Shown here piece after piece: positions 1 through 64,000 of a stretch of DNA of 64,000 bases. Origin of the DNA: Curtobacterium sp. MCLR17_032 (GTDB lineage Bacteria; Actinomycetota; Actinomycetes; Actinomycetales; Microbacteriaceae); the NCBI RefSeq assembly GCF_003234795.2, contig NZ_CP126268.1, forward strand, positions 2,728,001 through 2,792,000, in the 5' to 3' direction. Both the position numbers and the translations under genes were made by a program. How positions within the stretch are numbered: the first letter of the stretch is position 1; each line of letters starts with the position of its first letter. The notes below the pieces were generated by a model, which had not been told where the DNA came from, made no database searches, and worked only from the letters and a program-made list of their open reading frames with translations.

Positions 1-100
1 ACAGGTCGGGGTGGACGCGGAAGTAGTGGATCGCACCGGAGAGCACCCGGTGCGGCTGCCCGTCGAGCAGGAAGTCGATGTCGCCGATGGCGAAGCGCAT
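1..100 (-). CDS. GH35 beta-galactosidase (N-terminus only, cut by window edge)
   Basis: Only the first 33 residues are in the window. They end in SGAIHYFRVHPDL, the conserved N-terminal strand of glycoside hydrolase family 35 beta-galactosidases. Members release terminal beta-galactose from oligosaccharides. The ATG at 100 is the only plausible start, and no signal peptide precedes the motif, so a cytoplasmic enzyme is likely. The gene lies just downstream of a sugar ABC importer on the same strand, so it probably hydrolyses the imported galactoside. The family call rests on a short but very characteristic motif. Confidence 0.8.
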   Translation of the reverse strand, partial: MRFAIGDIDFLLDGQPHRVLSGAIHYFRVHPDL

Positions 101-149
101 GTCGTTGCTTTCTGTGGGAGCACGTCGGTGCCGACGCGTCTCGTGGGAA

Positions 150-180
150 CGCGGCCGTGCGGAGAACCCGCACGGCCGCG
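150..180 (-). terminator. Hairpin between ABC binding-protein gene and GH35 gene
   Basis: A perfect 13-bp inverted repeat (150-162 with 168-180) surrounds a 5-base loop. It sits between the binding-protein stop and the GH35 start. It may be an intra-operon terminator or an mRNA-stabilising hairpin that makes binding protein more abundant than hydrolase. No clear U-tract follows. Confidence 0.6.
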
Positions 181-194
181 TCGATGTGGTGGGA

Positions 195-1529
195 CTACTT
201 GGTCGAGACCGTGAAGCCCTGCTGCTTGCCGTACTTCGCCAGGGCGTCCTGCCAGGCCGACAGACCCGACTCGAGCGACGTGCCCTTCTCGTACGACTGC
301 CCGACGGTGTCGGCGTAGACGCTGTTCGCGTACACCTGGTACGGCAGGTAGGTGAAGTCGTTGTCCGACGCCTTGGACGCGTCGACGAGCACCTTGTTGA
401 TCTGCTGGCCACCGAAGTAGTCCGGCTTCTCGTCGAGGAACGCGGACGACTCGAGGTCGGCGGTGGTCGACGGGAACCCGCCGGACTCCATGAAGACCTT
501 GGTGGAGGCCTTCGACGAGTTCAGCCACTTGAGGAAGCCGGCGGCGAGGGCCGGGTTCTTCGACTGCTTCATGACGACCTCGGCGCTGCCGCCGTTGTTC
601 GCGGTGGCCGCGGTCTGGCCGTCGTAGGTCGGCATCGGGGCGACGCGCCAGTCACCCTTGGCGTCGGCGACGCTGGCCTCGAGGTTGCCGGGCATCCAGG
701 CGCCGGTGATCAGCGTGGCGATCTGGCCGTTGCCGAGCTGCTTGTACCAGTCGTCGGTCCAGCCGACGGTCTTCGCCAGCAGACCCTGCTCGACGAGCTC
801 GTTCCAGGTCTTGGTCCACTTCTTCGTGCCGGCGTCCTGCAGGTTGATGGTCACCTTGTCACCGTCGGTGGTGAACGGGGTGCCGCCGGCCTGGGCGATC
901 ATGCTCGTGGTGAAGCCCGCGTCGCCGGAGTCGGCGGCCAGGTACTTCTCGGGGTCGGCTTCGTGCAGCTTCTTGGCGGCTGCGACGTACTCGTCCCACG
1001 TCTTCGGCACGGCGATGTCGTACTGGTTGAAGACCTTCTCGTTGTAGAACATGGCCATGGGGCCGGAGTCCTGCGGCAGGCCGTAGACCTTGCCGTCCAT
1101 CGAGACCGACTTCCAGGTGCTCGCGGCGAACTTGCTCTTCAGGTCGCCGAAGCCGTAGTCCGACAGGTTGAGCAGCGACTCGGACAGGGCGAACTGCGGC
1201 AGCGCGTAGTACTCGACCTGGGCGACGTCGGGAGCGCCCGAGCCGGCCTTCACGGTGTTCTGCAGCTTGGTGTACTGGTCGGCGCCGGTGCCGGCGTTGA
1301 CGAGCTTGACCTTCACCTTGGGGTAGGCCTTCTCGAACGCGGCGACCTGGTCCTTCGCTGACGGGGTCCACGACCAGTAGGTCAGCGTGCCGCCCTGTTC
1401 GAGGGCCTTGTCGATGTCGGAGGCCGAGCCGCCGGAGCCGGAGCCGCCGGACGCGCAGGCGGCGAGGGCCATCGCGGCGGTGACGCCGATGGCGAGGGCG
1501 CTGAGCCCGCGCCGGAGACGCTTCTGCAT
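195..1529 (-). CDS. Sugar ABC transporter substrate-binding lipoprotein
   Basis: This 444-residue family 1 extracellular solute-binding protein captures oligosaccharide outside the membrane for the two permeases encoded upstream. The N-terminus is basic, then hydrophobic, and ends in a lipobox LAAC with Cys about residue 25, so it should be a membrane-anchored lipoprotein. A Gly/Ser linker follows. I place the start at the ATG at 1529 because AAAGG lies seven bases upstream; a GTG five codons earlier is less well placed. Order on the minus strand is permease, permease, binding protein, GH35. The substrate is inferred to be a galactoside from the GH35 neighbour. Confidence 0.9.
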   Translation of the reverse strand: MQKRLRRGLSALAIGVTAAMALAACASGGSGSGGSASDIDKALEQGGTLTYWSWTPSAKDQVAAFEKAYPKVKVKLVNAGTGADQYTKLQNTVKAGSGAPDVAQVEYYALPQFALSESLLNLSDYGFGDLKSKFAASTWKSVSMDGKVYGLPQDSGPMAMFYNEKVFNQYDIAVPKTWDEYVAAAKKLHEADPEKYLAADSGDAGFTTSMIAQAGGTPFTTDGDKVTINLQDAGTKKWTKTWNELVEQGLLAKTVGWTDDWYKQLGNGQIATLITGAWMPGNLEASVADAKGDWRVAPMPTYDGQTAATANNGGSAEVVMKQSKNPALAAGFLKWLNSSKASTKVFMESGGFPSTTADLESSAFLDEKPDYFGGQQINKVLVDASKASDNDFTYLPYQVYANSVYADTVGQSYEKGTSLESGLSAWQDALAKYGKQQGFTVSTK

Positions 1530-1682
1530 GGTGGTGCCTTTCACTTCATCGTGAAGAAGGTGCTTCTTCGTGGAGGGACTGCTGGTTGCTGGTGGTGGGA
1601 CTGGTCGGTGCGGTCCGTTGCGGGGCCGCTCCGTGCCTCCCGGCCGGGGTCCGGTGCTGCTGACCGGGGCCGGAGGGCGGGA

Positions 1683-2645
1683 TCAGGCCTTGACGGAGCC
1701 GGCCGCGAGGCCGGACTGCCAGAAGCGCTGGAGGAAGAGGAACGCGACCACGATCGGGATGATCGTGAGGAGCGAGCCGGTGACGACGAGGTTGTAGATC
1801 GGCTGCGCACCGGAGCCGGTGGCCTGTGCGTTCCACTGGTTCAAGCCGACGGTCAGCGGGTACCACTTCGGGTCGCTCAGCATGATGAGCGGCAGGAAGT
1901 AGTTGTTCCAGGTGGCGACGACCGCGAACAGCAGGACCGTGACGACACCGGGCGCCAGGAGCTTCAGCGCGATGGTGAAGAAGATCCGGAACTCGCCGGC
2001 GCCGTCCATGCGGGCGGCCTCGATGAGTTCGGTGGGGATCGCCTCGACCGCGTAGGTCCAGATGAGGTACATGCCGAACGGGCTGATCAGCGACGGCAGG
2101 ATGATCGACCACGGGGTGTTCGTCAGGCCGACCTGCGAGAAGAGCAGGAACGTCGGGACCGCCAGAGCGGTGCCGGGAACGGCGATCGCACCGAGGACGA
2201 TGGCGAACACGGCGCGACGGCCGGGGAACTGGAACTTCGCCATGCCGTAGCCGGCGACGGTCGCGAGCAGCGTCGCGCCACCCGCGCCGACGACGACGTA
2301 GAGCAGCGTGTTGCCGAGCCACTGGACGAAGATGCCGTCGTTGTAGGTGAGCGTGTCGACGATGTTCTGCCAGAGGTTGAACTTCCCGCCGAACCAGAGG
2401 CCGAACGTGGAGAGCAGCGACGACTGCGTCTTCGTGCTGTTGACCAGCAGGTAGAAGAGCGGCGCGAACGAGTAGACGACGAAGACGACCATGACCGCGG
2501 TCAGGAGACCGGAGCGCTTCACCTTGCGTCCGTCGACGGGCTTGGCCGCCTTCCGGGAGGCACGGGTGCGGCGGTCACGCGGGTCACCCTGCGTCGTGGT
2601 CGCCTCGGTGACGGTGAGGGGGGCGGGACCCTGCAGGGTGCTCAT
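1683..2645 (-). CDS. Sugar ABC transporter permease, MalG type
   Basis: This 320-residue protein has about six membrane segments. The inner-membrane EAA loop, which docks the ATPase, is visible as EAARMDGAGEFRIFF. An N-terminal hydrophilic tail of about 45 residues precedes the first helix. Its start overlaps the stop of the upstream MalF-type permease by four bases, so the two are translationally coupled. It forms the channel with that partner. No ATPase gene is in this operon, so a shared MsmK/MalK-type ATPase encoded elsewhere is expected. The 150-bp gap to the binding-protein gene holds no gene that I can see. Confidence 0.9.
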   Translation of the reverse strand: MSTLQGPAPLTVTEATTTQGDPRDRRTRASRKAAKPVDGRKVKRSGLLTAVMVVFVVYSFAPLFYLLVNSTKTQSSLLSTFGLWFGGKFNLWQNIVDTLTYNDGIFVQWLGNTLLYVVVGAGGATLLATVAGYGMAKFQFPGRRAVFAIVLGAIAVPGTALAVPTFLLFSQVGLTNTPWSIILPSLISPFGMYLIWTYAVEAIPTELIEAARMDGAGEFRIFFTIALKLLAPGVVTVLLFAVVATWNNYFLPLIMLSDPKWYPLTVGLNQWNAQATGSGAQPIYNLVVTGSLLTIIPIVVAFLFLQRFWQSGLAAGSVKA

Positions 2646-3589
2646 CGGTTCTCCTGTCGGGTGCCGCGGACCTGCACGACGTAGGCGATGACGGCGGTGA
2701 TGACGCCCATCACGATCGCGACGGTGGCGGAGTAGTTGAACTGCTGGCCGCTGAAGGACAGCGAGTAGGCGTACATGTTCGGCGTGAAGGCACTGCCGAT
2801 GACGTTCGGGGCGAGGGTCTTCAGCAGGTTCGGCTCGTTGAAGAGCTGGAAGCTGCCGATGATCGAGAAGATCGTGGCGATGACCATCGGGCCGCGGAGT
2901 GCCGGGAGCTTGATCGAGAAGACGGTGCGCATCGGGCCGGCGCCGTCGAGCTCGGCTGCTTCGTACAGGTCACCCGGGACGGTGCGGAGGGCGGCGTAGA
3001 AGATCAGCATGTTGTAGCCGAGGAACTCCCACGTGACCACGTTGCCGATGCTCGTCAGGACCCAGCTCGGGCTGAACGGCTGGAGCAGGTCGATGCCCAT
3101 GGCGTCGTTCGCGGCTCCGGTCAGGCCGAACTGGTTGCCGTAGATGAAGCCCCAGATCAGGGCGGCGACGACACCGGGGACCGCGTAGGGCAGGAACACC
3201 GCGATGCGGAAGAACCCGGTGCCCCAGAGGCGGGCGCTGTCGAGGGCCAGGGCGGCGACGAGGGCCAGGCCGAGCATGATCGGCACCTGGACGACCAGGA
3301 AGATCGCGACGCGGCCGAAGCCGGACCAGAACTTGGCGTCCTGGAAGAGCTGCACGTAGTTGGCGAACCAGACGAACTGGTTGCCGCCGATGAGCTGGTC
3401 GCGGAACAGGCTGAGCCAGAGCGCGTACCCGATCGGCACGATGAGCATCAGCACGAGGACGGCGACGAACGGGCCGACGAACAGCCAGCCGGTCATGCGA
3501 CCCCGCGGCTTCCCACGGCGACGCGGTGCGGGCGTGGTGCCCGTGCGTCGCGGCGCGGCCTCGGGGCTCCGCGCGGTGAGCGTGCTCAT
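2642..3589 (-). CDS. Sugar ABC transporter permease, MalF type
   Basis: This 315-residue protein has six predicted membrane segments, and its EAA loop reads YEAAELDGAGPMRTVF. It is the first gene of the leftward sugar operon. The 244-bp region upstream, shared with the divergent LacI-type regulator, carries a perfect 18-bp palindrome. The N-terminal 30 residues are basic and Pro/Arg-rich, as is common in actinobacterial MalF homologues. A GH35 enzyme ends the operon, so beta-galactoside or arabinogalactan fragments are likely cargo, but the permease alone does not show the substrate. Confidence 0.9.
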   Translation of the reverse strand: MSTLTARSPEAAPRRTGTTPAPRRRGKPRGRMTGWLFVGPFVAVLVLMLIVPIGYALWLSLFRDQLIGGNQFVWFANYVQLFQDAKFWSGFGRVAIFLVVQVPIMLGLALVAALALDSARLWGTGFFRIAVFLPYAVPGVVAALIWGFIYGNQFGLTGAANDAMGIDLLQPFSPSWVLTSIGNVVTWEFLGYNMLIFYAALRTVPGDLYEAAELDGAGPMRTVFSIKLPALRGPMVIATIFSIIGSFQLFNEPNLLKTLAPNVIGSAFTPNMYAYSLSFSGQQFNYSATVAIVMGVITAVIAYVVQVRGTRQENR

Positions 3590-3663
3590 GTGACTCCTTC
3601 GTCGTGTTCCGGGCTGACGTCGACGGGATTCTCAGCGCTGGTGGTCGTGCTGCGACCGGCGCT

Positions 3664-3681
3664 GATGTTGACGTCAACATC
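3664..3681. promoter_or_regulatory. Perfect 18-bp palindromic LacI-type operator
   Basis: The sequence gatgttgacgtcaacatc is a perfect palindrome between the divergent permease and LacI-regulator genes. Odd-even symmetry with a central CG step is typical of LacI-family operators. It probably binds the adjacent regulator. Confidence 0.75.
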
Positions 3682-3698
3682 GAACGGTGGTGACCATA

Positions 3699-3718
3699 GC
3701 ATGGCAACGTCAACATGC
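3699..3718. promoter_or_regulatory. Second, imperfect copy of the LacI-type operator
   Basis: The sequence gcatggcaacgtcaacatgc keeps the right half (ACGTCAACAT) of the upstream palindrome and has three mismatched pairs in the left half. It overlaps TAGCAT at 3697-3702, a possible -10 element for the regulator gene. The two sites are 36 bp apart centre to centre, so looping or cooperative binding is possible. Confidence 0.5.
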
Positions 3719-3833
3719 GCTAGCGTCAGCAGGAGTGGCCGCGCATCGACGCCGGTCCACCGGCCTCGAACCGGTGCCCGGCCCAGGCTGCGCACCCGTC
3801 CCGGCCCCACACCGTTCGCATGGAAGGGGGCGT

Positions 3834-4877
3834 GTGACCATCTCGACGACCACCGACGCCACCGCAGTCCCCCGCCGCGCGCCGTCGCTCGCTGCCGTGG
3901 CCGACGCCGCCGGGGTCTCGATGCAGACCGTCTCCCGCGTGGCCCGCGGGTTCGACAACGTCAGCCCCGAGACCCGCACCCGCGTCCAGCAGGCGATGGC
4001 CGACCTCGGCTACCGGCCGAACCGCGCCGCCCGGGCCCTGCGCTCCGGACGCTTCCGCACCATCGGCGTGATCATGTTCACGCTCGCCTCGTACGGCAAC
4101 ATGCGCACGCTCGAGGCGATCGCCGACGCAGCGGGGGTCGCCGACTTCACCATCACGCTGCTGCCGATGGCCTCCCGCACCGAGGAGGGCGTCCGGTCCG
4201 CGTTCTCCCGCCTGCACGAACAGGCCGTCGACGGTGTCGTCATCATCATCGAGTCGCACGTCATCGACACCGCCGAGGTCGAGCTGCCCGACGGCGTCCC
4301 CATGGTCGTCGTCGACTCCACCGGCACCACCGAGCACCCGGCGATCGACACCGACCAGGCCGACGGCGCCCGCCTGGCGACCCAGCACCTGCTCGACCTC
4401 GGTCACGACACCGTCTGGCACGTGGCCGGACCGGCGTCCTCGTACTCGGCGGCCCGGCGGCAGGCGGCCTGGAGCGCGACCCTCACCGCCGCCGGACGCA
4501 CGGTCCCGCCGGTGCTCGGCGGCGAGTGGAGCACCGAGTCCGGCTACCAGGCCGGCCTCGAGATCGCCCGGCGCCCCGAGATCACCGCGGTGTTCGCCGC
4601 GAACGACCAGACCGCGCTCGGCGTCCTCCGCGCCTGCCACGAACTCGGTCGCGCCGTGCCGTCCTCGCTCAGTGTCGTGGGCTTCGACGACTCCCCCGAG
4701 TCCGACTCGTTCTGGCCGCCGCTCACCACCGTGCACCAGTCCTTCGACGAGGTCGGGCGCCGCGCGGTCGCCACTCTCCTGACGCAGATCGAGGGCGGTG
4801 CCGCCACGGCGGCGACGGACCTCGTGCCGGTGCGGCTCGTCGTGCGCGCCAGCACGGCGGCGCCGCCGGCGCGGTAG
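3834..4877 (+). CDS. LacI-family transcriptional regulator
   Basis: This 347-residue protein has an N-terminal helix-turn-helix (roughly residues 20-40, VSMQTVSRVARG) and the hinge-region pattern LGYRPNRAARAL. A periplasmic-binding-protein-like sugar domain follows, with FAANDQTALG and the family motif VVGFDDSPES. I choose the GTG at 3834 because GGAAGG sits seven bases upstream and the helix-turn-helix then starts at the usual distance. It is divergent to the galactoside importer operon and probably represses it through the two palindromes at 3664-3718. Whether it also controls the arabinofuranosidase genes to the right is unclear, since their operators differ. Confidence 0.92.
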   Translation: MTISTTTDATAVPRRAPSLAAVADAAGVSMQTVSRVARGFDNVSPETRTRVQQAMADLGYRPNRAARALRSGRFRTIGVIMFTLASYGNMRTLEAIADAAGVADFTITLLPMASRTEEGVRSAFSRLHEQAVDGVVIIIESHVIDTAEVELPDGVPMVVVDSTGTTEHPAIDTDQADGARLATQHLLDLGHDTVWHVAGPASSYSAARRQAAWSATLTAAGRTVPPVLGGEWSTESGYQAGLEIARRPEITAVFAANDQTALGVLRACHELGRAVPSSLSVVGFDDSPESDSFWPPLTTVHQSFDEVGRRAVATLLTQIEGGAATAATDLVPVRLVVRASTAAPPAR

Positions 4878-4913
4878 CGGCGGGCGGGGGCGGCGCGGCT
4901 GCGCTGCGCGAGA

Positions 4914-5640
4914 TTCGCGCTGGGCGACAGGCCGCGGGGCGGCGGCCGCGAGCGGTGTCGCCCAGCGCGAAACGCGCCGAGGCTCGGCCCGACGCGCCGC
5001 ACGCACGCCAGCCGAGGCTCGGCAGACGCGAGGCACGGCGCCAACCCGCCACGCGCCTCCCGGCCGCACGAGACTCGCGCCCGGCGACAGGCCGCGGGGC
5101 GGCCGCCACGAGCGGTGTCGCCCAGCGCGAACCGCGCCGAGGCTCGGCCACGCGGACAGAACGCGCCGCACGCACGCCGCAACATGTCCGCCCAGCCGAG
5201 GCTCGGCCCCGGGAGGCAGGGTGCCAGCTCGCCACGCGCCTCCCGGCCGCACGAGGTTCGCGCCCGGCGACAGGCCGCGGGGCGGCCACCGCGAGCGGTG
5301 TCGCCCAGCGCGAACCGCGCCGAGGCTCGGCCCCGCGGACAGAACGCGCCGCTCGCACACCGCAACATGCCCGCCCAGCCGAGACTCGGCGAACGGGAGG
5401 CACGGTGCGGGCCCGCCACGCGCCTCCCGGCCACGCGAGGCTCGGCCGCGCGGACAGAACGCGCCGCACGCAGGCCGCAACGTGCCCGCCCAGCCGAGGC
5501 TCGGCAGACGGGAGGCACGGTGCCGGCCCGCCACTCGCCTCCCGGCCACGCGAGACTCGCGCTGAGCGACAGGCCGCGGGGCAGCCAGCACGAGCCTTGT
5601 CGCCCAGCGCGAAACGCGCCGAGGCTCGGCCCGCGGCCGG
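4914..5640. repeat. GC-rich tandem array of about 183-bp palindromic units
   Basis: The 859-bp gap between the LacI gene and the GH51 gene is filled by imperfect tandem units. The motif gccgaggctcggc or a close variant starts at 4976, 5011, 5136, 5195, 5319, 5378, 5435, 5493 and 5618. Equivalent copies are about 183 bp apart, with shorter steps of 160 and 115-116 bp where units are truncated. Each full unit has three hairpins: a 16-bp arm pair (4914-4929 with 4956-4971 in the first unit), the gccgag/ctcggc pair, and a gggaggc...gcctccc pair. Long antisense open frames cross it because 183 is divisible by three. I see no gene in it. Confidence 0.85.
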
Positions 5641-5659
5641 CCAGCCCGCCACCACGAGA

Positions 5660-5693
5660 AGGACGCCGGGCCCCCGAAGGGACCCGGCGTCCT
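5660..5693. terminator. Convergent terminator of GH51 and LacI genes
   Basis: The arms aggacgccggg (5660-5670) and cccggcgtcct form a stable hairpin just after the GH51 stop. It also ends the repeat array downstream of the LacI gene, so it may work in both directions. Confidence 0.7.
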
Positions 5694-5736
5694 CTGCTCA
5701 CTCGACGCTCGCCGCAAGCAGCGTGCGCCGAGGCGA

Positions 5737-7239
5737 CTACCCGATCGAGAGCGCCGTCCAGGAGACGGGCGGCAGCTCGATCGTGATCGTGTCACCCTCG
5801 CGGCGGACGGACTCGTTGGTCCGCAGGCCGACGCGGGAGGTGTTCGACAGGTCGTTCACGGCGTGCAGGTCATCGTCCCAGATGCCCTCCGCGTGCACGT
5901 CCCCGTCGACGTCGAGCCCGGACAGGTCGATCGTGACCGTCGTGCTCTCGGACTGGTGGCGGTTGACGAGGAACACCGCGGCGCGGCCGTCCTCGACCGT
6001 GGCCGCCGAGTCGACGACCGGCACGGTGCCGTGTTTCCCGCCGTCGATCGTGTCACCCGAGGCGACGACGTTGAGCGACGTGCCGTGTGCCAGGCGCGAG
6101 GTGACCGAGAACGGGAAGAACGTGGTCTGGCGCCAGGCCTCGCCACCGGGCTCGGTCATGATCGGGCCGATCACGTTGACGAGCTGCGCGATCGACGCGG
6201 ATGCGACGCGGTCCGCGTGGCGCAGGAGCGAGATGAGCAGACCGCCCAGGACGACGGCGTCGGCGACGGTGTAGACGTCCTCCAGGAGGCGCGGGGCGAC
6301 CGGCCACTCGTCGAGCGTGAACGTCTTCTGCTGGGCCTCCCACTTCGTGATCGACCAGACGTTCCACTCGTCGAACGAGATGTCGATCCGCTTGTCCGAG
6401 CCCTTGTGCGCCTGCACGTGGTCGGCGGCGGTGGTCACCGTCTTGATGAAGTGGTCCATGTTGGCGCCGGAGGCCAGGAACGAGGTCAGGTCCTGGTCCT
6501 CCTCGTAGTAGGCGTGCGCCGAGATGTAGTCGACGTCCTCGTACGCGTGCTCGAGGACGGTGCGCTCCCACTCACCGAACGTCGGCATCGACGCGCCCGA
6601 GGATCCGCACGCGACGAGTTCGAGGTCGGGCTGGATCTGCCGCATGGCCTTCGCGGTCATGGCGGCGAGCTTGCCGTAGTCCTCGGCGTTCTTGTGGCCG
6701 AGCTGCCACGGGCCGTCCATCTCGTTGCCGAGGCACCACATGGTGATGCCGAAGGGCTCTTCGCGGCCGTTCGCCTTGCGCTCCTCGGAGCGGGCGGTGC
6801 CACCCGGGATGTTCGCGTACTCGAGCAGCTCGATGGCCTCGGCGGCCCCGCGCGTGCCGAGGTTCACGGCGAGCATGAGCTCCGAGCCGACGGAGTCGAG
6901 CCACTGCTGGAACTCGTGCAGGCCGACCTCGTTGGTCTCGGTCGAGTGCCACGCCAGGTCGAGCCGGCGGGGACGCTGCTCGACCGGGCCGACGCCGTCC
7001 TCCCACTTGTAGCCGGAGACGAAGTTGCCGCCGGGGTAGCGGATGGTCGTGACGCCGAGCTCCTTGACGAGTTCGATGACGTCCTTGCGGAAGCCGTGCT
7101 CGTCGGCCGACTCGTGGGCGGGTTCGTGGATGCCGTCGTAGACGTGGCGGCCGAGGTGCTCGACGAAACCGCCGAACAGTCGGCGCCGCACCGGGCCCAC
7201 CGTGAACGCGGAGTCGAGGACGAGGTGTGTGCGGGGCAT
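5737..7239 (-). CDS. Alpha-L-arabinofuranosidase, GH51
   Basis: This 500-residue retaining glycosidase releases terminal arabinofuranose from arabinan, arabinoxylan or arabinogalactan oligomers. Family signatures are clear: RRLFGGFVEHLGRHVYDGI near the N-terminus, WCLGNEMDGPW with the acid/base Glu, and ISFDEWNVW with the nucleophile Glu. Length fits the family, and no signal peptide is seen, so it acts on imported oligosaccharides. The ATG at 7239 has AAGGAG four bases upstream; a longer frame from 7272 is unlikely. The gene is divergent to an ABC importer, and the 231-bp shared region carries two identical operators. It probably works with that importer. Confidence 0.95.
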   Translation of the reverse strand: MPRTHLVLDSAFTVGPVRRRLFGGFVEHLGRHVYDGIHEPAHESADEHGFRKDVIELVKELGVTTIRYPGGNFVSGYKWEDGVGPVEQRPRRLDLAWHSTETNEVGLHEFQQWLDSVGSELMLAVNLGTRGAAEAIELLEYANIPGGTARSEERKANGREEPFGITMWCLGNEMDGPWQLGHKNAEDYGKLAAMTAKAMRQIQPDLELVACGSSGASMPTFGEWERTVLEHAYEDVDYISAHAYYEEDQDLTSFLASGANMDHFIKTVTTAADHVQAHKGSDKRIDISFDEWNVWSITKWEAQQKTFTLDEWPVAPRLLEDVYTVADAVVLGGLLISLLRHADRVASASIAQLVNVIGPIMTEPGGEAWRQTTFFPFSVTSRLAHGTSLNVVASGDTIDGGKHGTVPVVDSAATVEDGRAAVFLVNRHQSESTTVTIDLSGLDVDGDVHAEGIWDDDLHAVNDLSNTSRVGLRTNESVRREGDTITIELPPVSWTALSIG

Positions 7240-7295
7240 GGATCTCCTTCGATCAGGCTGTGCGTCGAGCACGAGTGTTCCGCAGGGTCACGGAA

Positions 7296-7307
7296 GTGAG
7301 CGCTCAC
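7296..7307. promoter_or_regulatory. gtgagcgctcac operator, GH51-proximal copy
   Basis: This perfect 12-bp palindrome of the TGAGCGCTCA LacI-family type lies 57 bp upstream of the GH51 start. An identical copy at 7377 serves the divergent importer. It differs from the TTGACGTCAA palindrome beside the LacI gene in this window. Confidence 0.75.
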
Positions 7308-7376
7308 CTGCAGGAAACGCTATCGGGTGTCGACACGGGACGGAAGGGCTGGTGCGCGCGTCGGCGCGGCGCTAAT

Positions 7377-7388
7377 GTGAGCGCTCAC
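7377..7388. promoter_or_regulatory. gtgagcgctcac operator, importer-proximal copy
   Basis: This is the second identical 12-bp palindrome, 83 bp upstream of the binding-protein start. Centre-to-centre spacing to the first copy is 81 bp, so a looping repressor could shut both promoters. Confidence 0.75.
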
Positions 7389-7470
7389 GGGGCACCGACG
7401 CCCCGCGATCGGGACGTCGTTCCTCCCCGGATGACCGTCCCGCTTCGGCCCGTCCCGATGGAGTGATGCC

Positions 7471-8832
7471 ATGCCGAACCGATCCGTCCCACCCCTCCGC
7501 GGGTCCACCTTCACCCGGAGGAGCCTGCTCGCCGCCGGAGCTGCGGCCGCCACGGTCCTGCCACTCGCCGCCTGCTCCAGCCCGCTCTCCGCCGGACTCG
7601 CCGGCAGCGCGCTCAACCCCGAGACGCTCGTCTTCTGGAACCTCTTCGGCGGCGGCGACGGTGTCCGCATGCAGACGATGGAGGACGGCTACGCCAAGCA
7701 GCACGGCGGCTCGTCGTCCCTGCAGGCGACGACCTTCGCCTGGGGCAACCCGTACTACTCCAAGCTGACACTGGCGACCGTCGGGAACAAGCCGCCGGAC
7801 GTCGCGATCGCCCACCTGACCCGGGCGAAGCCGCTCTGGGACGGCGACCTGCTGGACCCGATCACGGCGGACGACCTGGCCGGCGTCGGTCTCAAGGCCA
7901 GCGACTTCAACCAGAAGGCCTGGGCCGCACAGAAGACCGACGGCGCCAACATCGCCATCCCGCTCGACACCCACCCGTTCGTGCTGTTCTACAACGTGGA
8001 TGTGTGCGGGAAGGCGGGGCTGCTCGACAGCAACGACGAGCTCAAGAACCTGGACGGCATGGACGCGTTCGAGAGCGCCCTGGCCGCCGTGTCGAAGGTC
8101 ACCGGCGGGACCGCACTCAACGTCGCGAACGTCGTGCCCGAGACCGCGACCCCGTGGCGCTTCTTCTGGACGATGTACAACCAGATCAACGGTGCGACGC
8201 CGTTCATCAGCGACGGCGGCGCGAAGCTCACCGTCAACGAGGACGCCTACAACGAGGTCACCAACCGCACCCAGAAGTGGGTGAAACAGGGCTGGATGAA
8301 CAAGGCCCTGGACTACGCCACCGCGCAGTCGCTGATGTTCGACGGCAAGGCCGGCTTCTTCATGCAGGGTGAGTGGGAGATCAGCACCGCCCAGTCGATC
8401 AAGGGGCTGAAGTTCGGCATGGCGCCGATCCCGACGCTGTACGACAAGCCCGCCACCCAGGCCGACTCGCACACCTTCATCCTGCCGAAGAAGGACCGCA
8501 CGCCGGAGCAGAAGAAGGCGGCGATGCTCTTCATCAAGCAGATGCTCGAGCAGAGCCTGACCTGGGCCGAGGGCGGGCACGTCCCGGCCTACATGCCGAC
8601 CTTCGACAGCACGAAGTACAAGGAGCTCAAGCCGCAGTCGAACTACGCCGCCGCCGCCGAGACCGCGGTCTTCGACGACGCCGCCTGGTACGGCGGATCG
8701 GGTTCGACCTTCGAGGGCACGGTCGGCGCGCAGCTGGCGCTCGTGCAGCAGGGCAGCTCGAGTCCCGCGCAGGCACTCAGCGCGATCAAGAGCCAGCTGG
8801 CGACCTACCTCAACACCCCGAGCCCGCTGTGA
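7471..8832 (+). CDS. Sugar ABC transporter substrate-binding lipoprotein (Tat-type signal)
   Basis: This 453-residue family 1 solute-binding protein probably binds arabino-oligosaccharides, given the divergent GH51 enzyme. The N-terminus carries TFTRRSLLAAG, a twin-arginine motif, and a lipobox LAAC with Cys about residue 35. It therefore appears to be a Tat-exported lipoprotein. The other sugar-binding protein at 195-1529 instead has a Sec-type signal. GGAG seven bases upstream supports the ATG at 7471. Two permease genes follow at 8923 and 9891. Expression is probably controlled through the two gtgagcgctcac operators upstream. Confidence 0.9.
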   Translation: MPNRSVPPLRGSTFTRRSLLAAGAAAATVLPLAACSSPLSAGLAGSALNPETLVFWNLFGGGDGVRMQTMEDGYAKQHGGSSSLQATTFAWGNPYYSKLTLATVGNKPPDVAIAHLTRAKPLWDGDLLDPITADDLAGVGLKASDFNQKAWAAQKTDGANIAIPLDTHPFVLFYNVDVCGKAGLLDSNDELKNLDGMDAFESALAAVSKVTGGTALNVANVVPETATPWRFFWTMYNQINGATPFISDGGAKLTVNEDAYNEVTNRTQKWVKQGWMNKALDYATAQSLMFDGKAGFFMQGEWEISTAQSIKGLKFGMAPIPTLYDKPATQADSHTFILPKKDRTPEQKKAAMLFIKQMLEQSLTWAEGGHVPAYMPTFDSTKYKELKPQSNYAAAAETAVFDDAAWYGGSGSTFEGTVGAQLALVQQGSSSPAQALSAIKSQLATYLNTPSPL

Positions 8833-8834
8833 AC

Positions 8835-8882
8835 GGGCACACGACCGGGCAGAAGACCGGGCACACGACCGGGCACGCGACC
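8835..8882 (+). repeat. Four tandem 12-bp repeats
   Basis: Four units of the form gggcaNNNgacc lie head to tail in the gap between the binding-protein stop and the first permease. Copy number may vary between strains. It may only space the mRNA. Confidence 0.7.
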
Positions 8883-8922
8883 ACCGCGAACACCGTGAAC
8901 ACCGCGCGAAAGGCACGATGAC

Positions 8923-9888
8923 GTGACCACAGCACCTGTCCTCGACCGCCCCACGGACGCGGCCACCGCGCCCCGACGACTCCGCACCTACAAGAGCAGC
9001 CTCACCCGCGGCCAGGGCCGCAGCGGTTGGCTGTTCCTCGCCCCCTTCGGCCTGTTCTACGTGGCCTTCCTGCTCGGCCCGACGGTCTGGATGATCGTCA
9101 CGAGCTTCTTCAACACCTCGACCGTCCGCACCGGCCTCGGCAGCTTCGCCGGGTTCGCGAACTACGCCGAGATGCTCGGGCGCTCCGACTTCTGGTCGTC
9201 GCTCTGGCACACCCTGCAGTTCACGCTCTACACGACCCCGCCGCTGGTGGTCCTGGCGTTCGTGTTCGCCGTGCTGACGAACCGCATGAACAAGGGCCAG
9301 TGGTTCTTCCGCCTGGCGTTCTTCCTGCCGTTCATCCTGCCGTCGGCGACGATCTCGCTGATCTGGGTGTTCATCTTCACGCCGGCCACCGGCCTGTTCG
9401 CCACGATCCAGTCGGCGATCGGCATGACCCCCGGCTCCGGCATGCTGTCCAGCCCGAACACGGCGATGATCGGTGTCGCCATCGCCACCGTCTGGTGGAC
9501 GCTCGGCTTCAACTTCGTGCTGTACCTGGCCGGCCTGCAGGAGATCCCCCGCGAGCTGTACGAAGCAGCTGCGGTCGACGGGGCCTCGAACTGGCAGCAG
9601 ATCAAGTCGATCACCCTGCCACTGCTCGGCCGCACCACGACGCTCGTCATCCTGCTGCAGATCATCGCCAGCCTGAAGATCTTCGACCAGGTGTACCTGA
9701 TGACGAACGGCGGCCCGGGCATCTCGACCCAGGTCTCGCTGCAGCTCATCACCGGCGTCGGCTTCACCGACAACCGACTCGGCGCTGCCTCGGCCGCGTC
9801 CGTCCTGCTGTTCATCGTGATCGTCGCCATCGCGGTCATCCGGCAGCTCGTCGAGCGCGCTGCCGCCAAGCGTGAGATCGGAGCCTGA
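8923..9888 (+). CDS. Sugar ABC transporter permease, MalF type
   Basis: This 321-residue protein has six membrane segments and the EAA loop YEAAAVDGASNWQQIKSI. The start is the GTG at 8923; AAAGG lies about nine bases upstream and the nearby ATG is out of frame. It pairs with the permease encoded two bases downstream of its stop. As in the other sugar operon, no ATPase gene is present, so a common ATPase from elsewhere should power it. Cargo is inferred to be arabino-oligosaccharide because the operon is divergent to the GH51 gene. Confidence 0.9.
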   Translation: MTTAPVLDRPTDAATAPRRLRTYKSSLTRGQGRSGWLFLAPFGLFYVAFLLGPTVWMIVTSFFNTSTVRTGLGSFAGFANYAEMLGRSDFWSSLWHTLQFTLYTTPPLVVLAFVFAVLTNRMNKGQWFFRLAFFLPFILPSATISLIWVFIFTPATGLFATIQSAIGMTPGSGMLSSPNTAMIGVAIATVWWTLGFNFVLYLAGLQEIPRELYEAAAVDGASNWQQIKSITLPLLGRTTTLVILLQIIASLKIFDQVYLMTNGGPGISTQVSLQLITGVGFTDNRLGAASAASVLLFIVIVAIAVIRQLVERAAAKREIGA

Positions 9889-9890
9889 TC

Positions 9891-10805
9891 ATGACCGCCA
9901 CCGAGAGCATCACCACCGGCCGCACCAAGCTCCGCACCGGCGTCTCGTCGGCCGCTCCCACGAGCGCCGCGAAGATCGGCGTCAGCGGCCGCGGCTTCAC
10001 GATCGCGTCGGCCGTCGTCCTGACGGTGTTCGCGATCATCTGGCTCATCCCGAGCCTGTTCGCGCTGAAGACCTCGCTGTCCGACAACGGCGTGGCAGCA
10101 CTCGGCGCGAAGTCGATCCTGTCGAACTGGAACCCGACGCTGCACTCCTACGCGTCGCTGTTCCAGTCCGGCGACATCTGGAACTGGTACCTGGCCAGCG
10201 GCGTCACGAGCGTCGTCACCGCGGTGCTCACCGTGATCTTCGCGTCGATGGCGGCCTTCGCGCTGTCGCGGCTGGTGTTCCGCGGCCGGAACATCGCGTT
10301 CCTGCTCATCATCCTGGGCATCATGATCCCGACGCAGGTCCTGATCATCCCGATCTTCCAGGAGCTCAACGCGGTCAACCTGCTCAACACCTACTGGTCG
10401 GTGATCTTCCCGCAGGTGCCGGCCGTGATCGCGGTCTTCATCTTCAAGCAGTTCTTCGACGGCATCCCGAAGGAGCTGGAAGAGGCCGCGCGCATCGACG
10501 GCGCCGGCATCTGGAAGATCTACTGGTCGGTCATCCTGCCACTGTCGCGTCCGGTGATCGCCGCGGTGACGATCCTGACGTTCGTCGGGGTCTGGAACAA
10601 CCTGCTGCTGCCGCTGTTCGTGCTGTCGAACCCGGACCTCATGACGATCCCGGTCGGGCTCGCCACGGTCCAGGGCAGCTTCGGTCAGCGGTACGCCGAC
10701 ATCCAGGCGGGTGCGATCCTGGCGGCGTTGCCGCTGATCATCCTGTACCTGATCTTCCAGCGGCAGATCGTCGAGGGTGTCACCGGCTCCGGCCTGAAGG
10801 GCTGA
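9891..10805 (+). CDS. Sugar ABC transporter permease, MalG type
   Basis: This 304-residue six-helix protein carries the EAA loop LEEAARIDGAGIWKIYW. It starts two bases after the MalF-type gene and closes the operon. A long perfect palindromic terminator follows 33 bp downstream. It forms the translocation pore with the preceding permease. The N-terminal 35 residues are hydrophilic and Thr/Ser-rich. Confidence 0.9.
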   Translation: MTATESITTGRTKLRTGVSSAAPTSAAKIGVSGRGFTIASAVVLTVFAIIWLIPSLFALKTSLSDNGVAALGAKSILSNWNPTLHSYASLFQSGDIWNWYLASGVTSVVTAVLTVIFASMAAFALSRLVFRGRNIAFLLIILGIMIPTQVLIIPIFQELNAVNLLNTYWSVIFPQVPAVIAVFIFKQFFDGIPKELEEAARIDGAGIWKIYWSVILPLSRPVIAAVTILTFVGVWNNLLLPLFVLSNPDLMTIPVGLATVQGSFGQRYADIQAGAILAALPLIILYLIFQRQIVEGVTGSGLKG

Positions 10806-10838
10806 CGCCCGGTCCGGCAGTCCGGTCCGGACCACGTC

Positions 10839-10884
10839 ACGGACGGGAGGCTCCCCACCAGCTGGTGGGGAGCCTCCCGTCCGT
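10839..10884 (+). terminator. 46-bp perfect palindromic terminator (gggaggc family)
   Basis: Arms of 23 bp meet at a central agct without a loop. The inner 40 bp, from ggacgggagg to cctcccgt plus one base, also occur at 17304-17343. It ends the arabinose importer operon and may stop the convergent VOC gene too. Confidence 0.8.
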
Positions 10885-10916
10885 CATGGGTGCAGTCCGC
10901 ACCCATGGAGCGCCCG

Positions 10917-11300
10917 TCAGCCGGCGAGCGGCTCGAGCCGCGACCGGAGGAGGCAGAACTCGTTGCCCTCCGGGTCCTGCAGCACGTGCCAGGACTCGTC
11001 ACCGGTCTGGCCGACGTCCGCCGGTCGCGCCCCGAGCGCGAGGAGTCGCTCCAGCTCGGCGTCCTGGTTGCGGTCGACCGGGTTGACGTCGAGGTGCAGG
11101 CGGAGCGGCTGCGTCTTCGCATGCGGCACCCGGGACAGGATGATCGTCGGGGTCGCGCCGCCGAAGCCGGAGGCCGGGCCGATCTCGATGCCGTCCTCGT
11201 CCTTGCCGAGTTCGACGTAGTCGAGGACGGCGCACCAGAAGCGGGACAGGGCCTCGGGGTCGTCGCAGTTGAGGACCAGTTCACTCAGTCGGCAGCTCAT
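10917..11300 (-). CDS. VOC-superfamily (glyoxalase/bleomycin-resistance-like) protein
   Basis: This 127-residue protein follows the VOC fold pattern: an N-terminal strand LSELVLNCDDPEALSRFW, the central RLHLDVNP strand and a C-terminal WHVLQDPEGNEFCLL strand. Members are metal-dependent lyases, dioxygenases or antibiotic-binding proteins. The substrate cannot be read from sequence. TAGCCT stands six bases before the ATG, and no Shine-Dalgarno is seen, so a leaderless transcript is likely. It is an independent gene between the sugar and iron regions. Confidence 0.8.
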   Translation of the reverse strand: MSCRLSELVLNCDDPEALSRFWCAVLDYVELGKDEDGIEIGPASGFGGATPTIILSRVPHAKTQPLRLHLDVNPVDRNQDAELERLLALGARPADVGQTGDESWHVLQDPEGNEFCLLRSRLEPLAG

Positions 11301-11354
11301 GGCGCGAGGCTACCCGCGGGGCACCCGACCGGGTCCTGGGGAGACGCCGACCGG

Positions 11355-12155
11355 TCAGGGTGTCGGGGTGACGGTCCACTTGCCGTTCGTGGCGATCGCG
11401 AGGATGCCCGGTAGGTCGGCCTCGAAGGTCTCGGAGAACGCCTCCGTGTCGCCGTAGATCCGGGTGGCGTCCGAGGTCGTGAAGACCCGGAGGCCGAAGC
11501 GGTCGTCCGCGCTGGCCGGCGTGTAGTCGACCTTCACGTGCCCGGCGTCGTCCGAGAAGAACAGCACGGCGGGACCGCTGCCGGACTGTGGACCGGACAC
11601 CGTCGCAAGGTCGTTCCAGCTGCGCAGCGTGAGCGACCAGGGGCCGTCGGCCTCGATGATGAGCATCTGCTGCTTCGGATCGTTCTTCAGGACGCTGGTC
11701 ACGAACGACGCCTTGAGGGGTGCCCGAGCGGAGCCGAACGGCGACATCCGCCCGGGTGCCGTGATGGTCGCGGTACCGGTGCACCCCGAACAGTCCAGGG
11801 CGGCGATGACGCCGAAGTCCCCCCGGACCCGGAACGCGATGTCCGAGGGACCGGTGCCGGAGACGGTCGCGGGAGCACCCTCGGCGACGTCCCCCGCGTC
11901 GAGCGTGACGCCGGTGAGCTCGGCGACCGGCGGTGTCGTCGGCGTGGGAGTGGGGGTCGGCGTGGGCGTCGCACGCGGAGTCGTCGTCGCGGGGGCCGAG
12001 GAGCGACCGCTCGACGCCGTGTCGGCGCTGCCCGAGCCGCTGCCGGGGATCAGGGAGCAGCCGGTCACCAGCAGCACGGCGGTGAGGACCACCCCCACCA
12101 GGCTCACTCGTCGGGTGCGCCCCCGGCGCGGGTCGGTCGTCCGTCGTTCCCCCAT
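11355..12155 (-). CDS. Putative lipoprotein of unknown function
   Basis: I do not recognise this 266-residue protein. A basic N-terminus, a hydrophobic helix and a lipobox VTGC (Cys about residue 33) mark it as a lipoprotein. A Ser/Thr linker with five to six Thr-Pro repeats (about residues 55-75) leads to a mainly beta-strand domain. That domain has two close cysteines in the context LDCSGCTG, which could form a disulfide or a metal site. It lies between the VOC gene and the siderophore-interacting protein gene on the same strand, but 69 bp separate it from the latter and no iron box stands in front of it. Confidence 0.7.
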   Translation of the reverse strand: MGERRTTDPRRGRTRRVSLVGVVLTAVLLVTGCSLIPGSGSGSADTASSGRSSAPATTTPRATPTPTPTPTPTTPPVAELTGVTLDAGDVAEGAPATVSGTGPSDIAFRVRGDFGVIAALDCSGCTGTATITAPGRMSPFGSARAPLKASFVTSVLKNDPKQQMLIIEADGPWSLTLRSWNDLATVSGPQSGSGPAVLFFSDDAGHVKVDYTPASADDRFGLRVFTTSDATRIYGDTEAFSETFEADLPGILAIATNGKWTVTPTP

Positions 12156-12224
12156 GCGGACAGCGTGCCACAGGCGGACGCCGCGCGGCCAGGCAGTCCG
12201 CGCGGTCAGGCGAACCCCGTGCGG

Positions 12225-13049
12225 TCAGGCCATCGCGGGATGGCGGGCCTCGTGCTTCCAGAACCCCGAGAAGGTGATGCGCGACTTCGGCAGTCCGGCG
12301 CGGTGCAGGTGGCGGCGCCCCTCGGTGGCCAGGCGGGACTCCCCCACGACGAACGCGTAGCCGCGGTCGTCGGACGGCACGTGCCGCTGCAGTTCGGCGA
12401 GCGCCGCACGTCCGGGCACCGCGTGGACGGCACCGCGGACGAGCCAGGTGACGGTGACGCCGACCGGGGCGTCGAGGTCGCGGATGTCGAGCGCCGACGG
12501 GACCTCCTGGATGATGCGGCCGACGGTGTCCCGCGGCAGGGAGCGGGCGATGCCGACGACGGCCGGCAGCCCGGTCTCCTCGGCGGCGATGACGACCTCG
12601 CTGGCGTCGTCCGGGCAGTCGAAGATGCAGCCCTGGTCGAGGAGCGCGAGTTCGTCGCCGGGGCGGGCACCGCAGGCCCAGATCGCAGCGCGGCCCTCGA
12701 GCTGGCCGTCGGCGTCGGTGTGCACCACGAAGTCGATGTCCATCTCGCCGAGTTCGGGGCGGTGTCCGGCGACGGTGTAGTTCGCGCAGTGCGGTCGGGC
12801 GTCCTCGGCGATGCGGAGGTACTGCGGCCACCACTTGGCGCCGTCGAGCTCGGGCATCACGAAGGCGTCCTGCTCGGGGCGCTGCAGGAACAGGCGGAAC
12901 CAGTGGTCGAAGCCGAGGAACGGGAAGTCGCGGATCTCGTCGCTCGCGATGGTGACGCGGTGGATCGACGGGGTGTGCCGTTCGGTGCGGACGACACTCG
13001 CCCGGAACAGCCGCGGGTTCTCGGGCATCAGCCTCGGGATCTTCGCCAT
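12225..13049 (-). CDS. Siderophore-interacting protein (FAD ferric-siderophore reductase)
   Basis: This 274-residue SIP-family protein reduces ferric siderophore in the cytoplasm to release iron, using FAD and NAD(P)H. Visible family traits are the N-terminal barrel strand SIHRVTIASDEI, the FAD region RPHCANYTVAGHRP (a variant of RxYTVR), and the C-terminal FVVGESRLATEGRRHL. The gene is divergent to the FecCD permease operon across only 19 bp. That gap is occupied by an iron box. TAGCCT lies six bases before the ATG, so translation is probably leaderless and -10, operator and start overlap. Confidence 0.9.
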   Translation of the reverse strand: MAKIPRLMPENPRLFRASVVRTERHTPSIHRVTIASDEIRDFPFLGFDHWFRLFLQRPEQDAFVMPELDGAKWWPQYLRIAEDARPHCANYTVAGHRPELGEMDIDFVVHTDADGQLEGRAAIWACGARPGDELALLDQGCIFDCPDDASEVVIAAEETGLPAVVGIARSLPRDTVGRIIQEVPSALDIRDLDAPVGVTVTWLVRGAVHAVPGRAALAELQRHVPSDDRGYAFVVGESRLATEGRRHLHRAGLPKSRITFSGFWKHEARHPAMA

Positions 13050-13067
13050 GAGGGAAGGCTAACCTAA
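13049..13067. promoter_or_regulatory. IdeR/DtxR-type iron box between SIP and FecCD genes
   Basis: The 19-mer tgagggaaggctaacctaa matches the consensus TTAGGTTAGGCTAACCTAA at 16 of 19 positions, with a perfect right half. It fills the gap between the two divergent starts, so bound repressor would block both promoters. Confidence 0.85.
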
Positions 13068-13068
13068 T

Positions 13069-14157
13069 ATGGCTTCCGTGCCACCCCCTCCCCTCGCCGT
13101 CCCGACCGCGCCCGCCGCCCTGCCCGGAGCGGTGATCGGCGCCTCCGGGGTGCACCGCCGGACCGCCCGACGTCGGGTGGCGGTCCTGCTCGGGCTGGCC
13201 GTGCTGGTCGTGGCGGCAGCGGTGGCGAGCATGCTCCTCGGCAGCAACCACATCGGTGCCGACCGGGTGTTCGCCGGCCTGATGCGCAGCGGTTCCGGGA
13301 CCGACGAGGCGATCGTCTGGGGCTCCCGTGTCCCCCGCACCCTGATCGGCGCGAGTGTCGGCGCGGCCCTCGGCATCGCCGGACTGCTCATGCAGGGGCA
13401 CACACGGAACCCGCTCGCCGACCCCGGCCTGTTCGGCGTCTCCGCCGGTGCCGGTCTGGCGGTCGTCCTCGGGGTCTTCGTCTTCGGCGTCACGAGCACC
13501 AGCGCCTCGGTCTGGTTCGCGCTGGTCGGTGCGGTCGTCGCGAGCGTCGTCGTCTTCTCGGTGACCGTCGCCGGCAGCGGGACCGCCAGCCCGGTGCCGC
13601 TCGCCCTGGCCGGAGCCGCGGTGTCCGCCCTGCTCGGGGCACTGACGTCCTTCATCGTGCTCACCGACCAGGACTCCCTCGACGCGTACCGGCTCTGGGT
13701 CGTCGGGTCCCTGTCCGGCCGGCAGCTCGACGTGCTCGCTGCCGCGTGGCCGTTCATGGCCGTCGGACTCGTGCTCGCGATCTGGAACACGCGCGCACTC
13801 GACGCACTCGGGCTCGGGTCGGAGCTGGCGAAGGGCCTCGGCGAGGACCTGCTCACCGCGCGGCTCGTCGGCCTCGGTGGCATCACCCTGCTGGCCGCCG
13901 GCGCCACCGCCGCGGCCGGTCCGATCGCCTTCGTCGGGTTGACCGTGCCGCACGTGGCTCGTGCCGTCGTGGGCACCGGGCACCGCTGGACCCTGCCGGC
14001 GTCGGCGCTGCTCGGGGCCGTGCTGGTCCTGGTGGCGGACGTGGTCGGTCGCCTGATCGGCGGGTTCGCCGAGGTCGAGGTCGGCATCGTCCTGGCCGTC
14101 ATCGGCGGTCCGGTCTTCGTCGCCGTCGCCCGTCGCCGATCGCTGGTGTCCCTGTGA
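13069..14157 (+). CDS. Iron-siderophore ABC permease, FecCD family (first)
   Basis: This 362-residue permease has about nine to ten membrane helices. Family motifs are visible: the RVPRTLIGASVGAALGIAG segment, TRNPLADPGLFGVSAGAG and the late GPIAFVGLTVPHVAR. It imports ferric siderophore with the second permease, whose GTG start overlaps its stop by four bases. The start may be the ATG at 13069. The GTG at 13078 deserves equal weight because TAATAT lies exactly seven bases before it, matching the leaderless pattern of this genome. Control is through the overlapping iron box. Confidence 0.92.
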   Translation: MASVPPPPLAVPTAPAALPGAVIGASGVHRRTARRRVAVLLGLAVLVVAAAVASMLLGSNHIGADRVFAGLMRSGSGTDEAIVWGSRVPRTLIGASVGAALGIAGLLMQGHTRNPLADPGLFGVSAGAGLAVVLGVFVFGVTSTSASVWFALVGAVVASVVVFSVTVAGSGTASPVPLALAGAAVSALLGALTSFIVLTDQDSLDAYRLWVVGSLSGRQLDVLAAAWPFMAVGLVLAIWNTRALDALGLGSELAKGLGEDLLTARLVGLGGITLLAAGATAAAGPIAFVGLTVPHVARAVVGTGHRWTLPASALLGAVLVLVADVVGRLIGGFAEVEVGIVLAVIGGPVFVAVARRRSLVSL

Positions 14158-15305
14158 GCGCCACCACGCGGGTCGACACCGACCGGCCGACCGACGGGCC
14201 CGCCGGACAGCCGTCACCGACCAGCACAGGGACCACCGCGGACACCACCACCGGCCCCCGCCGCGGCGTCCGCATCGGCCCCGTCGGTCTCGCCTGGCGT
14301 CCCCGCGTCCTCACCACCTCGGTCGTCGCGGTCGTCGCCGCCCTGCTGCTCGTCGTCCTCGGCGTCGCGATCGGCTCGACGTTCATCGCCCCGGGCACCG
14401 TCGTCCGTGCCCTGCTCGGCCTGGAGTCCGGGCCGGACCAGTTCATCGTGACGACCCTGCGCCTGCCCCGTGTCCTGACCGGCGCGCTGGTCGGCGTGAC
14501 GCTCGCGGTCGCCGGCGCCCTGACCCAGACCTTCACCCGCAACCCGCTCGGCACGCCGGACATCATCGGCGTGACCTCCGGCGCGAGCGTCGGCGCGGTG
14601 GCGGCGGTCGTCCTCGGCGGCGGTGGCTCCTCGGTGAGCGCGCTGGTCCTCGGCGGCGGCATCCCGGTCGCCGCGACGATCGGCGCCCTGGTCGCGGCGA
14701 CGATCGTCTACGGGCTCGGTTGGCGCGGCGGCGTGCAGAGCCACCGCCTGATCCTGGTCGGCATCGGGGTCAGCGCGACCCTCGACGCCGTCACGAGCTA
14801 CCTGCTCGTCCGCGCGAAGATCACCCAGGCGACCGCCGCGTCGCAGTGGCTCGTCGGCAGCCTGTCGAGCACCTCATGGACGACGGTGTGGCCGCTGCTC
14901 GTCATCGCCGCCGTCGGCGTGCCGCTCGCCCTCGCCACCTCGGGCGCGCTCGGCATCGGTCAGCTCGGCGACGAGGTCGCCACCGGCGTCGGCCTGGGTG
15001 TCCAGCGGCACCGGCTGCTCGTGATCGGCCTGGCGGTCGTCCTGACCGCCGCCGCGGTCGCCGCCGCCGGCCCGGTCGGCTTCGTCGCGTTCGTGGTGCC
15101 GCAGATCGCACTGCGGATCGCGGGGACGAACCGGCCACCGCTGCTGCTGTCGGCAGCGCTCGGCGCGGTGCTGGTCCTCGGCGCGGACCTGCTCGCCCGC
15201 TCGGTCTTCCCCTGGCAGGTGCCGGTCGGCATCGTCACCACCGTGATCGGCGCCCCGTACCTGATCTGGCTCCTCATCCGTCACCGCAAGGAGATGTCCC
15301 GATGA
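14154..15305 (+). CDS. Iron-siderophore ABC permease, FecCD family (second)
   Basis: This 383-residue protein is the second half of the channel. A Thr-rich hydrophilic N-terminus of about 45 residues precedes the membrane core. Motifs include LRLPRVLTGALVG, TFTRNPLGTPDIIGVTSGAS and GPVGFVAFVVPQIALR. The GTG at 14154 overlaps the preceding stop (GTGA), and its own stop overlaps the ATPase start (ATGA). These overlaps indicate tight translational coupling. Earlier in-frame starts lie inside the upstream gene and are not used. Confidence 0.92.
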   Translation: MSATTRVDTDRPTDGPAGQPSPTSTGTTADTTTGPRRGVRIGPVGLAWRPRVLTTSVVAVVAALLLVVLGVAIGSTFIAPGTVVRALLGLESGPDQFIVTTLRLPRVLTGALVGVTLAVAGALTQTFTRNPLGTPDIIGVTSGASVGAVAAVVLGGGGSSVSALVLGGGIPVAATIGALVAATIVYGLGWRGGVQSHRLILVGIGVSATLDAVTSYLLVRAKITQATAASQWLVGSLSSTSWTTVWPLLVIAAVGVPLALATSGALGIGQLGDEVATGVGLGVQRHRLLVIGLAVVLTAAAVAAAGPVGFVAFVVPQIALRIAGTNRPPLLLSAALGAVLVLGADLLARSVFPWQVPVGIVTTVIGAPYLIWLLIRHRKEMSR

Positions 15306-16153
15306 CCACGACGACCCACCCGGTCCCGACCGAGACGCCGGCCGCCGCCCGCGAGCACACCGTGCCCGTCCTGGAGGCCCGTGGCCTGTCCGTCGGGTAC
15401 GACCGGACCCCGGTCATCCGCGACCTCGACCTGACGATCGAGCACGGCACCGTGACGACGTTCCTCGGCGCGAACGGCTGCGGCAAGTCGACGCTCCTCA
15501 AGGCGCTCGGCCGGGTGCTCAAGCCGCAGGCCGGCGAGGTGCTGCTGGACGGCAGGCCGATCCGGAAGGAACCGAACCGGGCGGTCGCGCGGCAGCTCGC
15601 GATCCTGCCGCAGTCGCCGCTCGCCCCGGCCGGCACGAGCGTGCTCGACCTGGTGATGCGCGGCCGGAACCCGCACCAGTCCTGGGCCCGCCCGTGGACG
15701 GCGGAGGACGCGGCCGTCGCCGAGGACGCCATCGCGGCGACCGGCCTGACCGAGGTCGCCCACCGTGACGTCGCGAGCCTGTCCGGTGGGCAGCGTCAGC
15801 GCGCCTGGATCGCCCTGGTCCTGGCGCAGCGGGCGGACACGCTCCTGCTCGACGAACCGACGACCTACCTGGACCTGGCGCACCAGCTCGACGTCCTCCG
15901 GCTCGTCCGGCGGATCAACCGCGAGCAGGGCTCGACCGTCGTGATGGTGCTGCACGACCTGACCCTGGCCGCGCGGTACTCGGACCGACTCGTGGTGCTG
16001 CACGACGGTGGGGTGGTGGCCGACGGGACGCCCGCCCAGGTCCTCACCCCGGCCGTCCTCGCGCAGGCGTTCGGTCTGCACGCCCGTGTCGTGCCGGACC
16101 CGGTGACCGGGGCGCCCATGGTGGTCCCGGAGGCCGACGAGCACGACCTCTGA
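15302..16153 (+). CDS. Iron-siderophore ABC transporter ATPase, FecE/FepC family
   Basis: This 283-residue ATPase powers the two FecCD permeases. Walker A is GANGCGKST, the signature is LSGGQRQR, Walker B is LLLDEPTTYLD and the switch His is in VLHDLT. A family feature, the Q-loop context LAILPQ, is also present. It starts inside the stop codon of the second permease. The operon ends here, since the binding-protein gene 69 bp downstream has its own iron box. Confidence 0.95.
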   Translation: MTTTTHPVPTETPAAAREHTVPVLEARGLSVGYDRTPVIRDLDLTIEHGTVTTFLGANGCGKSTLLKALGRVLKPQAGEVLLDGRPIRKEPNRAVARQLAILPQSPLAPAGTSVLDLVMRGRNPHQSWARPWTAEDAAVAEDAIAATGLTEVAHRDVASLSGGQRQRAWIALVLAQRADTLLLDEPTTYLDLAHQLDVLRLVRRINREQGSTVVMVLHDLTLAARYSDRLVVLHDGGVVADGTPAQVLTPAVLAQAFGLHARVVPDPVTGAPMVVPEADEHDL

Positions 16154-16202
16154 CGCGCCTCCCGACCTGGGATCCGCCACGGAACTGGTGCATCCAATCG
16201 GG

Positions 16203-16221
16203 TTAGGTTAGGCTCACCTAA
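16203..16221 (+). promoter_or_regulatory. Near-consensus IdeR/DtxR iron box at the binding-protein start
   Basis: The 19-mer ttaggttaggctcacctaa differs from the consensus at one position only. It ends one base before the GTG start of the binding-protein gene. A TAGGCT within it could be the -10 of a leaderless transcript. Confidence 0.9.
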
Positions 16222-16222
16222 C

Positions 16223-17239
16223 GTGAACACTCTCCGCCGCGGCACGGTCCGTGCCGCCCTCCTGACCGCCGTCACCGCGACGGCCCTCATCCTGACCGGC
16301 TGCTCGAGCACCGGCGGATCCGACGACGCCGGTGACGGCACGAGCGCGTCCTCCCGCGCGTGGTCGTACGAGGACGCCACCGGAGCGACCGTCAAGGTCG
16401 ACCACACCCCGAAGCGCGTCGTGGTCCTCAACGACATCGCGATCTCGTTCATCGAGTACGGCCTGCGCCCGGTCGGCACCTTCGGGCAGCTGACCATGGC
16501 GAAGGACCAGCGCTTCACGGATCTCGACAAGGACGGCATCACGCAGCTCGGCAACGGCTACGGCGACATCGACCTCGAGAAGCTCGCGGCACTGAAGCCC
16601 GACCTCGTCGTCACCTCCGTCTACCCGACGGACGCCAAGGGGACGCTCGACGCCACCCAGCCGGCCTACGGCTTCAAGGACAAGGAACAGCAGCAGCAGG
16701 TCGCGGCCATCGCACCGATCGCCCAGGTCAAGTGGGGCGGCGAGGGCGAGGACGTCATCGAGCACATCGCCGACCTCGCCGAGTCCCTCGGGGCGAAGGA
16801 GAACCGGGTCGAGGCCGCCGAGAAGGACTTCGACACCGCCAAGGACGCGCTGCAGAAGGCCGTGAAGGGCAAGGACCTGTCCATCGTCTCGATGTACGCG
16901 GACGGCGACGGCGCCTACGTCACCCGCCCGTCCGACGAGCCGACGCTGCAGATGTACACCGACTTCGGCGTCGACTTCGTCGTCCCGAAGCCCAAGGGCT
17001 GGTACTGGGGCATCTACAGCTGGGAGAACGCGGGCCAGATCACCGGTGACGTGATCCTGCTCTCGCAGCAGGGGTACCAGGTCGCGGACCTCGAGAAGCA
17101 GCCGACGTTCGCCGACAACGCCGCCCTCGAGGCCGGCCAGGTCCACAGCTGGACCTTCCCCGCCCTCGACTACGCCTCGCAGGCCGACTACATGACGAAG
17201 CTCGCGGGCTGGATCGACGAGAGCAAGCCGGTCTCCTGA
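16223..17239 (+). CDS. Iron-siderophore ABC transporter substrate-binding lipoprotein
   Basis: This 338-residue class III binding protein of the FepB/FhuD type captures ferric siderophore for the FecCD importer. The lipobox is LTGC (Cys about residue 27). The mature start contains the family pattern KRVVVLNDIAISFIEYGLRP. The GTG start sits directly against an iron box, which leaves no room for a Shine-Dalgarno, so leaderless translation under iron repression is expected. A strong palindromic terminator follows about 60 bp downstream. The siderophore cannot be named, and no biosynthesis genes are in the window. Confidence 0.92.
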   Translation: MNTLRRGTVRAALLTAVTATALILTGCSSTGGSDDAGDGTSASSRAWSYEDATGATVKVDHTPKRVVVLNDIAISFIEYGLRPVGTFGQLTMAKDQRFTDLDKDGITQLGNGYGDIDLEKLAALKPDLVVTSVYPTDAKGTLDATQPAYGFKDKEQQQQVAAIAPIAQVKWGGEGEDVIEHIADLAESLGAKENRVEAAEKDFDTAKDALQKAVKGKDLSIVSMYADGDGAYVTRPSDEPTLQMYTDFGVDFVVPKPKGWYWGIYSWENAGQITGDVILLSQQGYQVADLEKQPTFADNAALEAGQVHSWTFPALDYASQADYMTKLAGWIDESKPVS

Positions 17240-17300
17240 CACGACCGCCAGACCGGCGGAACGGCACGGCCGGCGCAACGGCACGACGGCACGACGGCAC

Positions 17301-17349
17301 GACGGACGGGAGGCTCCCCACCAGCTGGTGGGGAGCCTCCCGTTCCGTC
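17301..17349 (+). terminator. Palindromic terminator, second copy of the gggaggctcccc element
   Basis: The 40-bp core is identical to that at 10842-10881. The outer arms continue with a one-base bulge. Three 8-bp direct repeats (ggcacgac) lie just before it. It separates the binding-protein gene from the convergent beta-lactamase gene. Confidence 0.8.
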
Positions 17350-17364
17350 GTCTGCCTGCGCCGG

Positions 17365-18333
17365 TCAGCCCGGCAGGGCGGCCACGGTCACCTTCGTCGC
17401 CGCCGCGACGAGCGCGTCGACCGGCTTCGCGTCCGCCCGCGACCGACTGGTCATCACGACGAGGACGATCGGCGCCCGGCCCGGCGGCGTGACGATCCCG
17501 ACGTCGTTCCGCACCCCGTAGGAGCCGGTGCCGGTCTTGTCGGCGACCGACCAGCCCGTCGGGACACCGGCGCGGATGGTCGCCGCACCCTTGGTGGTGC
17601 CGGCCATCGTCTCGACGAGCATCTTCCGGTCCTCCGGCCGCAGCGCGTCGCCGAGCAGGACGGTCCGCAGGTCCGCCGCGAACTGGGCCGGTGTGGTCGT
17701 GTCGCGCTCGTCACCCGGGGTGGCCTCGTTGAGGTCCGGTTCGACCCGGACGACCTGGGTGACCTGGTCACCGATCCCCCGGAGCCACTGCTGCACGACC
17801 GACGGACCGCCGACCCGTGCGACGAGCAGGTTCGCCGCCGTGTTGTCGCTCGACCGCAGCATCGCGTCGAGCAGCGCCCGGACGGTCATGCCCGAGCCGA
17901 CGTGCTGCGACGTCACCGGGGCGTACGACAGCAGGTCGCGCTGCTCGATCGGCACGACGGCGTCGAGGTCGCCCGACCGGGCGTCGTCCAGGACGGTCGC
18001 GGCGATGAACACCTTCGCAGCGGACGCGAACGCGAACCGCTCCCCGGCCCGGTGTGTGACGGTCGCCCCGCTGCCGGTGTCGATCGCGACGAGGCCCAGG
18101 CGGGCGTCGTCGCGGCGCTCGAGCGCGTCGAGCGCGCGGGTGGTGGCGGCGCTCGTCGTGCTCGCCGGGGTCGGTGCCGCAGGGGTCGGCGCGCCCGCGT
18201 CCCGGCCCGTCCCCGCGCTGGGTGCGCTGCTCGGGAGCCCGACCGGCGCGGTCACCGACTGGCAGCCGGACAGCGCGATGGTGGCCGCGACGAGGAGCAC
18301 GGTCGCGATGATCACCCTCGTCCGGTCCGGCAT
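17365..18333 (-). CDS. Class A beta-lactamase (putative lipoprotein)
   Basis: This 322-residue serine hydrolase has all four class A landmarks: S-x-x-K in SAAKVFIA, the SDN loop SSDNTAAN, the omega-loop Glu in EPDLNEATPGD and KTGTGSYG. A lipobox LSGC (Cys about residue 24) suggests it is anchored outside the membrane. A Pro/Ala/Thr-rich linker of about 35 residues follows. TATCGT six bases before the ATG suggests a leaderless transcript; a GTG two codons earlier is the alternative start. Activity on beta-lactams is expected from the motifs, but spectrum cannot be judged. Confidence 0.92.
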   Translation of the reverse strand: MPDRTRVIIATVLLVAATIALSGCQSVTAPVGLPSSAPSAGTGRDAGAPTPAAPTPASTTSAATTRALDALERRDDARLGLVAIDTGSGATVTHRAGERFAFASAAKVFIAATVLDDARSGDLDAVVPIEQRDLLSYAPVTSQHVGSGMTVRALLDAMLRSSDNTAANLLVARVGGPSVVQQWLRGIGDQVTQVVRVEPDLNEATPGDERDTTTPAQFAADLRTVLLGDALRPEDRKMLVETMAGTTKGAATIRAGVPTGWSVADKTGTGSYGVRNDVGIVTPPGRAPIVLVVMTSRSRADAKPVDALVAAATKVTVAALPG

Positions 18334-18449
18334 CGTCACACGATAGTGCGGCGATCCTGCCTGTCCCCGAGTGCGCCTGCGGGCTCCCCCAGGTCCGCTC
18401 CCGCTGGCCGGGGGACGAACCTGGGGATCATCTCCAGGAAGGTGCACCG

Positions 18450-18465
18450 AGTGCATCGATGCACT
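18450..18465 (+). promoter_or_regulatory. 16-bp perfect palindrome before the TetR gene
   Basis: The palindrome agtgcatcgatgcact ends one base before TAGTGT, the presumed -10. TAGTGT in turn stands seven bases from the GTG start. It is likely the operator for TetR autorepression and perhaps for the downstream exporter. Confidence 0.7.
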
Positions 18466-18478
18466 TAGTGTCTTCTGC

Positions 18479-19114
18479 GTGACCCTCTCACCCGACCGCC
18501 GTGCTGCCCTCAAGGCACGGCACCGGGCAGCGATCCTGCAGGCCGCCCGCGACCTGATCGACGAGCGCGGCGGCGAGTTCAGCGTCGACGAGCTCGCCGC
18601 CCGCGCCGACGTCGCCCGACGCACGGTCTTCAACCACTTCGCGTCGCTCGACGAGATCCGCCTGTCGGTGTGCGAAGAGGTGCTGTCGGTGATCATCGAC
18701 CAGTTCCTCGCCGAGATCGCGAACACCCCGGTCGGCGACGGCAGCCGCGCCGCGATGTTCGACGAGCTCGAGTCCGCCGCCCGTGGCACCGACCTGCCCG
18801 GCGCCATCGTCCAGCTGTACGGCATCCTCGGCGAGCCCGAAGACGACGACCCGAAGGCAGCCGCCCTCACGCAGACCGCGTTCGCCCGCGTGACCGGGCG
18901 TCTCCGCAGCGAGGTCGCCCGTCGGCACCACGCAGCTGATGCCCTGGACACCGCTCTGCTGGTGGACTCGCTGATGAGCGGCATCGTCGTCATCGCCGAC
19001 CACTGGATCTCGACCACCGGCCCTCGCCTGGACGACGAGGCCCGGGACGACTGGGACGCCCTGCTCGGACGGCTCGTGCACAGCGTCCGCAGCGGGTACC
19101 TGCCCGAACACTGA
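18479..19114 (+). CDS. TetR-family transcriptional regulator
   Basis: This 211-residue regulator has a TetR helix-turn-helix near residues 15-60, with FSVDELAARADVARRTVFNHF. The C-terminal ligand domain is variable. The GTG at 18479 is preceded by TAGTGT at seven bases and by a perfect palindrome, so it is probably leaderless and autoregulated. An MMPL transporter gene follows 79 bp downstream on the same strand. The usual logic for this pair is that the regulator senses a substrate or lipid intermediate and controls the exporter. Confidence 0.9.
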   Translation: MTLSPDRRAALKARHRAAILQAARDLIDERGGEFSVDELAARADVARRTVFNHFASLDEIRLSVCEEVLSVIIDQFLAEIANTPVGDGSRAAMFDELESAARGTDLPGAIVQLYGILGEPEDDDPKAAALTQTAFARVTGRLRSEVARRHHAADALDTALLVDSLMSGIVVIADHWISTTGPRLDDEARDDWDALLGRLVHSVRSGYLPEH

Positions 19115-19193
19115 CCACTCGACGTCCTCCCAGGGGTCCACCGGCGCACCCCGTTCGACAGCACCACCCACGACGAAAGGAACGGAGCCCAGC

Positions 19194-21905
19194 ATGGCCG
19201 GCCTCCTCTACCGCCTCGGTCGCTTCGCGGCCCGCCGACACTGGACGGTGATCATCGCCTGGATCGTCCTCATGGCGATCGCCGGTGTCACCTTCAGCCT
19301 GTTCGCGGGCACCATCTCGTCCTCGATCACGATCCCCGGCACGAAGACCAGCCAGGTGCAGGACGAGCTGGCCGACAAGTTCCCGAGCGCGAACGGCGGC
19401 AACGGCACGCTGGTCTTCCAGACGACCGACGGCAAGGCCTTCTCGGACAGCCAGAAGGACGGGGTGAAGTCGTTCCTGACCGACCTCGAGGACCTGCCCG
19501 GCGTCAAGGGCACCACCGACGGCTTCGCCACCCAGCAGCAGCTCGACGACCAGCGGCAGAAGATCGTCGACGGCCGCAAGGCGATCTCCGACGGCCGGAA
19601 GAAGCTCGAGGACGGGCAGAAGGAACTCGACGCGCAGAAGACCCAGCTCGAGTCCGGCCAGCAGCAGATCACGGACGCCCAGGCGCAGCTCGACGCTCAG
19701 AAGGCCCAGGCACAGGCGCAGGCCCAGGCCGCCGGGGCCGCCGCGGCCGCCAGCGCCGCCGCACAGGCCCAGGCGCAGGCCGGCCAGCAGCAGCTCGCCC
19801 AGGCGCAGGCACAGATCGACGCCCAGAAGCAGCAGCTGACCGCGGGTGAGCAGAAGATCGCCGACGCGCAGAAGACGATCGACGCGAACACGGAGAAGCT
19901 CGCGGACAACGAGAAGGACCTCGAGCAGGGCTCCGACCTGCTCGACCTGTCGAAGGACATCCGCTTCGTGTCCTCGAACGACTCCGCCGCCATCGGCACG
20001 GTGCAGTTCACGAAGTCGACCTACGAGGTCCCGCAGACCACGAAGCAGGAGATCTCCGACCGTGCCGACGCGGCGAAGATCAGCGGCGTCGACGTCTTCG
20101 TGTCGAACGACATCGCCCAGGGCGTGCCGTCGATCCTCGGACCGGGCGAGATCATCGGCGTCATCATCGCCGCCCTCGTGCTGTTCCTCATGCTCCGCAC
20201 GGTGATCGGTGCCGCGATCCCGCTGCTCAGCGCCGTGCTCGGTGTCGGCGTCGCGACCCTCGCCTCACTGTCCTTCTCCGGCCTGGTCGAGTTCATCTCG
20301 GTCACGCCCGTGCTCGGGGTGATGCTCGGGTTGGCGGTCGGCATCGACTACTCGCTGTTCATCCTCAACCGCCACCGGACCCAGCTGAAGCAGGGCATGG
20401 GCGTGCACGAGTCGATCGGGCTCGCGAACGGCACCTCCGGCAACGCGGTGGTCTTCGCGGGCACGACGGTCATCGTCGCGCTGCTCGCGCTGAACATCAC
20501 CGGCATCCCGTTCCTCGGCCTGATGGGCACGGTCGGTGCGGTCGCGGTCCTGTTCGCGATCCTCATCGCCACGTCCTTCACCCCGGCCCTGCTGTCGCTG
20601 CTCGGCCTGCGGATCCTCCGGAAGAAGGAGCGCCAGCAGATCGGGAACACCGGCTCGGTGCAGGTGCCGAACAAGCCGATGTCGACCTGGCGTGCCGTGA
20701 TCACCCTCGTCGCGGGCGTCGCCGTCCTCGGCACGATCGCACTCCCCGCCACGCAGATGCGCCTGGGCCTGCCCTCCGGCTCGTCCGAAGCGGTCGAGTC
20801 CAGCCAGTACAAGGCGTACAAGACGCTCGAGAAGGAGTTCGGTGCCGGCCAGAACGGCCCGCTGCTCGTCGTCGCGACGTTGCCGAAGGCCGTCAGCAAG
20901 GACGACGTCACCGGCACCGAGGTCACGATCGGTCAGGCGCTGTCGAAGAACGACGACGTCGACGCCGTCCTGCCGATCGGTGCATCGAAGGACCGCTCGA
21001 TCATCGCGTTCCAAGTGAAGCCGAACGGCGGCCCGGACAGCGTCTCCACCGAGACGCTCGTCAAGGACCTCCGCTCGCAGAGCGTCTCGACCGACGACGG
21101 CAAGGTGGAGCTCGGCGTCGCCGGCAACGCCAGCGCCAACATCGACGTCTCCGAGAAGCTCGCGAACGTCCTGCCGCTCTACCTGGCGGTCGTGGTCGGT
21201 CTGTCGCTGATCATCCTGATCATCGTGTTCCGGTCGTTCCTGGTGCCGATCACGGCGACGGCTGGCTTCATCCTGTCGGTGCTCGCGTCCTTCGGTGGTC
21301 TGACCGCGATCTACCAGTTCGGCTGGCTCGGCAGCGTGTTCGGCGTGCACGACCCGGCACCGATCCTGAGCTTCCTGCCGATCATCGAGATCGGGATCCT
21401 GTTCGGGCTCGCGATGGACTACCAGCTCTTCCTGGTCTCCGGCATGCGCGAGGCGTACGCCCACGGCGCCAGCGCGAAGGTCGCGGTCCAGCGTGGTCTG
21501 CACGCCGGTCGCGCGGTGGTCACGGCAGCCGCGATCATCATGATCTCGGTGTTCGCCGGGTTCATCTTCTCGGACTCGTCGACCATCAAGCCGATCGGGT
21601 TCGGGCTGGCGTTCGGCGTCCTGCTCGACGCGTTCGTGGTCCGCATGCTGCTGATCCCGGCCGTGATGCACCTGCTCGGCAAGAGCGCCTGGTGGATCCC
21701 GAAGTGGCTCGACCGGATCCTGCCGGACGTCGACGTCGAGGGCGCCAAGCTCGAGCGCATGCAGCCGGCGACGCAGCACGCGTCCTCCGGTGCAGTGGGC
21801 GAGGGCAACGGCGACGGCAACGCGCACCACGGCTCGCACGCCGCTCCGGCGGAGCCGGACGCGCCGACCCACGACTCGGGTCACTCGCCCTCGCACCGCG
21901 CGTAG
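19194..21905 (+). CDS. MMPL-family RND-type exporter with coiled-coil insertion
   Basis: This 903-residue transporter has the MMPL layout: one N-terminal helix, an outer domain, five to six helices, a second outer domain and a second helix block. The motif GLAVGIDYSLFILNRHR and its partner LFGLAMDYQLFLVS are the proton-relay segments. The first outer domain contains a long Gln/Ala/Lys-rich insertion (about residues 115-250) with heptad-like AQAQ repeats that should form a coiled coil. The C-terminal tail is His/Gly/Asp-rich. GGAG six bases upstream supports the ATG. Substrates of such exporters are lipids or small amphiphiles; here unknown. Confidence 0.9.
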   Translation: MAGLLYRLGRFAARRHWTVIIAWIVLMAIAGVTFSLFAGTISSSITIPGTKTSQVQDELADKFPSANGGNGTLVFQTTDGKAFSDSQKDGVKSFLTDLEDLPGVKGTTDGFATQQQLDDQRQKIVDGRKAISDGRKKLEDGQKELDAQKTQLESGQQQITDAQAQLDAQKAQAQAQAQAAGAAAAASAAAQAQAQAGQQQLAQAQAQIDAQKQQLTAGEQKIADAQKTIDANTEKLADNEKDLEQGSDLLDLSKDIRFVSSNDSAAIGTVQFTKSTYEVPQTTKQEISDRADAAKISGVDVFVSNDIAQGVPSILGPGEIIGVIIAALVLFLMLRTVIGAAIPLLSAVLGVGVATLASLSFSGLVEFISVTPVLGVMLGLAVGIDYSLFILNRHRTQLKQGMGVHESIGLANGTSGNAVVFAGTTVIVALLALNITGIPFLGLMGTVGAVAVLFAILIATSFTPALLSLLGLRILRKKERQQIGNTGSVQVPNKPMSTWRAVITLVAGVAVLGTIALPATQMRLGLPSGSSEAVESSQYKAYKTLEKEFGAGQNGPLLVVATLPKAVSKDDVTGTEVTIGQALSKNDDVDAVLPIGASKDRSIIAFQVKPNGGPDSVSTETLVKDLRSQSVSTDDGKVELGVAGNASANIDVSEKLANVLPLYLAVVVGLSLIILIIVFRSFLVPITATAGFILSVLASFGGLTAIYQFGWLGSVFGVHDPAPILSFLPIIEIGILFGLAMDYQLFLVSGMREAYAHGASAKVAVQRGLHAGRAVVTAAAIIMISVFAGFIFSDSSTIKPIGFGLAFGVLLDAFVVRMLLIPAVMHLLGKSAWWIPKWLDRILPDVDVEGAKLERMQPATQHASSGAVGEGNGDGNAHHGSHAAPAEPDAPTHDSGHSPSHRA

Positions 21906-21923
21906 GCACCAGCGTCACCGACA

Positions 21924-21964
21924 GGAGGCCCGGTGCCGGTCCACGAGACCGGCACCGGGCCTCC
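21924..21964 (+). terminator. 18-bp-arm terminator after the MMPL gene (gggaggc family)
   Basis: The arms ggaggcccggtgccggtc and its complement flank a 5-base loop. It belongs to the same ggaggc...gcctcc class as the hairpins at 10839, 17301, 24125 and 35211. Confidence 0.8.
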
Positions 21965-22006
21965 CGTCCGTCATCCACCCCGCGCCACCCCGGCGGAACA
22001 CCGCTG

Positions 22007-22020
22007 CTTCGTGCACGAAG
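22007..22020 (+). promoter_or_regulatory. 14-bp palindrome upstream of the MarR gene
   Basis: The palindrome cttcgtgcacgaag lies two bases before TACGGT (22023-22028), the presumed -10. TACGGT is six bases from the ATG. The position fits an autoregulatory MarR operator. Confidence 0.65.
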
Positions 22021-22034
22021 GGTACGGTGGGCAC

Positions 22035-22478
22035 ATGCTCCACACCGAGACCGACCCGCTCTCCCTCGACCGGCAGCTCTGCTTCGCCCTCGCCGCCACG
22101 AGTCGGAGTGTGGTCGGGCTCTACCGCGAGCACCTGGAGCCGATGGGCCTGACGCACCCGCAGTACCTCGTGATGCTCGCGCTCTGGGAGCGCGATCCCC
22201 GCTCGGTGCGCGAGATCGCGGGCGAACTCCGCCTGGAGTCGGCGACGCTCAGTCCGCTGCTCAAGCGACTCGAAGCGTCCGGCTACGTCCGCCGCGGCCG
22301 CAGCACCGAGGACGAACGACAGCTCGCGGTGTCCCTGACGACAGCCGGTCGGGCCCTCCGCGACCGCGCCGAGGCCGTCCCCGTCGCGGTCGCGGCCCAG
22401 CTCGGGTGGCCGGTGGCCCGACTCGAGGCGCTGAAGGACGAGTTGACGGCACTCCTCGAGGTCGTCGACCACGCCTGA
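22035..22478 (+). CDS. MarR-family regulator, OhrR-like
   Basis: This 147-residue winged-helix regulator matches the OhrR subgroup: RQLCFALAATSR near residue 15, followed by LTHPQYLVMLALWE and the wing GRSTEDERQL. OhrR proteins sense organic peroxides through a Cys in this N-terminal LCFAL context, and the Cys is present here. No ohr gene is adjacent; the nearest redox gene is the ene-reductase at 22794. I choose the ATG at 22035 because TACGGT lies six bases upstream and an operator-like palindrome precedes it. Peroxide sensing is inferred. Confidence 0.85.
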   Translation: MLHTETDPLSLDRQLCFALAATSRSVVGLYREHLEPMGLTHPQYLVMLALWERDPRSVREIAGELRLESATLSPLLKRLEASGYVRRGRSTEDERQLAVSLTTAGRALRDRAEAVPVAVAAQLGWPVARLEALKDELTALLEVVDHA

Positions 22479-22539
22479 CCCGCGCAACGCACCAGACAGC
22501 GCGTACACTAACGATCAGGGCACGAATGGAAGGGTGACC

Positions 22540-22752
22540 ATGGGACGCTTCGCGCAGTGGTACGAGCGCTGGAACACCACGCTGATCAACAAGATGGGGC
22601 CGTCCCAGATCGGTGCCGGTCACCCCGAGGGCCTCGACGACCGCACGGTCGACCGCGGCTGCCCGATCTGCCACCAGCCACTGTCGCTGCACACCGTGAT
22701 CCGCCCCGAGGGCCAGGTCCGCTCCTCCACCCTGGTGTGCCCGCGACCCTGA
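22540..22752 (+). CDS. Small Cys-motif protein of unknown function
   Basis: This is a 70-residue protein I cannot name. GGAAGG five to six bases before the ATG gives it a strong ribosome site. The N-terminal half is basic and aromatic (RFAQWYERWNTTLINKMG). The C-terminal half has a CPIC pair and a third Cys near the end (TLVCPRP), with a His between, so a small zinc site is possible. It sits 61 bp after the MarR gene and 41 bp before the ene-reductase gene, all on one strand. Confidence 0.7.
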   Translation: MGRFAQWYERWNTTLINKMGPSQIGAGHPEGLDDRTVDRGCPICHQPLSLHTVIRPEGQVRSSTLVCPRP

Positions 22753-22793
22753 GCGCGAGAACCGGACAGCGTGACCGAGTTGGAATAGGCAAC

Positions 22794-23912
22794 ATGGTGT
22801 CGGCGTTCCCGCTCGGCGTGAAGCTCTACGAACCCACCGCCCTCGGCGCACTCCGACTCAGCAACCGCATCGTCATGGCCCCGCTCACGCGCACCCGCGC
22901 CGGTGAGCAAGGGATCCCGAACGACCTGCTCGTCGAGCACTACGCGCAGCGCGCGAGCCTCGGCATGATCATCACCGAGGGCACCTGGCCCGTGCAGGAG
23001 GGCCGCTCCTACCCCGGCCAGCCCGGCATCGAGACCGACGAGCAGATCGCCGGCTGGCGCCGCGTCGCCGACGCCGTCCACGAGCGCGGCGGCACGATCG
23101 TCATGCAGCTCATGCACGGTGGCCGCGTCTCGCACCCCGACATCTCGCAGACCCCGCGCATCGTCGGCCCGAGCGCCGTCGCCGCCCCGGGTCAGACGCA
23201 CCTGGCCGACGGCTCGAAGGCCGACATGCCGGTCCCCCACGAGCTGACCACCGACGAGGTCGCCGAGGCCGTCCAGGGCTTCGTCCAGGCCGCCCGCAAC
23301 GCGATCGCCGCCGGCATCGACGGTGTCGAGGTGCACGGCGCCAACGGCTACCTGGTGCACGAGTTCATGTCGAGCCACTCGAACACCCGCACGGACCAGT
23401 ACGGCGGCTCGGCCGAGAACCGTGCCCGCTTCGCCGTCGAGGTCGTCACGGCCGTCGCCGAGGCCGTCGGCGCGGACCGCACCGGCATCCGCCTGTCGCC
23501 GGAGCACGGCATCCAGGGCGTCATCGAGGACGACGCCGCCGACGTGCGCGCCGTCTACTCCGCGATCGCCGAGGGCCTGGCGCCGCTCGACCTCGCCTTC
23601 ATCGACGTCCTGCACGCCGAGCCGGCCGGTGACCTCGTGCAGCACATCCGCCGCACCGCGGGCGCCCCGTTCGTCGTCAACTCGGGCTTCAGCGCGATGA
23701 CCACGCGCGACGAGGCGATCGCCGTCATCGACGATGACGTCGCCGACGCCATCGCCGTCGGTCGTCCCGCGATCGCGAACCCGGACCTCGCCGAGCGCTG
23801 GGAGCAGGACGCGGAGCTCAACGAGCCCCGTCCCGAGCTCTTCTACGGCGCGACCGCCGAGGGCTACACCGACTACCCGACCCTCGCCGAGGTGCGCACG
23901 TCGGTCGCGTAG
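22794..23912 (+). CDS. Old-yellow-enzyme ene-reductase (NemA-like)
   Basis: This 372-residue FMN enzyme reduces activated alkenes such as 2-cyclohexenone, nitro-olefins or nitrate esters with NAD(P)H. Its signatures are LSNRIVMAPLTRTRA, MQLMHGGRVSHP, the active-site segment VHGANGYLVHEFMSSHSN with His and Asn, and TDQYGGSAENRARF. Length is normal. The ATG at 22794 follows AGGC at four bases. The nearby OhrR-like regulator suggests an electrophile or peroxide response, but no shared operator was found. A long terminator follows. Confidence 0.95.
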   Translation: MVSAFPLGVKLYEPTALGALRLSNRIVMAPLTRTRAGEQGIPNDLLVEHYAQRASLGMIITEGTWPVQEGRSYPGQPGIETDEQIAGWRRVADAVHERGGTIVMQLMHGGRVSHPDISQTPRIVGPSAVAAPGQTHLADGSKADMPVPHELTTDEVAEAVQGFVQAARNAIAAGIDGVEVHGANGYLVHEFMSSHSNTRTDQYGGSAENRARFAVEVVTAVAEAVGADRTGIRLSPEHGIQGVIEDDAADVRAVYSAIAEGLAPLDLAFIDVLHAEPAGDLVQHIRRTAGAPFVVNSGFSAMTTRDEAIAVIDDDVADAIAVGRPAIANPDLAERWEQDAELNEPRPELFYGATAEGYTDYPTLAEVRTSVA

Positions 23913-23970
23913 TCCGCACCACCTGACGGGAGGGCCGGCCCCGGCCCCGGCCCCGGCGCAAGCCGGACCC

Positions 23971-24030
23971 GCACAACAGGAACCCGCTCGAACCATGGTC
24001 TCCCGTGGTTCGAGCGGGTTTCTGTTGTGC
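23971..24030. terminator. 25-bp-arm terminator after the ene-reductase
   Basis: Arms starting gcacaacagg and ending ctgttgtgc pair over 25 bp with one mismatch and a 10-base loop. A second perfect hairpin lies 95 bp further on, so the pair isolates the convergent nucleotidyltransferase gene. Confidence 0.8.
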
Positions 24031-24124
24031 GCAGCCGATCGGCGCCAGCCGTCCGGCGCGCGGCGCGCGGCGCGCGGCGCGCGGCGCTGGTGCGACAGGG
24101 CGTCGAGCAGCAGGGCCGCCATCG

Positions 24125-24166
24125 CGACGGGAGGCCCGGTGCCAGCTGGCACCGGGCCTCCCGTCG
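24125..24166. terminator. 42-bp perfect palindrome (gggaggc family) after the MocA-like gene
   Basis: Arms of 21 bp meet at agct. It lies 25 bp past the stop of the leftward nucleotidyltransferase gene and ends the uricase operon. It has the same cgacgggaggc...gcctcccgtcg ends as other hairpins in the window. Confidence 0.8.
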
Positions 24167-24190
24167 TGTCCGGGTCAGGTCGCACCCGGC

Positions 24191-24877
24191 TCAGGCCGCA
24201 CCCGACCGTGCCCGACACGACGGGGCCCGACCCGACAGGGGCCGGTCCTGGTCGGCGCCGTCCCAGAGGTCGCCGCACTCGACCGGCTGCGCCCCCGCCG
24301 ACCGGAGCCAGGGACCGGCACCCCGGTCTGCGTCCACCACCGTTCCGGGATCGAGCGCAGCCCGGAGCGATGCCCGGAGCGATGCGCCGAGCGCGCGCCA
24401 GTGGTCGCGCCCGAGGAGCACCGGGTGTCCGGGTCGGCCGTCGTGGACCGCCCGGCGGAGTGACCCGCGGTCGGGCGCCGTCCGTCCGCCGTCGTCGAGC
24501 ACCCGCCGGACCGCCGCGTGGGGCAGCCCGGGCAGGTCCACGAGCGTGACGAGCGCCGCGGTGACGTCCGGGTCCTCCGCTGCCGCCGTCAGGCCGGTCA
24601 GCAGCGAGGCGGACGGCCCGCGTTCCCAGTCGTCCGCGACCACACTGCGGACCGCCGGCCGGTCGGGGACCAGGGCACGGGCCTCCCGGCTGGCGGCACC
24701 GAGGACGACGACGACCGCGTCGCACCCGCCGTCGAGCAGCGCGGTGGCCGCCAGGTCGACCCAGGGTCGGCCGTCAGGTCGACGGACCAGTGCCTTCGGG
24801 CGGCCCATCCGGGTGCCGGCGCCGGCCGCGAGGACGACGCCGACCACCCGGCCGGGCCCCGCGTCGACGGCCGTCAT
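24191..24877 (-). CDS. MobA/MocA-like molybdenum-cofactor nucleotidyltransferase
   Basis: This 228-residue protein has the NTP-transferase signature VLAAGAGTRMGRPKAL at its N-terminus. Further motifs are LVTLVDLPGLP and, near the C-terminus, GDLWDGADQDRP, as in MocA cytidylyltransferases. MocA converts Mo-molybdopterin to the cytosine dinucleotide form used by xanthine-dehydrogenase-type enzymes. It is the last gene of the uricase operon, nine bases after the uricase stop, and faces the xanthine dehydrogenase genes across the shared promoter. The role in maturing that enzyme is inferred from context. Confidence 0.8.
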   Translation of the reverse strand: MTAVDAGPGRVVGVVLAAGAGTRMGRPKALVRRPDGRPWVDLAATALLDGGCDAVVVVLGAASREARALVPDRPAVRSVVADDWERGPSASLLTGLTAAAEDPDVTAALVTLVDLPGLPHAAVRRVLDDGGRTAPDRGSLRRAVHDGRPGHPVLLGRDHWRALGASLRASLRAALDPGTVVDADRGAGPWLRSAGAQPVECGDLWDGADQDRPLSGRAPSCRARSGAA

Positions 24878-24886
24878 GTCGGACCG

Positions 24887-25852
24887 TCAGACGAACCCGG
24901 GCACCGCGAGCCAGGCGGCGGGGGCCTCCTCGACGCCGTCCCGGACCACCGTGCCCGAGATGAGCCCGTAGGGGCGGTCCGCGGCGAAGAAGACCTCGCC
25001 CGGGTTGTCGAGCCCGAACGGTGCCAGGTCGACCAGGAAGTGGTGCTTGTTCGGCATCGAGAAGCGCACCTCGGCGATCTCGGGGAACGCCTCGATCGCG
25101 GTGCGCCCCATCGCGAACAGGGTCTGCTGCAGCGCGAGCGAGTGCAGGTCCGCGAAGGTCTCGAGCATCCGGGCGAGGACCCCGGCGTGGACCACGTCGA
25201 AGTCGATGCCGGCGGCGACCGCGTCGGGCAGGTACCGCCAGCGGGCCGTCACCGAGGTCGCCAGGATCCGGTCGTCGGTCTCGGCGAGCGTCGTGTAGCC
25301 GTCGCGGGGGAAGCCGTGGAACTCGCTGCCGGTCGACTTCAGCACGGTCAGGTCGGTGACGCCCGCGATCACGTGCACGTCGTCGCCGTCGACCTGCACG
25401 ACCGCGGTGCGGGTGCCGGCTCCGGCGCGGACGAAGGCGTGGTCGTGCTCGCGGCCGGCGACCGTGATGCGCTCCCAGGTGTGCTGCTCGGCCGACAGGG
25501 TCGCGCCGTCGTACCAGTCGAACGCGGTGGTGAAGTGGCGGCCCAGGCGGAGCAGGAACTCCTCCGGGCTGTGCACGCCGTGCTCGCGAGCGAAGGCGTA
25601 GACGGTGTTCTTCTGCGAGTCCGTCGCCAGGACCTTCGCGTTGTCGCCGTCGGTGTACGAGTCGGCGAGCGCCGTGCCCCGCAGCTGGGTCGTGACGGTG
25701 AGGTCCTCGATCTCGTGGCGGTCGGTGTCGCGGGTGACCCGGACCAGGCGGACCTCGGCCTTGCCGTACTGGTTGGCGCCGAGGTGGACGGTCGAGGGCA
25801 CGCCCGTGGCGCTGGCGGTGTCGGCGTCGCGGGCGGTGCTGGTGTCGGTCAA
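24887..25852 (-). CDS. Urate oxidase (uricase)
   Basis: This 321-residue cofactor-free uricase oxidises urate to 5-hydroxyisourate with O2. Conserved segments are GANQYGKAEVRLVRV with the catalytic Lys, ATDSQKNTVYAFA with the Thr of the diad, and MPNKHHFLVDL with the active-site His. No ATG or GTG fits well. I use the TTG at 25852, five bases after the HIU-hydrolase stop, because GGGAG lies about nine bases upstream. A GTG at 25801 has no ribosome site. It is the third gene of a leftward urate operon. Confidence 0.92.
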   Translation of the reverse strand: MTDTSTARDADTASATGVPSTVHLGANQYGKAEVRLVRVTRDTDRHEIEDLTVTTQLRGTALADSYTDGDNAKVLATDSQKNTVYAFAREHGVHSPEEFLLRLGRHFTTAFDWYDGATLSAEQHTWERITVAGREHDHAFVRAGAGTRTAVVQVDGDDVHVIAGVTDLTVLKSTGSEFHGFPRDGYTTLAETDDRILATSVTARWRYLPDAVAAGIDFDVVHAGVLARMLETFADLHSLALQQTLFAMGRTAIEAFPEIAEVRFSMPNKHHFLVDLAPFGLDNPGEVFFAADRPYGLISGTVVRDGVEEAPAAWLAVPGFV

Positions 25853-25857
25853 GGGGG

Positions 25858-26211
25858 TCAGCTCCCTCGGTAGGTGGAGTAGGCGAACGGACTGAGCAGG
25901 AGAGGGACGTGCAGGTGCGGCGCGGGCTCGTCCGGTGTCGGCCCGTCCGGCTGCTCGGACACGGTGATCGTCACGGTCACCCGCGGGTGGAACGTCCCGG
26001 TGTCGAGCGCCGCCCAGTACGCGCCGGTGGCGAAGGACAGGGTCCACTCCCCCGGCGCGAGCCGGTCCGGTCCGAAGCTGCTGATCCGGCCGTCGGCGTC
26101 GGTGCGACCGGAGGCGACGAGCACCCCGTCGGCGTCGGTCAGCGAGACGGCGACCCCGGCGGCGGGCCACCCCTTCGTGGTGTCGAGCACGTGGGTGCTG
26201 AGGTGGCTCAC
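25858..26211 (-). CDS. uraH: 5-Hydroxyisourate hydrolase
   Basis: This 117-residue transthyretin-like enzyme hydrolyses 5-hydroxyisourate to OHCU. Both family signatures are intact: the N-terminal HVLDTTKGWPA and the C-terminal YSTYRGS tail that forms the active site. The GTG start overlaps the stop of the decarboxylase gene by four bases, so the two are coupled. It is the second of three consecutive urate-to-allantoin steps encoded here. Confidence 0.95.
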   Translation of the reverse strand: MSHLSTHVLDTTKGWPAAGVAVSLTDADGVLVASGRTDADGRISSFGPDRLAPGEWTLSFATGAYWAALDTGTFHPRVTVTITVSEQPDGPTPDEPAPHLHVPLLLSPFAYSTYRGS

Positions 26212-26750
26212 CGGACGCTCCGCTCGAGTCGGAGGAGGGCGATCTCCCGCAGCTGGTCGGCGACCTCGACGCGCTCGGTGGCGTCGTCGTTCGCCATCCG
26301 TCGGCGGAGCTCGGCGAGCACCTGGTCGGCGCTGCGGCCGGCGGCGCGGACGAGGAACACCCGGTCGAAGCGGGCCTCGTAGGCGGCGTTGCCGGCCCGG
26401 AGTGCGGCCGCGGTGTCGACGTCGGCATCGGCGGATGCGGCCTGTTCCAGCCGGGAGGCTGCTGCCGCGGCTCCGTCACCCACCGGCCGGTCCCCGATCC
26501 GCGGGTGCTCGGCGAGCGCGGCGTCGACCTCGTCGTCGGTCCAGGTCCGGGCGAGCCGGTCGGCTGCGGCGGCGAGGGCGTCCGCCGATCCGTACGGGCG
26601 GCCGGCGAGGACGGCGTCGGCCCACCGCGGTACGGCGGCCCAGGACGCGACGAGTGCCCGGGCAGCGTCGTCGTCGAGCCGGTCGAACGCGAGGGCGCTG
26701 CCGGTGGTCGGGGACGCCTGCGTGCCGGCGTCGGACGGTGGAACGGTCAT
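26208..26750 (-). CDS. uraD: OHCU decarboxylase
   Basis: This 180-residue enzyme decarboxylates OHCU stereospecifically to S-allantoin. Visible motifs are EHPRIGDRP with the catalytic His and the C-terminal helix region FLVRAAGRSADQVLAELRRR followed by NDDATERVEVADQL. It is first in the leftward urate operon. The ATG at 26750 has no Shine-Dalgarno. CATCCT stands seven bases before it and GAAACAC 15 bp before that hexamer, the same arrangement as at the xanthine dehydrogenase promoter. A leaderless transcript is therefore likely. Confidence 0.92.
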   Translation of the reverse strand: MTVPPSDAGTQASPTTGSALAFDRLDDDAARALVASWAAVPRWADAVLAGRPYGSADALAAAADRLARTWTDDEVDAALAEHPRIGDRPVGDGAAAAASRLEQAASADADVDTAAALRAGNAAYEARFDRVFLVRAAGRSADQVLAELRRRMANDDATERVEVADQLREIALLRLERSVR

Positions 26751-26778
26751 GTCCCGGAGGATGGCACCCCCGTGTTTC
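26751..26778 (-). promoter_or_regulatory. GAAACAC promoter of the urate operon
   Basis: Read on the minus strand, GAAACAC starts at 26778 and CATCCT starts exactly 15 bp later, then seven bases lead to the uraD ATG. The second 11-bp-spaced GAAAC seen in the divergent promoter is missing. The -10 is one base away from TANNNT. Confidence 0.55.
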
Positions 26779-26839
26779 GGGGAGAGGTCGAGCAGGTCAC
26801 GGGTCCGCTGCACCGCCCGACCACGGCTGTTCCTTCCCC

Positions 26840-26878
26840 GAAACGACGCTGAAACACCGGTTCCCTAGCGTGGCCGAC
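26840..26878 (+). promoter_or_regulatory. GAAAC direct-repeat promoter of the xanthine dehydrogenase operon
   Basis: GAAAC occurs at 26840 and 26851, 11 bp apart. TAGCGT begins at 26866, exactly 15 bp after the second GAAAC. Transcription should start near 26878. The same layout is found at 40298-40329 and 43460-43491. Confidence 0.75.
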
Positions 26879-27037
26879 ATGGCATGGAACCGGGGCATGA
26901 TCGCGCACGGCCGACGAGTCGGTGCGCTCGTCGACCCCTGCCGCCCTGCCCTGATCGGACCCGTCCATGGACCTCGTCTCCGTCCGCACCGTGCGGACAC
27001 CGTCGCACCGCGACGACCTCGCCTTCGCACCCGGTGA
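26879..27037 (+). CDS. Possible 52-residue leader ORF at the xdh promoter
   Basis: The predicted transcript start coincides with the ATG at 26879, seven bases after TAGCGT. From it an ORF of 52 codons runs into the FAD-subunit gene in another frame, overlapping it by 71 bases. The Arg-rich peptide resembles no protein I know. It may be a regulatory leader or a by-product of leaderless initiation. There is no independent evidence that it is translated. Confidence 0.3.
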   Translation: MAWNRGMIAHGRRVGALVDPCRPALIGPVHGPRLRPHRADTVAPRRPRLRTR

Positions 27038-27824
27038 CCGCCCGCTCGGTGGCGGCACCTGGCTCTTCTCGGAGGAGCAACCCGGCCTGACCGGGCTCGT
27101 CGACCTGACGACCCTCGGGTGGCCCGACGTCGAGCGGACGCCGGGCACGCTGACGATCGCGGCGACGTGCACGATCGCCGCGCTGCTCCGGGTGCACCCG
27201 GACCCCGACTGGGCCGCCTGGCCGCTGGTGGACCGGTGCGCGAACGCACTGCTCGCCTCGTTCAAGGTGTGGAACGCGGCGACCGTCGGCGGGAACGTGG
27301 CGGTCGGGCTGCCGGCCGGGGCGATGACGGCGCTGCTCGTCACACTCGACGCGACCGCGGTGGTGTGGACGCCGGACGGCGGGGAGCGCCGCGTGCCCGT
27401 CGAGCAGCTCGTGCTCGGCGTGCAGACGCTGGACCTCCGGCACGGTGAGGTGATCCGGGCGTTCGACCTGCCGGAGGAAGCGCTGCGCGCGACGACCGGG
27501 TTCCGCCGGGTGTCGCTCAGCCCGCACGGCCGGTCGGGCTCGCTCGTCACCGCACGGTGGTCGGCGGCGGGCTTCGTGCTCGTCGTCACGGCGGCGACCC
27601 CGCGGCCGGTGGTGTTCCGGTGGTCGTCGGTGCCGTCGGCCGACGAGGTGGACGCCGCCCTCGACGCCGTCCTGGGCTCGGACGAGGACTGGTACGACGA
27701 CCCGCACGGATCACCCCGGTGGCGACGTGCGGTGAGCAGCGTGTTCGCCCACGAGCTCCGCGACGAAGCCGCCGAGGCAGCGGGCGCACCGGGAACGACC
27801 GCAGCGACGGCGGGCACTCGATGA
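26967..27824 (+). CDS. Xanthine dehydrogenase FAD-binding subunit
   Basis: This 285-residue protein has the FAD-subunit fold of the molybdenum hydroxylase family. GGGTWLFSEEQPG matches the first FAD phosphate loop and WNAATVGGNVAVGLPAG the second (usual TIGGN). It passes electrons from the iron-sulfur clusters to NAD or O2. The ATG at 26967 lacks a clear ribosome site and lies about 90 bases into the predicted transcript. Its stop overlaps the next start (ATGA). It is the first enzyme gene of the rightward xanthine-to-urate operon. Confidence 0.88.
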   Translation: MDLVSVRTVRTPSHRDDLAFAPGDRPLGGGTWLFSEEQPGLTGLVDLTTLGWPDVERTPGTLTIAATCTIAALLRVHPDPDWAAWPLVDRCANALLASFKVWNAATVGGNVAVGLPAGAMTALLVTLDATAVVWTPDGGERRVPVEQLVLGVQTLDLRHGEVIRAFDLPEEALRATTGFRRVSLSPHGRSGSLVTARWSAAGFVLVVTAATPRPVVFRWSSVPSADEVDAALDAVLGSDEDWYDDPHGSPRWRRAVSSVFAHELRDEAAEAAGAPGTTAATAGTR

Positions 27825-30643
27825 GGCTCGAGGTGGACGGCACCCCGCTCGAGGTCTCGCCGCAGCCCGGTCAGGTCCTCCGCACGCTGCTGCGCGAGCA
27901 CGGCGTGACCTCGGTGAAGAAGGGCTGCGACGCCGGTGACTGCGGTGCCTGCACGGTCCTCGTCGACCAGGTGCCGGTGCACTCCTGCATCACGCCCGCC
28001 CACCGGCTCGAGGGCCGCACGGTCACCACGGCCGCCGGTCTCGGCACCCCGGAGGACCCGCACCCCGTCCAGCGTGCGTTCGCCGAGGCACCCGGGTTCC
28101 AGTGCGGCTTCTGCACGGCGGGCTTCGTCGTCACCGCCTCGACGCTGACCGAGGACGACCTGGCCGACCGGCACCGGAAGCTCAAGGGCAACCTCTGCCG
28201 CTGCACCGGGTACCGGGCGATCGAGGACGCACTCGACGGCGTCGCGAACACGACCTGTGCGGCACCGGGCGCGGCGATCGGCACCTCGGTCACGGCCCCC
28301 GCGGCCCGACGCATCGTCACCGGCCGCGAGGAGTACACGCTGGACGTCCCGAGCGACGGGCTCCGGCGCACCGAGGCGCTCCTGCACCTCGCCGTCCTCG
28401 GCAGCCCGCACCCGCACGCCCGCATCACCGCGATCGACACCACCGAAGCCGCGGCCCTACCCGGCGTCCGCGCCGTGCTGACCCACCACGACGACCCCGG
28501 CGTGCTGTTCTCCACCGGCCGCCACGAGTCACGGCTGGACGACCCCGACGACACCCGCGTGCTCGACCCGGTGCTGCGGTTCCGCGGCCAGCGCGTCGCC
28601 GCGGTCGTCGCCGACAGCGTCCGGATCGCCGAGCAGGCGTGCGCCCTGGTCCGGGTCGAGTACGAGGTCCTCGACAGCGTCCACGACCCGGATGCGGCAC
28701 GTCGGCCGGGTGCCCCGCTCCTGCACGGTGACAAGACGACGGCCGAGCACCGGATCGCCGAGCCGGCGCGGAACGTCGTGGCGAGCCTCCACGGCGGTAC
28801 CGGCGACGTCGAGGCCGCACTGTCCGCGTCGGCCGCGACCGTCGACGGGGTCTGGACCACCGGCCGCGTCTCGCACGCGGCCCTCGAGACACACGCCACC
28901 CGCGGGTGGGTGGACCCGGACGGGAGGCTCGTGCTCCGGACCGCCACGCAGGTCCCGTTCCTGGTGCGGGACGAGATCGCCCGCGTCTTCGCGCTCGACC
29001 CGGCCCGGGTGCGCGTCGTCGCGAAGCGGGTGGGCGGCGGGTTCGGCGGCAAGCAGGAGCTGCTCACCGAGGACCTCGTCACCCTGGCGGTGCTGCGGAC
29101 CGGCCGTACCGTGCAGTTCGAGTTCAGCCGCCGGGACGAGTTCACGGTCGCACCCACCCGGCACCCGATGCGTGTCCGGGTCCGGCTCGGTGCCGATGTC
29201 GACGGCACGCTCACGGCGCTGCACGTCGACCAGACGATGGACACCGGGGCGTACGGCAACCACGGCATCGGCGTCATGTTCCACTCGGTCAGCGAGTCCG
29301 TCGCGGTGTACCGGTGCCCGGTCAAGCGCGTCGACGCCGAGTCGGTGTACACGAACAACCTGCCGTCGGGGGCGTTCCGCGGCTACGGACTCGGGCAGGT
29401 GGTGTTCGCGATCGAGTCGGCGATGGACGACCTGGCCCGCGAGCTCGGCCTCGACCCGGTCGAGTTCCGCCGGCGGAACGTCGTGGTGCCGGGTGACCCG
29501 CTCGTCGTCACGGACCCGCACGAGCAGAGCGACCTGCAGTGGGAGGGCAGCTACGGGCTCGACCAGTGCCTGGACCTCGTCGAGGACGCCCTGGCCGGAC
29601 CGCTGCCCGAGGTACCGCGGATGGACGGGCCGGTGCTCGACGGTCCAGGGCTCGACGGTCCGGGGCTGGACCGTTCTGCCCACTGGGCGTTCGGCACCGG
29701 TGTCGCCCTCGCGGCCATCGCCACCATGCCGCCTCGGGGCCACCACGCCCACACCTCGGTCGAACTGCTGCCCGGCGGGCGGTACCGGATCGGCGTCGGC
29801 ACGGCGGAGTTCGGGAACGGCACCACCACCGTGCACACGCAGCTCGTCGCCACCGCACTCGGCACCACACCCGACCGGGTCGACGTGCACCAGTCCGACA
29901 CCGACGCCGCGCGCCACGACACCGGGGCCTTCGGGTCCGCCGGGGTCGTCGTCGCCGGCCGTGCCCTGTACGCGGCAGCGCAGGCGCTCCGCGACGACCT
30001 GACCGCCCGGGCCCTGGCACTCGTCGCAGCCCGCACGCCGCGGACCGCCTCCGGCGTGCTCGGTCCGGCGGTCACCGTCGAGCCCGAGGGCGTCCGCGTC
30101 GGTGACGAACTCGTCGGGCACGCGGAACTGCTCGCCGAGGGGCCGCTCGTCGCCCACGCCAGCCACGACGGCACCCCTCGGTCCCTCGCCTTCACGGTGC
30201 ACGGAGCCCGGGTCGCGGTGCACCGACCGACCGGCGAGGTCCGCATCCTGCAGAGTGTGCAGGCCGTCGACGCCGGCACCGTCCTCAACCCGGAACAGCT
30301 CCGCGGCCAGGTCGAGGGCGGCGCGGCCCAGGCGATCGGCTCGACGCTCTACGAGGAGGTCGTGCTCGACGCCACCGGCCGGGTCACCACCGATGCCTTC
30401 CGCTCCTACCGGGTGCCGAAGATCTCCGACGTGCCGCGGACCCAGGTGCTGTTCGCCGAGACCTCCGACCCACTCGGCCCCCTCGGTGCGAAGTCGATGA
30501 GCGAGGCGCCCTACAACCCCGTCGCCCCGGCCGTCGCGAACGCCGTCCGGGACGCGATCGGCATCCGGCCGTACCGCCTGCCGATGACCCGCGACCGGGT
30601 GTGGGCGCTGCTGGCGGACGCGACCGACGCCGGGGGTGCCTGA
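27821..30643 (+). CDS. Xanthine dehydrogenase, fused 2Fe-2S and molybdopterin subunits
   Basis: This 940-residue protein joins two usual subunits. Residues 1-150 carry both 2Fe-2S sites: GCDAGDCGACTVLVD with a later Cys, and CGFCTAGF with NLCRCTGY. The molybdopterin region follows, with VGGGFGGKQEL, an AFRGYGLGQ loop and a late Glu in GAKSMSEAP. It hydroxylates hypoxanthine and xanthine to urate. FAD is on the separate upstream subunit. This FAD/FeS-Mo split is less common than the three-subunit or single-chain layouts. The stop overlaps the XdhC start. Xanthine as substrate is inferred from the urate genes next door. Confidence 0.9.
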   Translation: MRLEVDGTPLEVSPQPGQVLRTLLREHGVTSVKKGCDAGDCGACTVLVDQVPVHSCITPAHRLEGRTVTTAAGLGTPEDPHPVQRAFAEAPGFQCGFCTAGFVVTASTLTEDDLADRHRKLKGNLCRCTGYRAIEDALDGVANTTCAAPGAAIGTSVTAPAARRIVTGREEYTLDVPSDGLRRTEALLHLAVLGSPHPHARITAIDTTEAAALPGVRAVLTHHDDPGVLFSTGRHESRLDDPDDTRVLDPVLRFRGQRVAAVVADSVRIAEQACALVRVEYEVLDSVHDPDAARRPGAPLLHGDKTTAEHRIAEPARNVVASLHGGTGDVEAALSASAATVDGVWTTGRVSHAALETHATRGWVDPDGRLVLRTATQVPFLVRDEIARVFALDPARVRVVAKRVGGGFGGKQELLTEDLVTLAVLRTGRTVQFEFSRRDEFTVAPTRHPMRVRVRLGADVDGTLTALHVDQTMDTGAYGNHGIGVMFHSVSESVAVYRCPVKRVDAESVYTNNLPSGAFRGYGLGQVVFAIESAMDDLARELGLDPVEFRRRNVVVPGDPLVVTDPHEQSDLQWEGSYGLDQCLDLVEDALAGPLPEVPRMDGPVLDGPGLDGPGLDRSAHWAFGTGVALAAIATMPPRGHHAHTSVELLPGGRYRIGVGTAEFGNGTTTVHTQLVATALGTTPDRVDVHQSDTDAARHDTGAFGSAGVVVAGRALYAAAQALRDDLTARALALVAARTPRTASGVLGPAVTVEPEGVRVGDELVGHAELLAEGPLVAHASHDGTPRSLAFTVHGARVAVHRPTGEVRILQSVQAVDAGTVLNPEQLRGQVEGGAAQAIGSTLYEEVVLDATGRVTTDAFRSYRVPKISDVPRTQVLFAETSDPLGPLGAKSMSEAPYNPVAPAVANAVRDAIGIRPYRLPMTRDRVWALLADATDAGGA

Positions 30644-31641
30644 TGTTCGAACTGGCACCGCGCCTCCTGGCCGTGCTCGACGGCGGCGAGCCGATCGTCG
30701 TCGCGACCGCCGTCGACGTGCAGGGCAGCGCGCCGAGCGGCACCGGCACCTCGATGGCCGTGCTGCCCGGCGGTGAGGTCGTCGGGACGATCTCCGGCGG
30801 ATGCGTCGAGGGGGCGCTCTACGACAGCGCCGAACAGGTCCTGGCGACCGGCGTCCCGGTCCTGGAACGGTTCGGGTTCGAGGACCCCTCCGACCCCCTG
30901 GCCGACTGGGCACCGGGCCTCCGCTGCGGAGGCCGGGTCGAGGTCCTCGTCCACCGTGTCCTGCCGACCGACACCGTCGTGGTCGACGCACTCCGCGCCG
31001 CCGCTGTCGGGACGCCGACGTCGCTCGGCCTGTCGCTCGACGCGGCTTCGCTCGGCACGGTCGTGACGGCGTTCGACGGCTGCCGGACCCGCGTCTTCAC
31101 CGAGTACGCCGGCGGACGGGCGCGGTGCATCGTGGTCGGCGCGGTCGAGTTCGCCGTCGACGTGACGAACACCGCGGCGATGCTCGGCTACGCGGTGACC
31201 GTCGTCGACCCGCGGCCGGTGTTCCTCACCGCCCAGCGGTTCCCGGCGGCGCAGGAGCGGATCGTCGGGTGGCCGCCGCGGGTCCTGGCCGACACCGCGA
31301 TCGGACCGGACACCGTCGTCATCGTTTTCACCCACGACGACCGATTCGACGCCGAGGTGCTCGACCTGGCGCTCCGCCGTGGTGCCGGGTACGTCGGGGC
31401 GATGGGGTCACGGGCGACGCACGAGCGACGGCTGTCGGTGCTGCGGGACCTCGGCACGCCGGACGCCGGGCGGCTGCGGTCCCCGATCGGCCTCGACATC
31501 GGCGCTGAGACCCCGGCCGAGATGGCGCTGTCGATCATGGCGGAGGTGGTGGCGGTCCGGCGAGGTGCTTCGGGCGGCGCGCTCGTCGGCGGCAGCGGGC
31601 CGGTGCACCGACGGTCGGTCGAGGACGCCGTGTCCCGGTGA
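30643..31641 (+). CDS. xdhC: XdhC-family molybdenum-cofactor maturation protein
   Basis: This 332-residue protein binds molybdenum cofactor and helps sulfurate and insert it into xanthine dehydrogenase. The N-terminal XdhC/CoxI domain includes TISGGCVEGALY with its conserved Cys. The C-terminal Rossmann-like domain includes VTVVDPRPVF and GYVGAMGSRATHERR. The start ATG overlaps the stop of the enzyme gene (TGATG). It completes the three-gene rightward xdh operon. Confidence 0.92.
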   Translation: MFELAPRLLAVLDGGEPIVVATAVDVQGSAPSGTGTSMAVLPGGEVVGTISGGCVEGALYDSAEQVLATGVPVLERFGFEDPSDPLADWAPGLRCGGRVEVLVHRVLPTDTVVVDALRAAAVGTPTSLGLSLDAASLGTVVTAFDGCRTRVFTEYAGGRARCIVVGAVEFAVDVTNTAAMLGYAVTVVDPRPVFLTAQRFPAAQERIVGWPPRVLADTAIGPDTVVIVFTHDDRFDAEVLDLALRRGAGYVGAMGSRATHERRLSVLRDLGTPDAGRLRSPIGLDIGAETPAEMALSIMAEVVAVRRGASGGALVGGSGPVHRRSVEDAVSR

Positions 31642-31642
31642 G

Positions 31643-32122
31643 TCAGTGGGCAGACGCCACGAGCCGCCGGAAGAGCGGGTACCAGTGCCGCTCGGCCAGC
31701 ACCGACCCTGCACTGCCTGCGATCCACTCGCCCGGGACGACGGGTACAGCGTCGGTCGTCCAGACGGCGAACACCGCGACCGGGGTCGGCCACTCGTACT
31801 CCGGTGTCGGCACCGTGACCGTGTTACGGACGGCTCCGACGTACCGGAGTGGCACGGGACCACCGACCACCTGACGGGCGAGACCGGCGATCGCGACCGC
31901 GCCGTCGTGGTCCTCCGCACCGACGCGCGCCGTCGGCAGGTCGAGCTTGCCCGACCCGTCGCGGCGCGTGCAGAAGACGCGGTCCTCGTCGGTCAGCAGC
32001 AGGCGGACCAGCCCGGTCGGACGGAGCACAGGGCCGCCGAGGACGACGTCTGCGACACCGCCCGGCGGCAGCCACGGGGCGTCGACGGTCGACGCGATGA
32101 CCTCCGGGGCGTCGTCCTGCAC
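31643..32122 (-). CDS. Nudix-like protein with a degenerate Nudix box
   Basis: This 159-residue protein has the Nudix-hydrolase strand order, with LVRLLLTDEDRVFCTRRDG, LDLPTARVG and a later RYVGAVRNTVTVP segment. The Nudix box position reads GAVAIAGLARQVVG and lacks the metal-binding REXXEE glutamates. Classical pyrophosphohydrolase activity is therefore doubtful. I choose the GTG at 32122 because TACCCT lies six bases upstream, the leaderless pattern seen elsewhere here. It converges on the XdhC gene with one base between the stops. Confidence 0.55.
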   Translation of the reverse strand: MQDDAPEVIASTVDAPWLPPGGVADVVLGGPVLRPTGLVRLLLTDEDRVFCTRRDGSGKLDLPTARVGAEDHDGAVAIAGLARQVVGGPVPLRYVGAVRNTVTVPTPEYEWPTPVAVFAVWTTDAVPVVPGEWIAGSAGSVLAERHWYPLFRRLVASAH

Positions 32123-32177
32123 CGGACGAGGGTACCCAGCGGACGGGTATCTCGCGACCACAGCACGCGACGGGACC

Positions 32178-33758
32178 TCAGCCGACGGGGGTGAGCCGCG
32201 CCTCCCGGCCGTGGTCCGGTACCGGAGCGCCCGCGCCGGACACCGGCAGGGTGAGCACGAACGCCGCGCCGTCCAGGACGATCGGGTCGGCCGCGACCAG
32301 CTCGCCGCCGGACGCCCGGGCGATCCCGCGCGCGATCGGCAGGCCGAGGCCGGCGCCGCCGCTCCGGTCCTCGCGTCCGTCGTTCAGGCGGACGAGTCGG
32401 TCGAAGACCCGCTCGCGGTCGGCAGTCGGGATGCCGACGCCGTCGTCCTCGAGTCGGACCACCGCGGTGTCCGCACCGTCGGCAGCCAGGAGCGTGAGGA
32501 GCAGGTGACCGTCTCCGCCGGTCGCCCGGGCGGCGTTGTCGGCGAGGTTGCCGAGCACCTGGGCGATCCGGTCCGCGTCGAGCAGCGCCGGCACCGGATG
32601 GTCCGGCACCCGGACGTCGAGGTGCACGGACGGCAGCCGCAGGACCAGCCGCTCCGCCTCGGCCATCAGGAACGCGGCCAGGTCCACCGGGCGGCGGTCG
32701 AGGTCGATCCCACGGTCCAACCGCGCCATCGTGAGCATGTCGTCGACGAGCCGGGAGGCGCGCCCCGCCTGCCGCACGACGTGCACCGCGAGCTGCTCCT
32801 GCTGCTCCCCCTGCACGCCCGCGCGGATCAGCGTCTCCGCGGCCGCCCGGACACCGGCGACCGGGGTGCGGAGTTCGTGAGCGGCATCGGACAGGAACGC
32901 CCGGAGGCGCAGCTCGGCCTGGACAGCCTGGTCCTCCGCCCCCTCGACCGCGTCGAGCATGGTGTCGAGCGCGGTCGCGACCCGGCCGATCTCGGTGTCG
33001 TCCCGGTGCGGTCGGAGGCGCCGGCCACGGTCACCGCCGGCGATCGACATCGCGGTCGACGTCACGACGTCGAGCGGTCGGAGCGCCCGTCGGACGACGA
33101 GGGTGACACCGACGACGGCGACGACGAGGAACCCGGCGGAGGCAGCGCCCATCACCCAGCCGAGCGTCGCCAGAGTGGACTGGACGTCGCGCGTGCCGGT
33201 CGTCAGCGTCAGGACCGTGCCGTCGTCGAGCCGTGACCTGAGGGTCAGGACGCCGTCGTCCTCGGAGGTCGTCGAGGACACCACGGACGCGCCGTCCGCG
33301 CTGCCGGTCGTGGTGCGGCCGGCGCCGGTGCCCGTGCCGGTGTTCCCGGCAGCGGCGCCCGGGCCTGATCCCGGCGCGGGCAGGTCCCCCGGGTCGGGCG
33401 GTCCGGTGCGGAGCTGCTCGGGCGACGGGCCGGCCTGCACCTCGGCACCGTCGGGCTGCACGATGCGCACTGACAGGCCCTGCATCGAAAGACGGTCGGC
33501 GAGGTCGTCGGCATCGACGGTCCCGACGAGGGCCGCCGCCGCCGACGCCCGGTCGCGCAGCCGGTCGACGGTCTGGGCGCGGAGCTGATCGCCGAGCAGG
33601 ACCTGCACCGCGATGCACAGCCCGCCGAGCAGGACGGCCAGGAGGAGCACGATCGCCACGACGGTCCGCAGGCGGAGGGACGTGGTGCGGAGCGCGGGCG
33701 GCGCGGCTGTCGCGGGCGGTTGCGTGGTGTCGCCGACCACGACGCGTCGGCGGTTCAC
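32178..33758 (-). CDS. Two-component sensor histidine kinase
   Basis: This 526-residue kinase has a first membrane helix near residues 30-50 and an outer sensor region of about 140 residues with a Gly/Thr-rich stretch. A second helix near 195-215 leads to HAMP, then the phosphoacceptor His in FLSDAAHELRTPVAG. The ATPase domain shows QVLGNLADNAARA and a G-box GAGLGLPIARGI. It is encoded after its response regulator with a four-base overlap. The signal is unknown. A likely target is the divergent exported-protein gene at 34583. Confidence 0.93.
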   Translation of the reverse strand: MNRRRVVVGDTTQPPATAAPPALRTTSLRLRTVVAIVLLLAVLLGGLCIAVQVLLGDQLRAQTVDRLRDRASAAAALVGTVDADDLADRLSMQGLSVRIVQPDGAEVQAGPSPEQLRTGPPDPGDLPAPGSGPGAAAGNTGTGTGAGRTTTGSADGASVVSSTTSEDDGVLTLRSRLDDGTVLTLTTGTRDVQSTLATLGWVMGAASAGFLVVAVVGVTLVVRRALRPLDVVTSTAMSIAGGDRGRRLRPHRDDTEIGRVATALDTMLDAVEGAEDQAVQAELRLRAFLSDAAHELRTPVAGVRAAAETLIRAGVQGEQQEQLAVHVVRQAGRASRLVDDMLTMARLDRGIDLDRRPVDLAAFLMAEAERLVLRLPSVHLDVRVPDHPVPALLDADRIAQVLGNLADNAARATGGDGHLLLTLLAADGADTAVVRLEDDGVGIPTADRERVFDRLVRLNDGREDRSGGAGLGLPIARGIARASGGELVAADPIVLDGAAFVLTLPVSGAGAPVPDHGREARLTPVG

Positions 33759-34438
33759 GCGGCGACCCGCTCAGCGCTCATCCGGTAGCCCAGCCCGCGG
33801 ATCGTGTGGATGAGGCGCGGGCCGTTCGCCTCCATCTTCCGCCGCAGTGCGCTGAGGTGCACCTCGACGATGTTGGGGTCGATGTCGTCGTACCCCCACA
33901 CCTGCGTCAGGATCTGCGCCTTCGACAGGGTTCGGCCACGGCCCTCGGCCAGGAAGCAGAGCAATCGGAACTCGGTCGCGGTCAGGTCGAGCAGCGCACC
34001 ACCACGGCGGGCGGTCGCACCGTCCGGATCGACGACGAGATCGCCGATCTCGACCACGGACGGGATCCGCCCGCGCCGCCGCAGGACCGCGGTGACCCGG
34101 GCCACGAGCTCCGCCATCGCGAACGGCTTCACCACGTAGTCGTCGGCCCCTTCGGCGAACCCCCGCAGCCGGTCGTCGAGCTCGTCGCGCGCGGTCATCA
34201 TCACCACGGCCGCGTCCGACACCGACCGCACCCGGGCAGCCAGCACGATGCCGCTCGCCCCGGGCAGCATCCAGTCGAGCACCACCAGGTCGGGGCGGCC
34301 CGAGGCCAGGTCGTCGACCAGGGTGTCGCCGTCACCGGCGGTGCGCACGGCGAACCCCTCGGCTCGGAGGCTCGAGGCGACGGCGGTGCGGATGGACTCA
34401 TCGTCGTCGATGACGAGGACGCGGGCGGGGAGGGTCAC
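33755..34438 (-). CDS. OmpR-family response regulator
   Basis: This 227-residue regulator has a receiver domain with VLVIDDDESIR, the phospho-Asp in LVVLDWMLPG, the Thr/Ala switch MMTARDE and Lys in DDYVVKPF. A winged helix follows with FRLLCFLAEGRG and RRKMEANGPRLIHTIRGLGYRM. The GTG at 34438 is seven bases after TACGGT and has no ribosome site, so it is probably leaderless. The longer frame to 34492 would begin inside the promoter. Direct repeats at 34499 are suitable binding sites. Confidence 0.93.
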   Translation of the reverse strand: MTLPARVLVIDDDESIRTAVASSLRAEGFAVRTAGDGDTLVDDLASGRPDLVVLDWMLPGASGIVLAARVRSVSDAAVVMMTARDELDDRLRGFAEGADDYVVKPFAMAELVARVTAVLRRRGRIPSVVEIGDLVVDPDGATARRGGALLDLTATEFRLLCFLAEGRGRTLSKAQILTQVWGYDDIDPNIVEVHLSALRRKMEANGPRLIHTIRGLGYRMSAERVAA

Positions 34439-34498
34439 GCCGGGAACCGTAGGCGTCCACTGCGAGCAAGGAGCATGGAACGACCTGGGCAACGCCTG

Positions 34499-34517
34499 TG
34501 CTTCAGTTCTGCTTCAG
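34499..34517 (+). promoter_or_regulatory. TGCTTCAG direct repeats, probable response-regulator site
   Basis: Two perfect TGCTTCAG copies are spaced by three bases, an 11-bp period typical of OmpR/PhoB-type sites. They lie between the response-regulator gene and the divergent exported-protein gene. Confidence 0.65.
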
Positions 34518-34582
34518 ACACGACTTCCAGCGTGGTCCACAGCGAGCCGGACGGGTTCGTCACGACCACGAGGAGCACCCCG

Positions 34583-35203
34583 ATGCACCAGAGCAACCAG
34601 CACAACGACCACGACGACCGCAACCAGAACGACCAGCCCACGGAGCAGTACCCGGTGGACCACTTCGCCGCAGCGCCCACCACGGCCCCCGCAGCTGACC
34701 GCGCCGCCGGCCGACGACGCTTCGCCCGCCGCGCGGGCATCGGTGCCGCGGTCGCCGCCACCCTCGTCCTCGGCGGGGTCGGCGTCACCGCGGCGATGGC
34801 TGCCGGTCCGGGTGACGGTGGGAACAACAGCGTCACCGCGCCGACGGGGGCGCCGAGCGGAGCACCGTCCGGGGCACCCACCGGTGCGCCGACGGGAGCG
34901 CCGAGCGGTGCACCCGCAGGTCCGGGCGCAGCCGGTGGTGCCGCCGGCGGCCCGGCAGGTGGTCCCGCCGGTGGTCCGGCAGCCGGGCCGGGAGCCGGCC
35001 CCGGAGCCGGTCCGGCCGGCGGAGCCGCCACGTGCGGTCCCGACGGAGCAGCACCGAAGGCCGACGGCAAGGCGCCCACACCGCCGAAGGCCGACGGCAA
35101 TGCGCCGACTCCCCCGGCGACGGACGGCTCGGCGCCGACCCCACCCACCCCGGGTGACGCGCCCACCGGTGCCCCGACCGACGCACCGACGTCCGGTTCC
35201 TGA
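34583..35203 (+). CDS. Pro/Gly/Ala-rich membrane-anchored or exported protein
   Basis: This 206-residue protein is of unknown function. A hydrophilic His/Asn/Asp-rich N-terminus (about 45 residues) precedes RRRFARRAG and one hydrophobic helix of about 22 residues. Outside it lie GAPSGAPTGAP-type repeats, then GPAGGPAGG repeats, one Cys (ATCGPDG) and APKADGKAPTPP-type repeats. It should be a type II membrane protein or slowly cleaved exported protein with a disordered wall-spanning stretch. GGAG upstream supports the ATG. It is divergent to the two-component system and carries that system's probable 11-bp repeats in its promoter. Confidence 0.75.
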   Translation: MHQSNQHNDHDDRNQNDQPTEQYPVDHFAAAPTTAPAADRAAGRRRFARRAGIGAAVAATLVLGGVGVTAAMAAGPGDGGNNSVTAPTGAPSGAPSGAPTGAPTGAPSGAPAGPGAAGGAAGGPAGGPAGGPAAGPGAGPGAGPAGGAATCGPDGAAPKADGKAPTPPKADGNAPTPPATDGSAPTPPTPGDAPTGAPTDAPTSGS

Positions 35204-35210
35204 CGTGACC

Positions 35211-35259
35211 CGGCCGGGAGGCGCGGTGCGGGTCCGACCCGCACCGCGCCTCCCGGCCG
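35211..35259 (+). terminator. 24-bp-arm palindromic terminator (gggaggc family)
   Basis: Perfect 24-bp arms flank a single base. The arms begin cggccgggaggcgcggtgcg. The hairpin sits eight bases after the stop of the Pro/Gly-rich protein gene. Confidence 0.85.
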
Positions 35260-35307
35260 CTCAGGACGCCTCGCGGTCGTGGATCGTCTCCCTGACGACG
35301 GATTCCG

Positions 35308-35613
35308 TCATCGAAGCGGCAAGCGGAGCAGGAGCGAATCGCCGTGCACAGCGTCCCGTTCCCGCTCGCCGGTGGAGACGAACCCGAGTTCGTCGAGCAC
35401 GTTGAGCGATACCGTCATCCACTCGCGAACCGTCGCGGCCAAGTGATCGTGGCCGACCACCACGGCGCGACCGACGATCACTCGTGATGCTTCGGTCGCG
35501 AACCCTTGACCCCAGAACTGTTGCAGGAGCTCGAAAGCCAGCTCGGGTTCGCAGGTGTCCCGCTTCCGCCTGCCCAGGAGCCGATCAACTGTTCGGAGCC
35601 AGAGCCGGGAGCT
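35308..35613 (-). pseudogene. GNAT acetyltransferase remnant, internally deleted
   Basis: Translating the minus strand from 35613 to the TGA at 35308 gives about 100 residues. They begin SSRLWLRTVDRL (GNAT N-terminus), jump to ELAFELLQQFWGQGFATEAS (acetyl-CoA loop) and end in LNVLDELGFVSTGERER. About 60-70 residues that normally lie between these parts are missing, and no start codon with a ribosome site is seen. The 3' end of the neighbouring membrane-protein gene abuts it. Together with 35262-35307, where I see nothing, it fills the gap after the terminator. Confidence 0.65.
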
Positions 35614-35878
35614 AACGACGCTGACGGTGCAGGCCTCGGAGCGCGACCTTGAGCCAGCGTCGGCAGACGTAGATCACGCCGAGGAGGCCGACAGCGGCGG
35701 GGATGAAGATCGGCCAGGCAGTCGTGAAACCGAGCACGAGGGCCAGGGCCTCGAATCCGATCAAGGACGCTGCTCCGACGTACAGCGTCGCCGCAGCATC
35801 GTTGAGTCGCCACCACAGTGCTGCCGCTCGAGCTCGGACCGCTCCGATGCGAGGCGACTTCTCCTGAGGCGAGGGCAC
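35612..35878 (-). CDS. Small two-helix membrane protein, unknown
   Basis: This 88-residue protein has a basic N-terminus, two predicted membrane helices (around YVGAASLIGFEALALVLGF and FIPAAVGLLGVIYVC) and a basic tail. I do not recognise it. The GTG at 35878 has only a weak purine stretch upstream, and the frame extends further to 36049, so the start is uncertain. Base composition is less GC-biased than in neighbours, and the gene lies beside the GNAT remnant. Confidence 0.45.
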   Translation of the reverse strand: MPSPQEKSPRIGAVRARAAALWWRLNDAAATLYVGAASLIGFEALALVLGFTTAWPIFIPAAVGLLGVIYVCRRWLKVALRGLHRQRR

Positions 35879-36005
35879 CCCGTCAGGATCGCAGCCTGGT
35901 GAGCTCAGGGCCAGCCCTCTCCCGATCGAGTGGGCTGTCTGCCTGTCTGCTTTGTCTGCATGTCTCGCCGCAACGGTGGCGATCGAGCGCGTCGGTCTTC
36001 CGGTG

Positions 36006-36446
36006 TCAATCGTCCCGAACGTCAGGGGCCCTGCCAGTACGGGACACATGCACCAGCAGAGCAGGCACGGCCGCCAGCACCGCGCCGATCACCCACAGCA
36101 GCGGCGACGGTGACAAGCCGCCGTCGGGGGAATCGCTCGGTCCGGCTCGCATGAAGAGGACGGCGTCGACGACGAGTACCGCGGGGACCACGAGAAGCGC
36201 CGTGGTTCCGAGCCAAGCGAACTTCCGCGCACCCGTACCGAGGACCGCGCACACAGCGAGGGCGCCTCCGGTCACCACCGTGACCATCACGAGCACCACC
36301 AAGCCCGGCAAGCCCGTCAGCAGAACGGCGACGGCACCGCCGTGGGTGAACTGGGCGGCGACGGCGCCGACTGCAGCTGCCAGCAGCACATGCGGCCACG
36401 GTCCCGCCCCGGTGCGTCCGCTTCCGTCGGTGTCCCCACGAGTCAC
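36006..36446 (-). CDS. Four-helix membrane protein, unknown
   Basis: This 146-residue protein is unrecognised. Four hydrophobic segments are visible, including VLLAAAVGAVAAQF, a long Val/Leu/Thr-rich pair and LLWVIGAVLAAVPALLVHV. I use the GTG at 36446; the frame stays open to 36602 but that part is Ser/Arg-rich and unconvincing. It is on the same strand as the other small membrane-protein gene, separated by 127 bp. Confidence 0.5.
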   Translation of the reverse strand: MTRGDTDGSGRTGAGPWPHVLLAAAVGAVAAQFTHGGAVAVLLTGLPGLVVLVMVTVVTGGALAVCAVLGTGARKFAWLGTTALLVVPAVLVVDAVLFMRAGPSDSPDGGLSPSPLLWVIGAVLAAVPALLVHVSRTGRAPDVRDD

Positions 36447-36515
36447 GGCCTGATCCTCGCATGGACAGGCAAGGCCAGTTCGATCGCGAGTGGATCGCCG
36501 CCGGAGCCGTCCGAG

Positions 36516-36540
36516 GACCGATGACCGATGACCGATGACC
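36516..36540. repeat. 7-bp tandem repeat (gaccgat, 3.6 copies)
   Basis: Three full gaccgat units plus gacc directly precede the mntP stop codon region. Such a short repeat may vary in copy number by slippage. Confidence 0.7.
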
Positions 36541-37110
36541 TCAGCCGAGGACACCGGTGTGCTCGAGGACGACCTGCACTCCGATGAGGATGAGCACCAC
36601 ACCGCCGGCGATCTCGGCCGGCTTTCCGAAGCGGGCGCCGACCCGGCGGCCGACGGCGACGCCGACGAAGCTCAGGACCGCGGTCGTGATGCCGATGAGC
36701 AGGACCGCCCACCCGATCGACACCGGCAGGAACGCCAGCGTGACGCCGACCGCGAGGGCGTCGATGCTCGTCGCGATGGCCAGCACCAGCAGCTCACGGA
36801 TGCGCAGCCGGTCGGTGTCCTCGTCGGTGTCCTCGTGCCCGCGGAACGCCTCCCACAGCATCTTGCCGCCCACGAGCGCGAGCAGCCCGAACGCCACCCA
36901 GTGGTCGTAGGCGGCGATCGACCGGGCGAACGTCGTGCCGAGCAGCCAGCCGAGCAACGGCATCAGCGCCTGGAACAGACCGAAGACAATCGAGATCACC
37001 ACGGCCTGCCGGACGTTGAACCGCTTCATGTGCAGGCCCTTGCCGAGCGCGACGGCGAAGGCGTCGGCGGAGACGCCGAGCGCGATGAGGAAGAGGGCCC
37101 AGAACGACAT
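36541..37110 (-). CDS. mntP: MntP-type manganese efflux pump
   Basis: This 189-residue protein has six membrane helices in two related halves. The paired Asp motifs are SADAFAVALGKGLHMKRF in the first half and TSIDALAVGVTLAFLP in the second. MntP exports Mn2+ to prevent overload. Length and both motifs fit the family closely. AAAGG lies about nine bases before the ATG. I looked for a yybP-ykoY manganese riboswitch in its leader and did not find a convincing one. Confidence 0.92.
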   Translation of the reverse strand: MSFWALFLIALGVSADAFAVALGKGLHMKRFNVRQAVVISIVFGLFQALMPLLGWLLGTTFARSIAAYDHWVAFGLLALVGGKMLWEAFRGHEDTDEDTDRLRIRELLVLAIATSIDALAVGVTLAFLPVSIGWAVLLIGITTAVLSFVGVAVGRRVGARFGKPAEIAGGVVLILIGVQVVLEHTGVLG

Positions 37111-37460
37111 GGGGTGGCGCCTTTCGAGATGACAGCGGAGACACCGTCGTCTCGGAACTCGTCGATCCTGCCATGTCGCGAACGTCGTCCGGAGCGAAAA
37201 AGGCCTGATCAGAGGGATTCGGGACGACGAATTCGAGCGTTCGACGGCCCGCCCCGAGAACCCGGTGTGTCACAGAACGGTAACGAGGACAAACCGACCC
37301 AAACCGGTTCGCGACCGGCCCCGAATCACTGTCACAAGCCGGGAAACACCCGCAAGCGCTCACCAGCAGCTCACCGCTGGTTCTCCACCCCCACCGCCGG
37401 GGTGTGTTCGGCGCGCTGTCACCAACCGCGCCGAGCGCGTTCAAGCAAAGGAATGAAGAC
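37111..37460. other. Intergenic region between mntP and the secreted-protein gene
   Basis: This 350-bp divergent region holds no ORF that I support. It is less GC-rich than its surroundings. A gtcacagaacggtaacg stretch near 37269 resembles the GTCAC/GTAAC pairs bound by MtrA-type regulators in actinobacteria. The stretch tcggtt-free 37321-37400 may form the leader of the secreted-protein mRNA. Neither point is proven. Confidence 0.4.
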
Positions 37461-38144
37461 ATGCGCAAGTCCCTGAAGAACACGATCACCCTCGCCACCG
37501 CCGGCGCGATCGTCCTGGGCGGTGCCGGCTTCGGCATCACCGCCGCCAACGCCTCCACCCCGACCGTGCACACCGTCTCCTCCAGCTCCGCGTCGAAGAT
37601 CCCCGCACCGGTCGCCTCGGTCCCCGAGGTCCTCGGCGGCAACACCTCCGTCGCCCTCGACAAGGGCTTCACCGACGCCCTCACCTCGCTGAAGCTGACC
37701 CCGGGTGTCTCCGGCAACGCCAAGCTCGCCGACGGCGCCGTGTCGTTCCCGATCACCTCCGGCTCGGTCACCTACTGGAGCCCGGACGGCAAGTACCGCC
37801 CCTACGTGCAGGGCCTGCTGAACCACGACGACTCCGGCCTGACCCTCAAGGCCGGCGACACCACCGTCACGCTCGAGAACTTCGTCGTGAACCCGGGCTC
37901 CTCGAAGCTCTCCGGTGACGTCCTCGTCAACGGCAAGGTCGCCGTCGCCAACGCCTACCTCTTCTCCCTCCACGGCGGGACGCTGAAGCCGCTCCAGCTC
38001 GAGGGCGACAACGCGATCCTCACCGGCACCACCGTCCACATCTCCGACGACGCCGCGAAGCTGCTCAACAGCACCTTCAAGACCGACGCCGTCAAGGGCG
38101 GCCTGCTCGTCGGCACCGCCACCATCACCGCCCAGATCAAGTAA
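37461..38144 (+). CDS. Secreted protein of unknown function
   Basis: This 227-residue protein has a clear Sec signal peptide: MRKSLKN, a hydrophobic stretch with GAIVLGGAGFGITAA and a cleavage site after ANA. The mature part starts Ser/Thr-rich and is then mainly predicted beta strand. The segments AVSFPITSGSVTYWSPDG and TVTLENFVVNPGSSKL faintly recall HtaA-type or related secreted beta domains, too weakly for a name. There is no Cys and no membrane anchor. AAAGGA eight bases upstream supports the ATG. It is a monocistronic gene with its own terminator. Confidence 0.75.
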   Translation: MRKSLKNTITLATAGAIVLGGAGFGITAANASTPTVHTVSSSSASKIPAPVASVPEVLGGNTSVALDKGFTDALTSLKLTPGVSGNAKLADGAVSFPITSGSVTYWSPDGKYRPYVQGLLNHDDSGLTLKAGDTTVTLENFVVNPGSSKLSGDVLVNGKVAVANAYLFSLHGGTLKPLQLEGDNAILTGTTVHISDDAAKLLNSTFKTDAVKGGLLVGTATITAQIK

Positions 38145-38180
38145 CACCCGGCGCGTCACCGAACGCACCAGCAACACCAC

Positions 38181-38218
38181 GAGAACGCCGCCCCGGCACA
38201 CACCGGAGCGGCGTTCTT
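38181..38218 (+). terminator. Terminator of the secreted-protein gene
   Basis: The arms gagaacgccgccccgg and ccggagcggcgttctt pair with one internal mismatch around a 6-base loop. A short ttcttg tail follows. Confidence 0.8.
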
Positions 38219-38315
38219 GCGTCCCCGCCGCCATGCCGGGAGGCGCTGGCCGGCACCACGACACCGCTACACTCCGCAACGGGGCGCGACCGCGTGCTCC
38301 GGGGAAGGTGGGGAC

Positions 38316-38540
38316 GTGTTCCAGGACACTCTCGGCGGCGGGCACATCGCCGTCCTGCTCGTGATCGTGCTGCTCGAGGTCGGCGCACTGGTGGTGCTCT
38401 GGCGTGACCGGACCCGCTCGCAGCTGGCGAAGGTCGTCTGGACCGTGGTCGTCATCGCGCTGCCGGTCCTCGGCGCGCTGGGCTTCCTGCTCAACTGGGC
38501 GCTCGGACGTCTCGCCGACCGGCTGAACCGGGCGCGCTGA
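38316..38540 (+). CDS. PLDc_N-domain small membrane protein
   Basis: This 74-residue protein has two membrane helices separated by LWRDRTRSQLAKVVW and the pattern LPVLGALGFLLNW. That is the phospholipase-D/cardiolipin-synthase N-terminal domain found alone in many actinobacterial small proteins. The GTG at 38316 has GGGAAGG upstream. The longer frame from 38217 runs through the preceding terminator and is not credible. Function is unknown. Confidence 0.7.
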   Translation: MFQDTLGGGHIAVLLVIVLLEVGALVVLWRDRTRSQLAKVVWTVVVIALPVLGALGFLLNWALGRLADRLNRAR

Positions 38541-38575
38541 CCGGCGCGTCCTGACCCGGGCGCGCCGACCGCCGT

Positions 38576-38722
38576 TCAGGGACGGTAGTCGGGCCGCTGT
38601 TCGTAGAGCTTCCGCTGTCCGTCCAGGTCGTGCGTGTGCGCTCCGGACATCGCGCCGATCGTCTTCGCCACCGACTCGATCGCGAAGAGCAACCCGCGAA
38701 CCACGTTCCCCAGGATCCGCAT
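38576..38722 (-). CDS. 48-residue small protein
   Basis: This short gene reads MRILGNVVRGLLFAIESVAK at its N-terminus and ends in LYEQRPDYRP. GGGAGG lies six bases before the ATG at 38722, a strong ribosome site for this genome. One amphipathic or membrane-associated helix is likely at the N-terminus. The C-terminal half is charged. I know no family. It is convergent to the PLDc_N gene with 35 bp between stops. Confidence 0.55.
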   Translation of the reverse strand: MRILGNVVRGLLFAIESVAKTIGAMSGAHTHDLDGQRKLYEQRPDYRP

Positions 38723-38831
38723 GACGGTCCTCCCTCGTTCTGCGAACCGTACCCCGGCGACCGAGCCCGCGTCGAGACACGCCCGTCAGTGGTCGACGCC
38801 CTCCCGATCCCGAGACACCGCGGAACCCGGC

Positions 38832-38904
38832 GGCGTCTCAGCACAAGGGCGGCGTCTCACGGAGACGGGGGCGTCTCGGCACAAGGACGGCGTCTCGCGG
38901 AGCC
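38832..38904. repeat. Two 38-bp direct repeats
   Basis: Two imperfect copies of ggcgtctcNgcacaagg, each followed by a second cggcgtctc, are offset by 38 bp. They lie between the 48-residue gene and the stop of the aminohydrolase gene. Each copy can form small hairpins with neighbouring gagac. Confidence 0.65.
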
Positions 38905-38913
38905 AGCCGCGTC

Positions 38914-40212
38914 TCACGGACGCGCGCGCCCCCGCGCCAGCCGCTCCCGCAGCCGGGCCGCCAGCTCGCCCTCATCAGCCGTGACGAGCCTCCCGTCCCG
39001 CACCACCGCGCGCCCACCGACGACGACGTGCTTCGGCCGCCGCCCCGGCGACGCCCAGAGCAGTCCGGCGACCGGGTCCGCGACTCCGGCGTCCGCGACA
39101 CCGGACACGTCCCAGACGCAGAGGTCGCCCGCCGAACCGGCCCCGAGGTGACCGAGTTCCGGCCGCCCGAGCCCGATCGCGGACCCCTCGGTCGCCATGC
39201 CGAGCACCTGACGTGCCGGTAGCTGCGGTCCGACCAACGCAGAGACCTGCATCGCGAGCCGCGCGTCGGCGAGCAGGTGTCCGGCGTCGTTGCTGCCGCC
39301 CCCGCTGGTGCCGAGGCCGACCGGCACGCCCGCGGCGGCGAGCCGGGCGACGGGCGCGATCCCCCAGCCCATCGGCACGTCGCAGCCCGGTGCGTGGGTT
39401 GCGGTGACCCCGGCGGCAGCGAGGCGCCCGATCTCGTCGTCGGTGACGTCGCAGAGGTGCGCGACGGTCACGTCCGGTGCGAGCCAGCCCCACTCCTCGA
39501 GCAGGTCGAGCGGCCGACGCCCGTACCGCTCCAGCGCGATGGCGGTGTCGACCTGCTCGTTCGCCTGGGTCCGCCGACGGAGGCCGTGCTCCGCGGCGAC
39601 ATCGCCGAGCGCCCGGAACGTCGCCTCACCGTCGGAGTGCACACCCGCGGGCCCGACGGCGATCTGCAGCCGGCCGTCCGGGTCGGTGCCGCCGACCGCC
39701 TCTTCGTGCAGCAGTGCCCGGACGATCGCGTCGGCCGACGCCGCCGCCCGCGACGGGTCGTCGCGCGCGCTCCCCCGGACGAAGACGAGCCGGCCGCCGA
39801 GCCCGCGGACAGCGTCGACGGTCGCCGCGGCGAGCGCGACGGTCTCGTCGGGGTTCGCCCCGGTCGGCCAGTTCAGGTGGTGGTCGGAGATGGTCGTGAC
39901 GCCGGACAGGAGGCCCTCCGCGGCTCCGACCGCCGCCGACGCCCCGTACAGCTCGGGGTCGTGACTCGCTGCTCCGTACGCCTGCGCCATCGTGGGGAGC
40001 CAGTCCGCCATCGGCACCCCGCGCGTGCCGGGGAGCGTGCGGAACGCGGTCTGCAGCAGGTGGTGGTGGGCGTTGACGAGTCCGGCGGTGACGACACAGC
40101 CCGAGGCGTCGAGGGTGGACGCGACACTGCTGCCGTCGTCGACGACCACGTCGCCGTCGCGTTCGGTGCGGGGGTCGACGAGGACGCGGAGGGCACCGGT
40201 GACGGTCAGCAT
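38914..40212 (-). CDS. Amidohydrolase of the AtzB/8-oxoguanine-deaminase type with altered metal ligands
   Basis: This 432-residue protein follows the Trz/Atz aminohydrolase family: NAHHHLLQTAFRTLPG near residue 48, SGVTTISDHH, and VAHLCDV. The usual HxHxxE segment reads RTQANEQ, so a metal-ligand His is replaced by Gln. The usual DGSASND segment reads TSGGGSND, so the metal-ligand Asp is replaced by Ser. Catalysis may be altered or lost. TACAAA stands six bases before the ATG with GAAACA 15 bp further upstream, which places it in the same putative regulon as the purine genes. It is divergent to the intact aminohydrolase at 40337. Confidence 0.8.
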   Translation of the reverse strand: MLTVTGALRVLVDPRTERDGDVVVDDGSSVASTLDASGCVVTAGLVNAHHHLLQTAFRTLPGTRGVPMADWLPTMAQAYGAASHDPELYGASAAVGAAEGLLSGVTTISDHHLNWPTGANPDETVALAAATVDAVRGLGGRLVFVRGSARDDPSRAAASADAIVRALLHEEAVGGTDPDGRLQIAVGPAGVHSDGEATFRALGDVAAEHGLRRRTQANEQVDTAIALERYGRRPLDLLEEWGWLAPDVTVAHLCDVTDDEIGRLAAAGVTATHAPGCDVPMGWGIAPVARLAAAGVPVGLGTSGGGSNDAGHLLADARLAMQVSALVGPQLPARQVLGMATEGSAIGLGRPELGHLGAGSAGDLCVWDVSGVADAGVADPVAGLLWASPGRRPKHVVVGGRAVVRDGRLVTADEGELAARLRERLARGRARP

Positions 40213-40239
40213 GGGGAGTTTGTAGCAGGGCGCTGTTTC
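40213..40239 (-). promoter_or_regulatory. GAAACA promoter of the divergent aminohydrolase
   Basis: On the minus strand GAAACA starts at 40239, TACAAA starts 15 bp later at 40224, and six bases then lead to the ATG. Only a single GAAAC copy is present. Confidence 0.5.
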
Positions 40240-40286
40240 GGGCGCGTGACGCCGGACGTTCCGGGAGGGACGCCCCGCGTTCGCGG

Positions 40287-40336
40287 GAAACCGGCCGGGA
40301 ACACCCGCGAAACACGGGGTCCCTAGGGTCCCGGAC
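40287..40336 (+). promoter_or_regulatory. Triple GAAAC repeat promoter of the aminohydrolase gene
   Basis: GAAAC, GGAAC and GAAAC start at 40287, 40298 and 40309, an exact 11-bp period. TAGGGT begins at 40324, 15 bp after the last copy, and the ATG follows seven bases after the hexamer. Confidence 0.75.
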
Positions 40337-41734
40337 ATGACCCAGACCCTGATCCGCGGCGGGTGGGTACTGACCGCCGCCCCCGACGCCTCCACCACCC
40401 CGTCCGCGATCCGGGACGGCGCGGTGCTGCTCGACGGCGACCGGGTCGCCGCGGTCGGGTCGTTCGCCGAGCTGTCGGCAGCGAACCCGGACGCGACGGT
40501 CCGCGGTGGGGCGAACGACATCGTCACCCCGGGCTTCGTGAACACGCACGGGCACTTCAGCGAGGGCCTCATCACGGGCATCGGCTCGCAGTACACGCTG
40601 TGGGAGTGGCTGAACGCCCTGATCTCGCACGTCAACCCGGTGATGACGCGGGACAAGGCGTACGCGGGCACGATGCTGCAGGGCATCCAGATGCTCCGGA
40701 GCGGGGTGACGACGGCGAACGACATGTTCTGCTCGGACCCGATCGCCGACGAGCCGGCGACGCCGGGTGTCGTCCAGGCGCTCGAGGAGCTCGGGCTCCG
40801 CGGCGTCGTGTCGTTCGGCTCCGGGGACGTCGACCGCGGATTCGGTCCGGCGCCGATCCTGGAGGAGTTCGACGCCCTGCGCGAGGCCGCCGACGCCAGC
40901 CGGTACAGCACGTTCCGGGTCGGGATGTCCTCGATCGGCCGGTACTCGGACGCCGCGTGGCAGGAGCACATCGACTACGCGGTCGACGGCGGCCACGGCA
41001 TCCACGTGCACGTGCACGAGGTCCGCGAAGAGGTCACTGCCGCACGCCAGCGCACCGGCAGGACCGTCGTCGGGCACGCCGAGGCGACGGGCATGTTCCG
41101 CGTGCCGGTGATCGCCGCGCACAGCGTCTGGATGGACCGTCAGGACCGCGAGACCTACGCGGCGAACAGTGTCGGCGTCGCGCACAACCCGGTGGCGAAC
41201 GGCATCCTGGCGAGCGGCATCGCACCGGTCGCGGAGCTGCGGGCCCTCGGGATCCCGGTCGGCATCGGGGTGGACGGCCCGGCGTCGAACGACTCGCAGG
41301 ACTTCCTGCAGGCGATGAAGACCGCGGCGATCCTGGCCCGCATCCGCGACCTGCAGGCGACCGCGATGAGCGCCCGGGAGGCGTTCGAGATGGGTACGAT
41401 CGGCGGCGCCCGAGCACTGCGGATGGAGGCGGAGATCGGATCGCTGGAGCCCGGCAAGCGCGCCGATCTGGTGGTGTTCGACGGTGAGAGCCCGACGCTC
41501 GCGAACGTCCACGACCCGTTCCAGGCGGTCGTGTTCGTGGCCGGCAGCCGCGAGGTGAAGGACGTCTGGGTCGACGGCGAGCTGAGCCTGGCCGACTTCG
41601 AGGTCACCCGCGTCGACGTCCGGGAGGCGGTGGCTCGCGCCCGTCCGTTGGCTCGCCAGCTCGTCGAGCAGGCTGGGCTCGAGCGCCTGTCGGCGCTGAC
41701 CGGCGGGCCGCTCGACGACACCGAACGGCCGTAG
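40337..41734 (+). CDS. Metal-dependent aminohydrolase (8-oxoguanine/guanine-deaminase-like)
   Basis: This 465-residue Trz/Atz-family enzyme keeps all metal ligands: HGH in NTHGHFSEGL, HVHE in HVHVHEVREE, the His of VIAAHSVW and the Asp of GVDGPASND. Members deaminate guanine, 8-oxoguanine, triazines or thiomethyladenosine. Purine deamination is likeliest because its promoter shares the xdh repeat element. The ATG at 40337 is seven bases after TAGGGT and lacks a ribosome site, so it should be leaderless. It converges on the VanB-type reductase gene. Confidence 0.85.
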   Translation: MTQTLIRGGWVLTAAPDASTTPSAIRDGAVLLDGDRVAAVGSFAELSAANPDATVRGGANDIVTPGFVNTHGHFSEGLITGIGSQYTLWEWLNALISHVNPVMTRDKAYAGTMLQGIQMLRSGVTTANDMFCSDPIADEPATPGVVQALEELGLRGVVSFGSGDVDRGFGPAPILEEFDALREAADASRYSTFRVGMSSIGRYSDAAWQEHIDYAVDGGHGIHVHVHEVREEVTAARQRTGRTVVGHAEATGMFRVPVIAAHSVWMDRQDRETYAANSVGVAHNPVANGILASGIAPVAELRALGIPVGIGVDGPASNDSQDFLQAMKTAAILARIRDLQATAMSAREAFEMGTIGGARALRMEAEIGSLEPGKRADLVVFDGESPTLANVHDPFQAVVFVAGSREVKDVWVDGELSLADFEVTRVDVREAVARARPLARQLVEQAGLERLSALTGGPLDDTERP

Positions 41735-41750
41735 GCCCGGCGACGCCAGG

Positions 41751-42758
41751 TCAGAGCTCGAGCACCAACCGGGGGCAGCCGGCCGCCGCGCGGGAGACGC
41801 AGACCATCATGGTGCGGTCGTCGGCCTGCTCGGCGGGGCTGAGCACGGTGTCCCGGTGGTCGACCGCGCCCTCGAGGACGGGGGTCTCGCACGTGCCGCA
41901 GGTGCCCTCGCGGCAGGACGACAGGACGAAGGCCCCGGCGTCCTCCGCGACCTCGAGCAGGGACCGGTCGGCAGGGACCGTGACGGTCGTGCCGGTCAGG
42001 GTGAGCTCGACCTCGAAGGACTCCCCCGGGGCGTCCACGTCGGCGGCCGGTTCGAAGCGCTCGACGCGGACGCTGCCGGCCGGCCAGTGCGCGGCGGCGG
42101 CTTCGACGGCGTCCATGAGACCCCGCGGACCGCAGCAGTAGACGACGGCGTCCCGCGGTTCGGCGAGCAGCCCGACCACGTTCAACCGGGGCGCCTGGTC
42201 GGCCGCGGCGAGGACGACCCGGTCGGGGTGCGCGGCCAGGAGCTCGTCGGCGAACGCCATCCGGTCGCGGGAGCGCCCGGCGTAGTGCAGCTCCCACGGC
42301 GTCCCGGCCTGCTCGGCGGCGGCGATCATCGCGCGGATCGGGGTGATCCCGATGCCGCCGGCGACGAAGACAGCGGGCCGGTCGGGGTCGAAGCCGAAGT
42401 GGTTGCGCGGGCCGCCGACCAGGACCTCGTCGCCGATCCGCAGGGTGTCATGCACGGCGACGGACCCGCCCCGACCACCGGCTTCGCGGAGGACCGCCAC
42501 CCGCCAGTGCCCGTCCGGGGTGGTGGTGACGAGCGAGTACTGGCGTTCGGTGCCGGGCACGACCTCGAGGTCCACGTGGGCGCCGGGCTCCCAGTCAGGC
42601 AGGGCACCACCGTCGACGGGGGCGAGGTCGAGCGTGACGACGTCCTCGGCCACCCGCTGCCGGTCGGCGATGCGCATCCGGTGCCGGGCCTCCGCACCGT
42701 TCGTTGTGCCAGCGCGGTTCGTGAACCCGATGCCGTTCGAGATGCCGGGCCCGCTCAT
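41751..42758 (-). CDS. PDR/VanB-type oxidoreductase (flavin, NAD, 2Fe-2S)
   Basis: This 335-residue electron-transfer protein has three domains. A flavin barrel contains RQYSLVTT near residue 75, an NAD domain contains GGIGITPIRAM, and a C-terminal plant-type ferredoxin domain contains SSCREGTCGTCETPVL with a later Cys. Such reductases feed Rieske or other oxygenases, for example in demethylation. No oxygenase gene is in the window. Its start overlaps the stop of the XRE-cupin regulator gene, so the two are co-expressed. The N-terminal 25 residues are Gly/Asn-rich and unconserved. Confidence 0.88.
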   Translation of the reverse strand: MSGPGISNGIGFTNRAGTTNGAEARHRMRIADRQRVAEDVVTLDLAPVDGGALPDWEPGAHVDLEVVPGTERQYSLVTTTPDGHWRVAVLREAGGRGGSVAVHDTLRIGDEVLVGGPRNHFGFDPDRPAVFVAGGIGITPIRAMIAAAEQAGTPWELHYAGRSRDRMAFADELLAAHPDRVVLAAADQAPRLNVVGLLAEPRDAVVYCCGPRGLMDAVEAAAAHWPAGSVRVERFEPAADVDAPGESFEVELTLTGTTVTVPADRSLLEVAEDAGAFVLSSCREGTCGTCETPVLEGAVDHRDTVLSPAEQADDRTMMVCVSRAAAGCPRLVLEL

Positions 42759-43387
42759 GATGCCGCTCCGGCCCGCGGGGTCTCCTTGACGACGATCATG
42801 TGGAACGCGCTGCCGTCGGCACTGCACCAGCGGTGCCCGGTGCCACCGCGGTAGTACGCCGAGTCGCCGGGCCCGAGCCGGACGACGTCCTGGCCGCGGA
42901 GGTCGAGCAGGACGTCCCCGGCGAGCACGGTGAGGAACTCGTCCTCGCGGTGCTCGAAGTACTCCCCCGGTTCGGTGTTGTCGCCCTTCCACTCGAGCGG
43001 CTCGAAGGCGTGCGGGCCGGCGTGCACGAGCAGCCGGGCCTCGCCGCTGGAGAACGGCCCGCGGGCACCCTCGCCGGAACGGAGCACCTCGGGGCGCCGG
43101 TCGTCGGGCTCGTCGCGGACCGGGGCCCCGGCGGCGAGGAGGGCGACCTGCGTGGTGTCGAGCGCGGCGGCGATCTTCTCGAGCGAGACCATGCTCGCCC
43201 GCGAGTGTCCGCGCTCCACCTGGCTGAGGAACGGGTGCGACAGCCCGGTCCGTTCGGCGAGCTGCACGAGCGTCAGACGCGACGAACGGCGCAGCGCCCG
43301 GATGTGCTCGCCGACGAGACGGGCCTGCTCGTCGACGACCCGGTCGGCGACGGGCAGGTCGCGCTCGGGCAGGAGTTCGGTGTGCAT
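42755..43387 (-). CDS. XRE-family regulator with cupin sensor domain
   Basis: This 210-residue regulator has an XRE helix-turn-helix near residues 25-80 (LTLVQLAERTGLSHPFLSQV) and a C-terminal cupin barrel with EHREDEFLTVLAGDVLLDL and GTGHRW. Such proteins sense small catabolic ligands such as amines, amino acids or heterocycles. The ATG at 43387 has GGAG three bases upstream; an ATG at 43435 is the alternative. It is divergent to the cytosine-deaminase-like operon. It is the best local candidate for binding the 19-bp palindrome at 43497 or the GAAAC repeats. Confidence 0.88.
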   Translation of the reverse strand: MHTELLPERDLPVADRVVDEQARLVGEHIRALRRSSRLTLVQLAERTGLSHPFLSQVERGHSRASMVSLEKIAAALDTTQVALLAAGAPVRDEPDDRRPEVLRSGEGARGPFSSGEARLLVHAGPHAFEPLEWKGDNTEPGEYFEHREDEFLTVLAGDVLLDLRGQDVVRLGPGDSAYYRGGTGHRWCSADGSAFHMIVVKETPRAGAAS

Positions 43388-43459
43388 CGCGCTCCGATCG
43401 TGGTCCGGACGGGCCGGGCGTTCCGTGTGGTCCATCTCGTCACAGCCGGCAACCGGAGC

Positions 43460-43496
43460 GAAACGGGTGGGAAACACGGCCCACCTAGCATCGTGG
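43460..43496 (+). promoter_or_regulatory. GAAAC direct-repeat promoter of the N-heterocycle operon
   Basis: GAAAC occurs at 43460 and 43471 (11 bp apart), with GCAAC another 11 bp upstream. TAGCAT begins at 43486, 15 bp after the second copy. Transcription should start near 43497. Confidence 0.75.
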
Positions 43497-43515
43497 ATGT
43501 TGATGCGATCAACAT
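43497..43515 (+). promoter_or_regulatory. 19-bp palindromic operator at the transcription start
   Basis: ATGTTGATGCGATCAACAT has perfect 8-bp arms and a 3-base centre. It begins at the predicted start of transcription, an ideal position for a repressor. The neighbouring XRE-cupin protein is the natural candidate. Confidence 0.7.
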
Positions 43516-43540
43516 TCTCACACACGATCGAGAGGGCCCC

Positions 43541-44851
43541 ATGGACTCGTCGCTGCCCCGCCCGATCACCCTCCTGCGGTCCGCGCTCCTGGCCGACGGC
43601 CGTCTGGTCGACGTCGCGGTCACCGGCGACACCGTCACCGAGGTCGCCCCCGCCGGCACACTCCGGGCACCGTCCGCGAGCACCCTCGAGCTCGACGGCC
43701 GCCTGCTCCTCGCCGCCCCGGCCGAACCCCACGCCCACCTCGACAAGGCCCTCAGCGCCGACCGGATCGACCCGCCGCTCGGCGACCTCGGCTCGGCCAT
43801 CGCCGCCTGGGCCGCGTACGCCACGACGATGTCCGTCGACGAGATCGCCGACCGCGCCCGGACCGCGGCCCTCGCCCTGCTGTCCGCCGGCACCACCGCG
43901 GTCCGCACCCACGTCGACATCCTCAGCCACGGCGGGACCGGCACCGTCGCCGAGGCCGTCCGCGGCGCCCAGGCCCTCGTGCAGGTCCGGGACGAGCTGG
44001 CCCACCTGATGGACATCGAACTCGTCGCCCTCGCCGGCCCCCTCGCTCCCGACGAGCACGTCGAGGCGGTCCTGGACCTCGGCGTGGACCTGGTCGGCGG
44101 CGCCCCGCACCTCGCCGAGGACCCCCTGGCCGACGTCGACCGGCTGCTCGCGATCGCCCGGCGCCGCGGCCTCGGGGTCGACCTGCACGCCGACGAGAGC
44201 CTGGACGGACCGGTCACCCTCGACCACTACGCCCGGGCCGTCCGGGACTGGCCGCGCGACCGTCAGTACTCCGCCGGGCACTGCGTCCGCCTCGGCACGA
44301 TGGACGCGGACCGCCTGGCCCAGGTGGTGGCCGACGTCGTCGCGGCGGACATCGGCGTCATCACCCTGCCGATCACGAACCTGTACCTGCAGGGCTGGCA
44401 GCACCCGGTGTCGACCCCGCGGGGCCTCACCGCGATCCAGGCACTCCTCGACGCCGGCGTCCGGGTGGCGGCCGGCGCCGACAACGTCCGCGACCCGTTC
44501 AACCCCGTCGGCCGGAGCGACGCCCTCGAGACCGCGTCGCTGCTCGTGACCGCGGGGCACCTGACGCCGGACCAGGCGTACGCGATGGTGAGCGACACCG
44601 CCCGGAGCGTGATGGGCCTCCCGGCCGCCGGTCCCGTCGTCGGGGCGCGCGCCGACCTGCTCGCGATCGCCGCGACCAGCGTCACCGACGCCGTGGCGAA
44701 CGCCCCCGCCGACCGCATCGTCCTGTCCCGCGGGCGACTCGTCGCCCGCACCGAGATGCACCGCACCGTCGCCGCCCCGGCCCGAGACGCACCGGCTCGC
44801 CCCTGCGCCCGGGTCACTGTGCCCGAGCCCGCAACCGTCCCCGTTCCCTGA
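43541..44851 (+). CDS. Cytosine-deaminase-like amidohydrolase
   Basis: This 436-residue enzyme resembles CodA-type deaminases: PHAHLDKALSADR with the HxH site, VDLHADES, SAGHCVRLG and GADNVRDPFNPVGRSD with the catalytic Asp. Substrates of the family include cytosine, isoguanine, creatinine and other cyclic amidines. AGAGG lies five bases before the ATG at 43541. It is the first gene of an operon with an ABC importer, an FAD oxidase, a creatininase-family amidase and a PNPOx-like protein. The substrate is probably the imported N-heterocycle. Confidence 0.85.
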   Translation: MDSSLPRPITLLRSALLADGRLVDVAVTGDTVTEVAPAGTLRAPSASTLELDGRLLLAAPAEPHAHLDKALSADRIDPPLGDLGSAIAAWAAYATTMSVDEIADRARTAALALLSAGTTAVRTHVDILSHGGTGTVAEAVRGAQALVQVRDELAHLMDIELVALAGPLAPDEHVEAVLDLGVDLVGGAPHLAEDPLADVDRLLAIARRRGLGVDLHADESLDGPVTLDHYARAVRDWPRDRQYSAGHCVRLGTMDADRLAQVVADVVAADIGVITLPITNLYLQGWQHPVSTPRGLTAIQALLDAGVRVAAGADNVRDPFNPVGRSDALETASLLVTAGHLTPDQAYAMVSDTARSVMGLPAAGPVVGARADLLAIAATSVTDAVANAPADRIVLSRGRLVARTEMHRTVAAPARDAPARPCARVTVPEPATVPVP

Positions 44852-44886
44852 CCGCGCACGACCATGCACGAGAACACGAGGTAGCC

Positions 44887-45654
44887 GTGACCACCACCGC
44901 ACCAGCCCCCGTCACCGCGACGGACACGCTGCTCGACTTCCGGAACGTCGAGATGACGTTCCCGAACGGCACCATCGCCCTGCAGGGCGTCGACCTGACC
45001 GTGGACCGCGGCCAGTTCGTCTCGGTCGTCGGACCGTCCGGCTGCGGCAAGTCGACGCTGCTCCGGATCGCCTCCGGGCTCGAGACCGCGTCCGACGGCA
45101 CCGCCGGGGTCGCCGCCGACCGGATCGGCTACGTCTTCCAGGACGCCACGCTCCTGCCGTGGCGGAGCGTGCAGGGGAACGTCGAACTGCTCGCCGAACT
45201 CGGGCACGTGCCCAAGGCCGAACGGGCCGCGAAGGCGAAGCACGCGATCGACCTGGTCGGTCTGAACGGCTTCGAGGCGAACCTGCCGAAGCAGCTGTCC
45301 GGCGGCATGCGGATGCGCGTCTCGCTCGCCCGGTCGCTGACCCTCGACCCGGAGCTGTTCCTGTTCGACGAGCCGTTCGGCGCCCTGGACGAGATCACCC
45401 GCGAACGCCTCAACGACGAACTGCTGCGGCTGTTCGTGGAGCAGCAGTTCGCCGGCCTGTTCATCACCCACTCGGTGTCTGAGGCCGTCTACCTGTCCAC
45501 CGAGGTCATCGTCATGTCGGGCCGACCGGGCAGCATCGTCGGCCGGTTCGACGTGCCCTTCCCGATGCCACGCGACCCGGACATCCGCTTCACCCCCGAG
45601 TTCGCCGAACTGGTCGGCGAGGTCTCGCACGCACTCCGGGAAGGACACCGCTGA
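44887..45654 (+). CDS. ABC transporter ATPase, nitrate/sulfonate/pyrimidine type
   Basis: This 255-residue ATPase belongs to the SsuB/TauB/ThiZ group. Walker A is GPSGCGKST, the Q-loop is YVFQDATLLPWRSV, the signature LSGGMRMRVSLARSL and Walker B LFLFDEPFGALD. It powers the permease encoded next. The GTG at 44887 has GAGG five bases upstream. The stop overlaps the permease start (TGATG). Confidence 0.92.
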   Translation: MTTTAPAPVTATDTLLDFRNVEMTFPNGTIALQGVDLTVDRGQFVSVVGPSGCGKSTLLRIASGLETASDGTAGVAADRIGYVFQDATLLPWRSVQGNVELLAELGHVPKAERAAKAKHAIDLVGLNGFEANLPKQLSGGMRMRVSLARSLTLDPELFLFDEPFGALDEITRERLNDELLRLFVEQQFAGLFITHSVSEAVYLSTEVIVMSGRPGSIVGRFDVPFPMPRDPDIRFTPEFAELVGEVSHALREGHR

Positions 45655-46523
45655 TGGTCACGCTGCAGGAGGTCGCCGAGGCCCGTACCGCGCGCACCGC
45701 CGCCCGCCGGTCCTCGACCCGCACCCGCCGCTCGGTCACCTGGTGGCAGCCCGTCGTCGTCCTCGCCGTGCTCGTCGCCGTCTGGTACGCCGCCGCGTAC
45801 TACTACGACCACGTCCGGAGCCTGGCGTTCCTCGTGCCGTACCCGCACCTGGTGCTCACGGCGATCGTCGCCCCGACCGGGATGAACGGCGCCCCCTCGA
45901 CCTTCGGCCACGATCTGTGGACGGCACTCGGACGGACCACCGTCGTGTCGCTGACCGGGCTGGCGTTCGCGATCGTCATCGGGGTCCTCTGGGCGATGGC
46001 GATGGCGCAGGCGAAGTGGCTCGAGAACTCGCTCTACCCCTACGCGGTGGTGCTGCAGTGCGTGCCGATCCTGGCGCTCGTGCCGCTGATCGGTGCCCTG
46101 TTCGGCTACGAGTTCACCAGCCGGGTCATCGTCACGGTGATGATCGCCCTGTTCCCGATGGTGTCGAACACGCTGTTCGGGCTGCAGTCCGCCGACCGGG
46201 CGCAGCACGAGCTCTTCCGGCTGCAGCGCTCCAGCCGCCTCGCCCGACTGGTGAAGCTGCAGGTCCCCGCGGCGCTGCCGTCGATCTTCGTCGGCCTGCG
46301 GACCTCGGCCGGTCTGTCGGTGATCGGCGCGATCGTCGGCGACCAGTTCTTCCAGCGTGGCAACCCGGGCCTGGGCGTCCTCATCCAGGTCACCGCGTCC
46401 CGACTGATGGGACCCGAGCTCTACGCGACCATCATCATCGCCTCGCTCTACGGCGTCGTGGTGTTCCTGGTCTTCGGCCTGCTCGGCCGCCTGGCCGTCG
46501 GCCGCTGGCACGACTTCGGCTGA
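45654..46523 (+). CDS. ABC transporter permease, SsuC/ThiX type
   Basis: This 289-residue permease has about six helices and an EAA-like loop region around QRSSRLARLVKLQVPAALPSIFVGLR, as in BPD-type SsuC permeases. A Thr/Arg-rich N-terminus precedes the first helix. It starts inside the ATPase stop codon. With the binding protein encoded 121 bp downstream it forms an importer for a small nitrogen heterocycle or related compound. Confidence 0.9.
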   Translation: MVTLQEVAEARTARTAARRSSTRTRRSVTWWQPVVVLAVLVAVWYAAAYYYDHVRSLAFLVPYPHLVLTAIVAPTGMNGAPSTFGHDLWTALGRTTVVSLTGLAFAIVIGVLWAMAMAQAKWLENSLYPYAVVLQCVPILALVPLIGALFGYEFTSRVIVTVMIALFPMVSNTLFGLQSADRAQHELFRLQRSSRLARLVKLQVPAALPSIFVGLRTSAGLSVIGAIVGDQFFQRGNPGLGVLIQVTASRLMGPELYATIIIASLYGVVVFLVFGLLGRLAVGRWHDFG

Positions 46524-46644
46524 CGCCGGCACCGCGGCCAGACGCCGGCGCCCGGTCGCCGCGGAACGCACCGCGACCCCGCTCCTCCCTTCCCACAGCA
46601 CCCACCCCCAGCACCACGAGACCCGCACCACGAACGGAGCCTCC

Positions 46645-47838
46645 ATGCGCACCACCACCCGAATCGGCGCTGTCACCGCCGCCCTCACCGTCACCGCGAT
46701 CGCCCTCACCGGCTGCGCGAGCGGCTCGGCGAGCGGCAGCAGCACCACGGCCGCCAGCGCCGCCACGGCGACCGGCCCGAAGGTCGACCTGTCCGGCACC
46801 TGCCCCGCGACCGTGGTCGTCCAGACCGACTGGAACCCGGAGGGCGAGCACGGCCACCTGTACCAGATGCTCGGCCCGAACCCGACGATCGACGCCTCCG
46901 GCAAGACCGTCACCGGCGACCTGTACGCGAACGGCAAGCCGACCGGGGTGAAGCTCGAGATCCGTGCCGGCGGCCCGGCCATCGGCTACTCGAAGGTCAG
47001 CTCGCAGATGTACCAGGACAAGTCGATCACCCTCGGCTACGTCTCCACCGACGAGGCCGTGCAGTTCTCCGGCAAGCTGCCCACCACCGCGGTGTTCGCC
47101 GAGAACGACCAGTCCCCGTTCGTGATCATGTACGACCCGTCGAAGTACAAGGACGTCGACAGCATCAAGGACCTCGGCAAGGAGCTCGAGAAGAAGAAGG
47201 GCGTCGTCCGGTACTTCAACGGCGCCTCGTACATGTCGTACCTGGAGTCGGCGGGCATCCTGCCGAAGAGCATCCTCGACGGCAGCTACGACGGCACCCC
47301 GGCGAAGTTCGTCTCCGCGGGCGGCAAGGACGCGCAGCAGGGCTTCGCCACCGCCGAGCCGTACATCTACCAGAACCAGGTCGCCGCCTGGGGCAAGAAG
47401 GTCGCGTACAAGCTCGTCTCGAGCACCGGCTGGAACCCGTACCCCGAGACGATGTCGGTCCGCACCGGTGAACTGTCCAAGCTGTCGCCGTGCCTGAAGC
47501 AGCTCGTGCCCGTGATGCAGCAGGCGGACGTCGACTACCTGAAGTCCCCCGGCGCCACCAACGACCTGATCACGCAGCTCGTGCAGCAGTACAACAACGG
47601 CTGGACGTACGACTCGAAGGTCGGCGCGTTCGCCGCGAAGCAGATGAAGTCGCTCGGCATCGCGACCGACGGCGACAACGGCTACGTCGGGGACCTCGAC
47701 GAGAAGCGCGTCACCGACTTCATCGAGAAGGCCACCCCGGTCTTCGCCGGCGACGGCGGGGACGTGAAGTCCGGGCTGCAGGCCGCCGACCTGTACACGA
47801 ACGAGTTCCTGGACAAGAAGGTCTCGCTCGGCTTCTGA
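46645..47838 (+). CDS. ABC substrate-binding lipoprotein, NMT1/ThiY-like
   Basis: This 397-residue protein has a lipobox LTGC (Cys about residue 24) and then an NMT1/THI5-like domain. The opening strand VVVQTDWNPEGEHGHLYQML closely follows the ThiY-type pattern DWxPxxEHGxxY. ThiY and its relatives bind formyl-aminopyrimidine, riboflavin or similar ring compounds. Length is longer than ThiY by about 70 residues. It is followed by a compound hairpin before the oxidase gene, which may reduce downstream transcription. The ligand is inferred to be a purine, pyrimidine or flavin-derived heterocycle. Confidence 0.88.
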   Translation: MRTTTRIGAVTAALTVTAIALTGCASGSASGSSTTAASAATATGPKVDLSGTCPATVVVQTDWNPEGEHGHLYQMLGPNPTIDASGKTVTGDLYANGKPTGVKLEIRAGGPAIGYSKVSSQMYQDKSITLGYVSTDEAVQFSGKLPTTAVFAENDQSPFVIMYDPSKYKDVDSIKDLGKELEKKKGVVRYFNGASYMSYLESAGILPKSILDGSYDGTPAKFVSAGGKDAQQGFATAEPYIYQNQVAAWGKKVAYKLVSSTGWNPYPETMSVRTGELSKLSPCLKQLVPVMQQADVDYLKSPGATNDLITQLVQQYNNGWTYDSKVGAFAAKQMKSLGIATDGDNGYVGDLDEKRVTDFIEKATPVFAGDGGDVKSGLQAADLYTNEFLDKKVSLGF

Positions 47839-47868
47839 GCGCGCCGGTCGGCCCGGCCGACCACCCAC

Positions 47869-47972
47869 CGGACGGGAGGCGCGGTGCACGACCGCCCCTG
47901 GGCCCACACCGCCGGTTCCGGCGGGTCGCGCCAGCGACCCGCCGGCCGTGCCGGTGGGGAGCCTCCCGTCCG
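47869..47972 (+). terminator. Compound hairpin inside the N-heterocycle operon (gggaggc family)
   Basis: Outer arms cggacgggaggc (from 47869) and gcctcccgtccg (to 47972) enclose a perfect 12-bp inner stem (47918-47929 with 47934-47945). It separates transport genes from the three catabolic genes. It may attenuate rather than end transcription, since no promoter is obvious before 48007. Confidence 0.65.
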
Positions 47973-48006
47973 CCGTCTCCCCACCTCCCACGCAGCAGGA
48001 GCCCGC

Positions 48007-49401
48007 ATGACCACCGTCACCCCCACCGCCGTGCCCACCACCCCGGTCCCGCCCGCCGCACTCGAGGCCCTCCGCGCCGAACTCGTCGACCTGCTCGGCG
48101 AGCGCGGGGTCAGCACGGACCAGCGCACCCGCGAGCGCGCCTCGGTCGACGAGGCCACGATGAGCCCGATCCTCAGCGAACAGCTGCCGCTCGGACTTGC
48201 CGACCTCGTCGCCTCCCCCGCGTCCGCCGACGAGATCGCGGCGACCCTGCACGCGGCCGTCCGACACGGCGTCCCCGTCACCACCCGCGGCAAGGGCACC
48301 GGCAACTACGGCCAGGGCATCCCGCTGCACGGCGGGCTGGTCCTCGACACCTCCCGGGCCCGCGCGGTCGTCGAGGTCGGCGACGGCTGGATCACCGCCG
48401 AGTCCGGCACCTCGATGGTCGCCCTCGAGCAGGCGGCAGCAGCAGCCGGCCAGCAGCTCTGGATGTACCCGTCCACCGCGCAGTCGACGATCGGCGGGTT
48501 CCTGTCCGGCGGCTCCGGCGGCACCGGGTCGATCGCGCACGGGTCGAACTGGCAGGGCTTCGTGACCGCGCTCGACATCGCGCTGCCCGGCGAGCCCGGC
48601 CTGCACCACGTCGAGGGCGACGCCGCCCAGCCCTTCGTGCACACCTACGGCACCGCCGGCGTCATCGCCCGCGCGACCGTCCGGCTCGAACCGCTACAGG
48701 ACTGGCGAGCCGTGTACGCGTCGTTCCCGAGCTTCGAGCAGGCCCTCGCGGCCGTCCGCACCCTGCGCGGCCTGGACCCGGTGCCGCGCCTGGTCAGCGC
48801 CGACCGGGCGGAGGTCGCCGCCACCCTGCCGACCGATGCCGCCATCGTCGCGGGCCGGGCGAGCCTCCGCGGCATCATCGACGCCGTCACGCTCGACGAG
48901 GCCCGCGACCTGATCGGCCTGGCCGGCGGCACGGTCGAGGACGTCCGCGAGGGGCTGCAGCAGACCACGAAGGTGTCGATGCTGTCCTACAACCACCCGA
49001 TCTGGTGGCTGAAGCGGAACACCCCCGACACCGAGTACTTCCACGTCGAGGTCGGCGGCGAGGCGCTGATCGACCGGATCGCCGAGGTCGAGGCCGTCTA
49101 CCCGGGCGGGATGCTGCACATCGAGGCGGCACACGTCGGCCCGATCGGCATGCTCACCGCGCCCTACACCGGGGCGGAGGACGTCTACGCCGGCTACCCC
49201 GCGCTCCGCGACCTGGGCGTCCGGGTGCACAGCCCGCACCAGTACTACGTCGACCACGGGGTAGAGGAACTGCTCGCCCTGAAGCAGCAGACCGACCCGG
49301 ACGGGCTGCTCAACCCGGGGCACGTCATCGACCCGGCGTTGGTGCAGTCCGGCGGGTCCACGGCGTCCGCGCAGCCCGCCGTCCCCGGGTTCGGCAAGTG
49401 A
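48007..49401 (+). CDS. FAD-linked oxidase (GlcD/PCMH type)
   Basis: This 464-residue flavoprotein has the PCMH FAD domain: VTTRGKGTGNYGQGIPLHGG and YPSTAQSTIGGFLSGGSGG near residues 95-175, and the C-terminal PDGLLNPGHV tail. Family members oxidise hydroxy-acids, amines or heterocycles. AGGAG five bases before the ATG is a strong ribosome site. Its stop overlaps the GTG of the creatininase-family gene. In this operon it probably acts before or after ring hydrolysis. The exact reaction is unknown. Confidence 0.88.
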   Translation: MTTVTPTAVPTTPVPPAALEALRAELVDLLGERGVSTDQRTRERASVDEATMSPILSEQLPLGLADLVASPASADEIAATLHAAVRHGVPVTTRGKGTGNYGQGIPLHGGLVLDTSRARAVVEVGDGWITAESGTSMVALEQAAAAAGQQLWMYPSTAQSTIGGFLSGGSGGTGSIAHGSNWQGFVTALDIALPGEPGLHHVEGDAAQPFVHTYGTAGVIARATVRLEPLQDWRAVYASFPSFEQALAAVRTLRGLDPVPRLVSADRAEVAATLPTDAAIVAGRASLRGIIDAVTLDEARDLIGLAGGTVEDVREGLQQTTKVSMLSYNHPIWWLKRNTPDTEYFHVEVGGEALIDRIAEVEAVYPGGMLHIEAAHVGPIGMLTAPYTGAEDVYAGYPALRDLGVRVHSPHQYYVDHGVEELLALKQQTDPDGLLNPGHVIDPALVQSGGSTASAQPAVPGFGK

Positions 49402-50210
49402 GCGCGGGCACGACCGGCGCGCGGACCGGCACCCGCAAGCTCGCCGAGCTCTCCGGCCCGGCCGTCGCCGCAGGGTTCACCGCCGACACGATCGTCGTCC
49501 AGCCCACCGGCGCGATCGAACACCACGGCCCGCACCTGCCGCTGCTGACCGACTTCCTGCTCGCCGACCACATCGGCGGCGCCGCGGTCGAGCAGGCCGC
49601 AGCCGAGGGGCTCGACGTCTGGCAACTGCCCACCCTGGCGTTCACCAAGTCCGACGAGCACAGCTGGGCACCCGGCACCGTGTGGCTCGACGCCGACACG
49701 ATGTTCGACACCGTGGTGCAGATCGGCCGGGCCGTCGCCCTGACCGGTGCCGGCACGCTCGTGTTCGCGAACGGGCACGGCGGCAACGTGGCGCTGCTGC
49801 AGGTCGCGCTGCGCGAGATCCGGAAGCAGACCGGGCTGAAGACGTTCCTCATGCCGACCCTGGCCCGCGTACCCGGTCCGGACGGCGAAGACGCCGACGA
49901 ACGCGGCTTCGGCATCCACGGAGGGGCCGCCGAGACGTCGATGATCCTGCACCTGCGGCCGGACCTGGTCGACATGCGCCTCGCGGAGCGGTGGGTGCCG
50001 GACCACCTGGCGGAGTTCGAGAAGATCGCCTTCAACGGCGGACCGGTGTCCTTCGGCTGGTTGTCCAACGACTTCGGGCCGGCCGGCGTCGTCGGGGACG
50101 CGAGTCGCGCCTCCCGCTCGTACGGGGCCGCGCTGTGGCAGCACTCGCTCGCCGAGGCGGTGGCCTCCCTGCACGAGGTCGCCCGGTTCGACCCCGCCGG
50201 ACCGCGGTGA
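49398..50210 (+). CDS. Creatininase-family amidohydrolase
   Basis: This 270-residue metalloprotein keeps the creatininase metal set: Glu and His in TGAIEHHGPHLPLLTD with its Asp, the His of ANGHGGN and the Glu of IHGGAAETSMIL. Relatives open cyclic amides (creatinine), deformylate formamidopyrimidines (ArfB) or act in mycofactocin assembly (MftE). The GTG overlaps the oxidase stop and its own stop overlaps the PNPOx gene start, so the three are tightly coupled. Ring opening or deformylation of the imported heterocycle is the likely role. Confidence 0.88.
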   Translation: MSAGTTGARTGTRKLAELSGPAVAAGFTADTIVVQPTGAIEHHGPHLPLLTDFLLADHIGGAAVEQAAAEGLDVWQLPTLAFTKSDEHSWAPGTVWLDADTMFDTVVQIGRAVALTGAGTLVFANGHGGNVALLQVALREIRKQTGLKTFLMPTLARVPGPDGEDADERGFGIHGGAAETSMILHLRPDLVDMRLAERWVPDHLAEFEKIAFNGGPVSFGWLSNDFGPAGVVGDASRASRSYGAALWQHSLAEAVASLHEVARFDPAGPR

Positions 50211-50809
50211 CGGGCGCGGGTTCGGGCGCGGTGTCGGGCCCATCCGACCCGCTCGCGCTGGCCGCCTCGTGGCTGCTGGCGACCTGGTCGGGCGTCACCC
50301 CGACGATGACGCTCGCCACCATCGGCCTCGACGGCTACCCGTCGACCCGGACCGTCCTGCTGTCCGCGTTCGACGGGCAGCGGCTGCACTTCCACACCGA
50401 CACCCGCAGCCGGAAGGCAGCCGAACTGGCGGCCGTGCCCCGGGCCTCCGTCACGATCCACTGGCCGGACGCGGCCCGGCAGCTGACCGTCACCGGGGAC
50501 GTCGCCCCGGTCACCGACCAGGAGGCCCGGATCGCCTACGACGCGCGCTCCCGCTACCTGCAGGTGCTCGCCTGGATCAACGACACCGACCTGGCGGTCG
50601 CGCCCGAGGCGGACCGGCGGGTCCGGTGGGCGGCGTTCGAGCGGGAGCACGGTGACGCTCCGCTGTCGCCACCGCCGACCTGGGGCGGGTTCGCCCTGAC
50701 GCCGCTGCGGATGCTGTTCTGGAGTGGGGCGGCGGACGGGCCGAGCAACCGGCTGGCGTACGAGCGGGACGCCGGCGTGGGCTGGCGGAGCGAGGTGTGG
50801 CCAGGCTGA
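50207..50809 (+). CDS. Pyridoxamine-5'-phosphate-oxidase-family flavoprotein
   Basis: This 200-residue protein matches the PdxH-like split barrel: MTLATIGLDGYPSTRTVLL, FHTDTRSRKAAEL (FMN phosphate binding) and a C-terminal RLAYERD segment in place of PdxH's WRLHDR-type end. It is the last gene of the operon, coupled by a four-base overlap. Because PdxH itself is usually encoded alone, this paralogue may use FMN or F420 on a pathway intermediate. Function is inferred from family only. Confidence 0.8.
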   Translation: MTGAGSGAVSGPSDPLALAASWLLATWSGVTPTMTLATIGLDGYPSTRTVLLSAFDGQRLHFHTDTRSRKAAELAAVPRASVTIHWPDAARQLTVTGDVAPVTDQEARIAYDARSRYLQVLAWINDTDLAVAPEADRRVRWAAFEREHGDAPLSPPPTWGGFALTPLRMLFWSGAADGPSNRLAYERDAGVGWRSEVWPG

Positions 50810-50935
50810 ACCCGGGACCGGACCGCCGTGGCCTCGGGTCGCTCGGCCCCGGGCCGCTCGGCCTCGCGTGAGTGCCGCGTCAGTGACGCGTGAGCGGCGC
50901 GGGACACGATGATGTCCTCGACCGCAGGAGGAACC

Positions 50936-50986
50936 ATGTCCAGTCTCACCACCCTCAGCCTCGGCGGCGCGCAGGGGCTCCGATGA
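50936..50986 (+). CDS. 16-residue leader peptide overlapping the DUF1772 gene
   Basis: GGAGG four bases before an ATG opens a 16-codon frame (MSSLTTLSLGGAQGLR). Its TGA overlaps the ATG of the membrane-protein gene (ATGA). The downstream start has no ribosome site of its own, so translation is probably coupled through this short ORF. Confidence 0.5.
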   Translation: MSSLTTLSLGGAQGLR

Positions 50987-51438
50987 ACGTCCTGCTCGTC
51001 GTCCAACTCGTGCTCGTGGGCCTGCTCGCCGGTGAGGAGTTCGTCGTGCGATGGGGTGTCCAACCCGCGATGGCGACGCTGCCCGACGAGGTCCATCTCC
51101 GCACGCGGATCGCGTTGGTGAAGTCCCTCAAGGTCGTCGTCCCGATCCTGATGGTGCCGGCCGTCCTGGCGTCCGTCGCCGTCCTCGTGCTGAGCGGAGC
51201 CGACGACGGCCTCGGTTGGCGGATCGCCGCGATGGTGGCCCTGGTGGTGTTCGTCCTGGCGTCGTTCCTCGGCACCGTGCCGATCAACATCCGCGTGAAC
51301 GACTGGGATCCGGAACACCCGCCGGCCGACTGGAAGCGCGTCGTGCTGCGGTGGGAACGCATCGACGTCCTGCGATCCACAGCTGCCGGCGTCGCGTTCG
51401 TGCTCTTCGTCGTCGCGCTCGTGCAGCTGGTGGGCTGA
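50983..51438 (+). CDS. DUF1772-type membrane protein
   Basis: This 151-residue protein has four membrane helices. The segment VPINIRVNDWDPEHPPADW followed by WERIDVLRSTAAG matches the DUF1772/anthrone-oxygenase-like family. It lacks any strong ribosome site and appears to be reached by coupling from the 16-residue leader. It stands alone between the N-heterocycle operon and the tRNA gene. Function is unknown. Confidence 0.75.
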   Translation: MNVLLVVQLVLVGLLAGEEFVVRWGVQPAMATLPDEVHLRTRIALVKSLKVVVPILMVPAVLASVAVLVLSGADDGLGWRIAAMVALVVFVLASFLGTVPINIRVNDWDPEHPPADWKRVVLRWERIDVLRSTAAGVAFVLFVVALVQLVG

Positions 51439-51518
51439 AGCGAAGCACGTCCGCGGTCCGGGTCGACGGCCGACCGACGTGGCCCGTCGTCGCGTGGGAC
51501 ATCGGGGTGGAACGACGA

Positions 51519-51545
51519 AAGCCCCGGAGATGATCTCCGGGGCTT
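51519..51545 (-). terminator. Terminator of tRNA-Arg
   Basis: A perfect 12-bp stem (aagccccggaga and complement) with a 3-base loop lies 12 bp after the tRNA 3' end. On the minus strand it is followed by a gctttcgtcgtt tail. It may also stop the DUF1772 transcript from the other side. Confidence 0.8.
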
Positions 51546-51556
51546 CCGCCATGCTG

Positions 51557-51629
51557 TGCGCTCGAAGGGACTCGAACCCCCAACCTTCTGATCCGTAGTC
51601 AGATGCTCTATCCATTGAGCTACGAGCGC
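51557..51629 (-). tRNA. tRNA-Arg (anticodon ACG)
   Basis: The minus strand folds as a 73-base tRNA. The acceptor is GCGCTCG with CGAGCGC plus discriminator A. The D arm is GCTC...GAGC, the anticodon arm is TCTGA-CTACGGA-TCAGA with anticodon ACG, and the T loop is TTCGAGT. CCA is not encoded. Confidence 0.97.
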
Positions 51630-51737
51630 AGTGGCCCTTGCGAGCCGTGGAAGACTCTACAACAGCTCCCCGCGCAGCGCCAATCGAGCGCCCCAGCGTG
51701 CCGTGCTCGGCGTGTCGTCGAGCACGGCACGCGGTGC

Positions 51738-52523
51738 TCAGGCGACCGTCGGCTCCTGGTCGAACACCTCGGCGAGGAACACCTGCAGCGCCTGCCACGA
51801 GCGACGGTCGGCTCGCTCCTGGTACTGCGCGCCGTGGTCCGGTGCGTCGGTGCCCGGGACGGCGAAGGCGTGCATGGCGTCCGCGTAGGTGACGACCTGC
51901 CAGTCGACGTGCGACACCCCACGCATCTCGTCCTGCCACGCGTGCACGGCCTCGTCCGGCACGACCGGGTCGGCGCCGCCGGTGAGGACCAGGAGCTTCG
52001 CGCGGATCTGGTCCGCGTCCGAGGGGTCGTGCGCGATGAGGCCACCGTGGAACGAGACCGCTCCGACCAGGTCGGCACCGGTGCGGGCGAGCTCGAGCGC
52101 ACCCGAGCCGCCGAAGCAGTAGCCCATCACGACGACCTTCGACGCGTCGACGTCGGGGTCGGCGAGCAGGCGGTCGAGTCCGGCGCGCAGGCGGGTGCGG
52201 AAGAGGGCGTTGTCGCCGTAGAAGCGACCGGCCACCTCGGCTGCGGTGTCGTCACCCGGGCGGATGCCAGCACCGTAGACGTCGGCGCCGAAGGCCACGT
52301 AGCCCAGGCGCGCGAGCATCGTCACGCGTGCCTCGACGTGCTCGTTCACCCCGTGCCAGTCGTGGATGACGAGGACGGCGGGGCGCGGACCGGCGACGGC
52401 TGCGTCCTTCGCCAGGACCCCTTCGAGGTCGGTGCCCTCGGAGTCGTAGTGGACGGTCTCGACACGGATGTCGGCACCGGCGGGTTCGGGAACGGTCTGC
52501 AGGACGTCGTCTGTGGTGGTCAC
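51738..52523 (-). CDS. Dienelactone hydrolase family protein
   Basis: This 261-residue alpha/beta hydrolase has the DLH nucleophile Cys in VVMGYCFGGSG, the Asp in LTGGADPVVP and the His in ADAMHAFAVPG. Early motif LVIHDWHGVNEH also fits. Family members hydrolyse dienelactones or other small esters. I use the GTG at 52523, which has GGAG close upstream and TAGCGT eight bases before it; the longer frame from 52559 lacks support. It lies downstream of the G6PDH gene on the same strand, but hairpin repeats separate them. Confidence 0.88.
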   Translation of the reverse strand: MTTTDDVLQTVPEPAGADIRVETVHYDSEGTDLEGVLAKDAAVAGPRPAVLVIHDWHGVNEHVEARVTMLARLGYVAFGADVYGAGIRPGDDTAAEVAGRFYGDNALFRTRLRAGLDRLLADPDVDASKVVVMGYCFGGSGALELARTGADLVGAVSFHGGLIAHDPSDADQIRAKLLVLTGGADPVVPDEAVHAWQDEMRGVSHVDWQVVTYADAMHAFAVPGTDAPDHGAQYQERADRRSWQALQVFLAEVFDQEPTVA

Positions 52524-52554
52524 ATCTCCGAACGCTACGCCTGCGCCGCTACGG

Positions 52555-52607
52555 GACACCGCGACGAGGCGGTGTCACGAGACACCGCGACGAGACACCG
52601 CGACGAG
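52555..52607. repeat. Three copies of gacaccgcgacgag
   Basis: Copies start at 52555, 52581 and 52594. The first forms a perfect 8-bp hairpin with gcggtgtc at 52569-52576. It may terminate the G6PDH mRNA. Confidence 0.65.
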
Positions 52608-52613
52608 GCAGCG

Positions 52614-54035
52614 TCACGAGTCGACGTTGTCCCAGTCCTCCGGCCCACCCGACCCGGCCGCGTACTCGTCGAGCGGGGCCTCGCCGGAACGCCAGAGCTG
52701 CAGGAACGGCTCGACGACCTTCCACCCCTGCACGGCGCTGTCGCCACGGACGGACAGGGTCGCGTCGCCCTCGAGCACCCCGGCGAGCACCTCACCGTAG
52801 GCACTGAGCCGGCCGGGGTTGAACGTCACCTCGAGCGCCGTGTGGTCGATCGTGTACGGGTCGCCCGGGCCGTTGACGTTGAGCTCGAGCTGCATCTCGT
52901 CCGGTGCGATCCAGATGCACAGACGGTCCGGCTTGTGCGCCCCGGTCAGGCCGTCGGGCACGTGCGGCGAGTCCTTGAACGTGATGAGGATCTCGCGGCG
53001 CTGCTTGCCGAGCGCCTTGCCGGAGCGCAGGGTGAACGGCACGCCGGCCCAGCGCCAGTTGGCGACCTCGAGCTTCAGCTGCGCCAGGGTCTCGGTGCCG
53101 AGCGACGGGTCCACCCCGTCCTCGTCGACGTACGACGGCATCGAGCGGTCCCCCACCGTGCCGGCCGTGTAGCGGGCGCGCTTGCCCGCCGTCAGCGGGT
53201 CCCCGCCCCACGGGCGGACGGCACGGAGGACGAGCTCCTTCTGGGTCCGCAGGTCCTCGGCGTCGATCGACGCGGGCGCCTCCATGGCGACGACCGCCAT
53301 CACCTGCAGCAGGTGGCTCTGGATCATGTCGACCAGGGCGCCGGCCTTGTCGTAGTAGCGGGCACGTCCCTCCAGTCCGAGGGTCTCGTCGTAGACGATG
53401 TCGACGCGCTCGACGTGCTGGGAGGACAGCAGGGGTTCGATGATGCGGTTCGCGAAGCGCAGGCCGAGCAGGTTGAGCACCGTGGAGCGTCCGAGGAAGT
53501 GGTCGACGCGGTGGATGCGCGACTCCGGCAGGAACGAGTGCAGCAGGTCGTTGAGGTGCTCAGCGCTCGCGGCGTCGGTGCCGAACGGCTTCTCGAGGGC
53601 CAGGCGCGTGTGCGCGGGGAGGTCCGTCTTCGCCAGCTGCTCGCAGCTCTTCTCGGTCACCGCGGGCGGCAGGGCGAAGTAGATGGCCGGGTCGAAGTGG
53701 CAGTCGCCGAGCAACGTCTTCAGGTCGTCCGGGGACGTGACGTCGGCCTTGCGGTACGACGATCCGTCGACCACGGCCTGGAGGCGCGGGGACAGCGCCG
53801 TCTCGCCGGTTGCGCCCTCGTCCTCCTCGTTCTTCGACGCCTGTGCGTTCTCGAACGCCTCGTGCACGAGCTGCTTCCAGTCGGCGTCCGAGAGGTCCTC
53901 GACACCGGCGCCGACGAGCTGGATCTCCCAGTCCTCCTTGACGTCGAGGAGCGTCGCGAGGCCGGGCAGCAACAGCCGCTTGGACAGGTCGCCGCTGGCT
54001 CCGAGGATGAGCAGTGTGGTCTGGAGGCTCGCCAT
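52614..54035 (-). CDS. zwf: Glucose-6-phosphate dehydrogenase, divergent
   Basis: This 473-residue enzyme oxidises glucose 6-phosphate to phosphogluconolactone with NAD(P). The nucleotide loop is GASGDLSKRLLLPGL. The substrate site reads RIHRVDHFLGRSTVLN, where most G6PDHs have DHYLGKE; the conserved Lys is Arg. Length is about 30-40 residues shorter than usual, and no opcA, pgl or transaldolase gene is adjacent. It may be a second, specialised paralogue. TACGGT lies seven bases before the ATG, so the mRNA is probably leaderless. Confidence 0.85.
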   Translation of the reverse strand: MASLQTTLLILGASGDLSKRLLLPGLATLLDVKEDWEIQLVGAGVEDLSDADWKQLVHEAFENAQASKNEEDEGATGETALSPRLQAVVDGSSYRKADVTSPDDLKTLLGDCHFDPAIYFALPPAVTEKSCEQLAKTDLPAHTRLALEKPFGTDAASAEHLNDLLHSFLPESRIHRVDHFLGRSTVLNLLGLRFANRIIEPLLSSQHVERVDIVYDETLGLEGRARYYDKAGALVDMIQSHLLQVMAVVAMEAPASIDAEDLRTQKELVLRAVRPWGGDPLTAGKRARYTAGTVGDRSMPSYVDEDGVDPSLGTETLAQLKLEVANWRWAGVPFTLRSGKALGKQRREILITFKDSPHVPDGLTGAHKPDRLCIWIAPDEMQLELNVNGPGDPYTIDHTALEVTFNPGRLSAYGEVLAGVLEGDATLSVRGDSAVQGWKVVEPFLQLWRSGEAPLDEYAAGSGGPEDWDNVDS

Positions 54036-54096
54036 GCCCCAGACCGTACTCACCGGATCCCGAACGGGGCCGGTCCTCGGCGCTACGGTGGTGGCG

Positions 54097-54122
54097 GTGT
54101 CGACGCGCGGGAGCGTCGACAC
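54097..54122 (+). promoter_or_regulatory. Palindrome at the start of the oxidoreductase mRNA
   Basis: gtgtcgacgc and gcgtcgacac flank six bases. TACGGT (54084-54089) is seven bases upstream, so the palindrome lies in the first transcribed bases and may be an operator or leader hairpin. Confidence 0.5.
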
Positions 54123-54138
54123 GGCGCGAGGGAGCACC

Positions 54139-55356
54139 ATGACGACAGAGGGCAACGTCCACGCACCCGGTGTGGGGCAGCAGCTGGCCGGTCCACCACG
54201 GGCGACGACACCGCGGGGTGCACGACTCCGCGTCGCCGTCGTCGGCACGGGCATGATCGCCGCCGTGCACGTCCGGGCTGCGCGGGCCGCCGGTGCCGAC
54301 GTGGTGGGGGTCCTCGGCCGGAACCGGGAGCGCTCCGAGCAGGTCGCCGAGCAGCTGGGCCTCGAGCACGGGTACGCCGACCTGGACGCGGTGCTCGCCG
54401 ACCGCCCGGACGTCGTGCACATCTGCACGCCCAACGACCAGCACCACCCGCAGGCCCTCGCGGTGATCCACGCCGGCATCAACGTCGTGTGCGAGAAGCC
54501 CCTCGCGGTGTCCGCGGAGCAGGCCGACGAGCTCGAACGGGCCGCCGCCGAGGCCGGTGTCGTCGCGACCGTGCCCTTCGTCTACCGGTACCACCCGATG
54601 GTCCGCGAGATCCGCTCCCGCATCGCCGACGGGCAGCTCGGCCGGGTGCTCGCCGTGCACGGCCACTACCTGCAGGACTGGATGCTCGACTCCGACGCGT
54701 CCTCGTGGCGGGTCGACTCCGGCGCGGGCGGGCAGTCGCGGGCCTTCGCGGACATCGGCTCGCACTGGTGCGACCTGGTCGAGTTCGTCACCGGCGAGCA
54801 GTTCGACTCGGTCAGCGCCGTCACCGACATCGTGTACCCGACCCGTCCGGCAGCGTCGGGCCCCTCGTTCTCCGGCACCCCCGACCCGGACCCGATCGCC
54901 GACGCCGGCGAGCGCGCCGAGGTCACCACCGAGGACACCGCGGTCGCGACCTTCCGCACCGGCAGCGGCCGGATCGGCAACGTCGTCATCTCGCAGGTCT
55001 CCGCCGGCCGGAAGAACCGCCTGTGGTTCGAGGTGGACGGCATGCTCGGCTCCGCGGCCTTCGACCAGGAGCAGCCGGAGTCCGCCTGGTTCGGCAACGA
55101 GACCGGAGCGCAGATCGTCGTCCGCGACCCGTCCCAGGGTTCCCCCGACCAACGGCGTCTGGCGGTCGTGCCGTCCGGTCATCCGCAGGGCTACGTCGAC
55201 GCGTTCGCCGCGTTCGTCGCCGACACCTACACGGCCGTCACGACCGGCAGCGCGCCGGAGGGTCTGCCGACCTTCGCGGACGGCGCCCGGTCGGCACGCA
55301 TCATCGACAGCGTGGTCGCCAGTGCCGGCGACCGCGCCTGGAGGGAGATCCGATGA
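54139..55356 (+). CDS. Gfo/Idh/MocA-family oxidoreductase
   Basis: This 405-residue NAD(P)-dependent sugar or inositol dehydrogenase has a Rossmann start VAVVGTGMIAAVHVRAA, the family motif VVCEKPLAVS and the helix DIGSHWCDLVEF near residue 200. The ATG at 54139 has GGGAG upstream. An in-frame GTG at 54097, seven bases after TACGGT, could give a leaderless form 14 residues longer. Its stop overlaps the isomerase gene start, so the two probably act on one sugar or inositol. Confidence 0.92.
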   Translation: MTTEGNVHAPGVGQQLAGPPRATTPRGARLRVAVVGTGMIAAVHVRAARAAGADVVGVLGRNRERSEQVAEQLGLEHGYADLDAVLADRPDVVHICTPNDQHHPQALAVIHAGINVVCEKPLAVSAEQADELERAAAEAGVVATVPFVYRYHPMVREIRSRIADGQLGRVLAVHGHYLQDWMLDSDASSWRVDSGAGGQSRAFADIGSHWCDLVEFVTGEQFDSVSAVTDIVYPTRPAASGPSFSGTPDPDPIADAGERAEVTTEDTAVATFRTGSGRIGNVVISQVSAGRKNRLWFEVDGMLGSAAFDQEQPESAWFGNETGAQIVVRDPSQGSPDQRRLAVVPSGHPQGYVDAFAAFVADTYTAVTTGSAPEGLPTFADGARSARIIDSVVASAGDRAWREIR

Positions 55357-56276
55357 AGCTCGGCATGTTGACGGCCTGTCTGCCGGGGTGGGACCTCGGC
55401 CGCATCGCGGACTTCGCGAGCGGTCAGGGCTACGAGCGGCTCGAGGTCGCCGTCTGGCCCGGCACCGGTGGCCGCGACTTCGAGGCGGCGCACCTGCCCG
55501 TGGCGACCCTCACCGACGAGGACGTCCAGGCGACGCGGGAGCTGCTCGACCGCACCGGGCTCGAGATCTCCGCGCTGGCGTACTACGAGAACAACCTGCA
55601 CCAGGACCCAACCCGCCGGAACGAGGTCCACACGCACCTCAAGCACGCGGTCGACGCCGCGCAGCGCCTCGGGGTCCCCTACGTCGGCACGTTCATCGGC
55701 CGCGACAACACCAAGAGCGTCCGCGAGAACATGGTCGAGGGCGACCGGGTCCTGCCCGAGCTGCTCGACTACGCCGGCGAGCGCGGGGTCCGCCTGATCA
55801 TCGAGAACTGCGTGATGGAGGGGTGGCACCCGGACGGGTACCCGGGCAACATCGCGTACTCGCCGGAGCTCTGGGAGTGGGTCACCGGGCTCGGCTTCGG
55901 CCTGAACTGGGACCCGTCGCACCTGACGTGGATCGGCATCGACCCGGTCGAGACGATCCTGCCGTTCGCCGAGCACATCGTGCACGCGCAAGCGAAGGAC
56001 CTCGAGCTGTTCCCGGAGCAGCGCAACCGGTACGGCTTCTTCGGCAAGGTCGACAAGGGCGACGACCCGTGGGACATGGGCTGGTGGCGGTTCCGCGTGC
56101 CCGGACGCGGGGTGGTCGACTGGCCGCACGTGGTCGACCGGCTGTACGAGGCCGGCTTCGACGGCACGCTGAGCGTCGAGCACGAGGACCCGCTCTGGGG
56201 CGGGGAGGACGACAAGGTGCTGGAGGGCCTCCGCATCGCGCACCGGACGCTCCGGCCACTCATCGCGGTCGAGTGA
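55353..56276 (+). CDS. Sugar phosphate isomerase/epimerase (TIM barrel)
   Basis: This 307-residue protein belongs to the xylose-isomerase-like AP_endonuc_2 group. Metal-site segments are visible: LIIENCVMEG (Glu), LNWDPSHLTW (Asp and His), HAQAKDLELF (His) and LSVEHEDPLW (Glu). It is encoded with a Gfo/Idh/MocA dehydrogenase by a four-base overlap, a pairing common in inositol and ketosugar pathways. The exact sugar cannot be named. Confidence 0.9.
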   Translation: MKLGMLTACLPGWDLGRIADFASGQGYERLEVAVWPGTGGRDFEAAHLPVATLTDEDVQATRELLDRTGLEISALAYYENNLHQDPTRRNEVHTHLKHAVDAAQRLGVPYVGTFIGRDNTKSVRENMVEGDRVLPELLDYAGERGVRLIIENCVMEGWHPDGYPGNIAYSPELWEWVTGLGFGLNWDPSHLTWIGIDPVETILPFAEHIVHAQAKDLELFPEQRNRYGFFGKVDKGDDPWDMGWWRFRVPGRGVVDWPHVVDRLYEAGFDGTLSVEHEDPLWGGEDDKVLEGLRIAHRTLRPLIAVE

Positions 56277-56331
56277 GTCCGGACCCCGCGGTGCTGGGAA
56301 TCCTGAGGAGGCTCCGGAGCACCCTGGAGGC

Positions 56332-58146
56332 ATGAGCCAGAACGTCAGCGAATTCGTCCTCGACCGCATCAAGGCATGGGGCGTCACGCGCGTCTACGGC
56401 TACCCGGGTGACGGCATCGGCGAGTTCGACGGCGCCCTCGGCAAGGCCGACCGTGCCGGCGAGGGCGTCGAGTACATCCGCCCGACGCACGAGGAGATCG
56501 CGGCGCTGATGGCGACCGCGCACGCGAAGTTCACCGGCGAGGTCGGCGTCTGCATCGCCACGTCGAGCCCCGGCGCCTTCCACATGCTCAACGGGCTCTA
56601 CGACGCGCAGATGGACAACCAGCCGGTCGTCGCGATCGTCGGGCAGCAGGGTCTGGCAGCCGTCGGCACGTTCACGCAGCAGGAGTCGAACCTGGAGCGG
56701 GTCTTCGCCGACGTCGCCTGCTACGTGCAGACCATCACGACGCCGGACGCCGCCGGGGTCGTCCTCGACACGGCGTTCCGCACCGCGATGCTCCGGAAGC
56801 AGCCGGCGGTGGTCGTCCTCCCCCACGACGTGCAGGCCATGCCCTGGTCCGAGCCCGGCGCGGAGCACTGGGTCTCCCGCTCGAGCGACGTCCCGGCCTC
56901 GACCCGGATCACGCCGCCGGCCGAGGACATCCGCAAGATGGCGGACATCATCAACGCCGGCGAGAAGGTCACCTTCCTGGTCGGCGCCGGAGCACGCGGT
57001 GCCACCGACCAGGTGCTCGCAGCGGCGGGGAAGGCCGGCGCCGGGATCATCACCGCGCTGCGCGGCAAGGACGTCGTGCCCTCGGACGTGCCGTTCCACA
57101 CGCAGCAGGTCGGGCTGCTCGGGTCGCGCCCGAGCCTGACCCAGATCAAGGAGTGCGACACGATCGTGCTCCTGGGCACGAACTACCCGTACGGCGAGTA
57201 CCTGCCGAAGGTCGGGCAGGCCCGCGGCATCCAGGTCGACATCAAGCCCGAGCAGCTGGGCCTGCGGTACCCGAACGAACTCAACATGTGGGGTGACGTC
57301 GGTGCCACACTCGACGCCCTGCTGCCGCTGCTCGAGCAGAAGGACGACCTCGGCTGGCAGGAGAAGCTCGCTGACGAGATGCGCGAGTGGGAGGCCGAGA
57401 TGGGCCGCCAGGCGGAGGTCGCGTACAGCGACGGGGTCAACCCGCGCCGGGTCGTCCGCGCGGTGAACGACCGGCTGCCCGCGGGCGTCACCGTCACTTG
57501 CGACGCCGGCACCACGGCGGACTGGTACGGCCACCACATCCGGCTGCGCCGCGGCATGCACGGCGACATGTCCGGCCGGCTGGCGACGATGCTCGCGGCG
57601 ATGCCGTACGCCGTCACCGCCAAGTTCGCGTTCCCGGACCGCCCGGCGGTGTGCACGATCGGCGACGGCGCCTTCCAGATGCTCGGCATGAACGAGCTCA
57701 TCACCGTGAAGAAGTACATGGACCGCTGGCAGGACAAGCAGCTGGTCATCGTCGTCATGCACAACGACGACCTGGGACAGGTCTCGTGGGAGATGCGCAC
57801 CGAGGACGGCAACCCGATGTGGCGCGGCTCGCAGGACGTCGAGACGATGGACTACGCCGGGTACGCCGAACTGCTCGGCTTCCAGGGCATCGCGGTGCAC
57901 AGCGACGACGAGGTGGACGCCGCCGTCGAGCGTGCCTTCGCGCACCAGGGCGTCACGCTCATCGACGCCTACGTCAGCCGGAGCGTCCCGCCGCTGCCGC
58001 CGCACATCACCGCCGAGTACGCGATGAACACCGCGAAGAGCCTGCTCAAGGGCGACCCGGTGGAGTTCGACGTCGTGAAGGACTCCGCGAAGGCGATGGC
58101 CGCCGAGGTCGTCGAGCGGGCGAAGGGTGCGTTCGGCCGCGACTGA
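56332..58146 (+). CDS. Thiamine-pyrophosphate enzyme, pyruvate-oxidase-like
   Basis: This 604-residue enzyme has the three-domain TPP fold. The catalytic Glu is in RPTHEEIAALMATA. The central FAD/ADP-type domain spans about residues 195-330. The TPP motif is GDGAFQMLGMNELI ending about 30 residues later in VMHNDDLG. It resembles PoxB-type pyruvate oxidases and acetolactate-synthase-like enzymes more than glyoxylate carboligase. It is probably monocistronic; GGAGG lies two to three bases before the ATG, which is unusually close. The substrate is inferred to be pyruvate. Confidence 0.88.
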   Translation: MSQNVSEFVLDRIKAWGVTRVYGYPGDGIGEFDGALGKADRAGEGVEYIRPTHEEIAALMATAHAKFTGEVGVCIATSSPGAFHMLNGLYDAQMDNQPVVAIVGQQGLAAVGTFTQQESNLERVFADVACYVQTITTPDAAGVVLDTAFRTAMLRKQPAVVVLPHDVQAMPWSEPGAEHWVSRSSDVPASTRITPPAEDIRKMADIINAGEKVTFLVGAGARGATDQVLAAAGKAGAGIITALRGKDVVPSDVPFHTQQVGLLGSRPSLTQIKECDTIVLLGTNYPYGEYLPKVGQARGIQVDIKPEQLGLRYPNELNMWGDVGATLDALLPLLEQKDDLGWQEKLADEMREWEAEMGRQAEVAYSDGVNPRRVVRAVNDRLPAGVTVTCDAGTTADWYGHHIRLRRGMHGDMSGRLATMLAAMPYAVTAKFAFPDRPAVCTIGDGAFQMLGMNELITVKKYMDRWQDKQLVIVVMHNDDLGQVSWEMRTEDGNPMWRGSQDVETMDYAGYAELLGFQGIAVHSDDEVDAAVERAFAHQGVTLIDAYVSRSVPPLPPHITAEYAMNTAKSLLKGDPVEFDVVKDSAKAMAAEVVERAKGAFGRD

Positions 58147-58298
58147 CCGGCCCCGTGGGGCGGCGGTGTCACGGCCAGTTGAACATCATGTGACGCCGTC
58201 GCCCGGACTCTGGCGTGTCGCCTGTACATCCTCGTAGGTTCGGCAGGTCGCGTCCCCCGTCCGGGGGCGGAACCACCACACCAGGAGTCCTCACACCG

Positions 58299-60737
58299 AT
58301 GAGCCCGTCCCACACCCCCGAGACCACCAGGCGGAGGCGCGGCATCGTCGCCGGCACCGCCCTCGCCACCGCCGGGGTCCTCGTCGCCCTCGCCGCCCCG
58401 ACCGCCGCCTCCGCCGCCGAGACGCCGGCCACCACCACGCCGGCCGCCACCGCACCCGCCACGGCCGCAGCGGCAGCCGGTGACACGACGATCGACCTGT
58501 ACGACGTCAACGACTTCCACGGTCGGATCACACGGTCCATCTCGCAGACCGCGGGGAAGCCGACCCCCCGCGACGGTGACGCCGCCGGTGCGGCCACCCT
58601 CGCCGGTGCCCTCGACCAGCTCCGCGGACCGGACCCCTCGACGTCCGCCTTCGTCAGCTCGGGTGACAACATCGGCGGCTCGACGTTCGAGTCCTTCATC
58701 CAGCAGGACCAGCCCACGATCGACGTCCTCAACCAGATGGACCTCAGCGTCAGCGCGATCGGCAACCACGAGCTCGACAAGGGCCAGGACGACCTCCGGG
58801 ACCGTGTGATCGGGCCGGACGGCGCCCGCAACGCCAAGTGGGACTACATCTCGGCCAACATCCTGGACAGCGCCACCGGCGAGCCTGCCTTCGACCCGTA
58901 CTCGATCCAGGAGATCAGCGGGAAGCGCGTCGGGTTCATCGGTGCCACGGTCGACCTCGTCGAGCAGGGGCTCGTCAGCCCGGACGGCATCGCCGGACTC
59001 GAGATGGGCGACATCACCACCGAGGTCAACAGCGTCGCCGACGACCTGACCGACGGAGACGACACGAACGGCGAAGCAGACGTGCTCGTGCTCCTCGTGC
59101 ACGACGGAGCGGAGTCCTCGGCTGCCGCCGACCTCGACAACGGCTCCGACTTCGCCCGAGCCGTGCACGGTGTCACGCCGAAGGTCGCGGCGATCCTGTC
59201 CGCGCACACCCACCAGACCTACGTGCACTCGGTCGTCCCCGACGGCGGCACGATCCCGCGTCCGGTGATCCAGACCGGCTCCTACGGGTTCAACCTCGGA
59301 CACGTGCAGCTCACGGTCGCTGCCGACGGCACGGTCACCCCGAGCGTCGCCGAGAACGTCCGCCTCGTCGACGGCACCTTCACGCCGGACGCCGGCGTCC
59401 AGCAGACCGTCGACGCAGCGGTCGCCGAAGCGGACGTGCAGGGGGCGGTCGAACTCGGCTCCATCGACCGCGACATGCGGCGCGCCGTCCAGAGCGACGG
59501 CTCGGAGAACCGGGGTGGCGAGTCCACGCTCGGCAACTTCGTCGCCGAGGTCCAGCGGGAAGCGACCGATCGACAGGGTTCGCAGATCGCGTTCATGAAC
59601 TCGGGCGGACTCCGCGCGGACATGGCGGCAGGCCCGGTGACCTACAAGGAGGCGGCGGCGGTCCAGTCGTTCGCGAACACCCTTGTCGTCCTCGACCTCA
59701 CGGGTGACCAGATCCGGCAGGCGCTCGAACAGCAGTGGCAGCCGTCGACCGCGTCCCGTCCGTTCCTCAAGCTCGGCGCCTCGGACGGCTTCGCGTACAC
59801 GTACGACCCCCAGGCCGCCGCCGGCTCCCGCATCACGTCGATGACGCTGGACGGCGAGGCGATCGGCGCGACGACCACCTACAAGGTGACCGTCAACTCG
59901 TTCCTCGCGGGCGGGGGCGACAACTTCGCGGCGTTCAAGCAGGCCGCCACGAAGCAGGACAGCGGCAAGGTCGACCTCGAGGCACAGGTCGAGTACTTCC
60001 GTGCCCACCCCGAGGTGACGGTGCCGATGGACCAGCGCGCGGTCGGTGTCACCACCACGCCGGTACCCGAGGGCGGCTTCCAGCCCGGTGACGAGGTGAC
60101 GGTCGACCTGTCCTCGCTGGTGTTCAGCAACGCCGGTGACCAGAGCGGTGACGTCTCGGTCTCCGCCGGGGGCCAGGTGCTCGCCACCAGCCCGGTCGAC
60201 ACCACGGTGGTCGACAAGACCGACGAGCAGGGTCGCGCCTCGCTGACCTTCACGGTCCCCGAGTCGGGCGCCGCCCAGCCGGCAACGCCGTCGACCGCGT
60301 CGCGCCTGGCCGCCACGGCGGTCGAGACCTCGGACGAGCCGCTCGTCGTGGAACTGCCGAACGGGCAGCAGATCACGCTGGCGGTGACCATCCCCCTCGC
60401 GGTCGTCCCGGACCCCGGTACGGACCCGGGTACCGGTCCGGGTGACCCCACCGACGGCTCCGACCCGACGCCGACCCCCGTTCCCGGCGGTGCTGACGGC
60501 GGCTCCGGCGACGAGGGCTCCGGTGACTCCGGCCTCGGTGGCACCGGCAGCGGTGTCGTGCCGATCAGCGGTGGCGGGATCGACACCGCCGACGGCGGGG
60601 ACCTCGCCTACACGGGTGCCGAGCTCGCGGCACCGGCCCTCACGGCCGGGCTGCTGCTCCTCGCCGGGCTGACCGCACTGCTGGTGGTCCGCCGGAAGCG
60701 TGCCGCGCACGACGTGAGCGAGCGCGCGGAGGGCTGA
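58299..60737 (+). CDS. Surface-anchored 5'-nucleotidase/UshA-type phosphoesterase
   Basis: This 812-residue exported enzyme hydrolyses nucleotides or related phosphoesters outside the cell. A signal peptide (RRRRGIVAG, then a hydrophobic stretch to TAASAAE) leads to the metallophosphatase domain with DLYDVNDFHGRI and IGNHELDKG. The 5'-nucleotidase C-domain carries NSGGLRADM and YKEAAAVQSFAN. A beta domain and a Pro/Gly/Asp linker follow. The C-terminus is LAYTG, a helix and RRKR, a class E sortase signal of the LAXTG type. AGGAG is 11 bases before the ATG. It may supply purines to the catabolic genes. Confidence 0.92.
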   Translation: MSPSHTPETTRRRRGIVAGTALATAGVLVALAAPTAASAAETPATTTPAATAPATAAAAAGDTTIDLYDVNDFHGRITRSISQTAGKPTPRDGDAAGAATLAGALDQLRGPDPSTSAFVSSGDNIGGSTFESFIQQDQPTIDVLNQMDLSVSAIGNHELDKGQDDLRDRVIGPDGARNAKWDYISANILDSATGEPAFDPYSIQEISGKRVGFIGATVDLVEQGLVSPDGIAGLEMGDITTEVNSVADDLTDGDDTNGEADVLVLLVHDGAESSAAADLDNGSDFARAVHGVTPKVAAILSAHTHQTYVHSVVPDGGTIPRPVIQTGSYGFNLGHVQLTVAADGTVTPSVAENVRLVDGTFTPDAGVQQTVDAAVAEADVQGAVELGSIDRDMRRAVQSDGSENRGGESTLGNFVAEVQREATDRQGSQIAFMNSGGLRADMAAGPVTYKEAAAVQSFANTLVVLDLTGDQIRQALEQQWQPSTASRPFLKLGASDGFAYTYDPQAAAGSRITSMTLDGEAIGATTTYKVTVNSFLAGGGDNFAAFKQAATKQDSGKVDLEAQVEYFRAHPEVTVPMDQRAVGVTTTPVPEGGFQPGDEVTVDLSSLVFSNAGDQSGDVSVSAGGQVLATSPVDTTVVDKTDEQGRASLTFTVPESGAAQPATPSTASRLAATAVETSDEPLVVELPNGQQITLAVTIPLAVVPDPGTDPGTGPGDPTDGSDPTPTPVPGGADGGSGDEGSGDSGLGGTGSGVVPISGGGIDTADGGDLAYTGAELAAPALTAGLLLLAGLTALLVVRRKRAAHDVSERAEG

Positions 60738-60762
60738 CGCGCCTCCCGGCCTCGCCGAGCAC

Positions 60763-60798
60763 GACGGGCCCGTCCACCGACCGGTGGGCGGGCCCGTC
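60763..60798 (+). terminator. Terminator of the 5'-nucleotidase gene
   Basis: gacgggcccgtccacc and ggtgggcgggcccgtc pair with one G-T wobble around four bases. It is itself enclosed by gcctcccggcc (60741) and ggccgggaggc (60831), another instance of the gggaggc element. Confidence 0.8.
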
Positions 60799-60984
60799 CG
60801 CGTGTCCGAGCGGTGACGCTCGACGCCGTCGGCCGGGAGGCCCGCCCTGCGAGATCGGGGAGCCGCTGTCGGACAGCACGGTCGGTCCGCGCATGTCACC
60901 GCGGTACGCTGCACTCGTCGCCATGCGCGATGCGTCGCGCCGGGTCGCCGGACGGTGGTTCCGCCCGATCGGACCCCGCGACGC

Positions 60985-61023
60985 GGGTGTCCTCCGCCTC
61001 CAGGGAAACGGCGGAGGACACCC
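60985..61023 (-). terminator. Terminator of efeB
   Basis: Perfect 14-bp arms (gggtgtcctccgcc and complement) flank an 11-base loop, 27 bp beyond the efeB stop on the minus strand. Confidence 0.75.
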
Positions 61024-61049
61024 CTCTCACACCCGTCGATCGGCCGGTG

Positions 61050-62348
61050 TCAGCGGAAGAGCTGCTCGCCGATGTAGGAACCCTTGCGGGGTGCCGGCGG
61101 GACCGCGAAGACCGCCGACCCGATGTGCGCGATGTACTCGTTGAGCCGGTCCGACGCGCCGAGCTTCCGCTGCAGCCGCGTGAAGTGGTCCGGGTCGTTC
61201 ATGTACGCCACGAACAGCAACCCGGCGTCGAGCTGCCCGTACTGGTTGAGGCCGTCCGTGTAGTTGTAACCGCGGCGCAGGATCTTCACGCCACCGTTCG
61301 CCTCGTGTGCCGCGAGGGCGACGTGCGAGCGGGGGTCGATCGCGGGCTGGCCGTGGGCGGTCGCGTGGAAGTCCGGCGTGGTGTGTTCCTGCCCGCCGGA
61401 GAGCGGCGCGCCGCTGACCTTCGTCCGCCCGAACACCCGCTGCTGGTCACTGACGACGTCGGCGTCCCAGATCTCCAGGTTCATCCGGATCTTCCGGACG
61501 ACCTGGTAGGTGCCGCCGGCCATCCAGTCGGCGTCGTCGTCGAGCCACACGAAGCGGTCGTGCTCGGCGTCGGTGGTGATGTTGCGGGTGCCGTCCTTGA
61601 AGCCCATCAGGTTCCGCGGGGTCGCCTGGGTCGGCCCGGCCGAGGCCCGACCGAAGCCCAGGACGGTCCACTTGACGGTCGCGCTCCCCCGGGCCATCCG
61701 GGCCAGGTCGCGGACCGCGTGGTACGCCACCTGCGGGTCGTCGGCGCAGGCCTGCAGGGACAGGTCCCCGCCGGACAGGCCGGACTCGAAGCGGTCGCTC
61801 GGCAGGGACGGCAGCTCAGTGAGGTCCGCCGGACGCTTGCCGGCCAGGCCGAAGCGCTCGTCGAACACCCCGGGGCCGAGGCCGACCGTGACGGTGAGGG
61901 ACGCGGGCCCGAGGTCGAGCGCCTCGCCGGTGTCCGCACCGACGCCGTCACCGTGGGCGGGTTCGACGCTGCCGATCGTCTGGCCGGCCTGCAGCTGCGC
62001 GATCGCGGCCGACCAGCGGGCGAGCAGCACCTGCAGCTCGGTCGCGGTGCCGAGCGTCAGGTCGAACGTCATGAACACGCAGTGCCGCTGCGGATCGGTC
62101 CGGATACCACCCTGGGGTGCACCGGCCGTCGTCGCGTAGAACGGGTGGCTGCGCGACATGTCGACCGACTCGTCGCCGTTCGCCGCCGCGGTGAACGGGT
62201 CGACCCCGCTCGCCACGGCGGACCCGGCGATGCCCGCGGCCGCGCCGACTCCGGCTCCGGCGACGGCCAGACCCGCGCCGAGCAGCCCCCGGCGGGAGAC
62301 CCCGCGGGTGTCGTCCTCGGCGGTGTCCCGGTCGTTGCGGCCGCTCAC
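61050..62348 (-). CDS. efeB: Deferrochelatase/DyP-type peroxidase EfeB
   Basis: This 432-residue haem protein has a twin-arginine signal (VSRRGLLGAGL, about residue 18) and the DyP core: GFKDGTRN with the distal Asp, the proximal-His region and the C-terminal YNYTDGLNQYGQLDAGLLF. EfeB frees iron from haem or oxidises Fe2+ at the outer membrane face. Its start overlaps the efeO stop by four bases. Together with EfeO it supplies the EfeU permease, which is not in the window. It is the third iron-acquisition system component seen here besides the siderophore genes. Confidence 0.95.
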   Translation of the reverse strand: MSGRNDRDTAEDDTRGVSRRGLLGAGLAVAGAGVGAAAGIAGSAVASGVDPFTAAANGDESVDMSRSHPFYATTAGAPQGGIRTDPQRHCVFMTFDLTLGTATELQVLLARWSAAIAQLQAGQTIGSVEPAHGDGVGADTGEALDLGPASLTVTVGLGPGVFDERFGLAGKRPADLTELPSLPSDRFESGLSGGDLSLQACADDPQVAYHAVRDLARMARGSATVKWTVLGFGRASAGPTQATPRNLMGFKDGTRNITTDAEHDRFVWLDDDADWMAGGTYQVVRKIRMNLEIWDADVVSDQQRVFGRTKVSGAPLSGGQEHTTPDFHATAHGQPAIDPRSHVALAAHEANGGVKILRRGYNYTDGLNQYGQLDAGLLFVAYMNDPDHFTRLQRKLGASDRLNEYIAHIGSAVFAVPPAPRKGSYIGEQLFR

Positions 62349-63592
62349 GCCGTGGCGACCTTCTCGGCCAGGCGGGACAGCGGGTCCTGCAGCGCCTGCA
62401 CCTGCTGCGAGATCGCGTTCGCGTGCGCCGCCTTGGCACTGGCGTCCCAGCTGTCGAAGCCGCCCAGGTCGTCGGCGTTCCGGAAGCCGTCCATGAGCGT
62501 GTTCGTGGCGTCGAACTGCTGGGCGATCTGCTTCGTCAGCGCCGGGTCGACCTTGGTCAGTCCGGGCTTGAGGTACGCGAAGGCCTGCCGGGAGCCCTCG
62601 ACGTTGGCGGCGAGGTCGACGAGGTCGATGTGGCTGTAGGCCTCCTCCTCGCCGGTGATCTTGTTCGACTGGACCTCTTCGAGCAGTCCGGCGGCCCCGT
62701 TCGCCAGGTCCTCGGGCTTGTAGTCGAGCGTCGGCACGAGCTTCGCGAGCAGGTGCACGTTCGTGGCCAGGTCGTCGGCGTACCGCTTCGTGTCGGCGGT
62801 GATCGCACCGTTCGCGAACAGGTCGCGTTCGACGGCGTGGAAGCCGCTCCAGCCGACGGCCGGGTCGGCGTTCGAGGCCCGCATGTCGATGAGGTAGTCG
62901 AGGTTGCCGGCGTTGTCCGTCGCCTTGTGGCCCTTCTTCACGAAGCCGTCGACGTCGCTCTCGACGTGCTCGTAGTACGGGCGGGCGTTCGCGTAGTCGG
63001 TCTTCGCCCCTGCCAGGTCGCCGGCGTCGACGTCGGTCTTGAGCTTGTCGACCGCGGTCACCATGTCGGTGACCTGGCCGTCGACGTACTCGGCGTAGCC
63101 CTTCGTGCCGTCCTGCAGCAGGCTCGCGGCACTGCTGTTCGCGGTCGACTTGACGGACCCGGTGACGGTCAGGCCGGTGAGCTCGTGCTCCGCACCGGGG
63201 CAGTACACCTGGTACTTCCCGCCGGTCAGCGTCGCGGTGAACGAGACGGGGTCGAGTCCCGGAGCCAGGTTCTCCTTCTCGCCGAGGATCCGCTGGTCCT
63301 GCAAGAGCTCGACCTCGGTGATGGCAGTCGACGACTCGTTCTTCACGGTGAAGGTCACGGGGCCGGCGCCGACCGTGCTGCTGCTCACGGCGCAGCGGTC
63401 GGAACCGTCGTTCGTCAGGGTGACCGTGACGCGGGCCACCTTGCCGGAGGTCTCGGTGGCGTCGCCCGAGGCGGTCCCGTTGCTCGCGCAGCCGGTGAGG
63501 GCGAGTGCCGCGACGGCGCCCAGCGCGCCGAGGGTGACCAGGCGTCCCCGCGTGGTCAGGGGTCGGACGGTGGTCGCTCTACCGAACGGCAT
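62345..63592 (-). CDS. efeO: Iron-uptake lipoprotein EfeO (cupredoxin plus M75)
   Basis: This 415-residue protein starts with a lipobox LTGC (Cys about residue 35). A cupredoxin-like domain follows (about residues 50-150, with YQVYCPG), then an imelysin/M75 domain with the HxxE metal motif in GFHAVERDLF. It binds ferric or ferrous iron outside the membrane for EfeU. The ATG at 63592 gives a proper signal peptide; the longer frame does not. It overlaps the upstream gene by 14 bases. Confidence 0.93.
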   Translation of the reverse strand: MPFGRATTVRPLTTRGRLVTLGALGAVAALALTGCASNGTASGDATETSGKVARVTVTLTNDGSDRCAVSSSTVGAGPVTFTVKNESSTAITEVELLQDQRILGEKENLAPGLDPVSFTATLTGGKYQVYCPGAEHELTGLTVTGSVKSTANSSAASLLQDGTKGYAEYVDGQVTDMVTAVDKLKTDVDAGDLAGAKTDYANARPYYEHVESDVDGFVKKGHKATDNAGNLDYLIDMRASNADPAVGWSGFHAVERDLFANGAITADTKRYADDLATNVHLLAKLVPTLDYKPEDLANGAAGLLEEVQSNKITGEEEAYSHIDLVDLAANVEGSRQAFAYLKPGLTKVDPALTKQIAQQFDATNTLMDGFRNADDLGGFDSWDASAKAAHANAISQQVQALQDPLSRLAEKVATA

Positions 63593-64000
63593 CGGTGCTC
63601 CTTGCGGTCGCCGTGACGGGAGGGCCACGGGTGGGGGTGGTCGAGGGGACGGTCGAGTCGGGCAGGCCGAGGCGACGGCGGTCCCGGAGGGCGAGCAGCA
63701 CCTGTGCGGCGGCGGCGATGCCGAGCGCGAGGGGCAGCCAGCGGGTCCAGAGGGCGAGTTCCGCGGTGTGGGTCCGGTCCGCCGCCAGGGCGGCGGTCGT
63801 CCGGTCGACGGTGGCGCGCGGCACGGCCCAGACGGTGCGGTCGAGCGTGCTGGTCCGGGCGGTCGGGAGGCCCCCACCGGTCAGCGTGAGCACCGAGCGT
63901 TCCGCACGGCTCGCGTCCACCACGCCGCCGTCGACGCTCCACAGCGTCACGGTGTCGCGGGTCGCCCAGGAGGCCCGGTACGGCCCCGGCGCGCTGCTCG
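63579..64000 (-). CDS. C-terminal part of an unidentified membrane protein upstream of efeO
   Basis: The frame is open to the window edge, so the start is outside. The visible 139 residues begin with a predicted extracellular beta-rich stretch (YRASWATRDTVTLWSVDGG), then a Thr/Asp/Arg stretch and one membrane helix (WLPLALGIAAAAQVLLAL), and end in a basic Thr/Pro-rich tail. It does not look like the FTR1-type permease EfeU. Its stop lies inside efeO, so it is probably part of the same operon. I cannot name it. Confidence 0.55.
   Translation of the reverse strand, partial: SSAPGPYRASWATRDTVTLWSVDGGVVDASRAERSVLTLTGGGLPTARTSTLDRTVWAVPRATVDRTTAALAADRTHTAELALWTRWLPLALGIAAAAQVLLALRDRRRLGLPDSTVPSTTPTRGPPVTATARSTDAVR

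Follow-up and report, generated by a model that had tools for sequence, protein, structure and literature searches.

Divergent promoters at 26.8, 40.3 and 43.5 kb

The window, the whole 64,000-nucleotide stretch of Curtobacterium sp. MCLR17_032 that was analysed, carries divergent promoters between uraD and the xdh operon at 26.8 kb and between two aminohydrolase genes at 40.3 kb. At 43.5 kb, an operon headed by a cytosine-deaminase-like gene diverges from the gene of a regulator with an N-terminal XRE helix-turn-helix (HTH_3) and a C-terminal cupin (Cupin_2), both above cut-off (Table 1). The sequence of the operon's substrate-binding protein found no match in the PDB; its predicted model (mean pLDDT 88.9) gave 4nmy and 3ix1 as top Foldseek matches. 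Further downstream, the order of the FAD_binding_4 oxidase and PNPOx-like genes is conserved.

Table 1. Coordinates of genes and predicted promoter elements in the window.
Feature	Position	Strand	Basis or remark
uraD (OHCU decarboxylase)	26208..26750	-	Pfam PF09349
uraD -10-like hexamer CATCCT	26758..26763	-	7 nt upstream of ATG 26750 (leaderless spacing)
uraD GlnR box: GTGAC (26800-26796), degenerate GACCT (26789-26785), GAAACA (26778-26773)	26773..26800	-	predicted
xdh operon GlnR box GAAAC-n6-GAAACA (b-site 26851)	26840..26856	+	predicted; congeners GTAAC-n6-GAAACA
xdh -10-like hexamer TAGCGT	26866..26871	+	10 nt past GAAAC
xdh FAD-binding subunit (FAD_binding_5)	26967..27824	+	Pfam, NCBIfam
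xdh Mo/Fe-S subunit, next after FAD subunit	frame to 30643	+	Pfam, NCBIfam
XdhC, after Mo/Fe-S subunit	30601-31641	+	Pfam, NCBIfam
8-oxoguanine-deaminase-like amidohydrolase	38914..40212	-	254 bits against cut-off 532
Minus-strand aminohydrolase -10-like hexamer TACAAA	40219..40224	-	6 nt upstream of ATG 40212
Minus-strand aminohydrolase GlnR box GGAAC-n6-GTCAC-n6-GAAACA	40234..40261	-	predicted
Plus-strand aminohydrolase triple GlnR box GAAAC-n6-GGAAC-n6-GAAACA	40287..40314	+	predicted
Plus-strand aminohydrolase -10-like hexamer TAGGGT	40324..40329	+	7 nt upstream of ATG 40337
Purine-type amidohydrolase/deaminase	40337..41734	+	all listed NCBIfam scores below curated cut-offs
XRE-cupin regulator gene, divergent from the operon	42755..43387	-	Pfam; orthologues aligned
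Operon triple GlnR box GCAAC-n6-GAAAC-n6-GAAACA	43449..43476	+	predicted; kept in congeners and family
Operon -10-like hexamer TAGCAT	43486..43491	+	
Palindrome ATGTTGAT-GCG-ATCAACAT	43497-43515	+	predicted XRE-cupin operator over transcription start
Cytosine-deaminase-like amidohydrolase, operon gene 1	43541..44851	+	
ABC transporter ATPase (44887-45654) and permease (45654-46523)	44887..46523	+	Pfam
Substrate-binding protein, fold like thiamin/aminopyrimidine binders and THI5	46645..47838	+	predicted model
FAD_binding_4 oxidase (47884-49401) and PNPOx-like protein (49682-50809)	47884..50809	+	Pfam

A sequence-only reading of this DNA had described five pairs of GAAACA and a -10 hexamer, and on re-reading all letters and coordinates were correct: GAAACA starts 15 bp before a -10-like hexamer at all five sites. 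Both minus-strand hexamers depart from TANNNT; the congeners have AATCCT at uraD and TAGAAA at the aminohydrolase. The further copies claimed 11 bp upstream at the promoters at 26.85, 40.3 and 43.47 kb are mostly as described, with GAAAC at 26840 for xdh, GGAAC at 40298 and GAAAC at 40287 making three in a row with GAAACA, and GAAAC at 43460 with a further copy, GCAAC, at 43449. The minus-strand aminohydrolase also has an upstream repeat (GTCAC, 40250-40246). At uraD the 11-bp position is degenerate, but GTGAC lies 22 bp upstream.

An ATG at 26879 in the xdh leader lies at a distance from the -10 equal to that in two other promoters. A leaderless small ORF starting there was considered and dropped, because neither congener has an ATG at this place.

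Repeat register and the GlnR regulator

GAAACA by itself shows no enrichment in the window: it has 8 copies against a mean of 5.57, and a first-order Markov model produced 8 or more in 40 of 200 random sequences. The remaining three of the eight copies (8283, 37343 and, on the minus strand, 6037) lack such a hexamer. GAAACA-N9-TANNNT is enriched: three occurrences were seen against a mean of 0.015, a number reached in none of the 200 random sequences. A looser form admitting all five sites, its hexamer rule relaxed post hoc, gave 5 against a mean of 0.175, again reached in 0 of 200. Across the 3.71-Mb genome, GNNAC-N6-GAAAC-N10-TANNNT occurs 5 times and its reversed pattern not at all; the five sites are the three window promoters, glnA and one ABC substrate-binding gene. 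The sequence-only reading had named two ways for its motif to fail, random occurrence genome-wide and absence from orthologous genes. The first is contradicted by these counts and by those in 150 family genomes (293 against 22 for the reversed pattern), and at orthologous genes the motif is kept fully in two congeners and partly in the family.

Without the hexamer, GNNAC-N6-GAAAC matches the genome 42 times. Thirteen matches were assigned to nitrogen-type genes or window promoters, 25 had no assignment, and four are one repeated sequence, which we take to be 16S rRNA. Among the 39 distinct sites, TANNNT occurs at offset 10 in five and at offset 21 in three, with 3 others within offsets 0-39. 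At the glnA promoter this box recurs in an identical register (a-b-a-b), and further boxes lie at amtB, an NCS1 permease, two branched-chain-type ABC genes and two DctA-like genes.

The sequence-only reading knew of no described regulon with such a motif, but one has been described: the motif is the actinobacterial GlnR box. A review table gives the box as gTnAc-n6-GaAAc and variants, and GlnR boxes are 22 bp long and arranged in tandem pairs or triples. Direct repeats of the form gTnAc/GnnAC-n6-GaAAc are present at the window sites, at uraD only partly, where the 11-bp partner is missing. The genome encodes GlnR outside the window, in an open frame at G000:C1:3199205-3199918. The protein (L007:1045-1758) matches GlnR_1st (PF21695, 2.5e-42) and the OmpR DNA-binding domain (PF00486, 5e-28), and its best PDB sequence matches are the GlnR chains of 8HIH, 8HIG, 8HML, 4O1I and 4O1H. 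Its conserved Asp region, VDAR.DL, aligns with 8HIH, as does a 24-residue DNA-binding stretch with one difference.

Conservation, loss of GlnR and rival explanations

All five window boxes keep their register in two congeners, and the substitutions in the repeats mostly preserve GnnAC. The congeners have GTCAC-n6-GAGAC-n6-GAAACA at uraD and GAAAC-n6-GTAAC-n6-GGAACA at the plus-strand aminohydrolase, and both keep GTCAC-n6-GAAACA at its minus-strand neighbour. In the family, the searches for glnA, xdh and the operon matched 150, 50 and 52 of 150 genomes; only the best 30 loci of each were used, so close relatives are over-represented in the counts that follow. The strict box was found at 30/30 glnA promoters (260 bp upstream, chosen by gene; shuffle mean 0.10). 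The operon count covers 27 of its 30 loci (L188-L190, at most 31% identical, were left out): 22 of these carry the box with N10 and TANNNT within 260 bp (shuffle mean 0.01), and 26 carry a box with GnnAY sites within 300 bp. At xdh, a loose box followed by N10 and T....T was found at 20 of 30 promoters (260 bp upstream; shuffle mean 0.06); the other ten heads have no loose box within this distance. Of the boxed xdh heads, 17 come from other genera, and none of these has TANNNT at the -10 position; the hexamers there are TTGACT in 10, TTCACT in 4 and others in 3.

That the repeats are chance, or belong to the promoter of an alternative sigma factor, has next to no probability. Their rigid spacing to the -10 is what a -35 element would show, but they come in two to three copies in 11-bp phase, and the family's -10 hexamers lie mostly at 10 or, with one more repeat, at 21. 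The congener substitutions and the empty reversed scan of this genome argue in the same direction, and chance is rejected by the genome scan, the 150-genome family scan and the random-sequence model. The main user of the boxes might instead be a different OmpR-family regulator whose direct-repeat sites are similar, with MtrA as the foremost candidate. MtrA is encoded here (377.8 bits, cut-off 300), and what speaks against it comes from genomes that have lost GlnR. GlnR_1st scores above cut-off in 142 of the 150 family genomes. In the eight without GlnR, the strict glnA box is present in none, against 8 of 12 GlnR-bearing genomes; G020/G100 and G073/G136 in this comparison are pairs from one genus each. 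A relaxed pattern gives 1/8 against 9/12. These twelve were hand-picked (eleven with divergent glnA, and G073 as same-genus partner of G136), and four of them have no strict box at glnA. Two genomes are exceptions genome-wide: G027 has no GlnR_1st match but 3 matches to the pattern, and G121, whose GlnR_1st score is under the cut-off, has 1. Seven of the eight GlnR-less genomes retain MtrA above cut-off, yet a strict or loose glnA box is found in 0/8. Since the boxes at glnA do not survive in genomes that retain MtrA without GlnR, MtrA as main user was rejected as very unlikely.

The sequence-only reading had favoured a regulator specific to purine and N-heterocycle genes and proposed the XRE-cupin protein as the GAAACA binder. 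The divergence of its gene from the operon, and the position of all five sites at purine-type genes, would suit a regulator controlling only these genes. The same box occurs, however, at glnA, amtB and nitrogen-source transporters, and the XRE-cupin gene tracks a different element, the perfect palindrome that starts five bases past the operon -10. Among the 27 operon loci, the palindrome is present in 23/23 with the divergent gene and in 0/4 without it; three of those four have a relaxed GlnR box (GnnAY sites) at the operon with the usual -10 spacing. In a second survey, of the best 80 of 280 XRE-cupin relatives (many from Curtobacterium, some species shared with the first set), 61 of 63 divergent pairs have it. 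This co-occurrence is why the XRE-cupin protein fits the palindrome rather than GAAACA. The XRE-cupin regulators studied in Pseudomonas bind beside the gene that encodes them, and where motifs were derived for them these are palindromic, whereas GAAACA stands in direct repeats. We consider a purine-specific regulator on GAAACA extremely improbable.

In its own genome the palindrome has one perfect copy, with 2 other places at 3 mismatches, in a search where the reversed control also scores. The window xdh promoter has no palindrome of the operon type (best, 8 mismatches). In some other genera the palindrome also stands at the xdh start: there are four palindrome-bearing xdh loci, and locus L072, misplaced at a contig end, is not among them.

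Proposed regulation and known systems

Taken together, the five GAAACA sites are almost certainly GlnR boxes through which GlnR would activate these promoters under nitrogen limitation. That a single regulator serves all five promoters, the operon included, through repeats that share one DNA face and span the -35 region, is very probable. As an OmpR-type global nitrogen regulator of actinobacteria, GlnR would bind head-to-tail GnnAC repeats every 11 bp. Ten bases separate the last GnnAC from the -10 hexamer, so that the repeats would cover the poor -35 region, and GlnR placed there could assist RNA polymerase when nitrogen is short. The identity and register of the sites, the presence of GlnR, the conservation and the missing glnA box in GlnR-less genomes come from computation; from these we infer such binding, activation and nitrogen signalling in this organism. 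Alongside glnA and amtB, shortage would then turn on the 43.5-kb operon, both purine-type deaminases, uraD and xanthine dehydrogenase, and the cell would be able to draw nitrogen from purines and related N-heterocycles.

The operon appears to have a second layer, with the divergent XRE-cupin protein repressing from the palindrome near where transcription should begin, until a pathway metabolite signals that substrate is present. On balance, we favour a conserved purine/aminopyrimidine scavenging module with a two-input promoter, where GlnR must activate and the XRE-cupin protein must leave the palindrome; in some other genera, this protein would be a purine-pathway regulator. No paper on the regulator of such a module was found in the searches made.

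An apparently unknown regulon thus becomes a known global one, and the sequence evidence would extend the GlnR regulon to Microbacteriaceae, with purine breakdown in Curtobacterium and its relatives therefore predicted to be on under nitrogen limitation. The fixed distance from box to hexamer offers a simple rule for finding more targets. The palindrome supplies a concrete candidate operator for the XRE-cupin regulator, so far uncharacterised, and suggests that the operon obeys a logic of two signals, which is open to test. Among the matches listed, no paper joins GlnR with Microbacteriaceae or its genera, though older comparative papers may, and neither Leifsonia nor Curtobacterium is mentioned in the GlnR review. 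Only the Pseudomonas work was relevant among the matches listed for XRE-cupin regulators and purines.

One of the closest counterparts is the GlnR regulon of Mycobacterium smegmatis, whose box, Gn2AC-n6-GnAACA, matches GAAACA and the repeat 11 bp upstream here. Without glnR, that organism has lower transcripts of msmeg_1292 (a molybdopterin-dehydrogenase FAD subunit, xdh-like by annotation), uricase, transthyretin, purine permeases, a dicarboxylate symporter, urtA, glnA and amtB, and its use of guanine as nitrogen source is GlnR-dependent. Equivalent purine genes, glnA and amtB depend on GlnR there, as is predicted here; unlike there, the cytosine-deaminase-like, ABC transporter, FAD oxidase and PNPOx-like operon is added in Curtobacterium. 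In Streptomyces coelicolor, the promoters of amtB and glnA likewise carry GlnR sites made of 11-bp direct repeats in two or three tandem boxes. The XRE-cupin protein fits as the predicted user of a palindromic operator at a neighbouring metabolic promoter. It resembles the local repressors of the ErfA, PsdR and PauR group in Pseudomonas in its HTH and cupin, its neighbouring metabolic operon and a palindromic motif where one was derived, with promoter occlusion proposed there; it differs from them in that its putative operator, ATGTTGATnnnATCAACAT, is combined with a GlnR box.

GlnR boxes and their register

The five promoters with GAAACA 15 bp before a -10-like hexamer, those of xdh, uraD, the plus- and minus-strand aminohydrolases and the 43.5-kb operon, were re-read in the window sequence, and positions and letters are exactly as first described. 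GAAACA alone is not enriched in the window (8 copies against a mean of 5.57 in 200 random sequences); GAAACA-N9-TANNNT is (3 copies against a mean of 0.015, with none of the 200 random sequences reaching 3). The sequence-only reading knew of no described regulon with this motif, but GAAACA with 11-bp repeats is the published GlnR box: repeat unit, period and even the final A agree. The box is published as gTnAc-n6-GaAAc in Streptomyces coelicolor (PMC10704036; PMC5826061) and Gn2AC-n6-GnAACA in M. smegmatis (PMC3662644), and S. venezuelae sites include GAAAC-n6-GAAAC (PMC3087709). The genome itself encodes GlnR (L007:1045-1758; Pfam GlnR_1st, 2.5e-42), one of 16 Trans_reg_C matches. Its closest PDB sequence relatives are 4O1H, labelled GlnR, and 8HIH, 8HIG, 8HML and 4O1I, which we take to be GlnR structures as well. 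The boxes thus point to a known regulator, GlnR, as the common cause of the five sites.

The full pattern, GNNAC-N6-GAAAC-N10-TANNNT, is non-random genome-wide, as the sequence-only reading anticipated: the single contig of 3,710,209 bases holds five matches, against none for the reversed control. Besides three window promoters, these comprise glnA (Pfam Gln-synt_C and Gln-synt_N), with a full tandem GTAAC-n6-GAAAC-n6-GTCAC-n6-GAAAC, and a site upstream of a Peripla_BP_6 protein of branched-chain amino acid/urea type. The shorter GNNAC-N6-GAAAC occurs 42 times (control, 8). Thirteen sites were assigned to genes, four are copies of one repeated sequence, presumably 16S rRNA, and part of the remaining 25 are surely chance matches. 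In the two paralogous DctA-like transporters (contig C1, 301760 and 3577278; L024 and L062) a box GTnAC-n6-GAAAC lies 22 nt 5′ of the ATG.

Features of the window and genes assigned to GNNAC-N6-GAAAC sites
Feature	Window position	Detail
Palindrome ATGTTGAT-GCG-ATCAACAT	43497-43515	perfect; five bases after operon -10; candidate XRE-cupin operator
XRE-cupin gene	42755-43387 (-)	divergent from operon
Operon head	43541-44851	cytosine-deaminase-like gene
Operon members		deaminase-like protein, ABC ATPase, permease, substrate-binding protein, FAD oxidase, PNPOx-like protein
Within the window		5 sites
glnA		2 sites
amtB		1 site; TIGR00836 over cut-off
NCS1 permease		1 site; Pfam
Two branched-chain-type ABC genes		2 sites
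Two DctA-like transporters		2 sites; scores below curated cut-offs

Of 39 distinct sites in this genome, five have TANNNT at offset 10 after GAAAC and three have it at offset 21, one extra repeat further on; three more cases fall at other offsets within 0-39. At family promoters picked by gene, not by motif, the offsets were 10 (19), 21 (23) and others (4) for glnA, 10 (22), 21 (16) and 19 (1) for the operon, and 10 (3) for xdh. If transcripts begin at leaderless ATGs, the last box would lie roughly between -28 and -23, with the repeats spanning the -35, as the sequence-only reading supposed.

Conservation and natural loss of GlnR

In two congeners, G031 and G105, all five boxes are kept in the same register. 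The xdh box changes from GAAAC to GTAAC and that of the plus-strand aminohydrolase from GGAAC to GTAAC, changes of the kind GlnR tolerates; uraD in these genomes has GTCAC-n6-GAGAC-n6-GAAACA. Conservation at orthologous genes, a corollary of the proposed regulon, extends through the family, Microbacteriaceae, for glnA, the operon and part of the xdh heads. Taking the best 30 loci of each search, a strict box lies within 260 bp of glnA in 30/30 (shuffle mean 0.10), box-N10-TANNNT upstream of the operon in 22 of the 27 used (0.01; L188-L190, at most 31% identity, left out), and a loose box-N10-T....T upstream of xdh in 20/30 (0.06). TANNNT itself occupies that xdh position in only three of the 30, those of the genus. 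Outside the genus, 14 of 17 boxed xdh heads (e.g. L072, L074, L079) have TTGACT (10) or TTCACT (4) 10 nt past the last box. Across 150 family genomes the pattern gave 293 matches in 110 genomes, against 22 in 19 for its reverse.

GlnR_1st exceeds its cut-off in 142 of these genomes. None of the other eight has a box, strict or loose, in the 300 bp before glnA, against 8 of 12 GlnR-bearing genomes picked by hand (eleven with divergent glnA, plus G073); a relaxed pattern gave 1/8 against 9/12. Two same-genus pairs repeat the contrast: G020 and G073 have GlnR and box, and their partners G100 and G136, respectively, have neither. At least one genome-wide match occurs in 2/8 genomes without GlnR and 108/142 with it (Fisher p 0.005). 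The two are counter-examples: G027, which lacks any GlnR_1st match, has three box+TANNNT matches, and G121, whose GlnR_1st score is below the cut-off, has one. The glnA upstream region of G027 is AT-richer. The boxes could instead serve mainly MtrA, another OmpR-family regulator; however, MtrA exceeds its cut-off in seven of the eight genomes without GlnR while the glnA box is gone, which argues against it as the main user and leaves GlnR as the favoured owner.

The 43.5-kb operon and a predicted second operator

The full operon set is present in 18 of 20 relatives examined; the other two lack the transporter. Counting this genome, 26 have a good orthologue (at least 57% identity), and in 22 of these xdh is no more than 30 kb from the operon; in the other four, the two are on different contigs (two genomes), far apart (one), or xdh was not found (one). 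The predicted structure of the substrate-binding protein (mean pLDDT 88.9) resembles the thiamin-/aminopyrimidine-binding proteins 4nmy and 3ix1 (TM-score 0.59 and 0.58 by query length; 14% identity), which makes a heterocyclic nitrogen compound the likely substrate.

Elsewhere in the window, the stretch of about 7 kb that separates xdhC from the minus-strand aminohydrolase (about 31650-38900) has no counterpart at that place in either congener, where the two genes are close together. This insert carries a histidine kinase and OmpR-type response regulator (32178-34492) and the direct-repeat-like stretches GTCAC-n6-GTAAC (37269) and GTCAC-n7-GAAACA (near 37331-37348), both without TANNNT at the usual distance.

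A search for the palindrome beside the operon -10 gave one match against none in shuffles; no second perfect copy exists in the genome, and we predict from its distribution that it is the operator of the XRE-cupin protein. Of the 27 operon heads from the best 30 loci, it is present (up to two mismatches) in 23/23 with a divergent XRE-cupin gene and in 0/4 without one (best 6-7 mismatches), the gene being scored within the sequence stretch examined around each head. It lies 5 bp from the -10 in 20 of the 23, and 4, 16 and 27 bp in the others. One head without an adjacent XRE-cupin gene (L173, from G139) has a decayed palindrome-like stretch, with six mismatches, at the usual 5 bp. The HTH stretch LSHPFLSQLERG is near-invariant across the 23 orthologues.

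A second survey took the best 80 of 280 XRE-cupin relatives, from named genomes, and overlaps the first set in part. The palindrome occurs with up to two mismatches in 61 of these 80 loci (5-8 in the others), together with the box in 56; the five without the box are from Sinomonas, Kutzneria and three Amycolatopsis. Of the 63 loci of this survey with a divergent deaminase-like gene, 61 have the palindrome (exceptions L266 and L278), as against 0/17 without, where the XRE-cupin gene follows xdhC and an 8-oxoguanine-deaminase-like gene. In three of the four non-divergent loci whose stretch extends to the operon, a variant with three mismatches lies upstream of it. Four of the 30 best family xdh heads, from other genera (L068, L076, L082, L084), carry the palindrome with 1-3 mismatches close to the xdh start codon, so the XRE-cupin protein may be an additional controller of xdh there.

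Comparison with known systems

Pseudomonas XRE-cupin proteins are described in PMC7901475 as local repressors whose motifs, where derived, are palindromic. The GlnR activation complex is treated in a review. For GlnR and purine genes the closest parallel is M. smegmatis. According to PMC4222082, the genes whose transcripts are lower in a glnR deletion than in wild type under nitrogen starvation include msmeg_1292, annotated as "FAD binding domain in molybdopterin dehydrogenase protein", an annotation we read as xdh, together with uricase, transthyretin, xanthine-uracil and cytosine-purine permeases, a sodium:dicarboxylate symporter, urtA, glnA and amtB. GlnR-bound loci include a putative allantoicase and purine permeases (PMC3662644), and nitrogen limitation is reported to induce uricase, transthyretin, OHCU decarboxylase and guanine deaminase (PMC4617892). 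By its boxes, the window gene set would be a GlnR regulon of the same kind in another actinobacterial family. This analysis adds, on sequence grounds, the extension of the GlnR regulon to Microbacteriaceae, the rigid box-to-hexamer register and a predicted operator for the XRE-cupin protein. None of the three amounts to a new kind of system.
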